Source of the DNA: Micromonospora coerulea
Lineage (GTDB): Bacteria; Actinomycetota; Actinomycetes; Mycobacteriales; Micromonosporaceae
Assembly (NCBI RefSeq): GCF_016598485.1
Contig: NZ_JAEMUW010000022.1
Coordinates: 1 to 64,000, forward strand
Direction: 5' to 3'
Length of the DNA stretch: 64,000 bases
Below, in pieces: positions 1-64,000 of this stretch. The notes beneath the pieces are model-generated. The model was not told the DNA's origin. It saw nothing but the letters and a program-made list of their open reading frames with translations, and searched no databases. Position 1 is the stretch's first letter, and each line of letters begins with the position of its first letter. The position numbers and the translations under genes are program-made.

Positions 1-52
1 CACCCCCGGCACGGCCGCGCCGCCCGCCCCGGGTGCTCGGTATCGTGCCTTC

Positions 53-95
53 GGCGTCGACGCCCGTCGGCCCCGTCGATGTCCGACATCGACGG
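53..95. promoter_or_regulatory. two adjacent palindromes upstream of the FHA gene
   Basis: A perfect 12-bp palindrome (GGCGTCGACGCC, 53-64) is followed by a perfect 11+11-bp inverted repeat with one central base (CCGTCGATGTC at 73-83, GACATCGACGG at 85-95). A one-base spacer cannot form a hairpin loop, so protein binding is more likely than termination. No gene is recognisable in 1-249, which otherwise reads as non-coding. The bound factor is unknown; chance palindromes are possible in GC-rich DNA. Confidence 0.35.
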
Positions 96-249
96 AGACG
101 TACCGTGGCGGGACGCTGCGTGGCCGCCGAACCGGCGAACGGGAGTTGACCGCGCGGGGTCGCGGAGGTGACCACCCGGTGGTGGGGCCGACTACGGTGA
201 GGTGGCACGCTGACCCGCGGAGCGATGGTGGGGTGGAGGGCGACGGTCC

Positions 250-720
250 ATGGAGGATCATCCGGAACTGATGCCGCTGTTGACGGTGGCGGGCGGCACG
301 ACGCGGGGGTTGAGCTTCCGGGTCGGCCGTGACCCGCAGGTGATCGGCCGCGCGCCGACCGCCGGGATCGTCCTCGACGATCCGCACCTGAGCCGGCGGC
401 ACGCCGCGGTCCAGCTCATCGGCGAGGGGGTGTCGCTGGTGGACCTGGGCTCGACCAACGGCACCTGGCTCAACGACCGCCGGATCGCCGGCATCGAGCT
501 GCTCTCCGACGGCGACGTGATCCGGCTGGGCCGTACCGAGCTGCGGTTCTTCGACCCCGGGGTGGCCCGGACCGACCCGGTCGGGCTGAGCTTCGCGGCG
601 CCGCGCCGGGACCACCGGCCCACCCTGCCGCTGCCCGTCCCCCCGGCGCCGCGGGTGTCGGTGGAGCCGCGCGGCGGGGTCCTGCCGCTCCCGCCGGCCC
701 CGGTCGACGCCCACCGCTGA
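250..720 (+). CDS. FHA domain-containing protein
   Basis: This 156-residue protein has one forkhead-associated domain at about residues 12-100, with the hallmark residues GR (33-34), SRRH (48-51) and STNG (68-71). FHA domains bind phosphothreonine peptides, so it probably acts as an adaptor in Ser/Thr kinase signalling. The C-terminal 55 residues are Pro/Arg-rich and probably disordered. There is no signal peptide or membrane segment, so a cytosolic location is expected. It begins with ATG about 80 bp after the end of a gene-free region and is followed by an independent hydrolase gene. The phosphorylated partner cannot be deduced. Confidence 0.85.
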   Translation: MEDHPELMPLLTVAGGTTRGLSFRVGRDPQVIGRAPTAGIVLDDPHLSRRHAAVQLIGEGVSLVDLGSTNGTWLNDRRIAGIELLSDGDVIRLGRTELRFFDPGVARTDPVGLSFAAPRRDHRPTLPLPVPPAPRVSVEPRGGVLPLPPAPVDAHR

Positions 721-859
721 CAGCCCCCTGCGCAGCGCGGCCGCGGCTCGTGCCGCTGGGCCGCCGGTACGGGCGATGGCGTGCCGACACAACCGCCGGT
801 GGCGGCGGGTGGGTGCCGGCCACATGGACCCGGGCGGCGGGACGTGCCAGCATGCGCCG

Positions 860-1924
860 ATGGAGAGCGCACAGCGGATCGTGTCGGCGAACGGCGTCAG
901 CCAGGCGGTGCGGGTGGCGGGGCCGCCGGACGGCGTGCCGCTGCTGCTGATCCACGGCAACGCCTCCTCCTCGGCCTTCTGGGAGCCGCTGCTCCGCCGG
1001 CTGCCGGCGACGCTCCGGGTCGTCGCCCCCGACCTGCGCGGGTACGGCGACACCCAGACCGCCCCGGTCGACGCGCGGCGCGGGCTGGGTGACTTCGCCG
1101 ACGACCTGGCCGCCCTCCTCGACGTGCCGGGGCTCTTCGCCGCCGGGGCCCGGCCGGTGGTCGTCGGGCACTCGCTCGGCGGGGGCGTGGCGATGCGGCT
1201 GCTGGTCGACCGCCCCGAGCGGGTGGCCGCCCTGCTGCTGGAGGCGCCGGTCTCCCCGTACGGCTTCGGCGGCACCCGGGACGTCGCCGGCACGCCGACC
1301 ACGCCCGACTTCGCCGGCACCGGAGCCGGCACGGCGAACCCCGACTTCGTCGCCCGGCTCGCCGCGAAGGACCGCGGCGCGGCCGGCCCGACCAGCCCGC
1401 GCAACGTGCTGCGGGCCACCTACGTCGCCGACCCGGCGTCGCTCGGCGAGGACGAGGAACTGCTGCTGGACAGCGTGCTGTCCACCGCCACCGGGGACGA
1501 CAACTATCCGGGCACCGCGGTCGCCTCGCCGCACTGGCCGGGGACCGCACCGGGGGAGCGCGGCGTGCTCAACGCCCTGGCGCCGGCCCACTTCCGGGTC
1601 GCCGACGAGCTGGTCGCCGTCCCGGTCCGGCCGCCGATCACCTGGGTACGCGGCGACGCCGACGTGATCGTCTCGGACACCTCCCTGTTCGACCTGGCGT
1701 ACCTGGGGTCGCTCGGCGCGGTGCCGGGCTGGCCGGGGGCGGCGGACTGCCCGCCGCAGCCGATGATCGGGCAGACCCGGGCGGTGCTCGATCGGTACGC
1801 GGCGGCCGGCGGGACGTACCGGGAGGTGGTCCTGGCCGGCTGCGGGCACACCCCGCACCTCGAACGGCCGGTCGAGTTCGTGGCGGAGCTGCTGGCGCTC
1901 ACGGGGGTGCGGGCGACGGCCTGA
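860..1924 (+). CDS. alpha/beta fold hydrolase
   Basis: This 354-residue alpha/beta hydrolase has the oxyanion-region HGN motif (32-34), the nucleophile elbow GHSLGG with Ser105, and a C-terminal GCGHTPHLERP segment that supplies the catalytic His. An upstream in-frame ATG at 776 would add 28 Arg-rich residues unlike the family, so the ATG at 860 is preferred. Length and fold match the broad group of esterases, lipases, haloperoxidase-like and C-C hydrolases. The substrate is not predictable. It has no signal peptide and stands alone between the FHA gene and the dehydrogenase gene. Confidence 0.85.
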   Translation: MESAQRIVSANGVSQAVRVAGPPDGVPLLLIHGNASSSAFWEPLLRRLPATLRVVAPDLRGYGDTQTAPVDARRGLGDFADDLAALLDVPGLFAAGARPVVVGHSLGGGVAMRLLVDRPERVAALLLEAPVSPYGFGGTRDVAGTPTTPDFAGTGAGTANPDFVARLAAKDRGAAGPTSPRNVLRATYVADPASLGEDEELLLDSVLSTATGDDNYPGTAVASPHWPGTAPGERGVLNALAPAHFRVADELVAVPVRPPITWVRGDADVIVSDTSLFDLAYLGSLGAVPGWPGAADCPPQPMIGQTRAVLDRYAAAGGTYREVVLAGCGHTPHLERPVEFVAELLALTGVRATA

Positions 1925-1993
1925 GGCGTACTGCGTGAAATATCCCACGGCGTCTCGACAACGCAGCGTCACGTGGCAGACTCCGGCGCATAA

Positions 1994-2009
1994 CCTTAGC
2001 GGCCGTTCA
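1994..2009. promoter_or_regulatory. candidate operator, acyl-CoA regulon site 1
   Basis: CCTTAGCGGCCGTTCA is a 16-bp near-palindrome ending 37 bp before the GTG of the hydroxyacyl-CoA dehydrogenase gene. It matches the icmA site at 17607-17622 at 14 of 16 positions and resembles sites upstream of ccr and mce/atoB. A weak -10-like CATAAC lies just upstream, so a bound protein would sit around the transcription start. Shape and length are typical of TetR-family operators. The regulator is unidentified. Confidence 0.55.
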
Positions 2010-2046
2010 TGTCGGCAACGGCGGAGTCAACCAGGGGAGGCCGGTC

Positions 2047-3837
2047 GTGGCGCGCGAGTTCACCAGTGTGGGTGTGGTGGGTCTGGGCACCATGGGTGCC
2101 GGCATCGTCGAGGTCTTCGCCCGCAACGGCATCGACGTGGTGGCGGTGGAGATCTCCGAGGCCGCCCTGGAGCGCGGCCGGGCCAACCTCACCGGCTCCA
2201 CCGATCGCGCGGTCGCCAAGGGCAAGCTGGCCGCGGCCGACCGGGACGCCCTGCTGTCCCGGGTGCACTTCCAGGTCGGGCTGGACGCACTGCACGCGGT
2301 GGACCTGGTCATCGAGGCGGTGCCCGAGCACCTCGACCTCAAGCAGCGGATCTTCGCCGAGCTGGACCGGGTCTGCAAGCCCGAGGCCATTCTGGCCACC
2401 AACACCTCCTCGCTGAGCGTCACCGAGATCTCGGTCGCCACCACCCGGCCCAACCAGGTCATCGGCATCCACTTCTTCAACCCCGCGCCGGTGATGAAGC
2501 TGGTCGAGGTGGTCCGCACCGTGGTCACCTCCGCCGAGGTGGTGGCCGACGTGGAGGCGCTCTGCGAGCGGCTGGGCAAGGTCGACGTGACCATCAGCGA
2601 CCGGGCCGGCTTCATCGCCAACGCGCTGCTCTTCGGCTACCTCAACCACGCCGTCAGCATGTTCGAGGGCCGGTACGCCACCCGCGAGGACATCGACGCC
2701 GCGATGAAGCTCGGCTGCGGCCTGCCGATGGGCCCGCTCGCCCTGATGGACCTGATCGGCCTGGACACCGCGTACGAGATCCTGGACACCATGTACCGGC
2801 GGGGTGGCCGGGACCGCCGGCACGCGCCGGTGCCGCTGATCAAGCAGATGGTCACCGCCGGGCTGCTCGGCCGGAAGTCCGGCCGCGGCTTCTACACCTA
2901 CGAGCGGCCGGGCTCCCCGGTGGTCGTACCGGACGACCAGACGCCCGTGGCGGCGCAGGCCGCGCTCGCCGACGGCGCGCGCGCCATCGCGAAGGTCGGC
3001 GTGGTCGGCTCCGGGACGATGGCCACCGGGATCATCGAAGTCTTCGCCAAGGCCGGGTACGAGGTCGTCTCGGTGACCCGGGGCGCGGAGAAGTCCGCGA
3101 AGGTCTTCGAGGCGGTCAAGACCTCGCTGAACAAGGGCGTGGTCCGAGGCAAGCTCAGCGAGGCCGATCGGGACGCCGCGCTGGGCCGGATCAACTGGTC
3201 GGCGGTGCTGGAACACCTGGCCGACGTCGACCTGGTGGTCGAGGCCGTGGTCGAGGAGTTGAGCGTCAAGAAGGCCCTCTTCGCCAGCCTGGACGAGATC
3301 TGCAAGCCGGGCGTCTTGCTCGCCACCACCACCTCGTCGCTGCCGGTGATCGACGTCGCGATGGCCACCCAGCGACCCGCCGACGTGGTCGGGCTGCACT
3401 TCTTCAACCCGGCGCCGGTCATGCCGCTGGTCGAGGTGGTGCAGACCATCCGGACCTCGGGCGAGACCACCGCCACCGCCCGGGCGGTCTGCGCCACGTT
3501 GGGCAAGACCGGCGTGGTGTGCGGCGACCGGTCCGGCTTCATCGTCAACGCGCTGCTCTTCCCGTACCTGAACGACGCGGTGAAGATGCTGGAGGCCAGC
3601 TACTCCACCGCCGACGACATCGACTACGCGATGAAGCTGGGCTGCGGCTACCCGATGGGCCCGTTCGAGCTGCTGGACGTGGTCGGGCTGGACGTGTCGC
3701 TGGCCATCCAGCGGGAGCTCTACCTGGAGCTGCGCGAGCCGGGCTTCGCCCCCGCGCCGCTGCTGGAGCACCTGGTCACCGCCGGTTACCTGGGCCGCAA
3801 GAGCGGCCGCGGCTTCCGCGACCACACCAACCGCTGA
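2047..3837 (+). CDS. tandem-duplicated 3-hydroxyacyl-CoA dehydrogenase (3-hydroxybutyryl-CoA dehydrogenase type)
   Basis: This 596-residue protein holds two complete 3-hydroxyacyl-CoA dehydrogenase units, about 1-290 and 315-596, against about 285 residues for a normal single unit. Each has a Rossmann glycine motif (GLGTMGAG, then GSGTMATG), the HFFNPAPVM segment with the catalytic His, and a C-terminal domain ending in GRKSGRGF. The reaction is reversible NAD(P)-dependent conversion of 3-hydroxyacyl-CoA and 3-oxoacyl-CoA; with atoB and ccr nearby it probably serves acetoacetyl-CoA reduction or butyryl-CoA metabolism. The GTG start follows a strong AGGGGAGG site. The acidic residue after beta-2 in the first half (VAVEIS) is replaced in the second half (VSVTRG), which could change cofactor preference. 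Confidence 0.9.
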   Translation: MAREFTSVGVVGLGTMGAGIVEVFARNGIDVVAVEISEAALERGRANLTGSTDRAVAKGKLAAADRDALLSRVHFQVGLDALHAVDLVIEAVPEHLDLKQRIFAELDRVCKPEAILATNTSSLSVTEISVATTRPNQVIGIHFFNPAPVMKLVEVVRTVVTSAEVVADVEALCERLGKVDVTISDRAGFIANALLFGYLNHAVSMFEGRYATREDIDAAMKLGCGLPMGPLALMDLIGLDTAYEILDTMYRRGGRDRRHAPVPLIKQMVTAGLLGRKSGRGFYTYERPGSPVVVPDDQTPVAAQAALADGARAIAKVGVVGSGTMATGIIEVFAKAGYEVVSVTRGAEKSAKVFEAVKTSLNKGVVRGKLSEADRDAALGRINWSAVLEHLADVDLVVEAVVEELSVKKALFASLDEICKPGVLLATTTSSLPVIDVAMATQRPADVVGLHFFNPAPVMPLVEVVQTIRTSGETTATARAVCATLGKTGVVCGDRSGFIVNALLFPYLNDAVKMLEASYSTADDIDYAMKLGCGYPMGPFELLDVVGLDVSLAIQRELYLELREPGFAPAPLLEHLVTAGYLGRKSGRGFRDHTNR

Positions 3838-3869
3838 TCGGCGTCAACACCGGACGCCGGTGACGGCGT

Positions 3870-3898
3870 CGGGGCCGGCCCGTCCCCGGCCGGTCCCG
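3870..3898 (+). terminator. hairpin after the hydroxyacyl-CoA dehydrogenase gene
   Basis: An 11-bp stem with one G-U pair (3870-3880 with 3888-3898) encloses a 7-base loop, 33 bp after the stop codon. There is no T-run, as is common in high-GC actinobacteria. It may separate this gene from the following small gene. Confidence 0.45.
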
Positions 3899-3914
3899 GC
3901 GGCGGACCGTACGC

Positions 3915-4250
3915 TTGGTGACCGTGAGCCCCCGTCGCAACCGACCCCGCCGGGACGAGACCGTCCACCTGGACTCCGACCGGGCCCGGCAGGGCGTACC
4001 CACCGTGCAGCAGTGGCGCGACGGCGACTGGCAGGTACGCGCAATCAGCGGCGGGGCCTCGACCAAGACGTACCGCTGTCCGGGCTGCGACCAGGAGATC
4101 CGCCCGGGTGTGGCGCACGTGGTGGCCTGGCCGGCGGACGACCGGGGTGATCTCACCGACCGCCGGCACTGGCACAGCGGCTGCTGGCGGGCCCGGGACC
4201 GGCGCGGCCCGGTGATCCAGCGCGGCCGGAGCGCCCCCCGGCACGGCTGA
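3915..4250 (+). CDS. small conserved hypothetical protein with putative zinc-binding cysteines
   Basis: This 111-residue basic protein is of a type widespread in actinobacteria and often labelled ATP/GTP-binding without real support. A CPGC pair near residue 57 and a later HWHSGC segment near residue 87 could form one Zn site. Charged Arg-rich tails flank this core, which fits nucleic-acid or protein binding. Several consecutive starts are possible (TTG 3915, GTG 3918, GTG 3924). There is no signal peptide. The function is unknown. Confidence 0.6.
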   Translation: MVTVSPRRNRPRRDETVHLDSDRARQGVPTVQQWRDGDWQVRAISGGASTKTYRCPGCDQEIRPGVAHVVAWPADDRGDLTDRRHWHSGCWRARDRRGPVIQRGRSAPRHG

Positions 4251-4316
4251 GCGATCTGGATCACCCTGTTTCCGCCCCGGCGGGCGACGCAGGCGGCGGC
4301 GCGCCAGACTGGGACG

Positions 4317-5126
4317 GTGAGCACACCAATCCGCGCGTCGTCGATCCTGCCCGGTCGCCGGGAGGACATCGAGCTGCACACCGCCGACGGGCTGCGCCTG
4401 GTCGGTGAGCTGGCCCGGCCGCTGGACCGGGAGCCGGTGGGCACCCTGGTCTGCCTGCACCCGCTGCCCACCCACGGCGGGATGATGGACAGCCACGTGT
4501 TCCGCAAGGCGGCCTGGCGGCTGCCCGCGCTGGCCGACCTGGCGGTGCTCCGGTTCAACACCCGGGGCACCAGCAGCGTCCGGGGCACCAGCGAGGGAGC
4601 CTTCGACAACGCGGTCGGCGAGCGCTTCGACGTCGCGGCCGCCATCGAGTACGCCGAGTTCGCCGAGCTGCCGAACATCTGGCTGGTCGGCTGGTCGTTC
4701 GGCACCGATCTGATCCTGAAGTACGGGTGCGACCCGGCGGTGGCCGGGGCGATCCTGCTCTCCCCGCCGCTGCGCTACTCCACCGCCGACGACCTGACCC
4801 CGTGGGCCGAGAGCGGCAGGCCGCTGACCGCCCTGGTCCCCGAGTTCGACGACTACCTGCGCCCGGCGGAGGCCCGGGAGCGGTTCGCGGCGGTACCGCA
4901 GGCCGAGGTGGTCGGGGTGCCCGGCGCCAAGCACCTCTGGGTCGGTGACGCCGAGACCGTGCTCGATGAGATCGTCCGGCGGGTCAACCCGGCGACGCCG
5001 CTGCCGCTGCCGACCACCTGGGACGGCCCGGTGGAGACCGGCGACGTCAGCGCGTACGCCGACCGGACGGTGGCCTCGTTCGCCGACACCCCGGTCCCCG
5101 GGCCGCAACAGCGCCGGGCCGGCTGA
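4317..5126 (+). CDS. alpha/beta hydrolase (dienelactone hydrolase-like)
   Basis: This 269-residue alpha/beta hydrolase has an HPLPTHGG segment (48-55), an NTRG motif (81-84), the nucleophile elbow GWSFGT with Ser127, and a late GAKH motif for the catalytic His. It belongs to the cytosolic group of small hydrolases related to YfhR and dienelactone hydrolase, for which substrates are rarely known. The GTG start at 4317 gives the normal N-terminus. It lies after the small zinc-ribbon-like gene and converges on the AI-2E family gene. Confidence 0.8.
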   Translation: MSTPIRASSILPGRREDIELHTADGLRLVGELARPLDREPVGTLVCLHPLPTHGGMMDSHVFRKAAWRLPALADLAVLRFNTRGTSSVRGTSEGAFDNAVGERFDVAAAIEYAEFAELPNIWLVGWSFGTDLILKYGCDPAVAGAILLSPPLRYSTADDLTPWAESGRPLTALVPEFDDYLRPAEARERFAAVPQAEVVGVPGAKHLWVGDAETVLDEIVRRVNPATPLPLPTTWDGPVETGDVSAYADRTVASFADTPVPGPQQRRAG

Positions 5127-5131
5127 CGGGG

Positions 5132-5151
5132 GCCGCCGGTCCCACGGCGGC
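5132..5151. terminator. short GC hairpin after the hydrolase gene
   Basis: A 7-bp stem (GCCGCCG at 5132-5138, CGGCGGC at 5145-5151) with a 6-base loop starts 5 bases after the hydrolase stop. The rest of the 200-bp convergent gap shows nothing I recognise. It is a weak terminator candidate. Confidence 0.3.
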
Positions 5152-5325
5152 TACGGCGGCTACGGCGAACGCCCGGCCGGGCCCGGTTGTCCCCGCGAGC
5201 GAGATGACGGTGAGGCACAAATATGCCTGACAGTCATCTTGCTGCCGGCAGTGGTCGCGCCCGGCCTGACCGAGGCGGCACGCCGGGCGGCGGATTTTGC
5301 TCCGGGCCGGAGGTCCGACCGGGGA

Positions 5326-6714
5326 TCAGCGGGACTCCTGCCGGGGGAGGACCACTTCCCGGAGGATCAGCTGGAGGGCGGCCACCATCGGGATCGCGAT
5401 CAGCGCGCCGACGACGCCCAGCAGCGCGACCCCGAGCAGGGCACCCAGCAGGGCGGCCACCTCGTTGACCGCGACCGCCCGGCGCATGATCTTGGGATAG
5501 ATCAGGTAGTTCTCCACCTGCTGGTAGATCAGGAAGAAGACCAGGCAGGCGATGCCCACCGGCAGGTCGGTGGCGAGGCCGACCAGGGTCACCACCACCG
5601 CGCCCAGGGTGGCCCCGATCTGCGGGATCAGGTCGGTTACCGCGACTACCACCGCCAGCGTGAACGGGTACGGCAGCCCGACCACCAGCGCGAAGACGAA
5701 AGTGCTCGCCCCGGCCAGCACCGCGATGCTGATCGCACCGACCATGTACGCGCCGACCCGGGTCAGGATCTCGTCGCCGATCAGCCGCACTCGCTCCCGC
5801 CGGGTGCGCGGCACCAGCGCGTACCCGAGGGCGCGCAGCTTGTCGAAGTAGGCCAGGAAGTAGATCGTCAGCACCAGCACGGTCAGCGCCCGGAAGATGG
5901 TGCCGAAGATCAGCTGGGCACCGCCCAGCACGCCGCCGAGGGCGCGGCCGATGGTGTCCGCGCTGGCGGCCGACTCGACCCGTGCCATGACGTCGTACCG
6001 CTCGATCAGGTCGTTCACCGTGGCATTGCCGCGCAGTTCGTCGACGTAGCTCGGCAACTGCTCGATGAACTGCCCGGACTGGGTCACCACCGGGGGCACC
6101 AGCGCCAGCAGTCCACCGATGATCAGCAGCACCACGGTCAGCGTCACCACCGCCACGGCCAGCCCGGGCGACAGCCCCCAGCCGCGCAGCCGGACCACCG
6201 CCGGGTGGAGGCCGACGGCGAGGAAGAGCGCGATGACCACCAGGACGAGGATGCCGGCCGAGTTGCGTACGCCGAGGAAGACCGCGTACGCCAGCAGCAC
6301 GCCGAGCGCGCCGGTGAAGCCGATCAGGAAGCTGCTGCGCCGCAACGGCCGCCCGGGGGTGCCGAAGCGCCCACTCGGTCCGCCCACCTCGAACTCGGTG
6401 GGATCGGCGGCCGCCGCCTCGCCGACCGTGGTGCCGCCGGTGGACGGTGGTGTCCGCGGCCCGATCGCTCCGGCGGCGCCCGCGCCGCCCCCCTCACCGG
6501 CGGCGCCCGCGCCGCTCCCGTCACCGGCGGCGCCCGCGCCGCCCCCCTCACCGGCGGCGCCCGCGCCGCTCCCGTCACCGGCGGCCGTGGGCCGCGACCC
6601 CCGCGGGTCGGGGGCGGGATCGGTGGTCGCGGCCAGGTCGTCCTCGGGCCGCAGCGCGGCGAACGGATCGTCGTCGTCCGGTCGGGCGCTGCCCGACGGC
6701 TCGTCCTGCGACAC
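5326..6714 (-). CDS. AI-2E family transporter with disordered N-terminal tail
   Basis: The C-terminal 330 residues form a typical AI-2E family membrane protein (about eight hydrophobic helices, including one near VLLAYAVFLGV and a long pair near the C-terminus). Members export small molecules or act as Na+/H+ antiporters; the cargo here is unknown. The first 120 residues are acidic and low-complexity, with four nine-residue Gly/Ala units (see repeat 6472-6579). I choose the GTG at 6714 because a GGGGG Shine-Dalgarno lies 4 bases upstream; the GTG at 6783 has none. It is convergent with the preceding hydrolase. Confidence 0.85.
   Translation of the reverse strand: MSQDEPSGSARPDDDDPFAALRPEDDLAATTDPAPDPRGSRPTAAGDGSGAGAAGEGGGAGAAGDGSGAGAAGEGGGAGAAGAIGPRTPPSTGGTTVGEAAAADPTEFEVGGPSGRFGTPGRPLRRSSFLIGFTGALGVLLAYAVFLGVRNSAGILVLVVIALFLAVGLHPAVVRLRGWGLSPGLAVAVVTLTVVLLIIGGLLALVPPVVTQSGQFIEQLPSYVDELRGNATVNDLIERYDVMARVESAASADTIGRALGGVLGGAQLIFGTIFRALTVLVLTIYFLAYFDKLRALGYALVPRTRRERVRLIGDEILTRVGAYMVGAISIAVLAGASTFVFALVVGLPYPFTLAVVVAVTDLIPQIGATLGAVVVTLVGLATDLPVGIACLVFFLIYQQVENYLIYPKIMRRAVAVNEVAALLGALLGVALLGVVGALIAIPMVAALQLILREVVLPRQESR
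6472..6579. repeat. four tandem 27-bp repeats inside the AI-2E gene
   Basis: Four head-to-tail 27-bp units (6472-6498, 6499-6525, 6526-6552, 6553-6579) alternate between two versions that differ at two positions. They encode alternating GDGSGAGAA and GEGGGAGAA nonapeptides in the predicted disordered cytoplasmic tail. The exact alternation suggests recent duplication of a 54-bp pair, and copy number may vary between strains. Confidence 0.85.
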
Positions 6715-6976
6715 CGGACCCCCGATCTGCCTCCGCACGGTCGGAGGAGCCTCGCCGGCCGGAATCGCGGCCGGGTCGGGCACTGCTTCGGTGGCCGGTA
6801 TCCGGCCCGCCCGCAGGCCCTGCCCGGCAGGTTAGCGGCCGGCGGGCCTGCCGGCCATCCCGCTCGGCGCGCCGGTGTGGCACCCTGCCGGCTGGCACGG
6901 CCGCCCCGCGTCGGCGACCTGGGACGCTGGCCGACACCTGTGGCCGAGAGACCGTGCCGGGGCGCCGGGGGACCGG

Positions 6977-9082
6977 TCAGTCGGACTCGACGCTGACGGT
7001 GCTCGGCTTGGCGCTGCGCTCGTCAATGGTGGGCTTCGACGGCCGCTTGCCGTTCTCGCCGGTGCTGGTGATCTTCGTCGGGGTGGCGCCCCGGCCCCCC
7101 TCGCCCGGCACGGCGGCCACCGTCCGCTCGCCCTCCACCCCGGCGCTGGCGGCGTTGCCGTCCACCGTGGTCACCGGCTCGCCGACCGGACGGGCCCTCG
7201 AATCGCCGGCGTCTCCCGCCGCACCGGCGACCGGTTCCTTCGCGGGCTCTTTGGCGCCGCTGGCCGGACCCTTGGCCGCGCCGGCTGGCGCGCTGCCCTT
7301 AGCCGCGCCAGCTGGCGCGCTGCCCTTGGCCGTGACCGGCTCCCTGCTGTGGCCGGACTCACTGCCGTTGACCGGTGCCGTCCCCTTGGCCGGTGCGGCG
7401 GGCCCGCCCCCGTTCCCGGCGAGCGCGCCCGGGGAGACGGGCACGGCCGAGAGGCCGATGGCCGGCTTGCCCTTGGTCGCCGGGAGCCGGAGCTCGGCGA
7501 GCTTCCGCTCCAGGTCGTCGGACTCCTGCCGGGACTTCCACGTCTCCTGCCGCAGGTCGGCCAGCTCCTGCTGGGCCTGTGCGATCTCCAGCATCACCTG
7601 GGCGAGCTGTTGCCGGCCGGTGGCCACCTCCTGCTGGGTGGCGGCGAGGTGCTGCTGGGTGGTGGCCAGGTGCTGCTGGGTCGTGGCCGCGTACTCCTCG
7701 AACTGGCGCCGGGAGGCGGCGACGTGCTCGTCGGCCTTGCGGCGCTTCTCGGCGGCGTCGGCCTCAACCCGGCGCAGCAGCTCGGCGGCCTCGTCCTCGG
7801 CCCGGCGGCGCATGGTGAGCGCGTCCTGCTCGGCGGCCTGGCGGACCCCGGCGGCGCCCTGCTCGATCTCGTCACGCCGGGCCGTGTACGCCTGCTCCAG
7901 CTCGGCCTGCCGGGCCTTGTGCCGCGTCTCCAGCTCGGTGTGCCGGGCGGTGTGCTGCCGTTCCAGCTCGTCGCGGCGCTTGGCGTACTCCTGCTCGGCG
8001 GCGGCGTGGCGCTGGGCCAGCTCCTTGTCGGCCGCCTCCCGTCGGGAGTTGACCTCCTTCTCCACGCCGGCCCGCCAGGCGCCCAGCTCCTGCTGTGTCT
8101 GGGCGCGGGCGTGCCGGACGTACGCCTCGGTCTCGCTGCGCATCCGCTTGACGTACGCCTCGACCTCGGCCCGGTTGCGCTTGCCGGCCTCCGCGGCCTC
8201 GGTGGTCAGCCGGTTGGCCTCCTGCCGGGCCCGGCCGCGGGTCCCCTTCGCGGCCTCCTCGGCGTCGTCGACGATCTTCTTCGCCTCCTGGAGGGCCTTG
8301 GCGTGGGTGGCCCGGCCCGCCTCGGCTGCGGACTCGGTGAGGCGCTTGGCCTCCTGCTGGGCCTTGGCGTGCACCTCCTTGGCCGCCTCGCGGAGCTGGG
8401 TGGCCTCCTGCTGGGCCTTGGCCAGTGCCTCCTTGGCCGTCTCCCGCAGCCGGGTGGCCTCCTGCTGAGCCCGGGTGTGGATCTCCTTGGCGGTGTCCCG
8501 GAGCTGGGTGGCCTCCTGCTGCGCCTTGGCCAGCGCGTCCTGGGCCGTCCTGCGCAGCTTCTCCGACTCGTCCCTGGCGGCCTTCAGGTTGGCGTCGGCC
8601 TCGGCCTTGCGGGCGGCGGTGTGCCGCTCCTCCTCGGCCCGCCGGGCGGCGAGGGCGATCTCGAAGTCCCTGAGGGCCTGCGCGGCCTGCTCGCGGGCCT
8701 CGGTGATGATGTGCTCGGCGGCCGCCCGCCGCGCCTCCATTTCCTCGTTGGCGGAGGCGAGGATCTCGTCCGCCTGCTCCTCGGCCATCAGGAGGATCTG
8801 CTCGACCCGGGGACCGAGGTGCCGGAATGAGGCCCGGTCCACCACGCCGACCTGCTTGCGCACCTGGGCGAGGTCGCGCTGCAGCACCTCGACCTGGCCG
8901 GCCAGCTTGTGGATCTGGGTGTACGCCTGTTCCCGCTCGGTGGCCAGGGTGGCGATCTCGTGCTCCGCACGAGCGACGTACCGGTCGACCTGTCGTTTCT
9001 CGTACCCCCGCAGAGCGGACTCGAAGCTGGGCTCCGTGGTCACGTCCCCGCCGAGAGCGAACAGTTCCTCGCCGTGCGACAT
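6977..9082 (-). CDS. DivIVA-type coiled-coil protein (Scy/FilP-like polar growth protein)
   Basis: This 701-residue protein has a short DivIVA-like N-terminal motif (SFESALRGYEKRQVDRYV, residues 18-35), then a roughly 450-residue Ala/Glu/Gln/Arg-rich coiled coil, then a Pro/Ala/Gly-rich disordered tail of about 170 residues. Streptomyces Scy and FilP share this design and assemble with DivIVA at hyphal tips. The coil includes an 18-residue repeat starting AQQEAT (DNA 8342-8530). The ATG at 9082 is chosen because upstream codons lack coiled-coil character and the DivIVA motif then sits at the N-terminus. It lies 167 bp downstream of a related gene in the same orientation. Confidence 0.8.
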   Translation of the reverse strand: MSHGEELFALGGDVTTEPSFESALRGYEKRQVDRYVARAEHEIATLATEREQAYTQIHKLAGQVEVLQRDLAQVRKQVGVVDRASFRHLGPRVEQILLMAEEQADEILASANEEMEARRAAAEHIITEAREQAAQALRDFEIALAARRAEEERHTAARKAEADANLKAARDESEKLRRTAQDALAKAQQEATQLRDTAKEIHTRAQQEATRLRETAKEALAKAQQEATQLREAAKEVHAKAQQEAKRLTESAAEAGRATHAKALQEAKKIVDDAEEAAKGTRGRARQEANRLTTEAAEAGKRNRAEVEAYVKRMRSETEAYVRHARAQTQQELGAWRAGVEKEVNSRREAADKELAQRHAAAEQEYAKRRDELERQHTARHTELETRHKARQAELEQAYTARRDEIEQGAAGVRQAAEQDALTMRRRAEDEAAELLRRVEADAAEKRRKADEHVAASRRQFEEYAATTQQHLATTQQHLAATQQEVATGRQQLAQVMLEIAQAQQELADLRQETWKSRQESDDLERKLAELRLPATKGKPAIGLSAVPVSPGALAGNGGGPAAPAKGTAPVNGSESGHSREPVTAKGSAPAGAAKGSAPAGAAKGPASGAKEPAKEPVAGAAGDAGDSRARPVGEPVTTVDGNAASAGVEGERTVAAVPGEGGRGATPTKITSTGENGKRPSKPTIDERSAKPSTVSVESD
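8342..8530. repeat. 54-bp tandem coding repeats in the coiled-coil gene
   Basis: A degenerate unit of about 54 bp, recognisable by GGCCTCCTGCTGGGCCTTGG-like cores near 8350, 8403, 8457 and 8511, encodes 18-residue units of the AQQEATQLRDTAKE type. Eighteen residues equals one heptad plus one hendecad, a mix known for Scy-like proteins. Confidence 0.7.
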
Positions 9083-9179
9083 ACCCCCATCCTCACACGC
9101 ATCCGGCCCTGCTGGGGCGATACGGACGCCCCTGTTGGGAGGTACTTCACGGATGTGGCGGAACCGGCCGGAACGCATG

Positions 9180-9223
9180 ACGGCGCGAGGATCCACCGGT
9201 TACCCGGTGTCACCTCGCGCCGT
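9180..9223 (-). terminator. hairpin between the two coiled-coil genes
   Basis: An 11-bp stem (9180-9190 with 9213-9223) continues through a 3x3 internal loop into a 6-bp stem (CACCGG/CCGGTG) with a 4-base loop. It lies 27 bp after the stop of the 417-residue gene and 98 bp before the start of the 701-residue gene. It could be a partial terminator or processing site that sets the ratio of the two proteins. Confidence 0.5.
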
Positions 9224-9249
9224 GGATCATGCCCCGATGCGGGTGGTGC

Positions 9250-10503
9250 TCAGCTGGCCGATTCGGCGGTGACCCGCTCCTCGGAGCCCTCCTTCTTGGC
9301 CGCTTCCGGCTTGGCCGGCGCCGCCGGCACGCCCGGCACGATGCCGGCGAGACCGGAGAGCATCTGACCGAGCTGGGAGGTGACGGCGTCCTTCTGCCGG
9401 GTGAGGTCCTCGACCTCGCGGCGGGCCGCCTGGGTGGTCAGCTCGGCCTCGGTGCGGGCCTCGCTGAGCAGGCGCTGCGACTCGGCCTTGGCCTCGCTGA
9501 GCGTCTTCTCGGCCAGCGCCTTGGCCTTCTCCACTGTGTCGTTGGCGGTGCGCTCGGACTCGACCCGACGGGCCTCGGCCCGCTGCTCGATCTCCTTGGC
9601 CCGATCCTGCGCGGCCCGGGCCCGCTGCTCGGCCTCGCCGACCAGCTTCTGGGTCTGCGCGACCTGGGCGGCGTGCCGCTCGGACTCCTCGCGCTCGGCC
9701 TTCTCCCGCCGCTCGGCGAGCTGGAGCTCCAGGGCCTGCAGGTCCTTGTCGCGCTTGTCGCGCGCGTCGGTGAGCAGCTTGGTCGCCTCGGCGCGCTTCT
9801 CCTCGGCCTCCCGCGCGGCCTTGGCCCGCTGCTGGGTGATCTCCCGCTCGGCGGTGGCCCGCAGGGTGGCGACCTCTCGCTCGACGGTGGACTTCAGCTC
9901 GGCCACCTCGTGCGCGGTGACCGTACGCAGCTGCTTGGTCTCCCGCTCGGCGTCGGCGCGCAGGGTGTCGGCCTCGCGACGGGCCTGGACCCGGACCTCG
10001 GCGGCCTCCCGCTCGGCGGTGGTGCGGACGCTGCCGGCCTCGCGCTCCGCGGTCGCCTTCATGGCGGCCGCCTCGGCGCGCGCCTTGTCGGTGATCTCGC
10101 GGGCCTCGAGGCGGGCGGCGGAGAGGATGCCCTCCGACTCGCGCTTGGCCTCGTTGCGGTGGTCGTTGGCCTGCTCCTCGGCCAGCCGGAGGATCTGCTC
10201 GACGCGGGTGCCGAGGCCGGAGAGGGTCGGCCGGCTGTTCTCCTCGAGCTGCTTGTTGGTGTCGGTGAGCTTCTGCTCCAGCGCGCTCTGGCGCTGCTCG
10301 GCCTGGCGGAGCCGGCGCTGGGCGTCGTTCATCCGCTGCTCGGCCTCGGCGCGGGCCTGCTCGGACTGGGTCAGCGCGGCGGTCAGCCGACCGATGAAGT
10401 CATCGACCTGACCGGTGTTGTATCCGCGCAGGCCAACGGTGAAATCGGGCTGCGAGTTCGCGTTATCGAAGAACGCAAGAGGGGAGGACTGCTGCTGGGG
10501 CAT
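9250..10503 (-). CDS. DivIVA-domain coiled-coil cytoskeletal protein (Scy/FilP-like)
   Basis: This 417-residue protein has a DivIVA-like segment at residues 24-40 (GLRGYNTGQVDDFIGRL), then almost continuous coiled coil rich in repeated A-E-R-E and R-A-E-A stretches, and a short Pro/Ala tail. The GTRVEQILRLAEEQAND segment has a clear counterpart in the downstream 701-residue protein, so the two are paralogues. In Streptomyces, such proteins organise the tip-located polarisome and a cytoplasmic filament network. It begins with ATG, is transcribed away from ccr, and is probably co-transcribed at least partly with the downstream gene. Confidence 0.8.
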   Translation of the reverse strand: MPQQQSSPLAFFDNANSQPDFTVGLRGYNTGQVDDFIGRLTAALTQSEQARAEAEQRMNDAQRRLRQAEQRQSALEQKLTDTNKQLEENSRPTLSGLGTRVEQILRLAEEQANDHRNEAKRESEGILSAARLEAREITDKARAEAAAMKATAEREAGSVRTTAEREAAEVRVQARREADTLRADAERETKQLRTVTAHEVAELKSTVEREVATLRATAEREITQQRAKAAREAEEKRAEATKLLTDARDKRDKDLQALELQLAERREKAEREESERHAAQVAQTQKLVGEAEQRARAAQDRAKEIEQRAEARRVESERTANDTVEKAKALAEKTLSEAKAESQRLLSEARTEAELTTQAARREVEDLTRQKDAVTSQLGQMLSGLAGIVPGVPAAPAKPEAAKKEGSEERVTAESAS

Positions 10504-10661
10504 TGGGACATACTCGCAGACCCCCCGGGGTCGTTCGCAAGAGCGGTCCCGAGCTTTCGTGTCCTCATTACATGGTCAACTTCTGTGGACGGCGAGACCG
10601 GACCAAACGGCGATCTTGGCAGGTCCCGGGCGGGTCGGGCGTCACCCGAGGTGAGCGCGAA

Positions 10662-10693
10662 AAAGGGCCGCGGGCCGAAGCCCGCGACCCTTT
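10662..10693 (-). terminator. intrinsic terminator of ccr
   Basis: Read on the minus strand, a 14-bp stem with one mismatch and a TTCG loop is followed directly by a run of five T, 88 bp downstream of the ccr stop. This is one of the few classical Rho-independent terminators in the window. The TTCG tetraloop adds stability. It separates ccr from the coiled-coil genes, which are also on the minus strand. Confidence 0.8.
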
Positions 10694-10780
10694 GTCAGGT
10701 GGCCCGCGAATGGTGTGCCGGCCGGTGGAAAGGCAAAGCCCCGCTCGCCGCAATGGTCATCCGGCCGGCACCCGTACGGC

Positions 10781-12136
10781 TCAGTGGCCGCGGAACCGGT
10801 TGATCGCAGTTTCGTGCCGGGCGCGCAGCTCGGTGTCGCGGACGCCGAGGCCGTCCGTCGGCGCGAGGCAGCGCACCCCGACCTTGCCCTGGTGGGCGTT
10901 GCGGTGCACCTCGTACGCGGCCTGGCCGGTCTGCTCCAGCGGGTAGCTCCTCGACACCGTCGGGTGGATCTGGCCGAGCGCCACCAGTCGGTTGGCCTGC
11001 CAGGCCTCGTGGTAGTTGGCGAAGTGGCTGCCGACGATCCGCTTGAGGTGCATCCAGAGGTAGCGGTTGTCGTACTGGTGCTGGTAGCCGCTGGTGGAGG
11101 CGCAGGTGACGATGGTGCCGCCGCGCTTGGCCACGTAGACGCTGGCGCCGAAGGTCTCCCGGCCGGGGTGTTCGAAGACGATGTCCGGGTCCTCGCCGCC
11201 GGTCAGCTCGCGGATCCGCTCGCCGAAGCGCCGCCACTCGTCCGGGTCCTGGGTGTCCTCGTCCTTCCAGAAGCGGAAGCCCTCGGCGGCGCGGTCGATG
11301 ACCAGTTCGGCGCCCATCTTCCGGCACAGCTCGGCCTTCTCCGGCGAGGAGACCACGCAGACCGGGATCGCGCCGCCGTTGAGCGCCATCTGCGTGGCGT
11401 AGCCGCCCAGGCCGCCGGAGGCGCCCCAGATCAGCACCACGTCGCCCTGCTTCATGTTGGCCCCGTGATGGGAGACCAGCTGCCGGTACGCGGTGGAGTT
11501 GACCAGCCCGGGGCTGGCCGCCTCCTCCCAGCTCAGGTGGCGCGGCTTGGGCATCAGCTGGTTGGCCTTGACCACGGCGAGCTCGGCGAGGCCACCGAAG
11601 TTGGTCTCGAAGCCCCAGATCCGCTGCTGCGGGTCGAGCATGGTGTCGTCGTGCCCGGCCGCGTCCTCCAGCTCGACCGACAGGCAGTGCGCGACCACCT
11701 CGTCGCCGGCCTTCCACTTGGTAACCCCGGGCCCGGTCCGCAGCACCACGCCGGCGGCGTCCGAACCGACCACGTGGTACGGCAGGTCGTGGCGGCGGGT
11801 CAGCTCGGAGAGCCGGCCGTAGCGCTGGAGGAACTTGAAGGTCGGCAGCGGCTCGAAGATGCTGGTCCAGACCGTGTTGTAGTTGATGGCGCTGGCCATC
11901 ACCGCGACCAGGGCCTCACCCGGGCCGAGCTCGGGGGTGGGCACCTCCTGCAGGTGCAGCGCCTTGCGCGGGTCCTTGTCCCGGGTGGCCATCCCGTCGA
12001 ACATCCGGGTGTCCTCCGCGCGGACCACCACACCCCGGTAGGTCTCCGGTACGGGCAGTCCGGCGAGGCCGCCGAGCTCCCGCTCGGGCTGCGCGGAGCC
12101 CTCCGCCGCCATGATCGCTTCGAGGATGTCCTGCAC
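10781..12136 (-). CDS. ccr: crotonyl-CoA carboxylase/reductase
   Basis: This cytosolic protein closely resembles Streptomyces Ccr along its whole length (451 residues). It catalyses NADPH-dependent reductive carboxylation of crotonyl-CoA to ethylmalonyl-CoA, feeding the ethylmalonyl-CoA pathway and polyketide extender units. Visible family features include the SAINYNTVWTSIFEP region, the nucleotide-binding GASGGLGGYA stretch, the FEHPGRETFGAS stretch and the C-terminal INRFRGH. The GTG at 12136 is chosen because a perfect GGAGGTGA lies just upstream and the N-terminus QDILEAI aligns with Streptomyces; ATGs at 12187 and 12232 are alternatives. The candidate regulon operator lies at 12270-12285. 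Confidence 0.93.
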   Translation of the reverse strand: MQDILEAIMAAEGSAQPERELGGLAGLPVPETYRGVVVRAEDTRMFDGMATRDKDPRKALHLQEVPTPELGPGEALVAVMASAINYNTVWTSIFEPLPTFKFLQRYGRLSELTRRHDLPYHVVGSDAAGVVLRTGPGVTKWKAGDEVVAHCLSVELEDAAGHDDTMLDPQQRIWGFETNFGGLAELAVVKANQLMPKPRHLSWEEAASPGLVNSTAYRQLVSHHGANMKQGDVVLIWGASGGLGGYATQMALNGGAIPVCVVSSPEKAELCRKMGAELVIDRAAEGFRFWKDEDTQDPDEWRRFGERIRELTGGEDPDIVFEHPGRETFGASVYVAKRGGTIVTCASTSGYQHQYDNRYLWMHLKRIVGSHFANYHEAWQANRLVALGQIHPTVSRSYPLEQTGQAAYEVHRNAHQGKVGVRCLAPTDGLGVRDTELRARHETAINRFRGH

Positions 12137-12269
12137 GGTGACCTCCCGTTCGTCCGCACCCAGGCCGGGGGGCAGGGGTGCTGCCATCGTCGGCGCCGGT
12201 GCGACCGACCGCCATGTCGGCAATCGACACATCCGGCACCGGCCGCGCTCCTGTGGGGCCGGACGTTAC

Positions 12270-12285
12270 TGAACGGTAGCTAGGG
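12270..12285. promoter_or_regulatory. candidate operator, acyl-CoA regulon site 2 (ccr)
   Basis: On the minus strand this reads CCCTAGCTACCGTTCA, matching the icmA site at 13 of 16 positions. It is upstream of every possible ccr start and downstream of the mce gene. Of the four sites it departs most from the palindrome, so it may be the weakest binding site. Confidence 0.45.
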
Positions 12286-12366
12286 CGGGAAGTCTTCTGT
12301 GAAAAACTGCATCGGCCGATGCGTGGAGGTGTCCGGCGCGGCGGCGAACCGCGCAGCGCCGCGCTC

Positions 12367-12393
12367 GGTGGGGCCCCGGCGCGGGGCCCCACC
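12367..12393 (-). terminator. hairpin after mce
   Basis: A perfect 11-bp stem (GGTGGGGCCCC with GGGGCCCCACC) and a 5-base loop lie immediately after the mce stop on the minus strand. There is no T-run. It would insulate ccr from mce and fits ccr having its own promoter. Confidence 0.6.
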
Positions 12394-12399
12394 CGCGGC

Positions 12400-12873
12400 T
12401 CAGTGGCCGGCGGCCGGCTCCACCAGCTCGACCAGGACGCCGCCGGCGTCCTTGGGGTGGACGAAGTTGATCCGGGAGTCGGCGGTGCCCCGCTTCGGCT
12501 TGTCGTAGAGCAGCCGGACGCCCCGCTCACGCAGGGCAGCGCAGGCCGCGTCGATGTCCGCGACCGTGTACGCGACCTGCTGCACTCCGGGGCCGTTGCG
12601 GTCCAGGAACTTGGCGATGGTCGACTCCGGAGACAGCGGGGCGAGCAGTTGCACGCAGCCGCCCTCGGTGGTCGGGCCGACCGCCAGCATCGCCTCGCGG
12701 ACGCCCTGCTCGGCGTTGGTCTCGGTGTGTACGCAGCGCATCCCGAAGGTGCGCTGGTAGAAGTCGATCGCGGCGTCCAGGTCGGCCACGGCGATCCCGA
12801 CGTGGTCGATGCGGAGCAGCCCGATGTCTGTGACGTAGTCCGCAGCGGGCTCGACGGGGGAGTTCTCAGCCAT
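12400..12873 (-). CDS. mce: methylmalonyl-CoA/ethylmalonyl-CoA epimerase
   Basis: This 157-residue vicinal-oxygen-chelate protein interconverts (2R)- and (2S)-methylmalonyl-CoA, and in this pathway probably also ethylmalonyl-CoA. The family pattern is clear: IDHVGIAVADLD near the N-terminus supplies a metal-ligand His, QQVAYTVADID begins the second half, and the KDAGGVLVELVEP ending carries the conserved Glu. The ATG at 12873 gives the family N-terminus; an upstream ATG at 12894 would add only seven residues. It diverges from atoB over a 62-bp gap that holds regulon site 3, so the two are probably co-regulated. Confidence 0.93.
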   Translation of the reverse strand: MAENSPVEPAADYVTDIGLLRIDHVGIAVADLDAAIDFYQRTFGMRCVHTETNAEQGVREAMLAVGPTTEGGCVQLLAPLSPESTIAKFLDRNGPGVQQVAYTVADIDAACAALRERGVRLLYDKPKRGTADSRINFVHPKDAGGVLVELVEPAAGH

Positions 12874-12887
12874 GGCGCTAGTCTGAC

Positions 12888-12903
12888 CGAACAATCGTTA
12901 AGG
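12888..12903. promoter_or_regulatory. candidate operator, acyl-CoA regulon site 3 (mce/atoB)
   Basis: CGAACAATCGTTAAGG on the plus strand is CCTTAACGATTGTTCG on the minus strand, matching the icmA site at 13 of 16 positions and nearly palindromic. It occupies the middle of the 62-bp divergent region and could control both genes at once. Confidence 0.55.
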
Positions 12904-12935
12904 CGTACAGGTCGGCACCCCCCTCGGAGGCAGGC

Positions 12936-14135
12936 ATGGCTTCGGTGATCGTCAGCGGCGCGCGGACCCCCATGGGGCGCCTGCTGGGCAACCTCAAGGA
13001 CCTCCCGGCGACGAAGCTCGGCGGGGTGGCCATCAAGGCCGCACTGGAACGGGCCGGCGTCGCCCCCGACCAGGTGCAGTACGTGATCATGGGGCAGGTG
13101 CTCCAGGCCGGCGCCGGCCAGATCCCGGCCCGCCAGGCGGCCGTCGAGGCGGGCATCCCGATGTCCGTGCCGGCGCTGACCATCAACAAGGTCTGCCTCT
13201 CCGGCCTCGACGCGATCGCCCTGGCCGACCAGCTCATCCGGGCCGGCGAGTTCGACATCGTGGTGGCCGGCGGCATGGAGTCGATGACCAACGCCCCGCA
13301 CCTGCTGCTCGGCCAGCGCGGCGGCTACAAGTACGGCGACGTGGTGGTCAAGGACCACATGGCGCTGGACGGGCTCACCGACGCCTGGGACTGCTGCTCG
13401 ATGGGCGAGTCGACCGAGCGGCTCGGCACGAAGCACGGCATCAGCCGCGAGGAGCAGGACGCGTTCGCCGCGGCCAGCCACCAGCGGGCCGCCGCCGCCC
13501 AGAAGAACGGCCACTTCGCCGAGGAGATCACCCCCGTGGTCATCCCGCAGCGCAAGGGCGACCCGCTGGTGATCAGCGAGGACGAGGGAATCCGTCCGGA
13601 CACCACCGCCGAGTCGCTGGGCAAGCTGCGCCCGGCGTTCACGAAGGACGGCACCATCACCGCCGGCAGCTCCTCGCCGATCTCCGACGGGGCCGCCGCC
13701 GTGGTCGTGATGAGCAAGGCCAAGGCCAAGGAGCTCGGGCTCACCTGGCTGGCCGAAATCGGCGCGCACGGCAACGTGGCGGGCCCGGACAACTCCCTGC
13801 ACTCGCAGCCCTCGAACGCCATCCTGCACGCCCTGAAGAAGGGTGGCCTGAGCGTCGCCGATCTCGACCTGATCGAGATCAACGAGGCGTTCGCCCAGGT
13901 CGGCATCCAGTCCGTGCGGGACCTCGGGATCAGCACCGACAAGGTCAACGTCAACGGCGGCGCGATTGCGCTGGGCCACCCGATCGGCATGTCCGGTGCC
14001 CGGCTGGTGCTCACCCTGGCGCTGGAGCTCAAGCGGCGCGGCGGCGGCACCGGCGCGGCCGCGCTCTGCGGCGGCGGTGGGCAGGGCGACGCGCTGATCA
14101 TCCACGTCCCGGACGGCGCCGAGACCGAGCAGTGA
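12936..14135 (+). CDS. atoB: acetyl-CoA C-acetyltransferase (thiolase)
   Basis: This 399-residue type II thiolase condenses two acetyl-CoA to acetoacetyl-CoA or cleaves it in reverse. The acylated Cys87 sits in INKVCLSG, His348 in [11 protein letters not shown], and the second active-site Cys378 in [10 protein letters not shown], all in family order and spacing. Length is typical for biosynthetic thiolases. The ATG follows GGAGG. It is followed by meaB after 47 bp, probably as one transcript, and is divergent from mce. With the hydroxyacyl-CoA dehydrogenase and ccr it would supply the first steps of the ethylmalonyl-CoA pathway. Confidence 0.93.
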
Positions 14136-14182
14136 GCGCGCGGCGCCAGCCGGTTCTGCGAGCCCCGCAGTAAGGAAGCACA

Positions 14183-15187
14183 GTGAGCGACGTCGTCGAG
14201 AACGCCCCGGCCGCGGCCACCGGATCGGTGCGCCGCAGCCGGGACGTACCGATGCTGGTGGAGCGGGCCCGCGCGGGTGACCCCCGCGCGGTGGCCCGCC
14301 TGATCACCCTGGTCGAGTCCGGCGACGAGGTGCTCCCGCAGGTGGCGGCGGCCCTCGCGCCGTACGCCGGACAGGCCCAGGTGGTGGGTCTGACCGGGTC
14401 GCCCGGGGTGGGCAAGTCCACCACCACCAATGAGCTGGTCCGGGCGCTGCGGGCGCGCGGCCACCGGGTCGGCGTGCTGGCCATCGACCCGTCCAGCCCG
14501 TTCACCGGCGGGGCGATCCTCGGCGACCGGGTCCGGATGCAGGACCACGCCACCGACCCGGGCGTCTACATCCGCTCGATGTCCAGCCGGGGCCACCTCG
14601 GCGGGCTGTCCGCGGCGACCCCGCAGGCGGTCCGGGTGCTGGAGGGCGCCGGCTGCGACGTGGTGCTGGTGGAGACCGTCGGCGTCGGGCAGGCCGAGGT
14701 GGAGGTCGCCTCGCTGGCCGACACCACGCTGGTGCTGCTCGCCCCGGGCATGGGCGACGCGATCCAGGCGGTGAAAGCCGGCATCCTGGAGATCGCGGAC
14801 GTCTTCGTGGTCAACAAGGCCGACCGTGACGGCGCCGACGCCACCGTTCGCGACATCCAGGGCATGATCGCCCTGGGTGAGCGCGGGCCGGGGGAGTGGC
14901 GCCCGCAGGTGGTCCGGTCGATCGCCGCCCGGGGCGAGGGGATCGACGACATCGCCGCCGCGATCGACAAGCACCGCGGCTGGCTGGAGCAGCACGACGA
15001 GCTGCGCCGCCGCCGGGAGGCGCGGGCCGCCGCCGAGGTCGAGGCCATCGCGCTCGGCGCCCTCCGCGCCCGCATCGGCTCGCTGCGCGACGGTACGGAG
15101 CTGGCCACGCTCGCCGCCAAGGTGGCCGAGGGCGCCCTGGACCCCTACGCCGCCGCCGACGAGCTCCTCGCCCAGCTCGGCGGCTGA
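14183..15187 (+). CDS. meaB: methylmalonyl-CoA mutase-associated GTPase MeaB
   Basis: This 334-residue G3E-family GTPase protects and reloads adenosylcobalamin in acyl-CoA mutases. It has Walker A GSPGVGKST (72-80), the ETVGVGQ switch segment (164-170) and the NKAD specificity motif (211-214), and a C-terminal helical dimerisation arm. MeaB/ArgK proteins are dedicated chaperones of B12 mutases, so its likely client is the icmA product encoded 2.5 kb downstream or a methylmalonyl- or ethylmalonyl-CoA mutase elsewhere. The ATG-type context is replaced by a GTG start after AAGGAAG. It is probably co-transcribed with atoB. Confidence 0.93.
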   Translation: MSDVVENAPAAATGSVRRSRDVPMLVERARAGDPRAVARLITLVESGDEVLPQVAAALAPYAGQAQVVGLTGSPGVGKSTTTNELVRALRARGHRVGVLAIDPSSPFTGGAILGDRVRMQDHATDPGVYIRSMSSRGHLGGLSAATPQAVRVLEGAGCDVVLVETVGVGQAEVEVASLADTTLVLLAPGMGDAIQAVKAGILEIADVFVVNKADRDGADATVRDIQGMIALGERGPGEWRPQVVRSIAARGEGIDDIAAAIDKHRGWLEQHDELRRRREARAAAEVEAIALGALRARIGSLRDGTELATLAAKVAEGALDPYAAADELLAQLGG

Positions 15188-15208
15188 CCCGATCTCCCCT
15201 TCGGTCCG

Positions 15209-15252
15209 GGGATTGTCGTCGTCGGCTGATCTCCACCAGCGACGACAATCCC
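15209..15252. terminator. 13-bp inverted repeat after meaB
   Basis: GGGATTGTCGTCG (15209-15221) and its perfect complement (15240-15252) flank an 18-base loop, 21 bp after the meaB stop. Termination is the simplest reading. The arms are less GC-rich than nearby hairpins and the loop is long, so a dispersed intergenic repeat or protein-binding site is also possible. Confidence 0.5.
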
Positions 15253-15327
15253 TCGATCGGCGCGGCGTACCCTCCACTGGGCGCGCCGCGGGGTGCGGGG
15301 TGCGGGATGGCGGGGCTGGGAGAGGGC

Positions 15328-15741
15328 ATGGCTGACGAGGCGACTCAGGAGCTGTCGGTGACGCCGGACGCGGTGGCGGGCGGCACGACGCACGTCTCCG
15401 ACGAGGTGGTGGAGAAGATCGCGGTGGCCGCCGCCAAGTCCGTGCCCGGGGTGGCGGAGCTGGGCGGGGACGTGGCCCGCTTCTTCAACTCGGTGCTCGA
15501 CAAGGTCGGGCTGGACCAGGTGGGTGACGCCCGGCGCGGCTGCTCGGCGCATGTCACGAACGGCGCGGCGGTGGTCAACCTGGTGCTGGTGATCTCCGGC
15601 GGCCGGCCGGTCCCGGAGGTGACCGACGCGGTCCGCTCCGCGGTGACCTCGGCGGTCGAGGCGTACGGGCTGCGGGTCGACGAGATCAACATCCGGGTCG
15701 ACGACGTGGCCCTGGGGGGTACGGCGGTCCCGTCGGCCTGA
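15328..15741 (+). CDS. Asp23/Gls24 family envelope stress protein
   Basis: This 137-residue protein matches the Asp23 (DUF322) family: HVSDEVVEKIAVAAAKSVPGV near the start, a middle segment with VNLVLVISGG, and the C-terminal half ending VDEINIRVDDV. Family members are small cytosolic or membrane-tethered proteins linked to cell-envelope stress and alkaline shock; the molecular role is unclear. The ATG at 15328 has a GGGAGAGGG site just upstream; the ATG at 15307 would add seven residues. It is convergent with the TetR gene and has no clear functional tie to meaB. Confidence 0.85.
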   Translation: MADEATQELSVTPDAVAGGTTHVSDEVVEKIAVAAAKSVPGVAELGGDVARFFNSVLDKVGLDQVGDARRGCSAHVTNGAAVVNLVLVISGGRPVPEVTDAVRSAVTSAVEAYGLRVDEINIRVDDVALGGTAVPSA

Positions 15742-15795
15742 GGGGCCGTCCGCACCGGCAGGCCCGGTCGGGTACCCGCGCGGCGCCGGGTCTGC

Positions 15796-16416
15796 TCAGT
15801 CCAGCGCGGCCCGGACCTGCGGCGGCACCTGGAGCAGGTCCAGGCTGTTGCGCCACAGCGTCTCGAGCTGGGCTGGGTCGTTGAGCAGTTTCGCGAGCAG
15901 CGCGCGCCCCTCGATCTGGGCGACCATCGACCGCGCGACCTCGTGGGCGTCGACCGCCGGGCCGGCCTGGCCCTGATCCTTCGCCTCGACCACCACCCGC
16001 TCGATGAGGTCGATCTGGGCCTCGAAGATCTCCTGTAGCCGGCCACGGATCTCCTCGGCCTGGTTGCTCAGCTCCAGCGCGAGGTTGCCGAAGAGGCAGC
16101 CGACGACCAGGCCGCCCTTGCGCTGCCCGGCACGCTGCACCTCCTCGGTGGCCTCGAACAGGTCCCGCAGGCGCCGCAGCGGGTCGCGGTCGCTGCTGAG
16201 CAGCTCGACCCACCGCCGCCGCTGGCTCGCCCAGTGGTCGTCGATCACGGTGAGCGCGAGAGCCTGCTTGGACTCGAAGAAGTAGTAGAAGCTGCCCTTC
16301 GGCACGCCCGCCGTGGTGCAGATCTCCGCCACGCCCAGCGCGGAATAGCCGCGCTGCTCCAGCAGCATCGCGGCCGCGCCGAGGATCTTGTTCCGCGCGT
16401 CACTTGTCCGTCCCAT
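15796..16416 (-). CDS. TetR/AcrR family transcriptional regulator
   Basis: This 206-residue protein has a TetR N-terminal DNA-binding domain: residues 10-55 include ARNKILGAAAMLLEQRGYSALGV and a recognition helix in TTAGVPKGSFYYFF. The C-terminal domain (about 80-206) would bind an unknown ligand. The ATG at 16416 starts the usual helix; upstream in-frame codons read through the operator region and are not credible. It diverges from the SDR gene over 106 bp containing two related palindromes (16432-16464), so it probably represses the SDR/tautomerase operon and itself. Confidence 0.88.
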   Translation of the reverse strand: MGRTSDARNKILGAAAMLLEQRGYSALGVAEICTTAGVPKGSFYYFFESKQALALTVIDDHWASQRRRWVELLSSDRDPLRRLRDLFEATEEVQRAGQRKGGLVVGCLFGNLALELSNQAEEIRGRLQEIFEAQIDLIERVVVEAKDQGQAGPAVDAHEVARSMVAQIEGRALLAKLLNDPAQLETLWRNSLDLLQVPPQVRAALD

Positions 16417-16431
16417 GGCTTTGACGATACA

Positions 16432-16464
16432 CGACCGGTCGGCTAGCTTTTTGTCGACCAGTCG
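16432..16464. promoter_or_regulatory. candidate TetR operators between tetR and the SDR gene
   Basis: A perfect 10-bp palindrome CGACCGGTCG (16432-16441) recurs 23 bp later as CGACCAGTCG (16455-16464) with one change. Two spaced palindromes in a divergent tetR promoter are the normal arrangement for a TetR-type repressor that controls itself and its neighbour. The motif differs from the acyl-CoA regulon sites, so the two systems appear separate. Confidence 0.6.
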
Positions 16465-16522
16465 TCTACTGGCCATCCCGGTCGGCGCCAACAAGGGCTC
16501 CGGCCAGTCAGGAAGAGGAATC

Positions 16523-17236
16523 ATGAGCAGTCAGGGACAGAAGGTCGCAGTGATCACCGGTGCGTCTCAGGGCATCGGCGCCGGCCTCGTCGACGCGTAC
16601 CGCAAGCTCGGGTACGGGGTCGTGGCGACCTCGCGCTCGATCGGCGCCGCCAACGATCCGGAGATCGTCACCGTCCAGGGCGACATCGCCGACGCCGACA
16701 CCGCGGAGCGGGTGATCAGCGCTGCCCTTGAGCGCTTCGGCCGCGTCGACACGGTGGTCAACAACGCGGGCGTCTTCCTCGCCAAGCCGTTCACCGACTA
16801 CACCGACGAGGACTACGCCCTGGCCACCGGGGTCAACCTCAGCGGCTTCTTCCAGCTCACCCGGCGCGCCCTGCCGCACCTGCTGGCCACCGGCGCAGGA
16901 CACATCGTCACCATCACGACCGCCCTCGTGGACCAGCCCAACTCCAACGTCCCGTCCGTGCTCGCGTCGCTGACCAAGGGCGGCCTCAACTCCGCAACCA
17001 AGTCCCTGGCCATCGAGTACGCGAGCCGGGGCGTCCGGGTCAACGCCGTCGCGCCGGGCGTCATCAAGACCCCGATGCACCCGGTCGAGGCCCACGAGAC
17101 CCTCGCCGGCCTGCACCCGGTCGGTCGGATGGGTGAGACCAGCGACATCGTCGACGCCGTCGTCTACCTCGAGTCCGCGCCCTTCGTCACCGGCGAGATC
17201 CTGCACGTCGACGGCGGCCAGAACGCCGGTCACTGA
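16523..17236 (+). CDS. SDR family protein lacking the canonical catalytic tyrosine
   Basis: This 237-residue short-chain dehydrogenase has the cofactor motif TGASQGIG (12-19), NNAG near residue 80, and the C-terminal GEILHVDGG. The expected Ser-Tyr-Lys triad is altered: TITTALV replaces the usual Ser segment, and in the segment ending LASLTKGGL the residue four before the Lys is Ala, not Tyr. It may be catalytically altered, or act on an unusual substrate. The ATG follows GGAAGAGGAA. It diverges from the TetR gene and is followed after 32 bp by a tautomerase gene, so both probably form a TetR-controlled operon. Confidence 0.82.
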   Translation: MSSQGQKVAVITGASQGIGAGLVDAYRKLGYGVVATSRSIGAANDPEIVTVQGDIADADTAERVISAALERFGRVDTVVNNAGVFLAKPFTDYTDEDYALATGVNLSGFFQLTRRALPHLLATGAGHIVTITTALVDQPNSNVPSVLASLTKGGLNSATKSLAIEYASRGVRVNAVAPGVIKTPMHPVEAHETLAGLHPVGRMGETSDIVDAVVYLESAPFVTGEILHVDGGQNAGH

Positions 17237-17268
17237 CCCCTCCGCAAGCCGTAGCAAGGAGCACGACG

Positions 17269-17508
17269 ATGCCGATCGTCAACATCCAGATCACCCGCGA
17301 GGGCAGCACGCCCGGTGCCGCCGCGGCGACCGCCGAGGAGAAGGCCGCGCTCATCAAGGGGGTGAGCCAGCTGCTGCTCGACGTCCTGAAGAAGCCGCTG
17401 AGCTCGACCTTCGTCGTGATCGACGAGGTCGACACCGAGAACTGGGGGCGGGGTGGCCTCCCGGTGGACCAGTTCCGGCAGCAGCAGGGCTCGGGCTCGC
17501 CGGAGTAA
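17269..17508 (+). CDS. tautomerase (4-oxalocrotonate tautomerase family)
   Basis: This 79-residue protein starts MPIVNIQI, so Pro becomes the N-terminal catalytic base once Met is removed, as in 4-oxalocrotonate tautomerases. The middle VIDEVDTENWGRGG matches the family loop. It is longer than the usual 60-70 residues by a C-terminal Gln/Ser-rich tail. Members isomerise enol-keto acids in aromatic degradation; the natural substrate here is unknown. It follows the SDR gene at 32 bp with a good AAGGAG site, supporting co-expression. Confidence 0.85.
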   Translation: MPIVNIQITREGSTPGAAAATAEEKAALIKGVSQLLLDVLKKPLSSTFVVIDEVDTENWGRGGLPVDQFRQQQGSGSPE

Positions 17509-17569
17509 CGCCCGGCACCTGGAGCGGCGCGGGGCCGGACAGCGCGCCGATCCGGGCAGTCGAAACGTG

Positions 17570-17601
17570 CGTACCGGCCGGTCAGGTTACCGGCCGGTAC
17601 G
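17570..17601. terminator. 13-bp inverted repeat between the tautomerase gene and icmA
   Basis: CGTACCGGCCGGT (17570-17582) and its perfect complement (17589-17601) flank a 6-base loop. It lies 62 bp after the tautomerase stop and ends 6 bp before the regulon operator of icmA. It could terminate the SDR operon or bind a regulator, given its closeness to the icmA promoter. Confidence 0.5.
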
Positions 17602-17606
17602 AACTT

Positions 17607-17622
17607 CCTTAGCGATCGTTCA
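17607..17622. promoter_or_regulatory. candidate operator, acyl-CoA regulon site 4 (icmA)
   Basis: CCTTAGCGATCGTTCA, the reference copy of the motif, lies 55 bp before the icmA ATG. Its central 14 bases form a near-palindrome around CGATCG. It overlaps the expected -35 region for a -10-like TACACT at 17634-17639, which fits repression. Confidence 0.6.
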
Positions 17623-17676
17623 GGCACCCGTTCTACACTCGGTCTTCAGTCGAGGACTCGAGGAGGAGCTCCGCGG

Positions 17677-19365
17677 ATGAACGCCGACGAGATCGCCGCC
17701 GGACGGGCACGCTGGCAGGCCCGCTACGACGCCGCGCGCAAGCGGGACGCGGACTTCACCACGCTCTCGGGAATGACCGTGGACCCGGTGTACGGGCCGC
17801 CGGAGGGCACCGCGTACCCGGGCTTCGACCGGATCGGCTGGCCGGGGGAGTTCCCGTACACCCGGGGGCTGCACCCGACCGGCTACCGCGGGCGGACCTG
17901 GACGATCCGGCAGTTCGCCGGGTTCGGCAACGCCCAGCAGACCAACGAGCGCTACAAGATGATCCTCGGCGCCGGCGGCGGCGGGCTCTCGGTCGCGTTC
18001 GACATGCCCACCCTGATGGGCCGCGACTCCGACGACCCGCAGGCGCTCGGCGAGGTCGGGCACTGCGGCGTCGCGATCGACACCGCCACCGACATGCAGG
18101 CGCTCTTCGACGGCATCGACCTGGCTGGCGTGACCACCTCGATGACCATCTCCGGCCCGGCCGTGCCGGTCTTCTGCATGTACCTGGTCGCCGCCGAGCG
18201 GCAGGGCGCCGACCCGTCCGCCCTGGACGGCACGCTCCAGACCGACATCTTCAAGGAGTACATCGCGCAGAAGGAGTGGCTCTTCGATCCCGAGCCGCAC
18301 CTGCGCCTGATCGGCGACCTGATGGAGTACTGCGCCCGGGAGATCCCGCGGTACAAGCCGCTGTCGGTCTCCGGGTACCACATCCGTGAGGCCGGCTCGA
18401 CCGCCGCCCAGGAGCTGGCGTACACCCTGGCCGACGGCTTCGGCTACGTCGAGCTGGGGCTGTCGCGCGGGCTGGACGTCAACGTCTTCGCCCCGGGCCT
18501 GAGCTTCTTCTTCGACTCCCACGTGGACTTCTTCGAGGAGATCGCCAAGTTCCGCGCCGCCCGCCGGATCTGGGCCCGCTGGCTGCGTGACGTCTACGGC
18601 GCCACCAGTGAAAAGGCGCTCTGGCTGCGGTTCCACACGCAGACCGCCGGGGTGTCGCTGACCGCCCAGCAGCCGGTCAACAACGTGGTGCGGACCGCCG
18701 TCGAGGCGCTGGCCGCGGTGCTCGGCGGGACCAACTCGCTGCACACCAACGCCCTCGACGAGACCCTCGCCCTGCCCACTGACGAGTCCGCCGAGATCGC
18801 CCTGCGTACCCAGCAGGTGCTGATGGAGGAGACCGGGGTGGTCAACGTCGCCGACCCGCTCGGCGGCTCCTGGTACGTCGAGGCGCTGACCGACAAGATC
18901 GAGGCCGAGGCGGAGGAGATCTTCGCCCGGATCCGGCAGCTCGGCGGCGAGGGCCCGCACCAGATCGGACCGATGACCTCGGGCATCCTGCGGGGCATCG
19001 AGGACGCCTGGTTCACCGGCCACATCGCCGAGTCGGCCTTCGTCTACCAGCAGGCGCTGGAGAAGGGCGACAAGAAGATCGTCGGGGTGAACTGCCACAC
19101 CGGCACGGTCGCCAAGGACCTGGAGATCCTGCGCATCTCGCACGAGGTGGAGCTGGAGCAGCGCCGGGTCCTCGCCGAGCGCAAGACCGCCCGCGACGAC
19201 GCGGCGGTCAAGGCCGCCGTCACCCGGATGGTCGAGGTCAGCCGTACCGACGGCAACATGATCCCCGCGATGCTCGACGCCGTCCGCGCCGAAGCCACTC
19301 TCGGCGAGATCTGCGACGCCCTCCGCGCCGAGTGGGGCACCTACCGCGAGCCCGCCCGCTTCTGA
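17677..19365 (+). CDS. icmA: isobutyryl-CoA mutase large subunit (acyl-CoA mutase without B12 domain)
   Basis: This 562-residue protein matches the catalytic chain of adenosylcobalamin acyl-CoA mutases but ends at about 560 residues, lacking the C-terminal cobalamin-binding domain of methylmalonyl-CoA mutase MutB or ethylmalonyl-CoA mutase. The substrate-defining positions are Phe80 (IRQFAGF) and Gln198 (YIAQKEW); methylmalonyl-CoA mutase has Tyr and Arg there, whereas isobutyryl-CoA mutase has Phe and Gln at these same numbers. It therefore probably interconverts isobutyryl-CoA and n-butyryl-CoA, linking valine breakdown to butyryl-CoA. It needs a small IcmB-type subunit, which is not in the window. 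The ATG follows GAGGAGGAG. Confidence 0.88.
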
Positions 19366-19383
19366 CCCCCCACCCACCCCTCC

Positions 19384-19456
19384 CGCGATCTTGCAGTTGG
19401 TGCCCCGGCGAAAGCCGCGAATGCCGCAGAGCGGGGTCCCAAAGTGCAAGATCGCG
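19384..19456. repeat. long inverted repeat after icmA, possible dispersed intergenic element
   Basis: CGCGATCTTGCA (19384-19395) and its perfect complement (19445-19456) bracket a 49-base interior that itself can fold (CCCCG/CGGGG). It begins 18 bp after the icmA stop. It may be the icmA terminator, but the AT-containing arms, TTGCA/TGCAA, look unlike ordinary GC hairpins here, and I have an impression that similar sequences recur between Micromonospora genes. The next 100 bases are G-rich and otherwise featureless. Confidence 0.5.
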
Positions 19457-19577
19457 CAGGGGTGGGGGGAGGGCGGGGGGCGGGGCGGGGGGAGGGGTGG
19501 GGGGCGGGGTGAGAACTGCAACTGTCGCGGTCGCGGTTGATCTGAGATTGGCGGGGGGCGTGCGAGACTAGGTAACC

Positions 19578-20495
19578 ATGAGCGACCCACGGATCACCTC
19601 GTCGATCTTCACCCGCGGCGCGGTCGACCTCAGCGCGCTGCGCAGCACACCGGCCCCCTCCCGTCCCACCACACCGGCCCAGTCCGGGCCGCCCACCGGT
19701 CTTCCGGGCGCTTCCGCCGACGGCGGAGTGGCCGTGATCGACGTGACCGAGGCAACCCTCCAGTCCGAGGTGCTCGAGCGGTCGCTGTCCCAGCCCGTGG
19801 TGGTCTTCTTCGGCGCGGCCGGATACCCGGAAAGCGACCAGTTCGCCCCGGTGCTGGAGCGGCTGGCGGCCGAGGGCGAAGGCGCGTGGGTGCTGGCTCG
19901 GATCGACGTCCAGGAGAACCCACGCATCGCCCAGATGTTTCAGATCCAGGCGGTGCCGACCGTCTACGCGGTCGTTGGCGGGCGGCCAGTCGACGCCTTC
20001 CCCGGCGTGGTGCCGGAGGCCCAGCTCCGCCAGTGGCTGCAGGCGGTCCTCAAGGCCGGTGGCGTCGCCGTCGCCGAGCCGGAGGACCCGCGCCTCGACG
20101 AGGCCGACGACGCGCTGATGAGCGGCGACCTGGACGCCGCCGAGCAGGCGTACCGGAAGATCCTGGCCGAAACCCCGTCGGACGCCGCGGCCGAGGCCGG
20201 TCTGGCCCAGGTGGGCCTCGCCCGTCGGGTCGGCGGCGCCGACCCGCAGGCCGCGCTCACCGCCGCCGAGAACGCCCCCGACGACGTCGAGGCCCAGCTC
20301 CTCGCCGCCGACATCGAGGTGCTCAGCGGCCTGGCCGAGCAGGCGTACAAGCGGCTGGTCGGGCTGGTCCGCCGGACCGCCGGCGACGACCGGGAGAAGG
20401 TACGCCAGCACCTGGTCTCGCTCTTCGCCATCGCCGGCCCGGACGACCCCGCGGTCGCCTCGGCCCGCCGGGCCCTGGCCAGCGCCCTGTTCTGA
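19578..20495 (+). CDS. YbbN/CnoX-like thioredoxin-TPR co-chaperone without CxxC
   Basis: This 305-residue cytosolic protein has a Pro/Ser-rich start, a thioredoxin fold at about 52-160 (conserved cis-Pro in QAVPTVYAVV), and tetratricopeptide-like helices from about 170 to the end. Where thioredoxins have WCGPC, it has FGAAGYPES, so both redox cysteines are gone. E. coli YbbN/CnoX is a holdase-type co-chaperone of the same two-part design. It lies 212 bp after icmA and before the arginase-family gene; from memory the same order occurs near S. coelicolor SCO5419-5420. ATG start at 19578. Confidence 0.85.
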   Translation: MSDPRITSSIFTRGAVDLSALRSTPAPSRPTTPAQSGPPTGLPGASADGGVAVIDVTEATLQSEVLERSLSQPVVVFFGAAGYPESDQFAPVLERLAAEGEGAWVLARIDVQENPRIAQMFQIQAVPTVYAVVGGRPVDAFPGVVPEAQLRQWLQAVLKAGGVAVAEPEDPRLDEADDALMSGDLDAAEQAYRKILAETPSDAAAEAGLAQVGLARRVGGADPQAALTAAENAPDDVEAQLLAADIEVLSGLAEQAYKRLVGLVRRTAGDDREKVRQHLVSLFAIAGPDDPAVASARRALASALF

Positions 20496-20561
20496 GTTCC
20501 TAGCACGCCAGCGCGGGCCGGCGATCCGGCCGGCCCGCCCGACCACCGAGGACGGGAGCCC

Positions 20562-21998
20562 ATGATGCGCCGAATCGCCGTCCTCGACGCGCCGACCAAC
20601 CTGGGGCTGCGCCCACCCACCGCCACCTCCGTCCCCGGCTGCGGCAAGGCCCCCGGCGCGCTGCGCGACCACGGCCTGCTCGCCCGGCTGCGCGCCCGCG
20701 ACGCCGGCTGCCTCACCCCGGCCCGGTACGACCCGGGCGACTGGCGACCCGGCGACGGCGTCTGCCACGCCCGGGAGATCTCCGACTATTCACTGGCACT
20801 CGCGGACCGGATCGGCGCGATCATCGACCGGGGTGAGTTCCCGCTGGTCCTGGGCGGGGACTGCTCGGTGCTGCTCGGCTCCGCGCTGGCCATGCACCGG
20901 CTGGGCGAGGCGGTCGGCGGCCGGATCGGGCTGGTCTTCGTGGACGGCCACTCCGACTTCCGGCACCCCGGCAACGCCTCGTACGTCGGCGCGGCGGCGG
21001 GGGAGGACCTCGCCCTGGTCACCGGCCGGGGGCAGGCCGACCTGGCCGCCATCGAGGGACGCCGGCCGTACTTCCGGGACATCGACGTGGTGGTGCTCGG
21101 CATCCGCGCGCAGGACGAGTACCGGCTGGACCTCCAGGCGGCCGGGATCACCACCCGGCCGGTGCCGGCGCTGCGCGCCGAGGGGGCCGCCCGGACCGCC
21201 CAGTGGGCGCACGATCAGCTCGCCGACTGCGCCGGCTACTGGGTGCACATCGACGTGGACGTGCTCGACCCGGCGGTGATGCCGGCGGTGGACGCGCCCG
21301 ACCCGGGCGGGATCGCCTTCGCCGAGCTGGAGATCCTGCTCGCCGGGCTGGTCGACACCCCGCACTGCCTCGGCGTGGAGCTGACCGTCTTCGACCCGGA
21401 CTACGACCCGGACGGCTCGTACGCCGCCGAGATCGTCAACACCGTCGTCTCCGGGCTGGCGCCGGTCTCGGCGCCGGCCGCGATGCCACCACGGCTGCTG
21501 CCGGCCGCCCCGCCCGCGCCATCGCCCCGGGCGGGCAACGGCCGTCCCGGAGACCGGGTCGCACTGTCGCGTCCGGTGGCCGCCCCGGCCCCCGCCCTCG
21601 CGGTGGAAACCCCCGACCCCACGTCGACCCCGCCCGCGCTCGCGGACGGCGGCCCCGCGGGACCCGGCTCGCCGGACGGCGGGGCTACCGCTGACGGCGC
21701 CCCGGACCAGCCGACGGCGTCGGTTGCCGCGCTGCTGCGCCGGGCGCCGGGGACGGAGCCCGGCGGGGGAGCGCCATCCGGGCCAGCGTCCGCCAGCGGT
21801 CGGGCGCCGGCGGTGGCCGCCGCACCGGGCCTGCTGCGCCGGGTGCCGCCGCCGGACGACGCCGGCGCACCCGAGCCGGTCGGTCCGCTCGCCACCGCCG
21901 GGCCGGGCCGGTTGCGGCAGGCGGGGATCGCCGAGGACGAGGAGGCGCCGCCGGTCGGCGACCCCGGCCCGCGGTCACCCGGGGCCGACATCGCCTGA
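20562..21998 (+). CDS. arginase/agmatinase family ureohydrolase-like protein with long disordered tail
   Basis: The first 325 of 478 residues are an arginase-family domain. Metal-binding motifs are GGDC (98-101), DGHSD (128-132) and DVDVLDP (231-237). The usual GGDH histidine ligand is a Cys here, so metal content and activity may differ from true arginases. The last 150 residues are Pro/Ala/Gly-rich, disordered, and contain scattered LLRR motifs. Substrate may be arginine, agmatine, formiminoglutamate or none. The start ATG is followed by a second ATG. It is convergent with the penicillin-binding protein gene with only 4 bp between stops. Confidence 0.8.
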   Translation: MMRRIAVLDAPTNLGLRPPTATSVPGCGKAPGALRDHGLLARLRARDAGCLTPARYDPGDWRPGDGVCHAREISDYSLALADRIGAIIDRGEFPLVLGGDCSVLLGSALAMHRLGEAVGGRIGLVFVDGHSDFRHPGNASYVGAAAGEDLALVTGRGQADLAAIEGRRPYFRDIDVVVLGIRAQDEYRLDLQAAGITTRPVPALRAEGAARTAQWAHDQLADCAGYWVHIDVDVLDPAVMPAVDAPDPGGIAFAELEILLAGLVDTPHCLGVELTVFDPDYDPDGSYAAEIVNTVVSGLAPVSAPAAMPPRLLPAAPPAPSPRAGNGRPGDRVALSRPVAAPAPALAVETPDPTSTPPALADGGPAGPGSPDGGATADGAPDQPTASVAALLRRAPGTEPGGGAPSGPASASGRAPAVAAAPGLLRRVPPPDDAGAPEPVGPLATAGPGRLRQAGIAEDEEAPPVGDPGPRSPGADIA

Positions 21999-22002
21999 GC
22001 GG

Positions 22003-23970
22003 TCAGCGGGCGGCGAGGGCGCGCAGGAAGCGCTCGCTGATCGGCACCGCGCTGGCCGTGCTCGACCCGCCCTGCTCCACGAAGACCGCGAACGCGACGT
22101 CGCCCTGCCAGCCGACGAACCAGGCGTGGGTGTGCGCCGGGTTGTTGTCGTACTCGGCGGTGCCGGTCTTGCCGTACACCGGCTCGCCGGGCACGTCGAC
22201 GAGGGCCTTGCCCGTGCCGGCGGTGACCACCGCACGCATCATCGTCTTCAGCGCCGCCACGGACTCCGCCTTGAGGGGCGGACCCGCCGGGGCGGGCTGC
22301 CCGGGCGCCGGGTCCAGCACCAGCTTCGGCTGCTCCCAGCGCCCCCGGGCCACGGCGGCCGTCGCGCCGGCCATGGCGAGCGGGCTGACCACCGTGGTGC
22401 CCTGGCCGATCGCCGCGGCGGCCTGCTCGGTGGCCGAGCCGTTGGCCGAGACCTTCCCGGGGAAGACGTCCGCGCCGAGGTCCCACTTCGCCTCCAGGCC
22501 GAGGGCCCGGCCGGTGGTGGCCAGCCCGTCCGGGCCGAGCTTCGGGGCCAGCGAGACGAACGCGGTGTTGCAGGACTTCGCGAAGTCGGTGCCGAACGGG
22601 ACCGATCCCAGCTCGAAGTTGTCGGAGTTCTTGAACGGCCGGCCGTCCACCACGCGGTTCTTCGGGCAGGCGACCGTCGCCTCCGGGGTCACCGCACCCT
22701 GGTCCAGCAGGGCGAGCGCGCTGACCATCTTGAACGTCGAGCCCGGCGGCACCTGGGCGGTGAAGGCCAGGTTCTCCCCGGCCGGGCCGGGGCCGTTGGC
22801 GGCGGCCAGCACCGCGCCGTCGCTGATCCGGACCGCCACCAGGGCGGAGCGGCGCCGCTCCCCGCGCAGCGCCGCGTCGGCGGCGTTCTGGGTGGCCACG
22901 TCGAGGGTGGTCTTCAGCGGCTGGCCGGTCTTCGGCTCGCTGCGGAACACCTCGGCGGCGGTGGTCGTCCCCGTCTCGCCGGGCTTGGCGCGCTCGATGA
23001 CCACGGTGAGCCCGGGTACGCCCCGCAGGCGGTCGTCGTACCGGCCCTGGAGGCCGCCGTGGCCGACCAGGTCGCCGGCCACGTACCGGTCGGGGTGTGC
23101 CTTCAGGTCGTCGGCCTGTGCCGGGTCGACCGAGCCGAGCAGGGCCCTGGCGAACTCCCGCGTCGGTGCCAGATTGAGCGTGTCGGTCGGGAACCTGGTG
23201 CCCGGCAGGTCGTAGATCCGGGGCTTGATCTGCCGGTACGCCTCCTCGCGTAGGGTCACCACCTCGACCAGGGCGGTCGGCTCCGCCTCGGCCAGGCGTT
23301 TCGGCAGATCGGACAGGTCGACCGGCGGCACGAGCGCGGGCCGGATCGCCTTGAACGCGGCGTCGAGCCGCCGAACCAGCCCCGGCACGTCGGTGACCTC
23401 GCTGGGCTGCAGGCCGACCCGGACCACCCGGCGGGGCGCGACGATCGGGGCGCCGGCGCCGTCCAGCACGCCGGCCCGGGGCGCGGCCTCGCGGCGCAGC
23501 GCCAGCCGGTCACCCTCCTCCAACTTCTCCTGGATCAGCGTCGGTTCCCAGATCACCTGCCACTGGTCGTCACCGCCGCGCTTGAGGCGCACCGGCCGGT
23601 CGTACGCCCAGCGGACCTGCCCCGGCAGCGTCCAGTCGACCGTCACCTGGGCGGTGGCGGTGTCCGCCGTGATCTTGGCGTCGCCCTTGCGCTTCAGCGC
23701 CGGCGGGCTGTCCACCAGCTCGCCCGAGAGCGCGCGGATCTCCTTCGTCACGTCGGCGGCCGGGACCCGGGCGCCGGTCGGCTCGATGAAGCCGACCGTG
23801 TGCAGGTCCCCGGAGCGCCAGCCGGCCAGGAACGCGTCGACGGCGCGCTCCGGCCCGTCCTCGGTCGAGCAGCCGGCCAGCGCCCCGGCGGCGAGCACGG
23901 TGGCGGTCACCGCAGCCATGATCGGCCGGAGCGGGGATCGGCGGCGGGCAACGGGGTAGGAGATGGGCAT
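22003..23970 (-). CDS. penicillin-binding transpeptidase with MecA-type N-terminal domain, lipoprotein
   Basis: This 655-residue protein crosslinks peptidoglycan outside the membrane. A lipoprotein signal ends in LAAGALAGC with Cys34. An NTF2-like MecA-N domain (about 37-150) precedes a dimerisation domain and the transpeptidase domain with STFK (411-414), SCN (466-468) and KTGT (601-604). The MecA-N domain is shared with Staphylococcus PBP2a, though in actinobacteria this type is common and does not by itself show resistance. The ATG at 23970 follows GGAGGG and starts the signal peptide; the longer reading frame is upstream non-coding sequence. Confidence 0.88.
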   Translation of the reverse strand: MPISYPVARRRSPLRPIMAAVTATVLAAGALAGCSTEDGPERAVDAFLAGWRSGDLHTVGFIEPTGARVPAADVTKEIRALSGELVDSPPALKRKGDAKITADTATAQVTVDWTLPGQVRWAYDRPVRLKRGGDDQWQVIWEPTLIQEKLEEGDRLALRREAAPRAGVLDGAGAPIVAPRRVVRVGLQPSEVTDVPGLVRRLDAAFKAIRPALVPPVDLSDLPKRLAEAEPTALVEVVTLREEAYRQIKPRIYDLPGTRFPTDTLNLAPTREFARALLGSVDPAQADDLKAHPDRYVAGDLVGHGGLQGRYDDRLRGVPGLTVVIERAKPGETGTTTAAEVFRSEPKTGQPLKTTLDVATQNAADAALRGERRRSALVAVRISDGAVLAAANGPGPAGENLAFTAQVPPGSTFKMVSALALLDQGAVTPEATVACPKNRVVDGRPFKNSDNFELGSVPFGTDFAKSCNTAFVSLAPKLGPDGLATTGRALGLEAKWDLGADVFPGKVSANGSATEQAAAAIGQGTTVVSPLAMAGATAAVARGRWEQPKLVLDPAPGQPAPAGPPLKAESVAALKTMMRAVVTAGTGKALVDVPGEPVYGKTGTAEYDNNPAHTHAWFVGWQGDVAFAVFVEQGGSSTASAVPISERFLRALAAR

Positions 23971-24256
23971 GAAGGTGTCCCTCCGGTGTGAAACTGTCCT
24001 GCACGGTAGTACGGACGGGCTTCTCCCACCGCCCCGCCACGGCCCCGACGTGCGGAAAGAGGCCATTGGCAGTGTGATGAACATCGCGAGCCGGGGTACT
24101 CCGCGACCGGCCGACCACGTACCCGCAACGGGTGAAAGGACAGAGTCCCGATCCGGACGTCCGGCCACTGGTCCGCCGACGAATGGGCAGAGCGGCAGGG
24201 CCTAGGCTGGGCGGCAGAGTGACCCACAACGCGGTGGGTCGAGGGGAGTGGCACCG

Positions 24257-27200
24257 ATGGACCGGCGTCCGGCGATCAAACCGGGACCCGACCTCCGGCA
24301 GGCTGACACCGGCCGGGACGACAGCTTCGATTCGGCAACCGACGGGGATGGTTTGGGCCACCTCGATACAGGAGTTACCGGGATGACCGGTTCGAGTATC
24401 GACACGCTCTACGAGCTGGGCCTGCCGACGCAGGGGCTGGCCGACGACGCGGAGGACGCCGAGCTCGACGAACCGGTACCCAACGCGGAGCGCCTGGTGG
24501 CCCAGGCGGTGGCGCTGGCCGGTGACGACCACGACGCGGCGACCCTGGTCAGCCGCTTCTGGCGGTTCGCGCCGGACGAGGAGCTGATCGGCTTCACGGC
24601 CGAGGAGATGCTCGACGCGGCCCGGGCGCACCGGGACCTCGCCCAGCAGCGGGTGCCGGGTGAGCTGAAGTTGCGCATCCACGAGCCGGATGCGGACCAG
24701 CACCACACCGTCATCGAGATCGTCACCGACGACATGCCGTTCCTGGTCGACTCGGTGACCGCGCTGCTCAACTCGCACCACCTCGACGTGCACCTGCTGG
24801 TCCACCCCTTGGTGGTGGTTCGCCGGGAGCCGCTGGGCCGGCTGACCGAGGTGTCCGCCGACGTCGAGCCGGACGACGCGATCGCCGGTGACCTGGTCGA
24901 GAGCTGGATGCGGATCGAGATCGATCCGGTGCGCGACGCGGGCGAGCGGGAGAAGCTCCGCCGGGAGCTGCAGCGGGTGCTCACCGACGTGCGGGAGGCC
25001 GTGGAGGACTGGCCCAAGATGCGGCAGCGGGCCCTCGCGCTCGCCGACGAACTGGCCTCCGCCCGGACCTCGGACAACCGGCCGCCGGTGCCGGAGAAGG
25101 ACATCACCGACTCGGTCGAGCTGCTGCGCTGGCTGGCGCACGACCACTTCACCTTCCTCGGGTATCGCGAGTACCGGCTGGTCGACACCGACGGCGCGGA
25201 CGGCGGTCAGGCGCTGGAGGCGGTACTCGGCACCGGGCTGGGCATCCTGCGCTCCGACTCCCCGGAGGCCCGGTCGCTGTCCTCGATGACCCCCGAGGCG
25301 CACGAGAAGGTGCTGGAGAAGCGGCTGCTGATCATCACCAAGGCCAACTCGCGGGCCACCGTGCACCGCTCGGCCTACCTCGACTACATCGGCTTCAAGA
25401 TCTTCAATGACGCGGGCGAGGTGGTCGGCGAGCGGCGTTTCCTGGGCCTGTTCTCCACCGCGGCGTACCGGACCAGCGTGCGCGAGCTGCCGGTGGTCCG
25501 CCGCAAGGTGGCCGAGGTGCTGGACCGCTCCGGGCTGAGCCAGCGCAGCCACTCCGGCAAGGACCTGCTCCAGATCCTGGAGACCTACCCGCGCGACGAG
25601 CTGTTCCAGATCAAGACCGACGACCTGTACCACGCGGTGATCGGCGTACTGCGGATGGCGGGCCGCCGGCAGCTGAGGGTCTTCCTGCGCCGGGACGCGT
25701 ACGGGCGGTTCATCTCCTGCCTGATCTACCTGCCGCGGGACCGGTTCACCACCCAGAACCGGCTACGCATGCAGGACATCCTGCTCCGCGAGCTGAACGG
25801 CGTCGGGGTGGACTACACCACCCGGGTCACCGAGTCGATGCTCGCCCGGGTGCACTTCATCGTCCGGACCGACCCGACCAACCCGCCGGGCGAGATCGAC
25901 GCCGACCTGCTCGCCGAGGAACTGGCCGACGCGACCCGGCTCTGGGACGACGACTACCGGCTGGTGCTGGAGCGCAAGCTCGGCGACGAACAGGCCAAGC
26001 ATCTGTTCAGCCGGTACGCCGACGCGTTCCCGGAGGGCTACAAGGACGGGCACACGCCGTACGAGGCGATGAAGGACCTGGCCAAGCTGGAGCTGCTGGA
26101 GGAGCCCGGCCAGCTCGAGATGCACCTGTTCCGCAAGCAGATCGCGCCGCGGCCGGGCCGGCCGGGCGCGGACGTCGACGAGACCATGGACGTGCGGTTC
26201 AAGGTCTACCGGTACGGCGAGCCGATGATGCTCTCCGCCGTGCTGCCGGTGCTGCACTCGCTCGGCGTCCGGGTGGTCGACGAGCACCCGTACGAGGTGG
26301 ACCGGGTCGACGGCCGGGTCTTCCTCTACGACTTCGGGCTACGGCTGCCCGAGGCGCATCAGGAGCTGGCCGAGGTCCGCCCGCACGTGGAGAACGCCTT
26401 CGCGGCGGCCTGGCGGGGCGAGGCCGAGGTGGACGGCTTCAACGAGCTGGTGCTCCGGGCCGGGCTCACCTGGCGGCAGGTGGTGGTGCTGCGGGCGTAC
26501 GCGAAGTACCTGCGCCAGGCCGGCACCGTCTTCTCCCAGGACTACATGGAGCAGACCTTCATCGCGTACCCGAAGATCGCCGCCCTGCTGGTGGAGCTCT
26601 TCGAGGCCCGGTTCGCCCCGGGCGCGACCACCCTCGACGAGCGGCGGCAGCGCAGCGGCGAGCTGGTCACCGCGATCGCCGAGGCGCTGGACGACGTGTC
26701 CAGCCTCGACCAGGACCGCATCCTGCGGTCGTACCTGACGCTGATCCAGGCGACCCTGCGGACCAGCTTCTACCAGCGCCCGGTCGGCGGGCGGCCCAAG
26801 CCGTACGTGGCGTTCAAGCTGGACCCGCAGGCCATTCCGGACCTGCCGGCGCCGCGGCCGAAGTTCGAGATCTTCGTCTACTCGCCGCGCTTCGAGGGCG
26901 TGCACCTGCGGTTCGGGCCGGTGGCCCGGGGCGGGCTGCGCTGGTCCGACCGGCGGGAGGACTTCCGCACCGAGGTGCTGGGCCTGGTCAAGGCGCAGAT
27001 GGTGAAGAACACCGTGATCGTGCCGGTGGGCGCCAAGGGCGGCTTCGTGCTCAAGCAGAAGCCGGGCGACCGGGACGAGGCGGTGATCTGCTACAAGGAG
27101 TTCATCTCGGCGCTGCTCGACGTCACCGACAACATCGTCAGTGGCGAGATCGTCCCGCCCGAGGACGTGGTCCGGCACGACGCCGACGACCCGTACCTGG

Positions 27201-29314
27201 TGGTGGCGGCGGACAAGGGCACCGCGACCTTCTCCGACATCGCCAATGAGATCTCCACCGCGCACCAGTTCTGGCTGGGCGACGCGTTCGCCTCCGGCGG
27301 CTCGGCCGGCTACGACCACAAGAAGATGGGCATCACCGCCCGCGGCGCCTGGGAGTCGGTGAAGCGGCACTTCCGGGAAATGGGGCACGACACCCAGACG
27401 TCTGACTTCACGGTGGTCGGCGTCGGCGACATGTCCGGCGACGTGTTCGGCAACGGGATGCTGCTGTCCGAGCACATCCGGCTGGTGGCCGCCTTCGACC
27501 ACCGGCACATCTTCCTGGACCCGGATCCGGACGCCGCCACCTCGTACGCCGAGCGGAAGCGGCTGTTCGACCTGCCCCGGTCGTCCTGGGAGGACTACAA
27601 CCGCGAGCTGATCTCGGCCGGCGGCGGGGTGTACCCGCGTACCGCCAAGTCGATCCCGGTCAGCGCGCAGGTGCGCGCGGTGCTCGGCCTGGACGACGAC
27701 GTCACCCAGTTGTCGCCGCAGGAGCTGATGAAGGCGATCCTGACCGCGCCGGTGGACCTGTTCTGGAACGGCGGCATCGGCACCTACGTGAAGGCGTCCA
27801 GCCAGACCAACGCCGAGGTGGGCGACAAGTCCAACGACGCGATCCGGGTCAACGGCAAGGACCTGCGCTGCCGGGTCGTCGGCGAGGGCGGCAACCTGGG
27901 CTGCACCCAGCTCGGCCGGATCGAGTACGCCCTGACCGGCGGCCGGATCTACACCGACTTCATCGACAACGCGGCGGGGGTGGACACCTCGGACCACGAG
28001 GTGAACATCAAGATCCTGCTCAACACGGCGGTCGCCGACGGCGAGCTGACCATGGACGAGCGGGACGGGCTGCTCGCCGAGATGACCGACGAGGTCGCCG
28101 AGCTGGTGCTGCGGGACAACTACGACCAGGCCCGGGCCATCAACAACGCCCAGGCTCAGGCCGCCTCGCTGCTCCCGGTGCACCGCCGCATGATCAATGA
28201 GCTGGAGCGGTCGGGTCAGCTCGACCGCGCGCTGGAGGCGCTCCCGCCGGACGAGGAGCTGGCGGTCCGGACCGAGTCCGGGCTGACCGCGCCGGAGTTC
28301 GCGGTGCTGCTGGCGTACGTCAAGATCGTGTTGGAGCGCGAGATCGTGGCCGACGGGCTGGCCGACGAGGAGTGGACGACCGACGTCCTGGTCAACTACT
28401 TCCCCACGCCCCTGCGGGAGCGGTTCACCGACCGGATGGGCCGGCACCGGCTGCGCCGGGACATCGTCACCACCGTGCTGGTCAACGAGGCGATCAACCG
28501 GGGCGGCATCTCGTCCGTCTTCCGGGTCGTCGAGGAGACCGCCGCGTCGGCGGCCGACGTGATCCGGGCGTACGTGGTGGTCCGCGAGGTGTTCGGACTG
28601 CGGGACCTCTGGGACGCGGTGGAGGCGCTGGACAACAAGGTCTCGCCCGAGCTGCAGACCAGCGTCTACCTGGACACCCGCCGGCTGCTCGACCGGGCGG
28701 TGCGCTGGCTGGTCACCAACCGGCGCTCGCCGATCGACGTGCCGGCGGAGATCGCCCGGCTGCGGGACGGCGTGGCCCGGCTGCTGCCCGGCCTGGAGAA
28801 CCTCTTCTACGGCAGCGAGCGGGACGCCATCGCGGCGCACATCGACTCGCTGACCTCGCGGGGACTGCCGCGCGACCTGGCCGAGCAGGCCACCCGGCTG
28901 ATGTACAGCTTCGGTCTGCTCGACGTGGTGGAGACCGCCCGGTCGACCGGCCGGGACGTGGGCGAGGTGGCCTCGATCTACTTCGTCCTGTCCGACCGGT
29001 TCCGGGTGGACGCCCTGCTGTCGAAGATCTCCCTGCTGCCGCGGGAGGACCGCTGGCAGACGCTGGCCCGGATGGCGCTGCGCTACGACCTGTACGCCGC
29101 GCTGGCCGCGCTCACCGCGGAGGTCCTCGGGTCCACCCCGGACAACCTCCCGCCGCACGAGCGGGTGCTCCAGTGGGAGCAGGCGAACGCCACCTCCATC
29201 CACCGGGCGCATCGGGCGATGGGGGAGTTCGACGAGTCCCGGGCGGATCTGTCCGCGCTGTCGGTGCTGCTGCGGCAGATCCGGACCCTGGTGCGGACCT
29301 CGGCCGCGGCCTGA
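24257..29314 (+). CDS. NAD-specific glutamate dehydrogenase, large type
   Basis: This 1685-residue protein matches the 180-kDa class of NAD-dependent glutamate dehydrogenase characterised in Streptomyces clavuligerus (about 1650 residues). It deaminates glutamate to 2-oxoglutarate and ammonia. An N-terminal ACT-like regulatory region spans about the first 700 residues; the catalytic core includes RGGLRWSDRREDFRTEV, PVGAKGGFV and the nucleotide region near CRVVGEGGNLG. A helical C-terminal domain follows. The ATG at 24257 is chosen over the GTG at 24248 because GAGGGGAG lies 8 bases upstream. It is monocistronic, ended by a strong hairpin (29332-29371). The 286-bp upstream gap shows no clear site. 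Confidence 0.93.
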   Translation: MDRRPAIKPGPDLRQADTGRDDSFDSATDGDGLGHLDTGVTGMTGSSIDTLYELGLPTQGLADDAEDAELDEPVPNAERLVAQAVALAGDDHDAATLVSRFWRFAPDEELIGFTAEEMLDAARAHRDLAQQRVPGELKLRIHEPDADQHHTVIEIVTDDMPFLVDSVTALLNSHHLDVHLLVHPLVVVRREPLGRLTEVSADVEPDDAIAGDLVESWMRIEIDPVRDAGEREKLRRELQRVLTDVREAVEDWPKMRQRALALADELASARTSDNRPPVPEKDITDSVELLRWLAHDHFTFLGYREYRLVDTDGADGGQALEAVLGTGLGILRSDSPEARSLSSMTPEAHEKVLEKRLLIITKANSRATVHRSAYLDYIGFKIFNDAGEVVGERRFLGLFSTAAYRTSVRELPVVRRKVAEVLDRSGLSQRSHSGKDLLQILETYPRDELFQIKTDDLYHAVIGVLRMAGRRQLRVFLRRDAYGRFISCLIYLPRDRFTTQNRLRMQDILLRELNGVGVDYTTRVTESMLARVHFIVRTDPTNPPGEIDADLLAEELADATRLWDDDYRLVLERKLGDEQAKHLFSRYADAFPEGYKDGHTPYEAMKDLAKLELLEEPGQLEMHLFRKQIAPRPGRPGADVDETMDVRFKVYRYGEPMMLSAVLPVLHSLGVRVVDEHPYEVDRVDGRVFLYDFGLRLPEAHQELAEVRPHVENAFAAAWRGEAEVDGFNELVLRAGLTWRQVVVLRAYAKYLRQAGTVFSQDYMEQTFIAYPKIAALLVELFEARFAPGATTLDERRQRSGELVTAIAEALDDVSSLDQDRILRSYLTLIQATLRTSFYQRPVGGRPKPYVAFKLDPQAIPDLPAPRPKFEIFVYSPRFEGVHLRFGPVARGGLRWSDRREDFRTEVLGLVKAQMVKNTVIVPVGAKGGFVLKQKPGDRDEAVICYKEFISALLDVTDNIVSGEIVPPEDVVRHDADDPYLVVAADKGTATFSDIANEISTAHQFWLGDAFASGGSAGYDHKKMGITARGAWESVKRHFREMGHDTQTSDFTVVGVGDMSGDVFGNGMLLSEHIRLVAAFDHRHIFLDPDPDAATSYAERKRLFDLPRSSWEDYNRELISAGGGVYPRTAKSIPVSAQVRAVLGLDDDVTQLSPQELMKAILTAPVDLFWNGGIGTYVKASSQTNAEVGDKSNDAIRVNGKDLRCRVVGEGGNLGCTQLGRIEYALTGGRIYTDFIDNAAGVDTSDHEVNIKILLNTAVADGELTMDERDGLLAEMTDEVAELVLRDNYDQARAINNAQAQAASLLPVHRRMINELERSGQLDRALEALPPDEELAVRTESGLTAPEFAVLLAYVKIVLEREIVADGLADEEWTTDVLVNYFPTPLRERFTDRMGRHRLRRDIVTTVLVNEAINRGGISSVFRVVEETAASAADVIRAYVVVREVFGLRDLWDAVEALDNKVSPELQTSVYLDTRRLLDRAVRWLVTNRRSPIDVPAEIARLRDGVARLLPGLENLFYGSERDAIAAHIDSLTSRGLPRDLAEQATRLMYSFGLLDVVETARSTGRDVGEVASIYFVLSDRFRVDALLSKISLLPREDRWQTLARMALRYDLYAALAALTAEVLGSTPDNLPPHERVLQWEQANATSIHRAHRAMGEFDESRADLSALSVLLRQIRTLVRTSAAA

Positions 29315-29331
29315 CCCGGACGCCCACGCGG

Positions 29332-29371
29332 GCGCGGCCCGGCGGTCGGTGATCCGACCGCCGGGCCGCGC
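29332..29371. terminator. 18-bp perfect bidirectional terminator hairpin
   Basis: An uninterrupted 18-bp stem (29332-29349 with 29354-29371) has a 4-base TGAT loop, midway between the convergent glutamate dehydrogenase and sortase genes. It probably terminates both. It has no T-run on either side. Confidence 0.85.
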
Positions 29372-29384
29372 TCTGGTTTCAGCG

Positions 29385-30134
29385 TCACGCCGCCATGGTG
29401 GCGAAGGCGATGATGTTGTTCAGGTAGCTGCCGGCGCTGGAGTCGAAGACGCCGCCGCAGGTCACCACCCGCAGGCTCGGCTTGTCACTGGGCCCGTAGA
29501 CCAGCTCCGTGGGGAACGCCGACTTCGGGTACGACTTCACCTCGTTGACCGTGAAGGTGGCCTGCGAGCCGTCCTCCCGGGCGACCGTGATGGTGTCCCC
29601 CGACCGGAGCGAGCCGAGGTTGAAGAAGACGGCCGGCCCGAGCTTGGCCGAGTCGACGTGGCCGACGATGACCGCGTTGCCGACCTCACCGGGGCTGGCG
29701 CCGGGCGAGTACCAGCCGGCCCGCTGGGCCTGGTCCAGCGGGGGCACCTGGACCGTGCCGTCGGGGTTGGTGCCGAGCGACATGATCTCGGCGTTCACCC
29801 CGATCCGCGGGATCGAGATGGTCGTCGGGTTCGACCGGCCCAGGCCGACGGGGGCGATGTCCGGGTGCGGCGCGGCCGTTCCCTCCTCGGCGGCGGACGG
29901 CTGGTCGGCGGACTGGGTCCCGTCGACGGCGGCGGGGGCGGTCGTGGTCGGGCCGCCCGGCCCGGCCTGGGCCAGCGGCTGGGGCGGGCGGGGCGGCGGC
30001 ACGGTCCGCACGGACGCCCCGATCATGCCGGCGCCCACCATGGCGAGGAGGACGACGACGGCCGTGCCGGCGGCGCGCCACGGTCTCCCGTGACGGCCGC
30101 CGGCCGGTGTCGCCGTCGTGTCAGCCGAGGTCAT
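29385..30134 (-). CDS. class F sortase
   Basis: This 249-residue protein has an N-terminal membrane anchor (about 22-40), a Pro/Gln/Ala-rich linker, and a class F sortase domain from about residue 105. The catalytic Cys226 lies in LRVVTCGG and the catalytic His159 in VIVGHVDS. Sortases cleave a C-terminal signal and attach secreted proteins to the envelope; class F substrates are poorly defined. The ATG at 30134 overlaps by 14 bp the end of the preceding repeat-protein gene, indicating tight co-expression with a likely substrate. The longer reading frame to 30167 lies inside that gene. Confidence 0.88.
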   Translation of the reverse strand: MTSADTTATPAGGRHGRPWRAAGTAVVVLLAMVGAGMIGASVRTVPPPRPPQPLAQAGPGGPTTTAPAAVDGTQSADQPSAAEEGTAAPHPDIAPVGLGRSNPTTISIPRIGVNAEIMSLGTNPDGTVQVPPLDQAQRAGWYSPGASPGEVGNAVIVGHVDSAKLGPAVFFNLGSLRSGDTITVAREDGSQATFTVNEVKSYPKSAFPTELVYGPSDKPSLRVVTCGGVFDSSAGSYLNNIIAFATMAA

Positions 30135-30975
30135 TGGCCCGACGCCGACGCAGCAGGACCATGCCACCCAGGGCGGCGGCGCCGATCACGCCCACCCCGC
30201 TGGCGGCCATGCCGCGGTCGAGGCTGGTGGTGGTCATGCCACCGTCACCCCCGTCGACGTGGCCACGCGGCGTGCAGTGGTCCCGGTCGTCGTGGTCCCG
30301 ACGGTCCTGGTCCTTGTTGTCCCAGTCCCTGTGGTCGCGGTCCTTGCCGTCGTGGTCCTTGTTGTCCCAGTCCTTGTGGTCGCGGTCCTTGCCGTCGTGG
30401 TCCTTGTTGTCTCGGTCCTCGTCCTTGCCGTCGTCGTGCTTGTTGTTCTCGTCCTTGCGGTCCTCGTCCTTGCGGTCGCGGTCCTTGCCGTCGTCGTGCT
30501 TGTTGTCCCAGTCCTTGCGGTCCTCGTCCTTGCCGTCGCGGTCCTTGCCGTCGTGGTCCTTGTTGTCTCGGTTGTTGCGGTCCTCGTTCGACTGGTCGTC
30601 GGCCATGCCCCCCTGGCCGCCCGACTGCCAGGTCTCGTCGTGCTTGTTGTTCTCGTCCTTGCGGTCCTCGTCCTTGCGGTCGCGGTCCTTGCCGTCGTGG
30701 TCCTTGTTGTCCCAGTCCTTGCGGTCCTCGTCCTTGCGGTCGCGGTCCTTGTTGTCCCAGTCCTTGCGGTCCCAGTCCTTGTGGTCCCAGTCCCCGTGGT
30801 GGTCCCCAGAGCAGAACTCAGAAAGACTGACCTGCGGCTTGGCCACGACGTTGCCCGTGTACGCCTGTCCGGCCGCGTACGCCGCCCCGGGCGAGAACAG
30901 CAGCAGGGACGCGCCGCCGAGAGCGGCACCCGCAACGACCTTCCCGAGCATCTTCTTTCCCATGACCTGCGTCAC
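30121..30975 (-). CDS. secreted (XDXKD)n repeat surface protein, likely sortase substrate
   Basis: This 284-residue protein has a signal peptide (hydrophobic run ending GAAYAAG), a short conserved stretch, a central Asp/Lys-rich pentapeptide region (XDXKD type, about residues 65-235) interrupted by a Gly/Gln segment, then a Thr/Ser stretch, one hydrophobic helix and an RRRR tail. That ending is a cell-wall sorting signal in all but one respect: I see no LPXTG, and the nearest pre-helix stretch reads GGDGGMTTTS. The 14-bp overlap with the class F sortase suggests they work together. Aspartate-rich repeats could bind calcium. The start is GTG 30975 or ATG 30963. Confidence 0.75.
   Translation of the reverse strand: MTQVMGKKMLGKVVAGAALGGASLLLFSPGAAYAAGQAYTGNVVAKPQVSLSEFCSGDHHGDWDHKDWDRKDWDNKDRDRKDEDRKDWDNKDHDGKDRDRKDEDRKDENNKHDETWQSGGQGGMADDQSNEDRNNRDNKDHDGKDRDGKDEDRKDWDNKHDDGKDRDRKDEDRKDENNKHDDGKDEDRDNKDHDGKDRDHKDWDNKDHDGKDRDHRDWDNKDQDRRDHDDRDHCTPRGHVDGGDGGMTTTSLDRGMAASGVGVIGAAALGGMVLLRRRRANDLG
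30290..30800. repeat. 15-bp tandem repeat region encoding XDXKD
   Basis: Many degenerate copies of a 15-bp unit (plus-strand cores like GTCCTTGCGGTCCTC and GTCCTTGTTGTCCCA) run across this stretch with a break near 30590-30650. They encode pentapeptides such as DRKDE and DNKDW on the minus strand. Blocks of several units recur in the same order, pointing to multi-unit duplication. Confidence 0.85.
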
Positions 30976-31365
30976 TCCATCCCTGTTTGTCCTGAGCCCG
31001 ACGACAGTCGAGCTACGACCGACGTTAGACCGTTTCGTGACTTATCCGGGGAAAGATTCGTGTTCTAGAGTTTACTGACGGTACGGGGCATACGAGTGCT
31101 AAGAGGCTTATGCTGAGGTTACGGACGCGGGGCGGCCTTCCGTGCCGCGCGGGCGGCTGCGGCCTCACTGGGTGCGGAGGTTCCTCAATCCGCCGGGCCC
31201 TGTCCCGCTCGGTCGAACTGCGGCGATCCGCCCCCGCCGTGCCGCCCCGTCCCCGCAGGGTGGTTCGCCCCTTACGGTTACGGCGATCCCGGCATCGAAT
31301 GATTGCTATGAAAGCGCTCCCATTCAGCGTGAGCGTCCTGGTCGCGGGCGGGCTGGTGACCTTCC
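30976..31365. other. intergenic region upstream of the surface-protein gene
   Basis: This 390-bp stretch is less GC-rich than its neighbours, especially 31015-31110. It should hold the minus-strand promoter of the repeat-protein/sortase operon and the plus-strand promoter of the decayed cellulase gene, whose CebR-like operator is at 31309-31322. I see no intact gene in it. Confidence 0.5.
31309..31322 (+). promoter_or_regulatory. CebR/CelR-like operator
   Basis: TGAAAGCGCTCCCA matches the known CelR/CebR operator TGGGAGCGCTCCCA at 12 of 14 positions, with the right arm exact. In Thermobifida and Streptomyces these LacI-family repressors control cellulase and cellobiose genes. It lies 44 bp before the recognisable GH6 remnant, which supports both calls. 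Confidence 0.65.
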
Positions 31366-31908
31366 CTGGCCAAGCTGGGCGCGATCGGCAACGTCTACAA
31401 CTGCATCGACGCCGCGCACCGCGGCTGGATCGGCTGGGACAGCAACTTCGGCCCGACCGCCAACCAGCTCCTCGCTGCGGCCACCGCCGCCGGCAGCACG
31501 TGCACAACGTGCCGGGCTTCATCACCAGCACGGCGAACTACGCGGCGCTCAAGGAGCCGTACTTCAAGATCACTGATGCGGTGAACGGCCAGACTGTGCG
31601 GCAGTCCAAGGGGGATCGACTGGAACCAATACTTCGGCGAGGTCTCGTTCGCCCAGACGTTCCGCAACAGGCTGGTCTCGGGGAGCCGGGCGTCGCCGCG
31701 TACGTCTGGGTGAAGCCGAGTCGGACGGCTCCCTCATCCCGAACGACGAGGGCAACGGCTTCGACCGGATGTGCGACCCCACCTACACCGGCAACGCGCG
31801 CAACGGCAACGGCCTGAGCGGCGCGCTGCCGAACGCGCCGATTTCGGCGCCTGGTTCTCCGCGCAGTTCCAGGAGCTCATGCGCAACGGCTACCCGCCGC
31901 TGTCCTGA
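31366..31908 (+). pseudogene. glycoside hydrolase family 6 cellulase remnant, frameshifted and deleted
   Basis: Reading across frames recovers GH6 sequence: a stretch with GNVYNCIDAAHRGW and GWDSNFGPTA, then NVPGFITSTANYAALKEPYF in another frame, then DWNQYFGEVSFAQTF, AAYVWVKP, NDEGNGFDRMCDPTYTGNAR and the ending QFQELMRNGYPPLS. At least four frame changes and an internal deletion just before AAYVWVKP, where the Asp-containing catalytic region would lie, rule out an active enzyme. The signal peptide and N-terminal catalytic half are missing. GH6 enzymes are secreted endo- or exo-glucanases. A CebR-like operator remains upstream. Confidence 0.8.
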
Positions 31909-32044
31909 GGCCGGCCAACCCGCCGCGGCGGGAGTGCGCCACCGCCGCGGCAGGTTGCCTCGGGCCCCTGATCCCACCGGGCACCGGGTCGGACCAGGGG
32001 TCCCGCAGCCCGCCCCGCCCCGCTCCGTCGCCCCGGCGACGTGC

Positions 32045-32419
32045 TCAGGGCACCGTCCGCTCGATCGCGGCCCGGCCGAACTCGGCCAGGTCCCGGCGGG
32101 CCCGCTCGATGTTCTCCGGCGTGAGGTCCTGGCCCCGCGCCATCACCAGATCCTCCGGCTCCCACGGCTGCTCGGCGCCGGTACGGATGTTGTCGCCACC
32201 CGCGCCGGTGCCGGTCCCGGTCGCCCCGGTGCCGGCCGCGTACGGGTCGCCGAGGATGTCCGGGGAGCCGGTGTCGGGCACCGCGCCCTCGGGCTCGGTG
32301 AAGACGGGAGTGTCCCGGTCGGTGCCGCCACCGGTCCGCAACTGCGGCACGGTGCTGTCGTCGTCCACCGCGGCAGCCACCTCGGGGCTCTCCTCCAGCG
32401 GTCGGTCACGATCGGTCAT
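32045..32419 (-). CDS. acidic low-complexity hypothetical protein
   Basis: This 124-residue acidic protein has an N-terminal Asp/Glu-rich half, a middle Gly/Thr stretch and a C-terminal helical segment containing TPENIERARRDLAEFG. I do not recognise a family. The ATG at 32419 is preceded by AGGAGGG at good spacing, which makes it a convincing gene despite its composition. There is no signal or membrane segment. It lies downstream of two related genes (33588 and 34195) on the same strand, with a 203-bp gap, so could belong to the same operon. Confidence 0.6.
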   Translation of the reverse strand: MTDRDRPLEESPEVAAAVDDDSTVPQLRTGGGTDRDTPVFTEPEGAVPDTGSPDILGDPYAAGTGATGTGTGAGGDNIRTGAEQPWEPEDLVMARGQDLTPENIERARRDLAEFGRAAIERTVP

Positions 32420-32622
32420 GCTGCTGCCCTCCTGTCCCCAGACGCGTTCCCTCGTCTCGCGTACCCCGTGCGGACCGGGCCATGCCGGGCAGGTCAGACC
32501 TCCCGGGCCTGCGCGGCGGTCGGCCGCTCGACCGGGCCCGGCCACCGTCAGCGGAGCATCGGCAGGCCGATGGGAAGCGACGGAGCCCCGACCGTTCACC
32601 GGCCGGGGCTCCGCGAACCGGG

Positions 32623-33588
32623 TCAGCGACCGAGGACGCGGTCCAGGAAGTCCCGGTAGCCGCGTACGGCGATCCGAAGCTGCTCGGTGTCGGCCGAGCC
32701 GGCGTCCTGCCAGCCGCCCAGCTTGCTCTTCTGCGCGCCCAGCGCGGCGGAGAGCGCCTCGATCGCCTCCTCGACCAGGGACTGCGCCTCGCCGACCGCG
32801 GCCCGTGGGTCGTCCACGAAGCGGAGCTGGACGTCGCGCCAGCGGTCCCGGAAGCCCTGGGCGGTCGCCGGCTCGAACAGCGTGGCGGCGTCCGCGGGCA
32901 CCGCGCCCGGGGTCGGCCGCGCCGCCCCGGCCAGGCCCGCGGCGGCGCCGACCCCCCCGGCCCCGGCCGCCGCGGTGCTGGTGTCCGGGTCCACCATCGC
33001 CGGCTCGGCGCTGCCGTAGCCGGCGGCCCCGGCGGCCGGCGCGTCGTCGCCCCGGTCGCCGGGCTGCCCGGCGGCCCACCGATCGGGGTCGTGCAGCCGG
33101 TCGCCGGCCGTCGGGTCGGCCCGCTCGTCGTCGAACGCATCGGTGCGGCCGGGAGCGCCGTCACCCGGTCGGGCGGTGTCCTCCAGGCGGGGATCACGTT
33201 CGTCCTCCGGGCGTCCGCTGGCCAGCGCGGAGGCGGCCACCGCACCGCCCACGGTGGTCGCGCCGAAGGTGGTCGGCAGCGGTCCCGGCTCGTGGAACTC
33301 GGGCCGGGCGTCCCGGTCCCCGTCCGCCGCCTCGGCGTTTCGGACGTCGTACGGGCGGGTGTCGTCCGGGTCGGCGGCGTCCCGCCGGGCGTCGGCACCC
33401 TCGCCGGCGACCGCCGGGTCGTCGAAGGTGCCCCGGTCGTCCAGCGCGTCCTCGGGTACGTCGGCCCGGCCGGTCCGGTCGTGGCGGGAGCCGTCGCCGT
33501 CGGGGAGGTCGTTCGGCGGTGGCACCGAAACCGGCGCCGACCGGACGGACTCGGGGTGCTCGTTCACCTGCTGCTCTTCCTGGCGCAT
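32623..33588 (-). CDS. hypothetical protein with long disordered region and conserved C-terminal domain
   Basis: This 321-residue protein has about 230 residues of Asp/Arg/Pro/Ala-rich disordered sequence, then a C-terminal domain of about 80 residues beginning near FRDRWRDVQLRFVDDPRAAV. The same domain pattern (WEELQVRFVDSPAETV) occurs in the next upstream protein, so they are paralogous. The function is unknown. The ATG at 33588 has a GAGGAGG site. It follows that gene with a 13-bp gap, indicating one operon. Charged composition and absence of a signal suggest a cytosolic protein. Confidence 0.7.
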   Translation of the reverse strand: MRQEEQQVNEHPESVRSAPVSVPPPNDLPDGDGSRHDRTGRADVPEDALDDRGTFDDPAVAGEGADARRDAADPDDTRPYDVRNAEAADGDRDARPEFHEPGPLPTTFGATTVGGAVAASALASGRPEDERDPRLEDTARPGDGAPGRTDAFDDERADPTAGDRLHDPDRWAAGQPGDRGDDAPAAGAAGYGSAEPAMVDPDTSTAAAGAGGVGAAAGLAGAARPTPGAVPADAATLFEPATAQGFRDRWRDVQLRFVDDPRAAVGEAQSLVEEAIEALSAALGAQKSKLGGWQDAGSADTEQLRIAVRGYRDFLDRVLGR

Positions 33589-33601
33589 CGCGGCAGCCTC
33601 C

Positions 33602-34195
33602 TCAGCGGCTCGTGGCGTCGTGCGGGTGGTCGGGGCGGCGCTGCTCCGGCGGCTGGTGGCCGACCGGGTCCGCACCGAGCAGATCGGCGAACAGGGCCCG
33701 GTAGTGCACGACCGCCTGGCGGAGCTCCTCGGTGCTGGCCTCGCCGCGCTCGTTGCGCAGCCGGATCTCGTGGGCGTCCCGGTAGTGGGTCAGGGTGCGG
33801 GCGTGCTCGACGGAGAGCCGGGCGATCTGGTCGGAAAAGTCCCCGGTGGGGTACCCACGCTCGGCGATCAGCCGGCTGACCAGTTCGTCGGCGTCACCGA
33901 CGGTCTCGGCGGGGGAGTCGACGAAACGGACCTGAAGTTCCTCCCAGGCGGCGGCGTACCGGTCCCGGGACTCGGGGGCGAGCGGGGTGAGTTCGAGTTC
34001 GGCGTGCTGGCGTTCGCGCTCCCGCAGCTCCCGCTCGGCGGCGCTGCGACTGTCCCGTTCGGCGACGACCCGGTCGTACTCGGGGCCGAAGCGCTGCTTG
34101 AGTGAGCGGCGGCGGCTCGCCACCACGGCGACCGCGGCCAGCGCCGCGAGCACCAGCACGACGATGACTATGACGACTACCTGCGTGGGCGACAT
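33602..34195 (-). CDS. single-pass membrane hypothetical protein
   Basis: This 197-residue protein begins with a strong transmembrane helix (about 4-24), followed by a basic Arg stretch, a charged helical region (RERERQHAELE), and a soluble domain containing WEELQVRFVDSPAETVGDADEL that is shared with its downstream neighbour. The orientation predicted is N-out, C-in. I do not know the function; similar proteins are common in actinobacteria. The ATG at 34195 follows AAGGAGGAG at 5 bases. It heads a probable three-gene operon (33602, 32623, 32045). Confidence 0.72.
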   Translation of the reverse strand: MSPTQVVVIVIVVLVLAALAAVAVVASRRRSLKQRFGPEYDRVVAERDSRSAAERELRERERQHAELELTPLAPESRDRYAAAWEELQVRFVDSPAETVGDADELVSRLIAERGYPTGDFSDQIARLSVEHARTLTHYRDAHEIRLRNERGEASTEELRQAVVHYRALFADLLGADPVGHQPPEQRRPDHPHDATSR

Positions 34196-34406
34196 GGCTC
34201 CTCCTTCGCCGCTGGTATTCCCTCCGCCCACTGATCGCCAATCCCGATCGCGCGTACTTTCCTGGTCGATCTCGGTCCGTAATCCCGGATGGGGCATGGC
34301 GGCGCCCACACGACCCACCGCGAAAACTTGACTCATCCCAGAAAACGAGCTGGTTGGGGTGATGCCGGTCGAGTGCGACGCCGAACGCCTGCGGGGCGGC
34401 CGGGCT

Positions 34407-34669
34407 GCGCGTGACGCGCTGGACGACACCAGGATCTGGCCGGAGGAGGACTTTCCCTACCTGCCGGTCGGCATGATGACGCTGAACCGCAACATCATCA
34501 CCCCACCCGCACATCAACTTCGGACCGTCCGCTGTGTCCGGACTGGCCGGAGGCCGACGAGTCCTACCGGGAGCACATCCAGGAGACGATGGTTCGGCAC
34601 TTCAGCCAGTGCGACGAGCAGTACGGCCGCCGGGTCGCCGAGGGCCTCGTCAGCTCGGTCAACGCCTGA
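34407..34669 (+). pseudogene. catalase remnant
   Basis: Two pieces of a catalase-like reading survive: DDTRIWPEEDFPYLPVG with MTLNRN (34407-34490, resembling the WPE...VGTMTLNRN segment of heme catalases), then in other frames PHINF and a C-terminal segment DEQYGRRVAEGLVSSVNA ending at the TGA at 34667-34669. The heme pocket and most of the protein are deleted. A GC hairpin follows, as for a real gene end. The identification rests on short stretches recalled from family knowledge. Confidence 0.5.
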
Positions 34670-34684
34670 TCCCGTACCCCGCCA

Positions 34685-34719
34685 CGAGCGCCCCGACGGT
34701 CCCTTCGGCGGGGCGCTCG
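34685..34719 (+). terminator. hairpin after the catalase remnant
   Basis: A perfect 11-bp stem (CGAGCGCCCCG at 34685-34695, complement at 34709-34719) with a 13-base loop lies 15 bp after the remnant stop codon. It was probably the terminator of the original gene. Confidence 0.6.
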
Positions 34720-34902
34720 CGCGTAATGGTGTCCACAGCGGAACATCCCGGACCGTAGTGACCAGCGAGACGGCCGGTAGTGCATCGGCCCGGGATTACG
34801 TATTCTGCCCAAGGTGCCCGAGCCGGGGCCCGGCGCCATGGCCGGGACGTTGTCCGGCCGGTGCCGGCGCCACCCCTGCCACACCTTTCGGGCGAGGTCT
34901 GA

Positions 34903-37230
34903 TTGAACACCCGCGACTGGCCGATCCGCGCCAAGCTGACCGCGCTGGTCATCGGCCCGGTGACCGCGCTGCTGGCGCTCTGGATCTTCGCCACCACGCT
35001 GACCTTCGGCCCCGCCCTCGACCTGCTTGCCGCCCGAACCCTGCTCTACGACCTCGGCCGCCCCGGCGAGGCCGTCGTCGCCGAGCTGCAACGGGAACGG
35101 CGGCTCTCGGTCGTCCAGCTCGCCGGGGACACCACCCGGCCGACCCTGGCCGAGCAGCGGGCCCGCACCGACCGGGCCGTAGCCGAGCTCCGCCGCCGGG
35201 TCGCCGGGGACGACCTGCGCGACGCCGCCGACGACCTGCTCGACACCCGCCTCGACCAGCTGGTCGCCGCGCTGGACGCGCTCCCCGCCGGCCGCGGCTT
35301 CATCGACGGCCGGCAGGTGGACCGGTCCGGCGCCGTCGGCCTCTACAGCGGGATGATCTCCTCGGCCTTCCAGGCGTTTTCCGCGATGGCCAACCTTCCC
35401 GACGTCGAACTCAACCGGGAGGCGCTGGCGCTCACCGCGCTCGGCCGCTCCCGGGAGCTGCTCGGGCAGGCCGACGCGCTGCTGGCCGGCGCGGTGACCG
35501 CCGGCCGGTTCGCCGAGGGCGAGCACGACCAGGTCGTGCAGACCATCAACAACCAGCGGTTTCTGGCCGAAACCGCGGTGGCCGACCTGCCGCCGCCGGA
35601 ACGGGCGGCGTACCAGCGGCTGACCGAGGGGGAGGCCTTCGTCCGGCTGCGCGCGCTCCAGGACACCCTGGTCCGCGCCGACGGCCTGCCGGCCGGTCTC
35701 GACCTGCGCGCCTGGGAGAGCAGCCAGGCCGCGGTCCAGCAGGGGCTGCGGGAGTTCGAGCTGAGCGGGGCCGACGGACTGGCCGAACGCTCGGTGCCGA
35801 TGGCGGTGCGGATCCTCGTCCGGCTCGCCGCCGCCGGGGTGCTCGGCCTGCTCGCCGTCGTGGTCTGCGTGCTGGTGGCGCTCCGGGTCGGCCGGTCGCT
35901 GGCCGGGCGGCTGACCAACGTCCGGACCGCCGCCCTGGAGATGGCCGAGCACCGGCTGCCCGACGTGGTCGCCCGGCTGCGCCGGGGCGAGGAGGTCGAC
36001 GTCGCCCGGGAGGCACCCGAGCTGGACCACGGCGCGGACGAGATCGGCCAGGTGGGGCGCGCCTTCAACGAGGTACGGCGGACCGCCGTTCAGGCCGCCG
36101 TCGACGAGGTCACCCTGCGCCGCGGCCTCAACGAGGTCTTCCTCAACATCGCCCGGCGCGGGCAGAGCCTGGTGCACCGGCAGCTCGCGCTGCTGGATCG
36201 GCTGGAGCGGCGCACCGAGGACCCGGACGAGCTGGCCGGCCTCTTCCAGGTCGACCACCTCGCCACCCGACTCCGGCGGCACGCCGAGGACCTGGTCATC
36301 CTCGCCGGCGCGGCGCCGGGCCGGGGCTGGCGCAACCCGGTCGCCGCGGTCGACGTGATCCGCGGCGCGATCTCCGAGGTCGAGGCGTACCACCGGGTCG
36401 ACGTGGGCGTGGTGCAGCCGGCCGGCGTGCTGGGCCGGGCCGTCGGCGACGTGATCCACCTCCTTGCCGAGCTGGTCGAGAACGCCACCGTGTTCTCCCC
36501 GCCCGGCACCCGGGTCGACGTCTCGGGCCAGGCCGTGCCGAACGGGTACGCCGTCGAGATCACCGACCGGGGGCTCGGCATGTCAGCAAAGGCGCTGGCG
36601 GACGCCAACCGCCGGCTGGCCCGGGCGCCGGAGTTCGACCTGGCCGACAGCGCCCGGCTGGGCCACTTCGTGGTGGCCCGGCTGGCCGCTCGGCACGGCG
36701 TACGGGTGCAGCTGCGACCGGCCACCCCGACCGGGACCACCGCCGTCGTGCTGATCCCCGCCGACCTGATCACCGACGAGCCGCCGGTGGGGCCGACCGC
36801 CCCGGCGGGCGGGGCGACGGGCGACGACCGCCGGATGGCAAAGGTGACCCGGCTCAACGCGCTGCCCCGGCCGCGGGCCACCCGGCCAGGGCGGGAACGG
36901 CCCGAGTCGACCACCCCGGTGGTCCCCTTCGCCGCCGGCCGCGGCTCATCGGTCGAGGCCGCCCCGGACGGCGACGGCCTGCCCCGCCGGGTCCGCCGGC
37001 GCGGATCGGTGGCGCGACCCCGGCCCCCGGTCGCCGACGCCCCGGCCCACCGGCCACCCGAGGAGGTCCGGCGGACGATGTCGGCGCTCCAGGCCGGCAC
37101 CGCGCGCGGTCGTCGGGACGGGGCACGGGCGGCCGGCACCTCGTCGGCGCCGGCCGCGGACGCCGCCCCGGTGACCGAGCCCGCCCCGCCGGCTCCGGAA
37201 CCCCTGACCGCAACTGAGAGGGACGCCTAG
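34903..37230 (+). CDS. cvnA: conservon sensor histidine kinase-like protein (CvnA)
   Basis: This 775-residue membrane protein has an N-terminal helix (about 14-34), a large extracytoplasmic nitrate/nitrite-sensing-type domain to about 295, a second helix (about 305-328), a HAMP-like linker, and a histidine kinase-like ATPase domain with N box HLLAELVENATVFSPP and G-box ITDRGLGMS. A typical phosphoacceptor His box is not evident, as in other CvnA proteins. The last 170 residues are disordered. The start is TTG after GAGG. Its stop overlaps the next gene's GTG by one base. It heads a cvnABCD conservon. Confidence 0.88.
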   Translation: MNTRDWPIRAKLTALVIGPVTALLALWIFATTLTFGPALDLLAARTLLYDLGRPGEAVVAELQRERRLSVVQLAGDTTRPTLAEQRARTDRAVAELRRRVAGDDLRDAADDLLDTRLDQLVAALDALPAGRGFIDGRQVDRSGAVGLYSGMISSAFQAFSAMANLPDVELNREALALTALGRSRELLGQADALLAGAVTAGRFAEGEHDQVVQTINNQRFLAETAVADLPPPERAAYQRLTEGEAFVRLRALQDTLVRADGLPAGLDLRAWESSQAAVQQGLREFELSGADGLAERSVPMAVRILVRLAAAGVLGLLAVVVCVLVALRVGRSLAGRLTNVRTAALEMAEHRLPDVVARLRRGEEVDVAREAPELDHGADEIGQVGRAFNEVRRTAVQAAVDEVTLRRGLNEVFLNIARRGQSLVHRQLALLDRLERRTEDPDELAGLFQVDHLATRLRRHAEDLVILAGAAPGRGWRNPVAAVDVIRGAISEVEAYHRVDVGVVQPAGVLGRAVGDVIHLLAELVENATVFSPPGTRVDVSGQAVPNGYAVEITDRGLGMSAKALADANRRLARAPEFDLADSARLGHFVVARLAARHGVRVQLRPATPTGTTAVVLIPADLITDEPPVGPTAPAGGATGDDRRMAKVTRLNALPRPRATRPGRERPESTTPVVPFAAGRGSSVEAAPDGDGLPRRVRRRGSVARPRPPVADAPAHRPPEEVRRTMSALQAGTARGRRDGARAAGTSSAPAADAAPVTEPAPPAPEPLTATERDA

Positions 37231-37652
37231 TGGTGCACACGACGAGGCAGAACGTCGATCTCGACTGGTTGCTCGATGACCTGGTGGAGCGGGTGCCAGC
37301 CGCCCGCCAGGCGGTGGTGCTGTCGGCGGACGGGCTCCTGCTCGGCGCGTCCGCCGAGCTGAGCCGCACCGACGCGGAGCACCTTTGCGCGCTGGCCTCC
37401 GGCTTCTCCAGCCTCGCCAAGGGGGCCACCCGGCACCTGGCCGGCGGCGCGGTCCGCCAGACCGTCGTGGAGATGGAGGCCGCCTACCTCTTCGTCACCG
37501 CCGCCGGACAGGGTGCCTGCCTGGCGGTGGTCAGCGACGCCGACGCCGACATCGGCCTGGTGGCGTACGAGATGGCGATGCTGGTCATCCGGGTCGGCGA
37601 GAACCTGAGCGCCCCGGCCCGAACGGCGTCGGGAGCCGCCGATGCGGGCTGA
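37230..37652 (+). CDS. cvnB: roadblock/LC7 domain protein (CvnB)
   Basis: This 140-residue roadblock/LC7 protein has the pattern DWLLDDLVERVPAARQAVVLSADGLLLG and IGLVAYEMAMLVIRVGENL. In conservons it is proposed to act as a GTPase-activating-like regulator on the CvnD GTPase at the membrane. It starts one base before the end of cvnA and overlaps cvnC by 11 bp, so translational coupling is likely. It has no signal peptide or membrane helix. Confidence 0.88.
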   Translation: MVHTTRQNVDLDWLLDDLVERVPAARQAVVLSADGLLLGASAELSRTDAEHLCALASGFSSLAKGATRHLAGGAVRQTVVEMEAAYLFVTAAGQGACLAVVSDADADIGLVAYEMAMLVIRVGENLSAPARTASGAADAG

Positions 37653-38031
37653 ATCGCCGGGGCCGCAGCACGAGTGGCTGGACGCCGCCGCCGGCCCGGT
37701 CGTCCGCCCGTACACCCTCACCGGCGGCCGGGTCCGGCCGGCCGTCGACGGCTTCGACCTGGTCGCCTTCGTGCTGGCCGCGCCGGCGGCGGACGCCAGC
37801 GGTCAGCCCGGGCTCCAGCCGGAGCACCGGCAGTTGGTGGAACTGGCCCGGCGGCCGGTCGCGGTCGCCGACCTCGCCGCGGACCTCGACCTCGCCGTCG
37901 GCGTGGTCCGGGTGCTGCTCGGCGACCTCCTCGCCCGTGGGCTGGTCGCGGTGCACCAACCGCCGACCGCCGCACACCTGCCCGACGACAACATCCTCAA
38001 GGCGGTGGTCAATGGACTCCGTGCGCTCTGA
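37642..38031 (+). CDS. cvnC: DUF742 protein (CvnC)
   Basis: This 129-residue protein has the conservon DUF742 pattern: VRPYTLTGGRVRP near residue 20, a winged-helix-like middle LAADLDLAVGVVRVLLGDLLARGLVAV, and the ending NILKAVVNGLRAL. The fold looks DNA-binding-like, but in conservons it is thought to mediate protein contacts. It overlaps cvnB and cvnD (20 bp), so the four genes are translated as a coupled set. It starts with ATG at 37642. Confidence 0.87.
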   Translation: MRAESPGPQHEWLDAAAGPVVRPYTLTGGRVRPAVDGFDLVAFVLAAPAADASGQPGLQPEHRQLVELARRPVAVADLAADLDLAVGVVRVLLGDLLARGLVAVHQPPTAAHLPDDNILKAVVNGLRAL

Positions 38032-38614
38032 CCGGGAGGGGTCCGGTCAGCGGGTCCCCCTGGCCCTGAAGATCCTCATCGCGGGCGGTTTCGGGGCCGG
38101 CAAGACGACGCTGGTGAGCGCGTTGAGCGAGGTCCGGCCGTTGCAGACCGAGGAGATCCTGACCGGGGCCGGGGTCGGCACCGACGACCTCTCCGGCGTG
38201 GAGCAGAAGTCGACCACGACGGTGGCGATGGACTTCGGCCGGATCACCATCAACGACGATCTCCAGGTCTACCTCTTCGGCACCCCCGGGCAGGACCGGT
38301 TCTGGTTTCTCTGGGACGAGCTGGCCTTCGGGGCGCTCGGCGCGGTGGTGCTGGCGGACACCCGTCGGCTGGCGGACTGCTTCCCCTCGATCGACTACTT
38401 CGAGCAGCGCGGCATCCCCTTCGTGGTGGGGGTGAACTGCTTCGACGGGGCGCGCCGGTTCGGCCTGGAGTCGGTGCGCGACGCGCTCGACCTGGACCCG
38501 GGCGTGCCCCTGGTGCTCTGCGACGCCCGGGACCGGCAGTCCGCGAAGTTGGTGCTGATCTCGCTGGTCGAGCACGTCGCCCGGCAGCGTGGCGAGCCGG
38601 TGCCGGTGGCCTGA
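38012..38614 (+). CDS. cvnD: conservon GTPase (CvnD)
   Basis: This 200-residue small GTPase of the MglA-like conservon type has P-loop GGFGAGKTT (25-33), a GTPGQ switch II motif and the VNCFDG stretch in the G4 position. It would cycle between GTP- and GDP-bound forms with CvnB, passing signals from CvnA at the membrane. Streptomyces holds many such conservons, some affecting development. The ATG at 38012 lies within the end of cvnC. No P450 gene follows, unlike several Streptomyces conservons. Confidence 0.9.
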   Translation: MDSVRSDREGSGQRVPLALKILIAGGFGAGKTTLVSALSEVRPLQTEEILTGAGVGTDDLSGVEQKSTTTVAMDFGRITINDDLQVYLFGTPGQDRFWFLWDELAFGALGAVVLADTRRLADCFPSIDYFEQRGIPFVVGVNCFDGARRFGLESVRDALDLDPGVPLVLCDARDRQSAKLVLISLVEHVARQRGEPVPVA

Positions 38615-38719
38615 CCGCCGACCGCACGCCGGATCCGCCCCGGAAAAGACGGCTGAACCGCCGGCTTCCGGGGAAGCCTCTGGTTGGATCAACGGAGGAA
38701 TCGGCGGAAGGTGGGTCCG

Positions 38720-39757
38720 GTGACCGCGCAGGCAGCGATCGTCCACATCGGTGGCTACACGGCGGAGAGCGGTGGGCGGGCCGCCGGAATCGTCGCCGCG
38801 CGACGCGACCCGACGTCCGGGGAGCTCACCCCGCTGGGCACGGCCGCCGTTACCCCGTCGCCGTCGTTCCTGGTCCGGCATCCGGCGCTGCCCGTGCTGT
38901 ACGCCGTCAACGAGCTGCCGGAGGGGCAGGTCAGCGCGTTCCGGGCCGCCCCGGACGGTGACCTGAGCCCGCTCGGTGTCCGGTCGACCGGGGGCGCCGA
39001 ACCCTGCCACCTGGCGGTCGCCCCGGACGGGCGGTACCTCTTCGTGGCCAACTACGGCGGTGGCAGCGTCGCGGTCTTCCCACTGGACGCCGACGGCGTG
39101 CCGGGGGAGCGCAGCGACCTGGTCCACCACGAGGGGCGCGGGCCGGACCCGGACCGGCAGGCGGGGGCCCACTGCCACATGGTCTCGCCCGACCCGGGCG
39201 CCGGGCCGCTGCTCGCCGTCGACCTGGGCACCGACTCGGTCTACCGGTACGACCTCGACGCCGCCTCGGGGCGGCTGGTGCCGCGGGCTCCCCGGGTCCG
39301 TACGCCGGCCGGGACCGGGCCCCGGCACCTGGCCCGGCACCCGGACGGGCGGCGCTGCTGGCTGGTCGGCGAGCTGGACGGCACGGTCACCGCCTACGAC
39401 GTCGCCGCCGACGGTGCGCTGCACCAGCGCGAGCGGGTGGAGGCCAGCGGGCGGGCCGGGCACGTACAGCCCTCCGAGATCGCCGTGGGGCCGGACGGCC
39501 GCTTCCTCTACGTCGGCAACCGGGGGGTCGGCACGGTCGCGGTGTTCGCGGTAGCGGACGGGACGCCCCGGCTGGTGGCCGAGGTCGACACGGGCGGGGA
39601 GTGGCCCCGGCACTTCGCGCTGACCGGCGCGCACCTCTACCTGGCCGACGAACGGGCCGACATGATCAGGATCTTCCGGGTCGACCCGGACACGGGGGTG
39701 CCGACGGCGGTGGGCGAGCCGGTCCCGCTGGCCAGTCCGACCTGTGTCTGTCCGTAG
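38720..39757 (+). CDS. lactonase family protein (6-phosphogluconolactonase/YbhE type)
   Basis: This 345-residue protein folds as a seven-bladed propeller, shown by repeated units such as PDGRYLFVANYGGGSVAVF and PDGRFLYVGNRGVGTVAVF. Family members include E. coli Pgl (YbhE), hydrolysing 6-phosphogluconolactone in the pentose phosphate pathway, and cis,cis-muconate lactonizing enzymes. Without context linking it to that pathway the substrate is only likely. I pick GTG 38720, which follows GGAAGGTGGG; GTG 38711 or ATG 38684 would extend it. No signal peptide is visible. Confidence 0.8.
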   Translation: MTAQAAIVHIGGYTAESGGRAAGIVAARRDPTSGELTPLGTAAVTPSPSFLVRHPALPVLYAVNELPEGQVSAFRAAPDGDLSPLGVRSTGGAEPCHLAVAPDGRYLFVANYGGGSVAVFPLDADGVPGERSDLVHHEGRGPDPDRQAGAHCHMVSPDPGAGPLLAVDLGTDSVYRYDLDAASGRLVPRAPRVRTPAGTGPRHLARHPDGRRCWLVGELDGTVTAYDVAADGALHQRERVEASGRAGHVQPSEIAVGPDGRFLYVGNRGVGTVAVFAVADGTPRLVAEVDTGGEWPRHFALTGAHLYLADERADMIRIFRVDPDTGVPTAVGEPVPLASPTCVCP

Positions 39758-39917
39758 TCGGCTGGTCGCACGGGCGGCCCGACCGACCGTCCCGAGTGGA
39801 TCACTGCCACGCCGGATGACTGACCACTCACTCAGTGTCACGATTATGCGATCAACTGTTTCTCCTGCGTAACTTTCAACCGAACGGTTGTGGCAGTAAC
39901 CCCACGAGATACGCAAG

Positions 39918-41693
39918 ATGGTCACCGTGTCTGGCCGCCATCGCATGCGTACAAGCCTTCGTGGGGCAGGTGCCGCCGCGGCGGCCACCCTGCTCGTCGT
40001 CGTCGCCGGCTCCTGGTTCGGTTACCAGCAGCTCGCGGGGCCGTCCTGCTCGGGGCGGATCCAACTGTCCGTCGCGGCCGCTCCGGAGATCGCCCCCGCC
40101 GTCAAGGGGGCGGCCGACCAGTGGGTCGCGGACGGGGCGGCGGTCGGGGGCACCTGCATCGCGGTGAACGTCGCCTCCTCCGAGCCGGTCGACGTGGCCG
40201 CCGCCGTGGCGAGCAAGCACGGCGCGACGCTGGCCGGCGTCGGGCAGGCCAGCGGCACGGCGGTGACCCCCGACGTCTGGGTGCCGGACTCCTCCACCTG
40301 GCTGCTGCGGCTCAAGAACGGCGGTGCCACCGCCTTCGCCCCGGCCAACGGCGCCTCGATCGCCCGCAGCCCGGTGGTGGTCGCCATGCCGGAGCCGGTG
40401 GCCTCCCGGGTCGGCTGGCCGGACGCAAAGCTCACCTGGACGGCGCTGCTGGAGAAGGTCACCGCTGGCAAGTCGCCACTGAAGGCCGGCATCGTGGAGC
40501 CGACCCAGGACGCGGCCGGCCTCTCCGGCCTGCTCTCGCTGGCCGCCGCCGCCAGCTCCACCGGCAGCTCGACGGAGGCGGCGCAGGAGGCGATGATCGG
40601 CGCCCTGCGGGCACTGGCCACCAACCGGTCGTCGATCAGGCAGGACCTCCTCGCGCGCTTCCCGCGCTCGTCGGACCCGACCGCCATCGCGAACGGGCTG
40701 GGCGCCGCGGCGCTGTCCGAAGAGGACGTCATCGCGTACAACCAGACCAAGCCGCCGATCCCGCTGGCCGCCCTCTACCTGGACCCGTCCCCGATGCCGC
40801 TGGACTACCCGTTCGCGGTGCTGCCCGGCATCGAGCCGGCCAAGGCGTCGGCCGCGAAGGTGCTCTTCGAGCTGCTGACCACCCCGGGCTTCCGCAACCG
40901 GCTGGCCACGCAGGCGCTGCGCTCGCCGGACGGCAACTGGGGTGACGGGTTCAAGGCGCCGCAGGGCGCGCCGAGCCCGGCGGGCGGCGGGGCCAAGGTC
41001 CCCTCGACCGGTCAGGGGGGGGTCGCTGGCCTGGACCCGGCCGCCATCGCGAAGGCCACCACCACCTGGTCGGTCGCCACCCAGTCGGGCCGGATGCTCG
41101 CCGTCATCGACGTCTCCGGATCGATGAAGGCGAAGGTGCCCAGCGCCAGGGGCGCCACCCGGGAGCAGGTCACCGTGGAGGCCGCGAGCCAGGGTCTGAA
41201 CCTCTTCGACGACTCCTGGGCGATCGGGCTGTGGACGTTCTCCACCGAGCTGGTCGGTACGCAGGACTGGCGCCCGGTGGTCCCGATAAGGCCGTTGTCG
41301 AGCAACCGGGGCGCGCTGCAGCGGGGGCTGGCCGGCATCAAGCCGTCGAGCGGCGACACCGGCCTCTTCGACACCATCCTGGCCGCCTACCAGGAGGTCC
41401 AGAAGGAGTGGGAGCCGGGCAAGGTCAACTCCGTGGTCCTCTTCACCGACGGTACGAACGACGACAAGCACGGCCTTACCCAGGCGAAGCTGCTCGCCGA
41501 GCTGCAGAAGGTCAAGGACGAGGAACAGCCGGTGCAGGTGATCATCATCGGGATCGGCAACGACGTCGACCGGAAGGAGCTGAAGTCGATCACCGAGGTC
41601 ACCGGAGGCTCCCCCTTCGTCACCGCCGACCCGACCAAGATCGGCGAGATCTTCCTGCAGGCGATCGCGCTGCGGCCGCCCGCGCCCCGCTGA
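39918..41693 (+). CDS. extracellular solute-binding domain fused to von Willebrand factor A domain
   Basis: This 591-residue protein has a signal or membrane-anchor segment (about 15-38), a type 2 periplasmic-binding-like domain (about 46-350), a Gly/Pro linker, and a von Willebrand factor A domain with MIDAS motif DVSGS at Asp398 plus a later DTGLFDT threonine site and FTDGTND. VWA domains bind divalent metal and partner proteins, and the fused binding domain may sense a small ligand. The role is unknown. The ATG at 39918 is chosen; GTG 39924 and ATG 39945 are alternatives. A strong terminator follows. Confidence 0.82.
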   Translation: MVTVSGRHRMRTSLRGAGAAAAATLLVVVAGSWFGYQQLAGPSCSGRIQLSVAAAPEIAPAVKGAADQWVADGAAVGGTCIAVNVASSEPVDVAAAVASKHGATLAGVGQASGTAVTPDVWVPDSSTWLLRLKNGGATAFAPANGASIARSPVVVAMPEPVASRVGWPDAKLTWTALLEKVTAGKSPLKAGIVEPTQDAAGLSGLLSLAAAASSTGSSTEAAQEAMIGALRALATNRSSIRQDLLARFPRSSDPTAIANGLGAAALSEEDVIAYNQTKPPIPLAALYLDPSPMPLDYPFAVLPGIEPAKASAAKVLFELLTTPGFRNRLATQALRSPDGNWGDGFKAPQGAPSPAGGGAKVPSTGQGGVAGLDPAAIAKATTTWSVATQSGRMLAVIDVSGSMKAKVPSARGATREQVTVEAASQGLNLFDDSWAIGLWTFSTELVGTQDWRPVVPIRPLSSNRGALQRGLAGIKPSSGDTGLFDTILAAYQEVQKEWEPGKVNSVVLFTDGTNDDKHGLTQAKLLAELQKVKDEEQPVQVIIIGIGNDVDRKELKSITEVTGGSPFVTADPTKIGEIFLQAIALRPPAPR

Positions 41694-41709
41694 TCTGTCA
41701 CTCAGCGAC

Positions 41710-41749
41710 AGCGTTCCGCCGTACCGGAGAACCGGTGCGGCGGAACGCT
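41710..41749 (+). terminator. 18-bp terminator after the VWA gene
   Basis: An 18-bp stem with one G-U pair (41710-41727, 41732-41749) and an AGAA loop begins 16 bp after the stop codon. It separates the gene from the sugar transferase gene. The bases to 41905 are AT-richer around 41790-41830 and should hold the transferase promoter. Confidence 0.85.
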
Positions 41750-41905
41750 TCCCGGCCCACGCGGGCCAGGAAAAACTGACGGCAATACGTCCGAAGCAAT
41801 CGGCGTACATAATTTTCCAGGCAAGATGTCGAAGTGCTCCGACCGCCGCTGGTCCCGATCGGGACCGTCCGGTCGGGGCCGTCCTGAGCGTATTGGGGAG
41901 GGCCG

Positions 41906-43390
41906 GTGACCTCGGCGACACTGTTGACCCCCGCCAGGACCCCGTCGGGGCCGAGGGGCGACCGCCCCGGGCCGGCGGCGCGTGCCGACGAGCGGGCCTA
42001 CATCCGGCTGCTGGCGGTGCTGGACACCGGCGTCCTCGCGGTGGCCATCCTCGTCGGGTACGTCGCCCGCTTCGGTGACGAGGAGCCGAGCGGTTCGGAG
42101 ATCCCGTACGTCCTGGTCGCCCCCGGCCTGCTGCTGGCCTGGCTGATCTCGCTGCGGGCGCTGCGCTGCTATGACGACCGGGTGCTCGGCTACGGTGCCG
42201 ACGAGTACCGGCGGGTCAGCTCGGCCAGCCTGCGGCTCGCCGGTGGCATCGCCATCGCCGGCTACATCGCCGACGTCGGCGTCTCCCGCGGTTTCCTGGC
42301 GATCTCCTTCGCGGTCGGCACGGTCGGGCTCGAGGTGGCCCGCTTCGCCGCCCGCAAGCGGCTGCACCGCGCCCGGGACCGCGGCGCCGGTTGGTCCCGC
42401 AAGGTGCTGGTGGTCGGCGACACCGCGCACGTGCTGGAGCTGGTGCACACGCTGCGCCGCGAGCCGTACGCCGGCTATCAGGTGGTCGGTGCGTGCATAC
42501 CCGACGCGCTGCTCGCCCCGGTGCCGCAGCGGCTGGGTGACGTGCCGGTGGTCGGTTCGTTCCGCGGCATCCCCGAGGCGGCCACCGCCATCGGGGCGGA
42601 CACCGTGGCGGTCACCGCCTCCGGCGAACTCACCGCGACCCGGCTGCGTCGGCTCGGCTGGCAGCTCGAGGGGACCGGGGTGGACCTGGTCGTCGCTCCC
42701 GCGCTGACCGACGTCGCCGGCCCACGCATCCACACCCGTCCGGTCGCCGGCCTGCCGCTGATCCACGTCGAGGCGCCCGAGTTCCGCGGCGCCCGCAAGC
42801 TGGTCAAGGGCTTCGTCGACCGGTCCCTGTCGTTCGTCGCGCTGACCCTGCTGCTGCCGCTGCTGGTGGTCATCGCCCTCGCCATCAAGCTGGACAGCCG
42901 GGGGCCGGTGCTGTTCCGCCAGACCCGGGTCGGTCAGGGCGGCGAGGAGTTCGGCGTCTTCAAGTTCCGCACGATGGTGGTCAACGCCGACGCCCTGCTC
43001 GCCGAGCTGGCCGCGCGGAACGAGACCGACGGCCTGATGTTCAAGATGCGCGACGACCCCCGGGTCACCCGGATCGGCCGGCTGCTGCGCAAGTGGTCCC
43101 TGGACGAGCTGCCGCAGCTGGTGAACGTGCTGCTCGGCCAGATGAGCCTGGTCGGCCCGCGCCCGCCGCTCCCCTCCGAGGTGGCCCGGTACGACGGCGA
43201 CGTGGCCCGGCGACTGCTGGTGAAGCCCGGCATGACCGGTCTCTGGCAGGTCAGCGGCCGGTCCGACCTGAGCTGGGAGGACGGCATCCGGCTCGACCTC
43301 TACTACGTAGAGAACTGGTCGCTCGCCGCCGACCTGACCATCCTGTGGAAGACCTTCGGCGCGGTGCTCAACAGCCGCGGCGCGTACTGA
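41906..43390 (+). CDS. exopolysaccharide polyprenyl glycosylphosphotransferase
   Basis: This 494-residue integral membrane protein probably transfers a sugar phosphate from UDP-sugar to undecaprenyl phosphate, the first step of exopolysaccharide or glycoconjugate assembly. The N-terminal half has about four helices and a nucleotide-binding-like CoA region ([15 protein letters not shown]). The C-terminal half is the catalytic bacterial sugar transferase domain with a helix near 300 and the KFRTM, DELPQL and [13 protein letters not shown] motifs. The start is GTG after GGGAGGG. Further polysaccharide genes are not present beside it. A bulged hairpin follows. Confidence 0.9.
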
Positions 43391-43431
43391 GCCGCCGGCC
43401 CCCGCGGGTGGTGCGCCGCGGGGCCGGCGGC
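43391..43431. terminator. bulged GC hairpin between convergent genes
   Basis: A 16-bp stem with one bulged C (43391-43407 with 43416-43431) starts immediately after the sugar transferase stop codon and ends 5 bp before the phosphatase stop on the other strand. It probably serves both genes. Confidence 0.75.
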
Positions 43432-43435
43432 CCGG

Positions 43436-44566
43436 TCAGGGCTGCGGCCCCAGCCAGTCGAGGCAGACCACCACGGCGTCGTCGACCAGGTCGCCGGCGA
43501 CGAACGCCCGCAGGTCACCGATGAGGGAGCGGACCGCGTCCAGCGGCTCCATCGGCCCGGTACGCCGCAGGAAGCGGTCCAGCGCCGTCTCGCCGTACCG
43601 GATGTTCTGCCCGGTGGCGTCGATCACGCCGTCGCTGACCACGAAGAGCCGGTCCCCGCGGCGCAGCTGGAAATGCTGCTCCCGGTAGTCCGTGCCCTCG
43701 AACATGCCCAGCGGGAACTGCTTCTCCAGGACCTGCTCGGCGACCTCGCCGTCGCGCAGCCGCACCAGCCGCGGGGAGCCGGCGTCGACCACGGTCAACG
43801 TGCCGGTTTCCAGGTCCAGTGCCAGCAACAGTGCGGAGAGGTGCTGCTCGCCCCGGTGCAGGGCGTAGATCGCCTGGTCGGCAAGCGCGGCCTGGTCGGC
43901 CAGGCCCAGCTCGGCCCGGCGGGCGTTGCGCAGCGCGTGGGTGGCCAGCGAGGTGAGCATGGACGCGGCCACCCCCTCGCCCGAGCCGTTGACCACGGAC
44001 AGCCACAGCCGGTGGCCGTCGTCGGACCAGTCGAAGCCGTCGCCGCGGACCGCGTACGCCGGCTCCAGCTGCCCGGCCAGGCTGAACGAGGGGCGGATTC
44101 GGCTGCGCCCGGGCAGCAGCTCCCACTGCATTTCGGCGGCGAGGGTGAGGCGCCGGGTGCGCCGGGCGGTCAGGTAGATGTCGGTGCTGGCGGAGACGGC
44201 AGCCAGCTCGTGACCGAGCGCGGTGGCGATCGCGCCGAGCTCCCCGACGGTGGTCGGGTCGTCCGGCACCGGTGAGAGCCGCAGCACACCCCGGCGTTCC
44301 CCGCGCATGCCCACCGGGAACCAGCCGGTCCCGTCGGTGACGATCGGCTCCTGGTGGTCGAAGCACCGCCAGGCCGGGTGCCCCGGCCCGGTGATCGACT
44401 CGCCGCCGTTCAGCGGCAGCAGTTCCGCCAGCCGGTAGTCAACCTGGTACAGCTCGGCCCCGGTGATCTGGTACGCCTCCTTCAGCTCGCCGGCCAGCCG
44501 GTCGAGCAGGAGGTCGGCCGGTGCCTCGGTGAGGGTCCGGCGGGCCTGATCCTCCGGTCCGCTCAT
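43436..44566 (-). CDS. PP2C-like (SpoIIE/RsbU) phosphatase with N-terminal GAF-like region
   Basis: This 376-residue protein has a GAF-like N-terminal region (about 15-125) and a C-terminal PP2C-like SpoIIE domain (about 165-376). Family enzymes dephosphorylate anti-sigma-factor antagonists. The usual DxxGHG metal motif appears as VVNGSGEG, with Asn in place of the first Asp, though VSDGVIDA and DDAVVV near the C-terminus are retained, so metal binding or activity may be reduced. The ATG follows AAAGGAGC. It is divergent from the MarR gene with a 56-bp gap. Confidence 0.82.
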   Translation of the reverse strand: MSGPEDQARRTLTEAPADLLLDRLAGELKEAYQITGAELYQVDYRLAELLPLNGGESITGPGHPAWRCFDHQEPIVTDGTGWFPVGMRGERRGVLRLSPVPDDPTTVGELGAIATALGHELAAVSASTDIYLTARRTRRLTLAAEMQWELLPGRSRIRPSFSLAGQLEPAYAVRGDGFDWSDDGHRLWLSVVNGSGEGVAASMLTSLATHALRNARRAELGLADQAALADQAIYALHRGEQHLSALLLALDLETGTLTVVDAGSPRLVRLRDGEVAEQVLEKQFPLGMFEGTDYREQHFQLRRGDRLFVVSDGVIDATGQNIRYGETALDRFLRRTGPMEPLDAVRSLIGDLRAFVAGDLVDDAVVVCLDWLGPQP

Positions 44567-44622
44567 CTTTGCTCCTTTGCACAGGTCGATGGCCTGGTGG
44601 GGCGGGTAGTCTCGGGCCCACC

Positions 44623-45213
44623 ATGGCCGAAGAACCCGGTCCGTACGGACCCGATGCGAGTATGACCGCCGCCCTGGATGAGGCGGCGGGCACCCTGCTG
44701 GCCGTCTGGGAGGCGGCCCGGGAACGGACGACGAGCCGGCTCTCCAGTGCCCAGTTGCGGGCGGTCATGGTCGTGGATCAGCACGACGGGATCAATCTCC
44801 GCCGGCTCGCCACGTTGACGGACATGCTGCTCTCCTCCGCCAGCCGGCTCTGTGACCGGCTGGTCGCGGCCGGGATGCTGGAGCGGGAACCGGGTCGGTT
44901 CGACCGGCGGGAGATCTCGCTGCACCTCACCCCGGAGGCGGTCCGGCTCCTCGCCGAGCTGCGGGCCGACCGCCGGCAGCGGCTGGACCGGGTCCTCGCC
45001 GGGATGACTCCGGAGGGGCGGGAGGCGCTGCTGCGCGGCATGCGGGAGTTCGACGAGGCGGCCCGGCGCCGCGAGGCCACGGCGGCGCCGGAGGCCGGCT
45101 GGCCGGTGGCGCAGGCGTCGCGGGAGCGCTCGGGGGAGTCGGCGGAGTGGGCGGACGGCGCGACCGGGCCGTCGCGCCCGGCGGATGAGCCACCGGTGGC
45201 GCGCACCGCCTGA
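44623..45213 (+). CDS. MarR family transcriptional regulator
   Basis: This 196-residue protein has a winged-helix MarR domain (about 15-135): the region SSAQLRAVMVVDQHDGINLRRLATLTDMLLSSASRLCDRLVAAGMLER gives the recognition helix and wing. The C-terminal 60 residues are low-complexity and probably disordered, unusual for MarR proteins of about 150 residues. The ATG at 44623 matches the family start; ATG 44662 is possible. It diverges from the PP2C-like gene, which may be its target, but no palindrome stands out in the 56-bp gap. The ligand is unknown. Confidence 0.82.
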   Translation: MAEEPGPYGPDASMTAALDEAAGTLLAVWEAARERTTSRLSSAQLRAVMVVDQHDGINLRRLATLTDMLLSSASRLCDRLVAAGMLEREPGRFDRREISLHLTPEAVRLLAELRADRRQRLDRVLAGMTPEGREALLRGMREFDEAARRREATAAPEAGWPVAQASRERSGESAEWADGATGPSRPADEPPVARTA

Positions 45214-45303
45214 GACCGCCGTACCGGCCGACGGCCCGGGAGCCCTGCCGGCGGCCGGGGGTGCGAAGGTGACGATCCCACGGTCAGGGACCGGCGATCC
45301 CGG

Positions 45304-45402
45304 TCACGCGAGCGCCGCCGCCACGGCGAGCAGGGCGATGTCGTCGTGGGCCTCGCCGAGCCACTCGTCGACGAGCTGGAGCAGCCGGTCGACCAGGGCG
45401 TT
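45304..45402 (-). pseudogene. C-terminal remnant of a PP2C-like phosphatase
   Basis: The minus strand encodes [26 protein letters not shown] and AAALA ending at a stop read at 45304-45306, which resembles the C-terminal end of SpoIIE/RsbU phosphatases. An in-frame stop lies just upstream, and the continuing open frame (to 45475) is shifted by one base. The rest of 45214-45539 has nothing recognisable. It may be a remnant of a duplicated copy of the nearby PP2C-like gene; the match is short. Confidence 0.35.
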
Positions 45403-45539
45403 CCATCAGCGCCAACGGCCGCTGTTCGACCAGCCGGAGGGTCTGCGGCGACTGGCGTACCCGGCCGGTCAGCACGGCCGGTTGCCTGGCGGCAAGCGTA
45501 CCGAGGGACGCAGGCGATCGCCCATCGAGGAAGCTGCCC

Positions 45540-46796
45540 TCACCCCGCGCGGGTAAGCCAGCCGGCCGGCCGGTCCACGATCCGGCGGACCACCGAGGCG
45601 GCCCCGCCGACGGCCGCGGACCGCGCGCCCAGAGCGGCCGGCCGCACGGTCACCGGCGACCAGGCGGCGGTGAGCACCCGCCCGGTGATCTCCGCGAGCA
45701 TCGGCGGGCGCAGCCAGCGGGCGAGCGGGGCGTACCCGCCGCCGAGCACCACGGTGTCCAGATCGAGCAGGTTCACCACGCCCGCGACGGTCACCCCGAG
45801 CGCGGTCCCGGCGTCCGCCAGCGCGGCGCGGGTGGCCGGGTCGCCCGCCTCGGCCAGCTCCGCCAGCCGGGCCGCGGCGGTGTCCGCCGGGAGGTCGGCG
45901 CCGGCCAGCCCGGCCGCGGCCAGGACGGCCTCCTGGCCCGCGTACCGCTCCAGGCAGCCGCGGCCGCCGCAGCGGCACGGGCGCCCCTCGGGGTGTACCG
46001 GGATGTGACCGATCTCGCCGCTCCAGCCGCGGGTGCCCCGGTACAGCGCGCCGTCGAGGACGATCCCGGCACCGATGCCGATCTCGCCGGTCAGGTGCAG
46101 GAAGCTCGCCGTGCCGGGCGGTCCGGCGTGCAGTTCGCCCAGGGCGGCGAGGTTGGCCTCGTTCTCCACCACCAGCGCCGGTACCCCGTCGACCGGCTCG
46201 GTCAGCCGGTGCCCGGCGAGCAGCGCGGGGACGTCCACGTCCCGCCAGCCCAGGTTGGGGGCGAGCCGGACCAGGCCGCCGTCGGAGACCAGGCCGGGGA
46301 CCGCGAGCGCCGCGCCGGCCAGGGTCAGTCCTTCGCGTACGGCGGCGGCGCGCGCGTCGGCGGCGAGCGCGGCGAGTCGGGTCAGCGCGTCGGCGGGGGA
46401 GACCGGGCGAAGGTCGGCGCGGTGGACGACGTGATGCCGGACCGTGCCGGCCAGGTCGACCACGCAGGCGGCCAGGTAGTCGACGTTGACCTCCAGGCCG
46501 AGCCCGGCCGGCCCGTGGTCGGCGAGCACCAGGCCCCGGGCGGGGCGGCCGGCGCCGGTGCGCGGGGCGTAGTCGGCCTCGGCCACCAACCGGCCGCCGA
46601 GCAGGTCGTCGACGACCGCCGAGACGGTCGCCCGGGTGAGGCCGGTGTCGGCGGCGAGCTCGGCGCGGGAGGGCGGTCGGTCCGCGGCGGCGATCCGCCG
46701 GAGCACGACCGCGAGGTTGAGCTCACGGAGGCTGCCCTGCCGGACCGCGCCGGTCGGGCTGCTGGTCACCTCTTGACACTGCCACACCGCGGTCAT
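45540..46796 (-). CDS. xylR: ROK family transcriptional repressor, probable xylose regulator
   Basis: This 418-residue ROK protein has an N-terminal winged helix ([24 protein letters not shown], about 43-66) and a sugar-kinase-like domain with [32 protein letters not shown] and the zinc motif [14 protein letters not shown]. Divergence from xylA over 48 bp, and the classical XylR design, suggest a repressor released by xylose. The ATG at 46796 lies inside the promoter of xylA, so the shared region is very compact; GTG 46769 is an alternative. It is convergent with the PP2C remnant. Confidence 0.88.
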
Positions 46797-46820
46797 TTAA
46801 TTCAACCACTGAACAAATTG
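46773..46820 (+). promoter_or_regulatory. xylA promoter with overlapping operator
   Basis: TTGACA (46773-46778), a 17-bp spacer and TTTAAT (46796-46801) give a near-consensus vegetative promoter firing at about 46808. The imperfect palindrome TTCAACCACTGAA (46801-46813), within the AT-rich stretch 46796-46819, lies across the start site, a typical place for repression by the ROK protein. The -10 overlaps the ATG of the ROK gene on the other strand. Confidence 0.75.
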
Positions 46821-46844
46821 CGGCGACACCACCGGAGGTCTGCC

Positions 46845-48032
46845 ATGGCACCCCGTCCCACGCCCGCCGACAAGTTCTCCTTCGGTCTCTGGACGGTGGG
46901 CTGGCAGGCCCGTGACCCGTTCGGCGACGCCACCCGTCCCGAGCTGGACGCGGTCGAGGCGGTCCACCGCCTCGCCGAACTCGGCGCGTACGGGATCACC
47001 TTCCACGACGACGACCTGGTGCCCTTCGGCGCGGACGCGGCCACCCGCGACGCCCGCCTGACCCGGTTCCGCAAGGCCCTCGACGAGACCGGCCTGGTGG
47101 TGCCGATGGTCACCACCAACCTGTTCACCCACCCGGTCTTCAAGGATGGCGGCTTCACCAGCAACGACCGCGACGTGCGCCGGTACGCGCTGCGCAAGGT
47201 GCTGCGCAACGTCGACCTCGCCGCCGAGCTGGGCGCCCGCACCTTCGTCATGTGGGGCGGCCGGGAGGGCGCCGAGTACGACCTGGCCAAGGACGTCCGC
47301 GCCGCGCTGGACCGGTACCGCGAGGCCGTCGACCTGCTCTGCCAGTACGTGCTCGACCAGGGCTACGACCTGCGTTTCGCCCTCGAACCCAAGCCGAACG
47401 AGCCGCGCGGCGACATCCTGCTGCCCACCGTCGGGCACGCGCTGGCATTCATCTCCACCCTGGCCCACCCCGAGCGGGTCGGGCTCAACCCCGAGGTCGG
47501 GCACGAGCAGATGGCCGGGCTGAACTTCGCCCACGGCATCGCCCAGGCGCTCTGGCAGGGCAAGCTGTTCCACATCGACCTCAACGGCCAGCGCGGCATC
47601 AAGTACGACCAGGACCTGGTCTTCGGCCACGGCGACCTGCTCAACGCGTTCGCCCTGGTCGACCTGCTGGAGCACGGGGGCCCGGACGGCGGTCCCGCGT
47701 ACGACGGGCCGCGGCACTTCGACTACAAGCCCTCCCGCACCGAGGACATGACCGGGGTGTGGGCCTCGGCCGAGGCGAACATGCGGACGTACCTGCTGCT
47801 GAAGGAGCGGGCCGCGGCGTTCCGGGCCGACCCGGAGGTCGCCGAGGCCCTGACCGCGAGCCGGGTCGGCGAGCTGGCCACGCCGACGCTGGCCGCGGGA
47901 GAGAGCTACGCCGACCTGCTCGCCGACCGCGCCGCGTTCGAGGAGTTCGACCCGGACGCGGCCGGGGCGCGCGGCTTCGGCTTCGTCCGGCTCAACCAGC
48001 TCGCCGTCGAGCACCTGCTCGGCGCGCGCTGA
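46845..48032 (+). CDS. xylA: xylose isomerase
   Basis: This 395-residue enzyme converts D-xylose to D-xylulose (and D-glucose to D-fructose) in the cytosol. The Streptomyces/Actinoplanes-type sequence is clear, with the active-site ITFHDDDL (His about residue 54), [11 protein letters not shown] (metal-ligand Glu near 180), HIDLNGQ and FDYKPSR (last metal ligand Asp). The ATG follows GGAGG at suitable spacing. It is the first gene of xylA-xylB-MFS, with a 12-bp gap to xylB, under the ROK regulator. Confidence 0.97.
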
Positions 48033-48044
48033 GGCGGGGCCGCC

Positions 48045-49496
48045 ATGCCGCTCGTCGCGGGGGTCGACTCGTCCACCCAGTCCTGCAAGGTCGTTGTCCG
48101 GGACGCGGAGACCGGCGCGCTGGTCCGCCAGGGCCGCGCGCCGCACCCCGACGGCACCGAGGTCGACCCGCGCGCCTGGTGGGACGCCCTGCTGACGGCC
48201 GTCGACGCGGCCGGCGGCCTGGCCGACGTCGCGGCCGTGTCGGTCGCCGGCCAGCAGCACGGCATGGTCTGCCTGGACGCGGCGGGGCAGGTGGTCCGGC
48301 CGGCGCTGCTCTGGAACGACACCCGGTCCGCCGAGGCGGCTCGGGAACTGGTCGAGGAGGCCGGCGGGGACGCGACCGGCCGCCGGTTCTGGGCCGGGGC
48401 GACCGGCAGCGTGCCGGTGGCCAGCTTCACCGCGACCAAGCTGCGCTGGCTGGCCCGGCACGAGCCGGCGAACGCCGACCGGGTGGCGGCGGTCTGCCTG
48501 CCGCACGACTGGCTGACCTGGCGCCTGGCGGGCGCCCCCGGCCTCGACGCGCTGCGCACCGACCGGGGCGACGCCAGCGGCACCGGCTACTGGTCGCCAC
48601 GGACCGGCGAGTACCGCCTCGACCTGCTGGACCGGGCCTTCGGCCGGCGCCTGCGGGTGCCGGCGGTGCTCGGTCCGGCGGAACCGGCGGGCGTCCTCGA
48701 CCCGGCGGTGCTCGGCGGCCGGGCCGGGGACGTCCTGCTCGGGCCGGGGACCGGGGACAACGCCGCCGCCGCCCTGGGCGTCGGGGCCGGGCCCGGCGAC
48801 GTGGTCGTCTCGATCGGCACCTCGGGCACGGTCTTCGCGGTGGCGGACGCCCCGGCCGCCGACGCGGCCGGTGCGGTGGCCGGCTTCGCCGACGCCACCG
48901 GCCGGTACCTGCCGCTGGTCTGCACGCTCAACGCGGCCCGCGTGCTGGACGCCGCGGCGGCGCTGCTCCGGGTCGGGCTGGACGAGGTGGCGGAGCTGGC
49001 GCTGGCCGTCCCGCCCGGCGCGGACGGGCTGGTCATGGTGCCGTACCTGGAGGGGGAGCGGACCCCGAACCGGCCGCTCGCCACCGGCTCCGTGCACGGC
49101 CTGACCCTGTCCAACGCCACCGCCGGCCACCTGGCCCGGGCCGCCGTGGAGGGGATGCTCTGCGCGCTCGCCGACGGGCTCGACGCGCTGATCGCGCAGG
49201 GCGCGACCGCCGACCGGGTCATCCTGGTCGGCGGCGGGGCCCGCTCGGCGGCGGTCCGCCGGATCGCGCCGCAGGTCTTCGGCTGCCCGGTGGTGGTGCC
49301 GCCGCCCGGGGAGTACGTCGCCGATGGCGCCGCCCGGCAGGCCGCCTGGGTCGCCCTGGGCGGCGCGACCCCGCCGCCGTGGACGCTCGGCGCCACCGAG
49401 CGGTACGCCGCGGAAGCCGTGCCCGCCATCCGCGAGCGGTACGCACAGGCCCGGGACCGGATCGTCGACCGACCGGGGGTCGTCACCGGGCCGTGA
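48045..49496 (+). CDS. xylB: xylulokinase
   Basis: This 483-residue FGGY-family kinase phosphorylates D-xylulose to xylulose 5-phosphate, the second step of xylose use. It has the N-terminal [13 protein letters not shown] phosphate-binding strand, the GQQHGMV substrate loop, [11 protein letters not shown] and [10 protein letters not shown] nucleotide-binding loops, and GGGARS near the end. Length is standard. It lies 12 bp after xylA, so is co-transcribed, with an ATG start. Annotation as xylulokinase rather than another FGGY kinase rests on its neighbours and the GQQHG motif. Confidence 0.94.
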
Positions 49497-49520
49497 TCTC
49501 GTCCTGGTTTGCTGCCGGAC

Positions 49521-50933
49521 ATGACCGGCACCAGGATCTCCCGGCACGGGACCGCGGCGCACCGCCTCTACAGCGTCGTGGTGTTCGTGGTGCTCGCCTC
49601 GCTGGACAACGTGGCGATCGGCCTGGTCCCGCCGCTGTACGGGCCGATCTCCGGCGCGCTGGGCGTCTCGCAACGGTTGCTCGGCCTGGTCACCGCGGTG
49701 AGTTTCCTGGTCAGCGCGGTGGCCGCGGTCGCCTGGGCGTACGTCGGTGACCGGACCAACCGCAAGCCACTGCTGATGGTCGGCACGCTGATCTGGGCGG
49801 CCGGCACCGGCGGCAGCGCGCTCGCGCAGAACTACCCGACGTTCCTGGTCGCCCAGCTGGTCGCCGCGGTGGGGCTCGGGGCGGTCGGCTCGGTCGGTTT
49901 CTCCGTCGTCACCGACCTGATCTCACCCCGCCGCCGGGGGCTGGTGATGAGCTTCTGGGGCCTGTCCCAGGGTGTCGGCACCCTCGCCGGGACGCTGACC
50001 GGCGGGCTCCTCGGCGCCACCGACTGGCGGCGGCCGTTCCTACTCCTCACCGGGGTCGGGCTGACCGCCACGGTGGCCTACCTCTTCACGTACGACATCC
50101 GGCGCGGGCAGAGCGAGCCGGAGCTGGCCGAGGCGATCGACGCCGGGGCCGACTACGACTACCGGATCAGCAGATCCGACCTGCCCCGGATCCTGGCCCG
50201 GCGGACCAACCGCTGGCTGATCCTCCAGGGGCTCACCGCGCAGGCCGCGTTCGGCTCGCTGGTCTGGCTGCCGGTGCTCTTCGCCCAGCGGGCCGAGGCG
50301 CAGGGCTACTCGGCGGCGACGGCCGTGGTGGTGGGCAGCGTCTTCGCCACCCTGTTTCAGCTCGGCGGGGTGCTCTCCATCGTGGGCGGCCTGGTCGGCG
50401 ACGCGCTGCAACGGCGTACGCCGAGCGGGCGGGCCCTGGTCGCGGCGGTGGGCATCCTCGCGGCCGTGCCGTTCTACCTGGTCCTGTTCTTCGTGCCGAT
50501 CCGAATCGACGTGCCGGACGGCGGTGGCTCGGGCGCGGTGGTCGCCGCCGTGCTGGCCAGCGTGGTCACCGAGCCCACCGTCGGGCTGAGCCTGCTCGCC
50601 GCCGTGCTGGCGCTGGCCCTCACCTCGGCGAACTCGCCGAACTGGTTCGCGCTGATCGCCGACGTCAACCCGCCTGAGCACCGGGGCACCGTCTACAGCC
50701 TCGGCAACCTCGTCAACGGGGTGGGTCGGGCCGCCGGCAACGGGCTGGTCGGAGTGGCCTTCGCCGGGCTGCGCGCGGCCTTCCCGCCGCCGCTGAACTA
50801 CGCGGTCGGGCTGGCCGCCTTCCAGCTCTTCTTCCTGCCCACCGGGGTCATGTACTGGCTCGCCGCCCGCACCTCGCCCGGTGACATCGAGTCCGTGCAC
50901 GAGCTCCTGCACGCCCGCGCCGACCGCCTCTGA
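49521..50933 (+). CDS. MFS transporter
   Basis: This 470-residue protein has about twelve predicted transmembrane helices and the MFS loop signature DRTNRK between helices 2 and 3, so it is a secondary transporter. It is 24 bp after xylB, suggesting a link with xylose or xylo-oligosaccharide use, but it lacks sugar-porter signature motifs, and a drug or metabolite exporter role is equally possible. The ATG at 49521 is preferred over TTG 49509. A strong hairpin after its stop separates it from the convergent alpha-glucosidase gene. Confidence 0.85.
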   Translation: MTGTRISRHGTAAHRLYSVVVFVVLASLDNVAIGLVPPLYGPISGALGVSQRLLGLVTAVSFLVSAVAAVAWAYVGDRTNRKPLLMVGTLIWAAGTGGSALAQNYPTFLVAQLVAAVGLGAVGSVGFSVVTDLISPRRRGLVMSFWGLSQGVGTLAGTLTGGLLGATDWRRPFLLLTGVGLTATVAYLFTYDIRRGQSEPELAEAIDAGADYDYRISRSDLPRILARRTNRWLILQGLTAQAAFGSLVWLPVLFAQRAEAQGYSAATAVVVGSVFATLFQLGGVLSIVGGLVGDALQRRTPSGRALVAAVGILAAVPFYLVLFFVPIRIDVPDGGGSGAVVAAVLASVVTEPTVGLSLLAAVLALALTSANSPNWFALIADVNPPEHRGTVYSLGNLVNGVGRAAGNGLVGVAFAGLRAAFPPPLNYAVGLAAFQLFFLPTGVMYWLAARTSPGDIESVHELLHARADRL

Positions 50934-50986
50934 CCGGGTCGGACGCCCGGCCGGGCGCGGTGGCGCTGAGGTCGAAGACGAGAAGA

Positions 50987-51033
50987 GTCCGGCCCGCCGA
51001 CGCCGCCCTCGGGCGGTGGCCGGCGGGCCGGAC
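50987..51033. terminator. large hairpin between convergent MFS and GH13 genes
   Basis: A perfect 13-bp outer stem (50987-50999, 51021-51033) encloses a second 6-bp stem (CCGCCC/GGGCGG). It lies between the two stops and probably terminates both transcripts. Confidence 0.8.
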
Positions 51034-51038
51034 GGTGC

Positions 51039-52682
51039 TCAGGCGCGGACCCAGACCGTCACGTCGGTCGGGACCCGGCCGTCCTCGTCGAGCGGGGCGC
51101 TGCTCTGCACCACCTCGCCGGCCGGTGCCGAGACGGCGGCCTGGCCGAAGTTGGTCAGCACGGTCAGGCCGCCGTTGCGGAAGGCGATCACCTCGTCGCC
51201 GGTGGAGAGCCACTCCAGCGGCCCCCGGGCCAGCCCGTGCTCGCGGCGCAGCCGCAACGCGGTGCGGTACAGCTCGTACGTCGAGCCCGGCACCCCGCGC
51301 TGCCGGTCCAGGGCGTACTCGGCCCAGGACGGGGGCTGCGGCAGCCAGCTCGCGTCGGTGGGCCCGAAGCCGTACGACGGGGCGTCGGCCTCCCACGGGA
51401 TCGGCACCCGGCAGCCGTCCCGGCCGCGCTCGGTGTGCCCGCTGCGCTCCCAGGTCGGGTCCTGCCGGGCCTCGTCGGGCAGCGTGGTGTGTTCCGGCAG
51501 CCCCAGCTCCTCGCCCTGGTAGAGGTAGGCGGAGCCGGGCAGGGCGAGCATCAGCAGACTGGCCGCCCGGGCCCGGCGCAGGCCGAGCGCCGCGTCCGGC
51601 TGCGGGTCGCCGATGCCGATGCCGTTCGGCCGCGGCGCGCCGATCGGCAGCGCGAGCCGGGAGGCGTGCCGCACCACGTCGTGGTTGGAGAGCACCCAGG
51701 TGGTGGGGGCGCCGACCGCGTCGGTGGCCTCCAGCGAGCGGGTGATCACCGCGTACTGGGCCGGGGCGGTCCAGGCGGCGAGCAGGTACTCGAAGTTGAA
51801 CGCCTGGTGCATTTCGTCCGGCCGGACGTAGTGGGCCAGCCGCTCGGCCGGCTCCACCCACGCCTCGGCAACCAGGATCCGCTCCCCGCCGTACGAGTCG
51901 AGCAGCCTCCGCCACTCGCGGTAGATCTCGTGCACGCCGTCCTGGTCCCACATCGGCGGGCGCGGCTTGTCCACCTCCTGGCCGGAGAGGATCTCGTGCG
52001 GCTCCTGCCAGTCGGCCAGGTCGGCCTGCTTGATCAGCCCGTGTGCCACGTCCACCCGGAACCCGTCGACGCCCCGGTCCAGCCAGAACCGGAGGATGTC
52101 CAGGAACTCGGCGCGAACCTCGGGGCTGTCCCAGTTGAGGTCGGGCTGGCCGGTGTCGAAGAGGTGCAGGTACCACTGCCCGTCGGGCACCCGGGTCCAC
52201 GCCGGCCCGCCGAAGACGCTCTGCCAGTCGTTCGGCGGCGCGGCGCCCTGCGGTCCCTTGCCGTCCCGGAAGACGTACCGCTGCCGCTCCGGGCTGCCCG
52301 GCGCGGCAGCCAGCGCCGCCTGGAACCAGCGGTGCGCGGACGAGGTGTGGTTCGGCACCAGGTCGACGATGACCCGTAGGCCGCGCGCCTTGGCCTCGGC
52401 GATCATCTTGTCGGCGTCCCCGAGCCGGCCGAACAGCGGGTCGACGTCCCGGTAGTCGGCCACGTCGTACCCGGCGTCGGCCTGCGGCGACGGGTAGAAC
52501 GGCGACAGCCAGACCGCGTCGACGCCGAGCTCGGCGAGGTGATCGAGGCGGGCGGTGATGCCGGGGAGGTCCCCGATGCCATCGCCGTCGGAGTCGGCGA
52601 AGGAGCGCGGGTAGATCTGGTAGATGACGGCCTCGGTCCACCAGCCGGTGGCCGGGGCGCCGGCCGTTTCCTGCTGCGTCAC
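51039..52682 (-). CDS. GH13 alpha-glucosidase
   Basis: This 547-residue cytosolic GH13 enzyme probably hydrolyses alpha-glucosides such as maltose, isomaltose or trehalose-like sugars. It has WWTEAVIYQIYPRSF at the start, the nucleophile Asp in GFRVDVAHG, the acid/base Glu in ILVAEAW and the third Asp in LSNHDVVRH. It is last in the importer/LacI/GH13 gene set on the minus strand. The start is uncertain: GTG 52682 begins a natural N-terminus, but a CTG at 52694 has better spacing to GGGGAG. It has no signal peptide, which fits sugar uptake before hydrolysis. Confidence 0.9.
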   Translation of the reverse strand: MTQQETAGAPATGWWTEAVIYQIYPRSFADSDGDGIGDLPGITARLDHLAELGVDAVWLSPFYPSPQADAGYDVADYRDVDPLFGRLGDADKMIAEAKARGLRVIVDLVPNHTSSAHRWFQAALAAAPGSPERQRYVFRDGKGPQGAAPPNDWQSVFGGPAWTRVPDGQWYLHLFDTGQPDLNWDSPEVRAEFLDILRFWLDRGVDGFRVDVAHGLIKQADLADWQEPHEILSGQEVDKPRPPMWDQDGVHEIYREWRRLLDSYGGERILVAEAWVEPAERLAHYVRPDEMHQAFNFEYLLAAWTAPAQYAVITRSLEATDAVGAPTTWVLSNHDVVRHASRLALPIGAPRPNGIGIGDPQPDAALGLRRARAASLLMLALPGSAYLYQGEELGLPEHTTLPDEARQDPTWERSGHTERGRDGCRVPIPWEADAPSYGFGPTDASWLPQPPSWAEYALDRQRGVPGSTYELYRTALRLRREHGLARGPLEWLSTGDEVIAFRNGGLTVLTNFGQAAVSAPAGEVVQSSAPLDEDGRVPTDVTVWVRA

Positions 52683-52777
52683 GTCGGTGTTCAGAGCCTT
52701 CTCCCCTTGTTTCGTGCCGTGCCGTCCGAGACCGGACGGAGGTGCGGTGCGGCCGCCGCGCGGACGGCCGAATCTGT

Positions 52778-53851
52778 TCAGTGTGCCCGGGGCGGTGCGG
52801 TCGACTCCCGCACGACCAGCCGAGTGGGCAGGATCACCGGTGGCATCGGCGTGTCGCCGGGGGCGTCCCCGCCCCGCTGTGCCGGGAGATGCCCGGCGTA
52901 CGGCTCGGCGGTGCGGACGCCGAGCGGGTCGAGCAGGATCCGCGCGGCGAGCAGCCCCTGCTCCGTCGCCGGCTGGGCGATGGTGCTCAGCCCGAGCACC
53001 TTGGCCAGGTCGTGGTCGTCGATGCCGATCACGCTGACGTCCTGCGGCACCCGGAGCCCGGCGTCCCGCAGCGCGGTCATCGCGCCCATCGCCATCTCGT
53101 CGCACGCCGCGAAGATGGCGGTGGGCGGTTCGCCCCGGGCCAGCAGCTCGGCGGTGGCCCGGTTGCCGCCGTCGATGGTGAACTGCGACTCCACGTCAAG
53201 GCTGGGGTCGGGGCGGATCCCGGCCGCGCGGAGCGCCGCCTGGTAGCCCCGCCGCCGGTCCAGGTGGGTGGTGAAGGCCAGCTCGTCGTCCGGGTCGCCG
53301 GAGATGTGCGCGATCCGGGTGTGGCCGAGGTCGAGCAGGTGCCGGGTGGCGGTCCGCGCGGCGGCCACGTCGTCGATCCGGACGCACGGCCAACCGGGCA
53401 CGTCCGTGCCGGAGCTGATGGTGACGCCGGGCAGGTCCAGCGCGGTCAGCGCGGTCACCTCCGGCGGGCGCAATGGCGTGGCGACCAGGATGACCGCGTC
53501 CACCCGCTTGTGCAGGCTGGCGGTGCGCAGCACCCGCTGGCGGGTCTGCTCCCGGCCGCCGAGGTTGTAGAGCAGCAGGTCGTAGCCGGACTCGTGGAGG
53601 AACTCCTCGACCGCCTCGACGACCGTGCCGAAAAACCAGCGGGTGATCCGGGGGACCACCACGGCGACCGTGCCGGTCTTTCCGCCGGCCAGCCGGGACG
53701 CGCTCGGGGAGACCGCGTACTCGAGCTGCTCCGCGGCGGCGAGGACCCGGCGCCGGGTCGCGGCCGAGACGGTGGGGAGGCCGCGCAGCGCCCGCGAGAC
53801 GGTGGCCGTGGAGACCCCGGCCAGGCGGGCGACATCGTCAATCTTGGTCAT
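52778..53851 (-). CDS. LacI family transcriptional regulator
   Basis: This 357-residue LacI-type repressor has an N-terminal helix-turn-helix (IDDVARLAGVSTATVSRALRG, residues 4-24) and a periplasmic-binding-type sugar domain ending with VIGIDDHDLAK and the LPTRLVVRES tail. It is encoded between the ABC importer genes and the GH13 gene on the same strand, so very likely controls the alpha-glucoside operon. The near-palindrome at 57404-57419, upstream of the substrate-binding gene, is the expected site. The ATG at 53851 starts the family N-terminus. Confidence 0.9.
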   Translation of the reverse strand: MTKIDDVARLAGVSTATVSRALRGLPTVSAATRRRVLAAAEQLEYAVSPSASRLAGGKTGTVAVVVPRITRWFFGTVVEAVEEFLHESGYDLLLYNLGGREQTRQRVLRTASLHKRVDAVILVATPLRPPEVTALTALDLPGVTISSGTDVPGWPCVRIDDVAAARTATRHLLDLGHTRIAHISGDPDDELAFTTHLDRRRGYQAALRAAGIRPDPSLDVESQFTIDGGNRATAELLARGEPPTAIFAACDEMAMGAMTALRDAGLRVPQDVSVIGIDDHDLAKVLGLSTIAQPATEQGLLAARILLDPLGVRTAEPYAGHLPAQRGGDAPGDTPMPPVILPTRLVVRESTAPPRAH

Positions 53852-53913
53852 CGTTCCCCCCGCTCCACCCGCGCCCGCCGCCGCCGGGGGACCGGCGGCG
53901 GCGGACCGACGGG

Positions 53914-54876
53914 TCAGCCCTTGACGCTGCCGGCGAGCAGGCCGCGGACGAAGTAACGCTGGAGGGACAGGAACACGATCAGCGGTACGACGATCGACAC
54001 GAACGCGCCGGCGGTCAGCCGCTGCCATTCGTTGCCCCGGGTGCCGGCCATCTGGGCCAGCCGGACGGTGAGCGGGGCGGTCTCGTCGCCGCCCCCGGCG
54101 AAGATCAGCGCGACCAGCAGGTCGTTCCAGACCCAGAGGAACTGGAAGATGCCGAAGGCCGCCAGGGCCGGGGTGATCAGTGGCAGGACGATGGTGCGGA
54201 AGATCTTCGGATGGGTGGCCCCGTCGACCCGGGCCGCCTCCATCAGGTCCTTGGGCAGCTGCGAGATGAAGTTGTGCAGCAGGAAGACGGCGAACGGGAG
54301 CGCGAAACAGGTGTGCGCGAACCACACCTGGGCGAACTTCTGCTCGTCGACCAGGTCCCAGGCCGGCATCAGGGTGACGCCGCCAAGGGTGACGCCGGTG
54401 GAGAAGAACTTCAGCAGCGGCACCAGGGCCATCTGCAGCGGCACGATCTGCAACGAGAAGATCGCGATGTACAGCCAGTCCCGGCCCTTGAAGTTGATCC
54501 AGGCCAGCGCGTACGCGGCCAGCGACGCGAAGGCGAGCGGGAAGAGCACCGACGGGATGGTGATCGCCAGCGAGTTGATGAAGTAGCTGGCGAGCTGGCC
54601 GGACGAGGAGGAGGTGCTGAAGAGCACCTGCTGGTAGTTGTCCAGGGTGAACTGCGGGTTGGTGAAGAACGTCCACCAGCCCGTGGTCTTGATCTCGTTC
54701 TCGGGCCGGATGGAGGAGACCAGCAGGCCGAAGGTGGGGATGGTCCAGACCAGCGCGATGACGATCGAGGCCAGCGTCGCGGTACGGCTGTTCAGCCGCT
54801 TGCGGACGCGGGCGACGCGCGTGGTCTTCCCGGTGGCCTGGGTGCCGGCGGGGATGGTGGGCGTGGCGGTGGTCAT
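53914..54876 (-). CDS. carbohydrate ABC transporter permease (MalG-like)
   Basis: This 320-residue inner membrane protein has six predicted helices and the EAA loop (EAARVDGATHPKIFRTIVLP) that docks the ATPase. It is the second permease of the importer and starts 1 bp from the end of the first. It contains the typical MalG-type C-terminal FLSLQRYFVRGLLAGSVKG ending. No ATP-binding subunit is encoded here; Streptomyces often shares one MsiK-type ATPase among several importers. The ATG start at 54876 is in the family's usual place. Confidence 0.93.
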   Translation of the reverse strand: MTTATPTIPAGTQATGKTTRVARVRKRLNSRTATLASIVIALVWTIPTFGLLVSSIRPENEIKTTGWWTFFTNPQFTLDNYQQVLFSTSSSSGQLASYFINSLAITIPSVLFPLAFASLAAYALAWINFKGRDWLYIAIFSLQIVPLQMALVPLLKFFSTGVTLGGVTLMPAWDLVDEQKFAQVWFAHTCFALPFAVFLLHNFISQLPKDLMEAARVDGATHPKIFRTIVLPLITPALAAFGIFQFLWVWNDLLVALIFAGGGDETAPLTVRLAQMAGTRGNEWQRLTAGAFVSIVVPLIVFLSLQRYFVRGLLAGSVKG

Positions 54877-54877
54877 C

Positions 54878-55927
54878 TCAGCCCTCCCGCTGCTGACGCA
54901 GGTTGCGGATCTGGTAGATCACGATCGGGATGACCAGGACGAAGAGGAAGACCGCCAGGGCCGAGCCCTGCCCGTTCTCTTGGTACCGGAACGCCTGGTT
55001 GTACATCTCGTTCGCGATGACGCTGGTGTCGTAGTTGCCGTTGGTCGCGGTCCGGACGATGTCGAAGACCTTGAGCGTGGCGATCGACAGCGTCACGACC
55101 ACCACGATCAGCGCCGGCCGGATGCTCGGCATGGTGATCTGCCAGAACATCTGCCACGGGCTGACCCCGTCCAGACGGGCCGCCTCGACGATGTCGGCCG
55201 GGATGGCCTTGATCGCGGCGGAGAGCACCACCATGGCGAAGCCGGCCTGGATCCAGATCATGATCACGATGAGCAGGAAGGTGTTCAGCGGCGATTCGAG
55301 CAGCCACTGCTTCGGCTCGCCGCCGAGGCCGACCACGATCTGGTTGAGCAGACCGATCTGCTCCTGACCGTCGCCCCGGTAGGCGTAGACGAACTTCCAG
55401 ATGATGGTGGCACCGACGAACGAGATGGCCATCGGCAGGAAGATCAGCGACTTGGCGACCGCCTCGAACCGGGCCTTGTCCACCAGCACGGCGTAGAGCA
55501 GGCCGAACGAGGTGGCCACCAGCGGGACCAGGATCACCCACACCAGCGTGTTGATCAGCACCCGGATGATCGAGCCTTCGGAGAACATCCAGCCGTAGTT
55601 GCGCAGGCCCACCCAGCCGCTGCTGTCGGCGTTCATGAAGGAGAGCAGCGTGGTGCGGATCGCCGGCACCACCAGCCCGATCGTGAGCAGCAGCAGCGTC
55701 GGCAGCAGGAAGAAGAGCGCGAAGAGCCCCTCCCGCTGCTTGCGCCGGCGGGGCAGCGGGGCGCCGCTCGCCGAGGCGGCGATCAACTGCGCCTCGCGAC
55801 GGCGGGCGAACCAGGCCGGCACCACGTCGAGGAGCAGGAGCAGGCCGCCCACCACCACGACGAAAGCGATAAGCCCGTACATCAGCATGAGGAACTTCGG
55901 CTGTTCCTCCGCGAAGTCGAACTCCAT
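54878..55927 (-). CDS. carbohydrate ABC transporter permease (MalF-like)
   Basis: This 349-residue permease has an extra N-terminal helix, then about six more, and the EAA loop EAARLDGVSPWQMFWQITMP. It would form the transmembrane channel with the MalG-like protein for alpha-glucosides delivered by the lipoprotein encoded just upstream. The ATG at 55927 follows GAAGGAGGG. The longer upstream frame is intergenic sequence. It is 69 bp downstream of the substrate-binding gene. Confidence 0.93.
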   Translation of the reverse strand: MEFDFAEEQPKFLMLMYGLIAFVVVVGGLLLLLDVVPAWFARRREAQLIAASASGAPLPRRRKQREGLFALFFLLPTLLLLTIGLVVPAIRTTLLSFMNADSSGWVGLRNYGWMFSEGSIIRVLINTLVWVILVPLVATSFGLLYAVLVDKARFEAVAKSLIFLPMAISFVGATIIWKFVYAYRGDGQEQIGLLNQIVVGLGGEPKQWLLESPLNTFLLIVIMIWIQAGFAMVVLSAAIKAIPADIVEAARLDGVSPWQMFWQITMPSIRPALIVVVVTLSIATLKVFDIVRTATNGNYDTSVIANEMYNQAFRYQENGQGSALAVFLFVLVIPIVIYQIRNLRQQREG

Positions 55928-55996
55928 CGACCCTCCTTCAAGGGTTCGGTCGAGGGTGGCCCGGCCCGCGGATGCGGACCGGGCCACCGCCTCAGA

Positions 55997-57337
55997 TCAC
56001 TTCCAGCTGGCCTCGATGCCGTTGAGCACCGTGGTGGTGTCCTTGCCGTTGATCCAGTCGACCATGCCCTTCCAGAAGGTGCCCGCGCCGACCGCGGCCG
56101 GCATCAGGTCCGAGCCGTCGAAGCGGAAGACGGTCTTCTGGTCCTGCAGGATCTGGACGGAGAGCTTGTCCACCGGGTTCGGGACGTTGTTGATGTCGAG
56201 CTTCTTGTTCGCCGACAGCCAGTCGCCGATCTTGGCGCGGCTGTTGACGTACTCGCCGGAGGCCAGGTAGGTCTGCACCGCCTGGACCTCGGGACGGTCC
56301 GCGAAGGCCGAGACGAACTCGCCGGCACCCAGCACCGGCTTGCCCTTGGCCGGGTCGATGGCCGGGAAGTAGAACGCGAAGACGTCGCCGTCCTCGGCCA
56401 CCTTGGTGCCCTCCGGCCACTGGTTGGCGTAGAAGGACGCCTGGCGGTGCATGGCGCACTTGCCGGTGGTGATCGGCGTGCCGGCCTCCTGGAAGGAGGT
56501 GGTGGCGATGCTCTTCACGCCGCCGAAGCCGCCGTTGACGTACTTCTCGTTCTTGAGGATGGTGCCGGCCTTGTTGACCGCGTCGGCGACCTTCGGGTCG
56601 TTGAACGGGATGCCGTGCGTGGTCCACTGGTCGTAGACCTCGGGACCCTGGGTCCGCAGCATCACGTCTTCGATCCAGTCGGTGGCCGGCCAGCCGGTGG
56701 CGTCACCGGACTCGATGCCGGCGCACCACGGCTTGGTGCCGCTCCCCGCGATCTTGTCGCTCAGGGCGATGAGCTCGTCCCAGGTGGTCGGGACGGTCCA
56801 GCCCTTCTCCTTGAAGGTCTTCGGCGAGTACCACACGTACGACTTGACGTTGGAGCCGAGCGGAACGCCGTAGAGCTTGCCGTCGACGGTGCTGTACTTC
56901 AGCCAGTCGGGGGTGAAGTTCTGCTCGGCCAGCGCCTTGGTGTCGGCGCCGACCGTCTTGATCTTGCCCGAGTCGACGAACCGCTTGAGCAGACCCGGCT
57001 GCGGGATGAAGGCCAGGTCGGGGGCGTTGCCGCCGTCGACCCGGACACCCAGCTGGGCCTCGAACTCGCCGCTGCCCTCGTGGTCGATATCGATGCCGGT
57101 GCAGTCCTCGAACTGCTTCCAGGACTGATCAAGGCGGTCGGCCTCGATGTCCCGGATCGACGAGTAGATCGTCACCTTCTTGCCGTCGTGGCCCTGGTAC
57201 TTGTCATATGCGGCGCACTCCGGGGAGCTCGCCTTCTCGCTCTTCTTGTCGTTGCCGGTGCCGCAGGCGGTGGCGCCGAGCGCCAGCCCCAGTACGCCGG
57301 CGATCGCGAGAGCCTGGCGTGATCTGGCAAACGCCAT
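55997..57337 (-). CDS. ABC transporter sugar-binding lipoprotein
   Basis: This 446-residue lipoprotein has a signal ending in LALGATAC with lipidated Cys25, then a type 1 extracellular solute-binding domain. Pattern stretches include PDLAFIPQPG, KLYGVPLG and FYFPAID. It captures a sugar, most likely an alpha-glucoside given the GH13 gene in the same set, outside the membrane and passes it to the MalF/MalG-like pair. It is the first gene of the operon; the ATG at 57337 follows GGAAGGAG. The LacI-type operator lies 67 bp upstream. Confidence 0.92.
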   Translation of the reverse strand: MAFARSRQALAIAGVLGLALGATACGTGNDKKSEKASSPECAAYDKYQGHDGKKVTIYSSIRDIEADRLDQSWKQFEDCTGIDIDHEGSGEFEAQLGVRVDGGNAPDLAFIPQPGLLKRFVDSGKIKTVGADTKALAEQNFTPDWLKYSTVDGKLYGVPLGSNVKSYVWYSPKTFKEKGWTVPTTWDELIALSDKIAGSGTKPWCAGIESGDATGWPATDWIEDVMLRTQGPEVYDQWTTHGIPFNDPKVADAVNKAGTILKNEKYVNGGFGGVKSIATTSFQEAGTPITTGKCAMHRQASFYANQWPEGTKVAEDGDVFAFYFPAIDPAKGKPVLGAGEFVSAFADRPEVQAVQTYLASGEYVNSRAKIGDWLSANKKLDINNVPNPVDKLSVQILQDQKTVFRFDGSDLMPAAVGAGTFWKGMVDWINGKDTTTVLNGIEASWK

Positions 57338-57403
57338 GCCGATCTCCTTCCTTGCCGGCGCGTGGGGGAACCGAACCCGCGCCGGTCCGATGGTCGTCCC
57401 CAC

Positions 57404-57419
57404 ATGTAAGCGCTTGCAT
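57404..57419. promoter_or_regulatory. LacI-type operator of the alpha-glucoside operon
   Basis: ATGTAAGCGCTTGCAT is a 16-bp near-palindrome around AAGCGCTT, the centre typical of LacI-family sites. It lies 67 bp upstream of the substrate-binding lipoprotein gene. The LacI protein in the operon is the obvious candidate for binding. A divergent role on the M23 gene is less likely since that gene begins 178 bp away. Confidence 0.75.
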
Positions 57420-57597
57420 CAGTCCGAGTCCACCCCCTGCCGGACACGGCCCGGTAACAATCCCGAAACCCGCTCACCGGCCGTGGGCGCGCTCCCACGC
57501 ACCGCACTTTCCGGCCCGCTCCGACCCTTCCCATCGATGGAACTTTCTGTCACGCTGGATCGATCGAATCGAAGGATTTCGACATAGGAGGTGCTGG

Positions 57598-58371
57598 ATG
57601 CGTAGACGGTGGTTCAGCCTCGTGGCGGCCGGCCTGTTGGTCGCGGCGACCCTGCTGCCCGCGGCACCGGCGATGGCCGCGCCGACCTTCAAGGTGCCGT
57701 TCCCCTGCGGCCAGTCCTGGTCGGGGCAGACCCGCTCCGACCACAGCCCGGCGTACGCGATCGACTTCAACCGCACCGACGACCTCGGCGACCCGGTGGT
57801 GGCCAGCGCGCCGGGCACCGTGGACCGGGTGACCGACCTGGGCGGCACCAGCTACGGCAAGTACGTCCGGATCGACCACGGCGGGGGGTACACCACCTAC
57901 TACGCCCACCTCAACGGCTTCAACGTCTCGGTCGGGCAGAGCATCAGCTACGGCAAGGTGATCGGCTGGGTGGGCAGCACCGGCGGCTCCACCGGCCCGC
58001 ACCTGCACTACGAGCAGCGGCTCAACGGCAACGACATCCAGGCCCGGTTCAACGGCACGCTCGCGCTCTACTGGGGCACCAAGACGTACACCAGCGACAA
58101 CAACTGCTCCTCGACCACCGCCACCGGGACGGTGAACACCGCCGGCGCGGATCTCACCGTCCGCTCCGGGCCGGGCACCGGCTACACCGCGGTCGGCTCG
58201 GTCGCCGACGGCACCACGGTCACCATCTACTGCCAGACCTCCGGCACCACGGTCACCGGCACGTACGGCACCAGCTCGATCTGGGACCGGATCGGCAGCG
58301 GCCGGTACGTCTCGGACGCGTACGTCCAGACCGGCTACGACGGCTACATACCGAACGTCCCCCGCTGCTGA
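57598..58371 (+). CDS. secreted M23 family metallopeptidase
   Basis: This 257-residue protein has a Sec signal peptide ending near AMAAP (residue 28), an M23 LytM domain with zinc ligands in SDHSPAYAIDF and HLHYE, then a C-terminal SH3-like segment with LTVRSGPGTGYTAVG. M23 enzymes cut peptidoglycan crossbridges or other glycine-containing peptides, here outside the cell. The ATG at 57598 follows AGGAGG and the signal peptide; the longer upstream frame is the divergent promoter region. It stands alone, with a hairpin terminator after it. Confidence 0.9.
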   Translation: MRRRWFSLVAAGLLVAATLLPAAPAMAAPTFKVPFPCGQSWSGQTRSDHSPAYAIDFNRTDDLGDPVVASAPGTVDRVTDLGGTSYGKYVRIDHGGGYTTYYAHLNGFNVSVGQSISYGKVIGWVGSTGGSTGPHLHYEQRLNGNDIQARFNGTLALYWGTKTYTSDNNCSSTTATGTVNTAGADLTVRSGPGTGYTAVGSVADGTTVTIYCQTSGTTVTGTYGTSSIWDRIGSGRYVSDAYVQTGYDGYIPNVPRC

Positions 58372-58383
58372 CGGCGGGGCGCG

Positions 58384-58412
58384 GCCGGGCCCCGGGGCGA
58401 CCGGGGCCCGGC
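58384..58412 (+). terminator. hairpin after the M23 peptidase gene
   Basis: A perfect 12-bp stem (GCCGGGCCCCGG and its complement) with a 5-base loop begins 13 bp after the stop codon. It is not followed by a T-run. Confidence 0.75.
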
Positions 58413-58461
58413 TCATGCGTCCGTCGCCGCCCGGCAGGCGTCACGCCGCCGGGAAGCACGG

Positions 58462-58529
58462 CGCCGGGGTCGTCGTGCCCGGATGCTCCTGTCTGGGAGG
58501 ACGGAGCTCCGGACCCGACGACCCCGGCG
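58462..58529 (-). terminator. 14-bp inverted repeat after the small membrane protein gene
   Basis: CGCCGGGGTCGTCG (58462-58475) and its perfect complement (58516-58529) flank a 40-base interior. It lies 27 bp downstream, on the minus strand, of the small membrane protein stop. It may be the minus-strand terminator. Confidence 0.5.
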
Positions 58530-58555
58530 GGTCAGGGGAGGTGCGGAATCGGCGC

Positions 58556-58699
58556 CTAACTGAAGATGCTGACGCCACCCGGGCCGACCAGAAGACCGAC
58601 CACGATGAGGACGACGCCCCACAGGATCTGCCGGCGGAACAGCGCGAGGATGCCGGCGACCACGAGTACGACTGCGAGAATCCAGAGAATCAGCTCCAT
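58556..58699 (-). CDS. GPGG-motif small membrane protein
   Basis: Translating the minus strand from ATG at 58699 gives a 47-residue protein with two hydrophobic helices (MELILWILAVVLVVAGILAL-like and LWGVVLIVVGLLVG) joined by FRRQI, and the ending GPGGVSIFS. The Gly-Pro-Gly-Gly motif after the second helix is conserved in a widespread actinobacterial small membrane protein family of unknown role. Both ends point the same way in a hairpin topology. It is 40 bp after the metallophosphoesterase gene on the same strand. Confidence 0.85.
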   Translation of the reverse strand: MELILWILAVVLVVAGILALFRRQILWGVVLIVVGLLVGPGGVSIFS

Positions 58700-58739
58700 G
58701 GCGGCTGAGTACCCGGCCATTCGCGCCCGGAAACCTGGC

Positions 58740-59465
58740 TCAGCCGACCAGATGATCTCCCAGGTGGAAGATGCTGTACGCCTGTTTGATCACGGGGTGG
58801 GCGACGTTGCGGACCCGTACCCCGCCCGGCGTGGTGCCCCGCTCCGTTCCGTGGTGGGCATGCCCGTGCAGGGCCAGCGCGGTCGGCGCCGAGTCGATCG
58901 CCTGGCCAAGCTGGTAGCAGCCGAGGAACGGGTAGATCTCCAGCGGCTCGCCGGCGAGGGTGTCCGGCACGGGGGAGTAGTGGGTGAGCGCGACCAGCAG
59001 GTCGCACTCCAGCCCGCGCAGGGCCTTGCCGAGCGCCTCCGAGCTCTCGTTGGTGGTCCGGACGAACGCCTTCATCTCCGGCTCGCCGAAGTCACTGGCG
59101 CACCGCCCGGCGAAGCCGCCGCCGAAGCCCTTCACTCCGGCCACGCCCAGCCGCCCGCCGGCACACTCCAGCACCATCCCCGTCCCTTCCAGCACGGTGA
59201 TCCCGGCGTCCCCCAGCACCTTGACCACCTGCGGCACCTGGTCGCACTGGTGGTCGTGGTTGCCGAGCACGGTGATCACCGGCACCCCGAGATTGCCGAA
59301 CTCCTGGGCCACGCAGCGCGCCTCGGACTCGGTGCCGTGCCGGGTCAGGTCGCCGGCGAGCAGCAGCACGTCGGCGCAGTCGGGCAGTTCCTCCAGGGCC
59401 GGCCGGAACCGGCCGACCACGTCCTCGTCCACGTGCACGTCGCCGACGGCGGCGATTCGGATCAC
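58740..59465 (-). CDS. metallophosphoesterase
   Basis: This 241-residue calcineurin-like phosphoesterase has the complete set of metal-binding motifs: GDVHVD, GDLTRHG, GNHD, LTHYSP and GHAHHG. Members hydrolyse phosphomono- or diesters; the substrate here is unknown. No signal peptide or membrane helix is seen, so it is cytosolic. It follows a small BON-like gene on the minus strand with a 13-bp gap and precedes the GPGG gene, so these are likely co-transcribed from 60329 downward. The ATG at 59465 starts the first beta strand. Confidence 0.9.
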   Translation of the reverse strand: MIRIAAVGDVHVDEDVVGRFRPALEELPDCADVLLLAGDLTRHGTESEARCVAQEFGNLGVPVITVLGNHDHQCDQVPQVVKVLGDAGITVLEGTGMVLECAGGRLGVAGVKGFGGGFAGRCASDFGEPEMKAFVRTTNESSEALGKALRGLECDLLVALTHYSPVPDTLAGEPLEIYPFLGCYQLGQAIDSAPTALALHGHAHHGTERGTTPGGVRVRNVAHPVIKQAYSIFHLGDHLVG

Positions 59466-59478
59466 GATTCCACCCCCC

Positions 59479-59748
59479 TCACGGCAACTCCTCGACCTGG
59501 GTGGGTGCCTGCGCCCGGATCACCCCGATGTCGCTGGTGATCGGCACGTCGGGGAAGCGCTCGGCCACCCGGCGCAGGATCTCCTCGCGCCGGTGCGGGC
59601 TCTCCACCTCGCCGTAGAGGACCAGCCCCCGCTCGCGGCGGAGCACGGTGATCCCCTGCTCGGCGACGTCCGGGTCCTCGGCCAGCAGACGGTGGATCTC
59701 CGCCTCGACGTACTCGTCGGGCGGCGCGCCGCCGTGCTCCTCGTTCAC
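59479..59748 (-). CDS. small BON domain-like protein
   Basis: This 89-residue protein has the pattern EAEIHRLLAEDPDVAEQGITVLRRERGLVLYGEVESPHRREEILRRVAERFPDVPI split here as: a helix, GLVLYGEV strand pair and a second helix with a terminal strand. That resembles a single BON domain, which binds membranes or lipids. No signal peptide is present. The GTG at 59748 overlaps the end of the nucleotidyltransferase gene by 4 bp and follows GGGAG, indicating translational coupling. Confidence 0.65.
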   Translation of the reverse strand: MNEEHGGAPPDEYVEAEIHRLLAEDPDVAEQGITVLRRERGLVLYGEVESPHRREEILRRVAERFPDVPITSDIGVIRAQAPTQVEELP

Positions 59749-60329
59749 GGTGTCTCCCTTCCTCCGGGTGTGCCGCCGTGCGGCAGGACGTCCAGCCGGT
59801 CGAGCAGCACCAAAAACGCCTCGGCGTACGGCGAGTGCTGCGTCTCCTTCCGTACCCGTTCCCAGTCGATCTGTTCCCGCAGCGAACGGGCCAGCGGCAG
59901 GGCGCGGGCGAAGTCGCAGTAGTGCTGGGAGAAGCTGAGCAGCTTGTGCACCATGAGTTGGCTGGCCGAGAGCACCGGCATGTGGATCGCGTCGACCGGG
60001 CGCACGATGGTGTCGGCGAAGGTCTCCTCGGTCACCGGGGTCTCGATCGGCCGGTGGATCAGGTCCACCATCCGGCCCTCGTCGTAGACCTTGACCAGCC
60101 AGTCCTCCGGCGGCCGCTCGGCGGTGAAGCCGGCCGCGACCAGCGCCTCCAGCGCCCGGTCCACGTCCTGCTCGCGGATCAGGAAGTCGACGTCGTGTTC
60201 GCTGGAATGGCCGCCGTGCGCGTACACGGCGAAGCTGCCGCCCAGGGCGAACGGGATCTCGGACTGCTTGAGCACGGCGGCGACCTTCTTCAGCGTGTGG
60301 ACCAGGGTCTCGTCCCCGCGCTCGGCCAT
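59745..60329 (-). CDS. nucleotidyltransferase family protein
   Basis: This 194-residue protein has an N-terminal GGSFAVYAHGG...EHDVDFLI pattern, the GGS and DxD residues of the nucleotidyltransferase fold, and a helical C-terminal half. Such proteins include aminoglycoside-modifying and toxin-like transferases, but a specific substrate cannot be assigned. The ATG at 60329 follows GGGAG. It heads a minus-strand set with the BON-like, metallophosphoesterase and GPGG genes, and diverges from the thymidylate kinase-like gene over 155 bp. Confidence 0.75.
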   Translation of the reverse strand: MAERGDETLVHTLKKVAAVLKQSEIPFALGGSFAVYAHGGHSSEHDVDFLIREQDVDRALEALVAAGFTAERPPEDWLVKVYDEGRMVDLIHRPIETPVTEETFADTIVRPVDAIHMPVLSASQLMVHKLLSFSQHYCDFARALPLARSLREQIDWERVRKETQHSPYAEAFLVLLDRLDVLPHGGTPGGRETP

Positions 60330-60484
60330 CTGGGTCTCCCGTCGTCGTCGCATGGCGGTGGGAATGAAGTTGCGTACCCGGCAAGCCGGTCGGCCACACC
60401 TGGCCCGGGCACGGGGGCGGCCTCCACGGTACAGAAAGGGACAAATCGTCAGAGTGCGAGCGCGGATCGGATAGCGTTGGGCAG

Positions 60485-61210
60485 GTGGCCAGATCACTGC
60501 GGGCGTGGCGCGGCAGGGCCCGACTACGCACCATCGCCCTGATCGGCATCGATGGCTCGGGCAAGACCACCCAGGCGCACCGGCTCGCCGAGGCGCTCAG
60601 CGCGGCCGGTCACCCGGCCACCTACCACCGCAACGCCGGCGGCCGGCGCTGGCTGGGCCGCCTCGCGCACCGGCTCGGGCGCCCGGACGCCCAGCGGCTC
60701 GTCGGGCGCAACGGGATGCTCGCGGTCGAGTCCGCGCTCCGCTGGCTGGCCATCGCCCTGGCCCTGCTGAGCTGCCTGGTCACCGGCCGGACGGCGGTGA
60801 TGGACCGCTACTCCGCCTGCCAGTACGCGAGCATCCGGGCGCACGGCGGGCAGCGGTGGGAGCGGCTGACCCGGGTCGGCTACCGGCTCTTCCCGGCCCC
60901 CCAGGTGACCTTCCTGCTCACCGTCGACCCGGCCGAGGCGTACCGGCGAATCGAGCGGCGCGGCACCGACCACGAGAGCATGGACTGGCTCACCGCCGCC
61001 GCCACCGCGTACCGGACGCTGCCCGAGTACGCCAGCTTCGTGGTGGTCGACGCGGGCGGCTCGCCGGACGAGGTCTCCCGCCGGATCCGGGCGCACCTCA
61101 CCGAGTGGCTGCCGGGCGACCGGCCCGCCGCCACCGGCCCGGACGACGCCGACCCGCTGGCGACCGGGCCCGGGCGGCCCGGTCCGGTGTCGGCTCAGGC
61201 CCGTCCGTAG
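60485..61210 (+). CDS. thymidylate kinase-like protein
   Basis: This 241-residue P-loop kinase has GIDGSGKTT (21-29), the nucleotide-binding DRY motif in MDRYSACQYAS and the LID-like stretch RRIERRGTDHES. Thymidylate kinases convert dTMP to dTDP, but actinobacteria often have extra copies with other roles, so this is only a likely assignment. The start is GTG. Its end overlaps the convergent SDR gene by 16 bp. No signal peptide is present. A C-terminal Pro/Gly/Asp-rich tail of about 30 residues is atypical. Confidence 0.8.
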   Translation: MARSLRAWRGRARLRTIALIGIDGSGKTTQAHRLAEALSAAGHPATYHRNAGGRRWLGRLAHRLGRPDAQRLVGRNGMLAVESALRWLAIALALLSCLVTGRTAVMDRYSACQYASIRAHGGQRWERLTRVGYRLFPAPQVTFLLTVDPAEAYRRIERRGTDHESMDWLTAAATAYRTLPEYASFVVVDAGGSPDEVSRRIRAHLTEWLPGDRPAATGPDDADPLATGPGRPGPVSAQARP

Positions 61211-61884
61211 ACGGGGATGCTGGCGCCGCTGGTGGGCGCGGACTCGTCGGAGGCCAGAAAGCGGATCACCGTGGCGATTTCTGCCGGGGCGACCCAGCGC
61301 CGGTGGTCGGCGTCCGGCTGGGCGGCGCGGTTGGCCGGGGTGTCGATCACGCTGGGCAGCACGGTGTTGCACCGTACCCCGCGCGGCCGGTACTCCACCG
61401 CCACGGAATTGGCGAAGGCCAGCACGGCCGCCTTGGCCGTGACGTAGCCCGCCGCGCCGGGAAAGGGGGCCACCGCGGCGCGCGCCGAGACGCAGACCAC
61501 CGCGCCGCCGCCGGCCGCGACGAGATGCGGCAACGCCGCCTGGGTGACCAGGTACGTCGGGCGCAGGTTGATCCGGAGCATCCGCTCGAACTCCTCGACC
61601 GGCGTCTCGTGCACCAGCCCGCCGCTGGCGTACCCGCCGACGAGATTGACCACGGCGCGCAGCGGCGCGGCCGGGTCGGCCGCGGCCAGCTCCACGGCCC
61701 GGGCGGCCCCGGCCGGATCGAGCAGGTCCGCGGTGAGCCGGACCGGTCCGGCCCCCGCCGGCTCCGTCGCCGCGCCCTCACGCTCCGGTACGACCACTCG
61801 CCAGCCGGCCCGCAGGAAGGCGGCCGTGACCGCCCCGCCCAGCCCGCCCGTGCCTCCGGTGACCAGCACACTGCGCTCCGCCAT
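61195..61884 (-). CDS. SDR family oxidoreductase
   Basis: This 229-residue short-chain dehydrogenase has the cofactor motif TGGTGGLGG (about 9-17), an NLVGGY segment in place of NNAG, and the catalytic set Ser (VCVSAR), Tyr and Lys in GYVTAK. Family members use NAD(P)H to interconvert alcohols and ketones. Substrate is unknown. The ATG at 61884 is preferred to GTG 61890. It converges with the kinase gene. The 311 bp between it and the RpiR gene is GC-rich, holds their diverging promoters and has no other gene I can support. Confidence 0.82.
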   Translation of the reverse strand: MAERSVLVTGGTGGLGGAVTAAFLRAGWRVVVPEREGAATEPAGAGPVRLTADLLDPAGAARAVELAAADPAAPLRAVVNLVGGYASGGLVHETPVEEFERMLRINLRPTYLVTQAALPHLVAAGGGAVVCVSARAAVAPFPGAAGYVTAKAAVLAFANSVAVEYRPRGVRCNTVLPSVIDTPANRAAQPDADHRRWVAPAEIATVIRFLASDESAPTSGASIPVYGRA

Positions 61885-62160
61885 GGCCACACGCTAGCCG
61901 GCAGAGGTTCCCGCCGGGGCCGGGGGGCGGGCGGATCCCGCCGGTCCGGGCGCCGGTGCGTGACCGGTGCGCCCGGACGGCCGACCGGCGGGTCGGGCCG
62001 GCCGTCCGGCTGGCCGGGGATGGACGACGGCGGGTCGGCCGGCCGGCCGGCACTGCGGACTCGGCCGGAGCGGATGAGGCGGCGGGGCAGGGGTAGTGGG
62101 ACCCTTGCCCGGCGGGGCCGGCACGTAAGGCGGTACTTTTCCGGATACGCGCGGTGATGG
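61885..62160. other. GC-rich divergent intergenic region
   Basis: This 276-bp stretch separates the start of the SDR gene from the RpiR promoter. It is Pro/Gly/Arg-biased in every frame, with short GC palindromes (such as GGCCGGCC) but no gene, clear terminator or repeat I recognise. Confidence 0.4.
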
Positions 62161-62192
62161 TTGACGGTCACGCCTCGTGAAAGTAAGTTTCA
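62161..62192 (+). promoter_or_regulatory. RpiR-gene promoter with overlapping operator; probable leaderless mRNA
   Basis: TTGACG (62161-62166), a 17-bp spacer and TAAGTT (62184-62189) form a plausible promoter whose start would fall at about 62196, exactly the GTG of the RpiR gene, so the message may be leaderless. The palindrome TGAAAGTAAGTTTCA (62178-62192) covers the -10, and matches the inverted TGAAA/TTTCA arms usual for RpiR/MurR-type sites, suggesting autoregulation. Confidence 0.65.
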
Positions 62193-62195
62193 TCC

Positions 62196-63110
62196 GTGGC
62201 GAAGAGTCCGAAGATTTCTGCGAGTCACGAGCAAGGTGGACTGATCGTCCACATCAGTGGCCTGCTCCCATCGCTGTCCCCGGCCGAACAGCGGGTCGCC
62301 CGGCTGGTCGTCGCCGACCCGGCGGGCGCCGCCCGGCGCACCATCACCGACCTCGCCACCGCCGCCGAGACCTCCGAGGCCACCGTCATCCGGTTCTGCC
62401 GGTCGGTCGGCATGGACGGCTACCCGCAGCTACGGATCCGGCTCGCCGCCGAGGCGGCCCGCCGGATCGAGCCGCCGGACGCCCGGGTGGTCGGCGGCGA
62501 CATCCCGCCGGGCGCCGACCTGGCGCAGATCATCGCGACCATCGCGTTCAACGACGCGCGGGCCGTCGAGGAGACCGCCGAACAGCTCGACCCGGCCGTC
62601 TGCGAGCAGGTCGTCGAGGCGATCGGCGGCGCCGGCCGGATCGACGTGTACGGCGCCGGTGCCAGCGGCTTCGTCGCCTCCGACTTCCAGCAGAAGCTGC
62701 ACCGCATCGGCCGCACCGCCTTCTACTTCCCGGACGTACACACCGCGCTCACCTCGGCCGCCCTGCTCGGCCGGGGCGACGTCGCGGTCGGCATCTCGCA
62801 CACCGGCACCACGTCGGACGTGATCGAGGTGCTGGAGCAGGCCCGGGCGCGCGGCGCCACCACGGTGGCGCTGACCAACTTCCCGCGCTCGCCGATCACC
62901 GAGGTGGCCGACTTCGTGCTCACCACCGCGGCGCGCGAGACCACGTACCGATCTGGCGCGATGGCCAGCCGGCTGGCCCAGCTCACCGTGGTCGACTGCC
63001 TCTTCGTCGGGGTGGCGGCGCGCAACCGGGCCAAGGCGAAGAAGGCCCTGGAGGTGACCGCCGAGGCGGTCAAGTCGCACCGGGTGGGCTCGACGCGGAG
63101 GCGCGGATGA
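62196..63110 (+). CDS. MurR/RpiR family transcriptional regulator
   Basis: This 304-residue protein has an N-terminal HTH_6 domain (SEATVIRFCRSVGMDGYPQLRI region, about 55-85) and a C-terminal SIS sugar-phosphate-binding domain (about 130-270, with GAGASGFVASDF and SHTGTTSDVIEV). It would sense a sugar phosphate, most likely MurNAc-6-phosphate because murQ overlaps it. The GTG at 62196 is the natural start and may be the first transcribed base. It overlaps murQ by 4 bp (ATGA), indicating translational coupling. Confidence 0.88.
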   Translation: MAKSPKISASHEQGGLIVHISGLLPSLSPAEQRVARLVVADPAGAARRTITDLATAAETSEATVIRFCRSVGMDGYPQLRIRLAAEAARRIEPPDARVVGGDIPPGADLAQIIATIAFNDARAVEETAEQLDPAVCEQVVEAIGGAGRIDVYGAGASGFVASDFQQKLHRIGRTAFYFPDVHTALTSAALLGRGDVAVGISHTGTTSDVIEVLEQARARGATTVALTNFPRSPITEVADFVLTTAARETTYRSGAMASRLAQLTVVDCLFVGVAARNRAKAKKALEVTAEAVKSHRVGSTRRRG

Positions 63111-64000
63111 CCGCCGGTCGGGTGGAGCGCGACGAGTTGTCCGCGGTCCGGCCGGTGGTGCGCGTCGGCGCGCCCACCGAGCGGCGCAACCCGCACAGCG
63201 TCGACCTCGACCTGATGTCGACCCGGGACGTGCTCACCGTCATCAACGAGGCGGACCGGCGGGTGCCGGCCGCGGTGGCCGCCGTCCTCGACGAGATCGC
63301 CGAGACCGTCGACCTCGCGGTCGCGGCGCTGCGGGGCGGGCACCGGGTGCACTACTTCGGCGCCGGCACCTCGGGGCGGCTCGGCGTCCTGGACGCCGCC
63401 GAGCTGGCGCCCACCTTCAACTCGCCGCGGCACTGGTTCTGCTCGCACCTGGCCGGCGGGCGCGACGCGATGTGGCGCGCCGTCGAGGACGCCGAGGACG
63501 ACGACCGGGCCGGCGCGGCCGAGGCGGCCGAGTGCGTACGCCCCGGGGACCTGGTGGTCGGTCTGGCCGCCAGCGGGCGCACCCCGTACGTCCTCGGGGC
63601 GCTCGCCGCGTCCCGGGCGCAGGGGGCCGGGACCGTGCTCCTCTGCGCCAATCCGGAGGCCGAGGCCGCCTCGTCGGTGGACGTCTTCATCGGGGTGGAC
63701 ACCGGACCGGAGGTCGTCACCGGGTCGACCCGGATGAAGGCGGGCACCGCACAGAAGCTGGTGCTCAACACGTTCTCCACCGCCGTGATGGTGCGACTCG
63801 GCCGGGTCTACTCCAACCTCATGATCGACATGGTGGCCACCAACGCGAAACTGCGCGGCCGGATGATCTCGATCCTGATGGAGGCCACCGGCTGCGCCGA
63901 GGAGGTTTGTCGGCGCGCGCTGCAGGAGGCCGACGGCGACCTCAAGACCGCCCTGGTGTCCCTGGTCTCCGGCGCCGAGGTCGCCGCCGCCCGGGCCGCC
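63107..64000 (+). CDS. murQ: N-acetylmuramic acid 6-phosphate etherase, partial at window end
   Basis: The first 298 residues match MurQ, which cleaves the lactyl ether of MurNAc-6-phosphate to give GlcNAc-6-phosphate and D-lactate during recycling of cell wall sugar. Diagnostic stretches are TERRNPHSVDLDLMST near the start, the SIS motif GAGTSGRLGVLDAAEL with the catalytic Glu, and STRMKAGTAQKLVLN. The ATG overlaps the RpiR stop codon (ATGA). The gene is open to the last base of the window; a normal MurQ ends within a few dozen residues of it. Confidence 0.95.
   Translation, partial: MTAGRVERDELSAVRPVVRVGAPTERRNPHSVDLDLMSTRDVLTVINEADRRVPAAVAAVLDEIAETVDLAVAALRGGHRVHYFGAGTSGRLGVLDAAELAPTFNSPRHWFCSHLAGGRDAMWRAVEDAEDDDRAGAAEAAECVRPGDLVVGLAASGRTPYVLGALAASRAQGAGTVLLCANPEAEAASSVDVFIGVDTGPEVVTGSTRMKAGTAQKLVLNTFSTAVMVRLGRVYSNLMIDMVATNAKLRGRMISILMEATGCAEEVCRRALQEADGDLKTALVSLVSGAEVAAARAA

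Follow-up and report, generated by a model that had tools for sequence, protein, structure and literature searches.

Four loci of acyl-CoA metabolism in the first 64,000 nucleotides of contig NZ_JAEMUW010000022.1 of Micromonospora coerulea (the whole analysed stretch, here called the window) have a short sequence in common upstream of their genes, which raises the question of whether one regulator coordinates them and where it is encoded. The sequence-only reading had described a near-palindromic 16-bp motif at these loci. When the window was searched with CCTTAGCGATCGTTCA allowing up to 3 mismatches, exactly four matches were found, at 1994-2009 on the plus strand (2 mismatches), 12270-12285 and 12888-12903 on the minus strand (3 each) and 17607-17622 on the plus strand (0), in agreement with the earlier coordinates and with identities of 14, 13 and 13 of 16 to the icmA copy. 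Dinucleotide shuffles of the window gave 0.23 matches to CCTTAGCGATCGTTCA on average, and four or more were reached in 0 of 100. The element is indeed near-palindromic and is better drawn as an 18-bp imperfect palindrome, CCTTARCG-AT-CGTTCAGG. The acyl-CoA gene families of the four loci were found as described. The putative operators, each identified by pattern, matrix and conservation, and the genes around them were:

1994..2011, plus strand: putative operator CCTTAGCGGCCGTTCATG, upstream of the tandem hbd gene
2047..3837, plus strand: 3-hydroxybutyryl-CoA dehydrogenase (hbd), two tandem 3HCDH modules, 596 aa, by domain search
10781..12232, minus strand: crotonyl-CoA carboxylase/reductase (ccr), TIGR01751 at 608 bits against a cut-off of 378.55; start codon uncertain, 12232 or 12136
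12268..12285, minus strand: putative operator CCCTAGCTACCGTTCAGT, upstream of ccr
12400..12873, minus strand: methylmalonyl-CoA epimerase family (mce), TIGR03081 above cut-off
12886..12903, minus strand: putative operator CCTTAACGATTGTTCGGT, a single site between divergent mce and atoB, serving both
12936..14135, plus strand: acetyl-CoA acetyltransferase (atoB), by domain search
14183..15187, plus strand: MeaB-type mutase-associated GTPase, downstream of atoB and presumably co-transcribed with it, by domain search
15796..16416, minus strand: local TetR (TetR_C_13), family by domain search
17607..17624, plus strand: putative operator CCTTAGCGATCGTTCAGG, upstream of icmA, the reference copy of the sequence-only reading
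17677..19365, plus strand: methylmalonyl-/isobutyryl-CoA-mutase-type large subunit (icmA), by domain search; no B12-binding domain was found in its product

A non-circular weight matrix was built from 16 sites, none of them at the four window promoters. It placed the four window sites at ranks 1 to 4 of 63,983 positions, with scores of 26.2, 25.2, 15.0 and 13.4. The next-best score was 7.7. Each of 30 Markov-1 shuffles had a best score between 5.0 and 14.9. On its own, the ccr or the hbd copy is thus near the upper limit of chance, and what carries these two is their conservation across relatives. Judged from the sequence, the four sites are not chance occurrences.

Within the Micromonosporaceae, a site with a matrix score of at least 10 was present at the same promoter for icmA in 22/22 cases, atoB in 26/27, mce in 25/27, ccr in 24/29 and hbd in 14/15, the mce and atoB counts resting on one common site. 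At the stricter level of at least 15, the site was found at 9/29 ccr and 2/15 hbd promoters; the meaA site was weaker still (3/15 at a score of at least 10). Outside the family, sites were found at 0/16 hbd, 1/51 ccr, 0/32 mce, 0/33 atoB and 0/4 icmA promoters, and no intergenic operator core with up to 1 mismatch was found at the 51 non-Micromonosporaceae ccr loci searched. Loss of the motif from orthologous promoters, which the sequence-only reading had named as refuting the regulon, is thus not what the Micromonosporaceae show; the 51 ccr promoters with a single match came from Streptomyces, Pseudonocardiales and other groups. The exact pattern occurred 87 times in 44 of 61 Micromonosporaceae genomes (own included), against 10 matches to the reversed pattern, with no exact match in the other 17; in 96 genomes outside the family it occurred twice, against 18 reversed matches. 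With up to 1 mismatch, ten genomes gave 63 real vs 76 reversed matches, and the six Micromonosporaceae among them 54 vs 47. The motif is largely specific to the Micromonosporaceae.

Sites elsewhere in the genome were listed by pattern searches, and the matrix was applied to the window and to fetched loci. Matches clustered at acyl-CoA promoters, since 9 of 12 distinct sites with 0-1 mismatch precede genes of acyl-CoA or branched-chain amino-acid metabolism. Strong off-window sites precede accD1, an acyl-CoA carboxylase alpha gene, a second hbd, acyl-CoA dehydrogenases and ilvE. The sites of ilvE, an ACAD operon and pyruvate phosphate dikinase, all outside the matrix training set, scored 20.6-24.5. 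One of the nine, C65:17468, directly precedes a peptidase gene that overlaps an acyl-CoA dehydrogenase gene at its end; in Salinispora and Catellatospora the equivalent site stands directly before the acyl-CoA dehydrogenase. The three sites without an acyl-CoA target scored 11.5-13.6:

C43:183660
C44:109506, inside a gene
C104:266759, upstream of a ribosomal-S1-like gene (named by eye)

In this genome the symmetric pattern with 1 mismatch gave 33 vs 23 matches per strand, and at up to 2 mismatches there were 85 real vs 190 reversed-control matches, that is, no discrimination beyond 1 mismatch. Loose-pattern matches, dominated by chance, served as candidate lists, and the other matches with up to 3 mismatches that had no acyl-CoA-type target were dropped. 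A citE-like lyase locus with such a match was kept as a weak candidate target. The conserved promoters and the genome-wide target set agree in pointing to one operator common to an acyl-CoA regulon, as had been proposed.

The TetR family of this genome was screened for the regulator, with 53 PF00440 matches among the 150 of 194 first-look candidates that were scored. The best matrix score in 48 of their neighbourhoods was 13.9; the other five genes were C71:37859 (the regulator proposed below), C71:34422, C93:168401, C49:440768 and the window TetR. No site was found by matrix at the C71:34422 and C93:168401 loci. The window TetR (15796-16416) had no matrix site at its own promoter among the window's top matches and was set aside, since it is the C71 cluster that the motif tracks. 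At the C49:440768 promoter, tandem partial matches CCTGACCGATCGGTCA scored 13.8 and 10.4. The C49 TetR was discarded as a candidate, having no orthologue (E <= 1e-20) in 6 of 17 motif-bearing Micromonosporaceae, namely M. pattaloongensis, Dactylosporangium, Planosporangium, Catellatospora, Hamadaea and Catelliglobosispora.

The proposed regulator was picked out via other genera and not via this screen:

G000:C71:37784-38404: off-window TetR of proposed AccR/BkaR type (the C71 TetR), heading accA1-hmgL-accD1-acyl-CoA dehydrogenase

By gene order and families it adjoins accA1/accD1, hmgL and an acyl-CoA dehydrogenase gene, and the cluster is similar in relatives. An orthologue was found in 17/17 other Micromonosporaceae searched (77-94% identity), and 6 of these 17 have a site in the orthologue's own promoter. 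No site was present in its own promoter in this genome (best matrix score -3.3), nor in 11 of 12 Micromonospora and Salinispora orthologues. A site stands before accD1 in 7/7 genomes inspected, the one here (GCCTAACGATCGTTCAGG) being 2 positions off the operator core TTAAYGNNCRTTAA. In other families the best match had 43-55% identity in 19 of 22 genomes and lower in three; S. avermitilis AccR was outside this set. The suggestion that the regulator is encoded outside the window is supported by this comparative evidence, which ties the motif to the C71 cluster and makes the AccR/BkaR-type C71 TetR the likely regulator of the sites.

The operator itself belongs with published ones. AccR, a TetR regulator of Streptomyces avermitilis, is described as binding GTTAA-N6-TTAAC, and for the mycobacterial BkaR (MSMEG_4718/Rv2506) the core is given as GTTA(N)T(N4)A(N)TAAC. 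A flank-blind search found TTARYGNNCRYTAA within 2 mismatches in 13/13 C71 TetR orthologue promoters of other families, and the six from Streptomyces among these contain the published AccR box. In the icmA promoters the best core match (TTAAYGNNCRTTAA) was within 2 mismatches in 22/22; the atoB sites were looser (3/27). The outer pair was C..G in 22/22 icmA promoters, where the published outer G..C was not seen, and C..G (4), T..G (1) or G..G (1) in the six Micromonosporaceae TetR promoters with a site, against G..C in 13/13 TetR promoters of other families. The recognition helix reads YHHF in Micromonosporaceae vs YRHF in other families, so that helix and operator flank change together. Because the core TTARYGNNCRYTAA is common and the outer pair is swapped, the motif is best read as the Micromonosporaceae version of the AccR/BkaR operator and not as a new motif class. 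The motif, which the sequence-only reading did not know from the literature, is thus partly known, since its 14-bp core is the one published for AccR/BkaR operators.

Another regulator, of the TetR or a different family, might bind the motif, with the AccR-like TetR gene merely one of its targets. The C71 TetR promoter bears a site in some genera only, the sole TetR promoter with partial matches in this genome is that of C49:440768, and the screen covered TetR-family genes. However, the C49 TetR is missing from six genomes that have the motif, the other-family orthologues of the C71 TetR adjoin an operator of the same core, and helix and flank covary; we consider this explanation unlikely. The motif could also belong to the core promoter recognised by an alternative sigma factor, and not be an operator. 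At the first eight sites the distance from its centre to the predicted start is 17-65 bp, with the motif upstream (141 bp for ccr with the inner start), and -35/-10-like boxes overlap it or lie next to it. Yet it is palindromic and occurs in either orientation relative to the gene, and its placement at the predicted promoters varies: the icmA operator lies upstream of a mostly conserved TACACT -10 (17634-17639), covering its expected -35 region, the hbd operator downstream of the mostly conserved -10-like CATAAC (1989-1994), whose end it overlaps, and the mce/atoB operator downstream of the conserved TAGTCT (12879-12884), -10-like for atoB, which it adjoins. A sigma-factor element is thus very improbable. 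Least probable of all is chance likeness or promoter DNA copied within one cluster: three of the four window sites lie within 5.4 kb, but the DNA flanking the 18 bp differs among the loci, their genes come from different families, sites before the same kind of gene are found on seven further contigs, and the copies, which take the top four matrix ranks, are kept at these promoters from genus to genus.

We therefore hold with good confidence that the sites are operators of the C71 AccR/BkaR-type TetR repressor, governing a regulon of leucine degradation, branched-chain amino-acid metabolism, icm and ethylmalonyl-CoA entry. The sites, their conservation, the target set, the own-promoter sites of relatives and the operator core are read from the DNA itself, and from them we infer DNA binding, repression and an acyl-CoA ligand of the C71 TetR. 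A repressor dimer bound to CCTTARCGNNCGTTMAGG would cover or flank the -35/-10/start region of each target and block RNA polymerase, until released by a short-chain acyl-CoA that arises in the metabolism of branched-chain amino acids or acetate. The predicted targets comprise leucine degradation (accD1-ACAD), the branched-chain amino-acid aminotransferase, acyl-CoA dehydrogenases and the alpha subunit of an acyl-CoA carboxylase. They would also take in isobutyryl-CoA mutase, with icmA and probably icmB, and the entry half of the ethylmalonyl-CoA pathway, with atoB, hbd, ccr and mce as members and meaA and the citE-like lyase as tentative ones.

In Micromonosporaceae much of the ethylmalonyl-CoA pathway, which assimilates acetate, seems to have come under the control of this repressor. 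No isocitrate lyase was detectable in this genome. We are evenly divided on a wider proposal, that the AccR of this family, the repressor of leucine degradation, acquired a new DNA specificity, with Arg replaced by His in the recognition helix and the outer pair flipped, and captured ethylmalonyl-CoA entry and isobutyryl-CoA mutase. A branched-chain acyl-CoA sensor would thereby have become the master switch both of acetyl-CoA assimilation and of the ethylmalonyl-/methylmalonyl-CoA building blocks of polyketides, in bacteria without a glyoxylate shunt. The ethylmalonyl-CoA-pathway genes of Micromonosporaceae now have a specific candidate regulator, and searches of open-licence PMC papers listed no such regulator for this family. 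Antibiotic producers are numerous in it, and extender units for polyketides can come from ccr, mce and icm. The system would also be a compact case of regulon rewiring, in which, between families, a change of one helix residue goes with that of an operator base pair and pathway genes are gained.

A parallel to the predicted TetR-type control of ccr in the ethylmalonyl-CoA pathway is CcrR of Methylobacterium, which differs in being an activator and in belonging to an alphaproteobacterium. The C71 TetR is nearest to the NCBIfam SACE_7040 family (NF050111; PccD of Saccharopolyspora), yet at 227.1 bits it falls below the family cut-off of 250, and the Saccharopolyspora PccD motif as given in a review differs from that of the window. 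Mycolicibacterium PccD, acting on pccA/pccB, is reported to have 68% 'homology' to BkaR and 45% to AccR. BkaR has been shown to be an autoregulated repressor; accD1 and branched-chain keto-acid genes are under its control, as is the acetyl-CoA acetyltransferase fadA4, and in M. smegmatis it directly controls 10 genes. It resembles the system predicted here in operator core, accD1 control and an acetyl-CoA acetyltransferase as target, and differs in that no ccr, hbd or mutase gene is named among its targets in the part of the report considered, and in its autoregulation, for which the present genome has no site. The AccR targets given in a review are accD1A1-hmgL-fadE4, echA8, echA9 and fadE2. 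Streptomyces orthologues of the C71 TetR adjoin AccR-type boxes with the core of the window motif, whereas here the outer pair is C..G and not G..C, one arm is usually TTCA, and the helix is YHHF and not YRHF. Ethylmalonyl-CoA genes carry sites here, in contrast to the 51 non-Micromonosporaceae ccr loci (core with up to 1 mismatch), and, set against the AccR and BkaR targets in the passages considered, the entry half of this pathway would be under such control here only. What appears to be new is the altered operator, the altered recognition helix and the capture of ethylmalonyl-CoA genes.

The sequence-only reading had placed a near-palindromic motif at four acyl-CoA loci, and a pattern search of the window returned exactly those four (mismatches of 0, 2, 3 and 3), compared to an expectation of 0.23 from shuffled sequence. 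Extended, the copies form an 18-bp imperfect palindrome, CCTTARCG-AT-CGTTCAGG. Since circularity had to be avoided, an independent weight matrix was built from 16 sites at other loci, namely hbd2, ACAD (acyl-CoA dehydrogenase), accD1 and accA2 of the same genome and acc-cluster sites from five other genera. Over 63,983 window positions the four reported sites ranked highest, with scores of 26.2, 25.2, 15.0 and 13.4, and the fifth-best position scored 7.7. Top scores in 30 Markov shuffles lay between 5.0 and 14.9; thus the icmA and mce/atoB sites are each beyond chance, and those of ccr and hbd, scoring near the shuffle maxima, rest on conservation. The genes concerned are as follows.

2047-3837, + strand, tandem 3-hydroxybutyryl-CoA dehydrogenase (hbd)
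10781-12232, - strand, crotonyl-CoA carboxylase/reductase (ccr)
12400-12873, - strand, methylmalonyl-CoA epimerase family (mce)
12936-14135, + strand, acetyl-CoA acetyltransferase (atoB)
14183-15187, + strand, MeaB GTPase
17677-19365, + strand, isobutyryl-CoA-mutase-type large subunit (icmA)

The hbd product (2047-3837) carries two 3HCDH_N + 3HCDH modules within a single 596-aa protein, a tandem duplication. A domain search of the icmA product (17677-19365) found no B12 domain; a B12-fused mutase of 668 aa is encoded on contig C98 of the same genome. Read from their families, the window genes and the C98 mutase have ethylmalonyl-CoA-pathway and isobutyryl-CoA-mutase functions. A search of the genome (99.99% complete) for isocitrate lyase (PF00463) found none, so that, from established biochemistry, acetyl-CoA would be expected to be assimilated by the ethylmalonyl-CoA pathway.

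Orthologous promoters in Micromonosporaceae were found to keep the motif. Out of 597 ccr loci the 80 best were retained for comparison, 29 from Micromonosporaceae (L058-L086) and 51 others, counting loci that contained the gene start and upstream region, with one common site for mce and atoB. Scores of at least 10 with the independent matrix were obtained in Micromonosporaceae versus others for hbd in 14/15 vs 0/16, ccr in 24/29 vs 1/51, mce in 25/27 vs 0/32, atoB in 26/27 vs 0/33 and icmA in 22/22 vs 0/4; the reversed-sequence control gave 1 match. At a score of at least 15 the Micromonosporaceae counts were 2/15, 9/29, 25/27, 26/27 and 22/22, respectively. The lone matching ccr promoter outside the family belongs to Frankia sp. 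AgB1.9 (L113, score 16.7), and none of the 51 outgroup ccr loci had an intergenic core with at most one mismatch. In whole genomes, the exact pattern was present in 44 of 61 family genomes, this one included (87 matches vs 10 reversed), and absent from 17; outside the family it occurred in 2 of 96 (2 matches vs 18 reversed). Ten named genomes gave it in 6/6 Micromonosporaceae and 0/4 others, with no excess over the control at up to one mismatch (63 real vs 76 reversed).

Across the whole genome the 16-mer at up to three mismatches had 27 matches vs 10 for the reversed pattern, and 12 distinct places matched CYTARCGRYCGTTCRG with 0-1 mismatch. Nine of these lie upstream of icmA, accD1, hbd2, ilvE, hbd1, ccr, mce/atoB, a peptidase-acyl-CoA dehydrogenase operon and an acyl-CoA carboxylase alpha gene; the other three (C43:183660, C44:109506 and C104:266759; matrix scores 13.6, 11.5 and 12.8) had no such target. 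Sites outside the matrix-building set scored 20.6 (ilvE), 23.2 (peptidase-acyl-CoA dehydrogenase operon) and 24.5 (pyruvate phosphate dikinase). Additional sites with some support in relatives lie upstream of pyruvate phosphate dikinase, a citE-like lyase, another acyl-CoA dehydrogenase and icmB. Genome-wide at up to two mismatches the reversed control exceeded the pattern (190 vs 85), so only strong sites are usable. At the icmB-like small mutase subunit, GGTTACCGTTCGTTCAGG lies about 45 bp upstream (L284:1443, C49:226.6k), with a near-identical site in Hamadaea (L242). Directly upstream of the B12-fused mutase (meaA/ecm type; L045:328-2334, C98) is a weak palindrome, ACTGAACGGTAACTTAGA, scoring 5.8; among 15 Micromonosporaceae meaA-type promoters, 3 scored at least 10 and 8 had the same weak form, and the site was found in 0/4 outgroup genomes.

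In promoter alignments the operator covers the expected -35 region of icmA, upstream of a mostly conserved TACACT, and follows CATAAC at hbd and TAGTCT at atoB. With -35/-10-like boxes as predicted, these positions would be those expected of a repressor. The ligands of AccR are reported as methylcrotonyl-, propionyl- and acetyl-CoA in PMC8546615; for Micromonosporaceae we infer both repression and ligand. A second conserved block at 17586-17599, GTTACC then CGGTA, immediately upstream of the icmA operator, is present in most aligned Micromonosporaceae promoters and may be another regulator's site.

The regulator had been supposed to be encoded elsewhere or unrecognised, and among at least 53 TetR matches in the genome an off-window candidate was singled out, on contig C71, through own-promoter sites in other genera; in this genome its own promoter has no site. 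Its orthologues occur in 17/17 other Micromonosporaceae (77-94% identity) and in 19/22 genomes of other families (43-55%). The own-promoter site was found in 6 of the 17 (Catellatospora, Planosporangium, Catelliglobosispora, Dactylosporangium, Hamadaea and M. pattaloongensis), where the TetR heads accA1-hmgL-accD1-ACAD. It was absent in 11/12 Micromonospora/Salinispora orthologues (L251-L262) and kept in other genera, which suggests that autoregulation was lost in Micromonospora/Salinispora. A site upstream of accD1 was present in all seven stretches read (this genome, Salinispora, M. pattaloongensis, Catellatospora, Catelliglobosispora, Planosporangium and Hamadaea), which were selected by pattern matches, at least one in each of the six Micromonosporaceae among the ten named genomes. 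Another TetR, at C49:440768, has partial matrix matches in its promoter (13.8 and 10.4); its orthologue is present in 11/17 Micromonosporaceae, and it was rejected because the 6/17 without it do carry the motif. Two tandem CCTGACCGATCGGTCA palindromes upstream of it (C49:440955 and 440974; L010/L011), with an MMPL-like transporter gene (by eye) adjoining, are probably its own operator.

The sequence-only reading did not know the motif from the literature; it is a variant of the known AccR/BkaR operator, with the common core TTARYGNNCRYTAA. The AccR operator is quoted as GTTAA-N6-TTAAC in the review PMC10933834, and at six Streptomyces loci orthologous to that of the C71 TetR, boxes that fit it, such as GTTAACGCTCATTAAC, adjoin the TetR gene; most also have a box like GGTTAGCGGTCGTTAACC, and five of the six have a divergent accD1-like gene (by eye). 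In mycobacteria, GTTA(N)T(N4)A(N)TAAC is bound by a dimer of BkaR, which represses itself and accD1, an acetyl-CoA acetyltransferase also being under its control (PMC3920632); a Mycolicibacterium homologue, PccD, acts on pccA/pccB (PMC11596240). A flank-blind search found the core with at most two mismatches in 13/13 promoters outside the family (those of the 19 orthologues with a locus returned), each with the outer pair G..C, compared to C..G in 22/22 Micromonosporaceae icmA operators; the six Micromonosporaceae TetR promoters with a site had C..G in 4, T..G in 1 and G..G in 1. The helix-3 tyrosine is followed by His in 18/18 Micromonosporaceae, this one included, and by Arg in 13/13 others. 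Since this represents a single evolutionary event, the co-change with the operator flank is no more than a correlation.

Among the matches listed in the open-licence PMC literature, none linked this regulator family, or any TetR, to the ethylmalonyl-CoA pathway in actinomycetes, and none reported a regulon of this kind in Micromonospora or Actinoplanes. Valine had opposite effects in Streptomyces albus, where icm and acc transcripts rose and ccr fell (PMC8176718); this is consistent with ccr lying outside such a regulon there. What is new compared to the known systems is the composition of the regulon and the change in specificity, the motif itself being a variant of a known operator.
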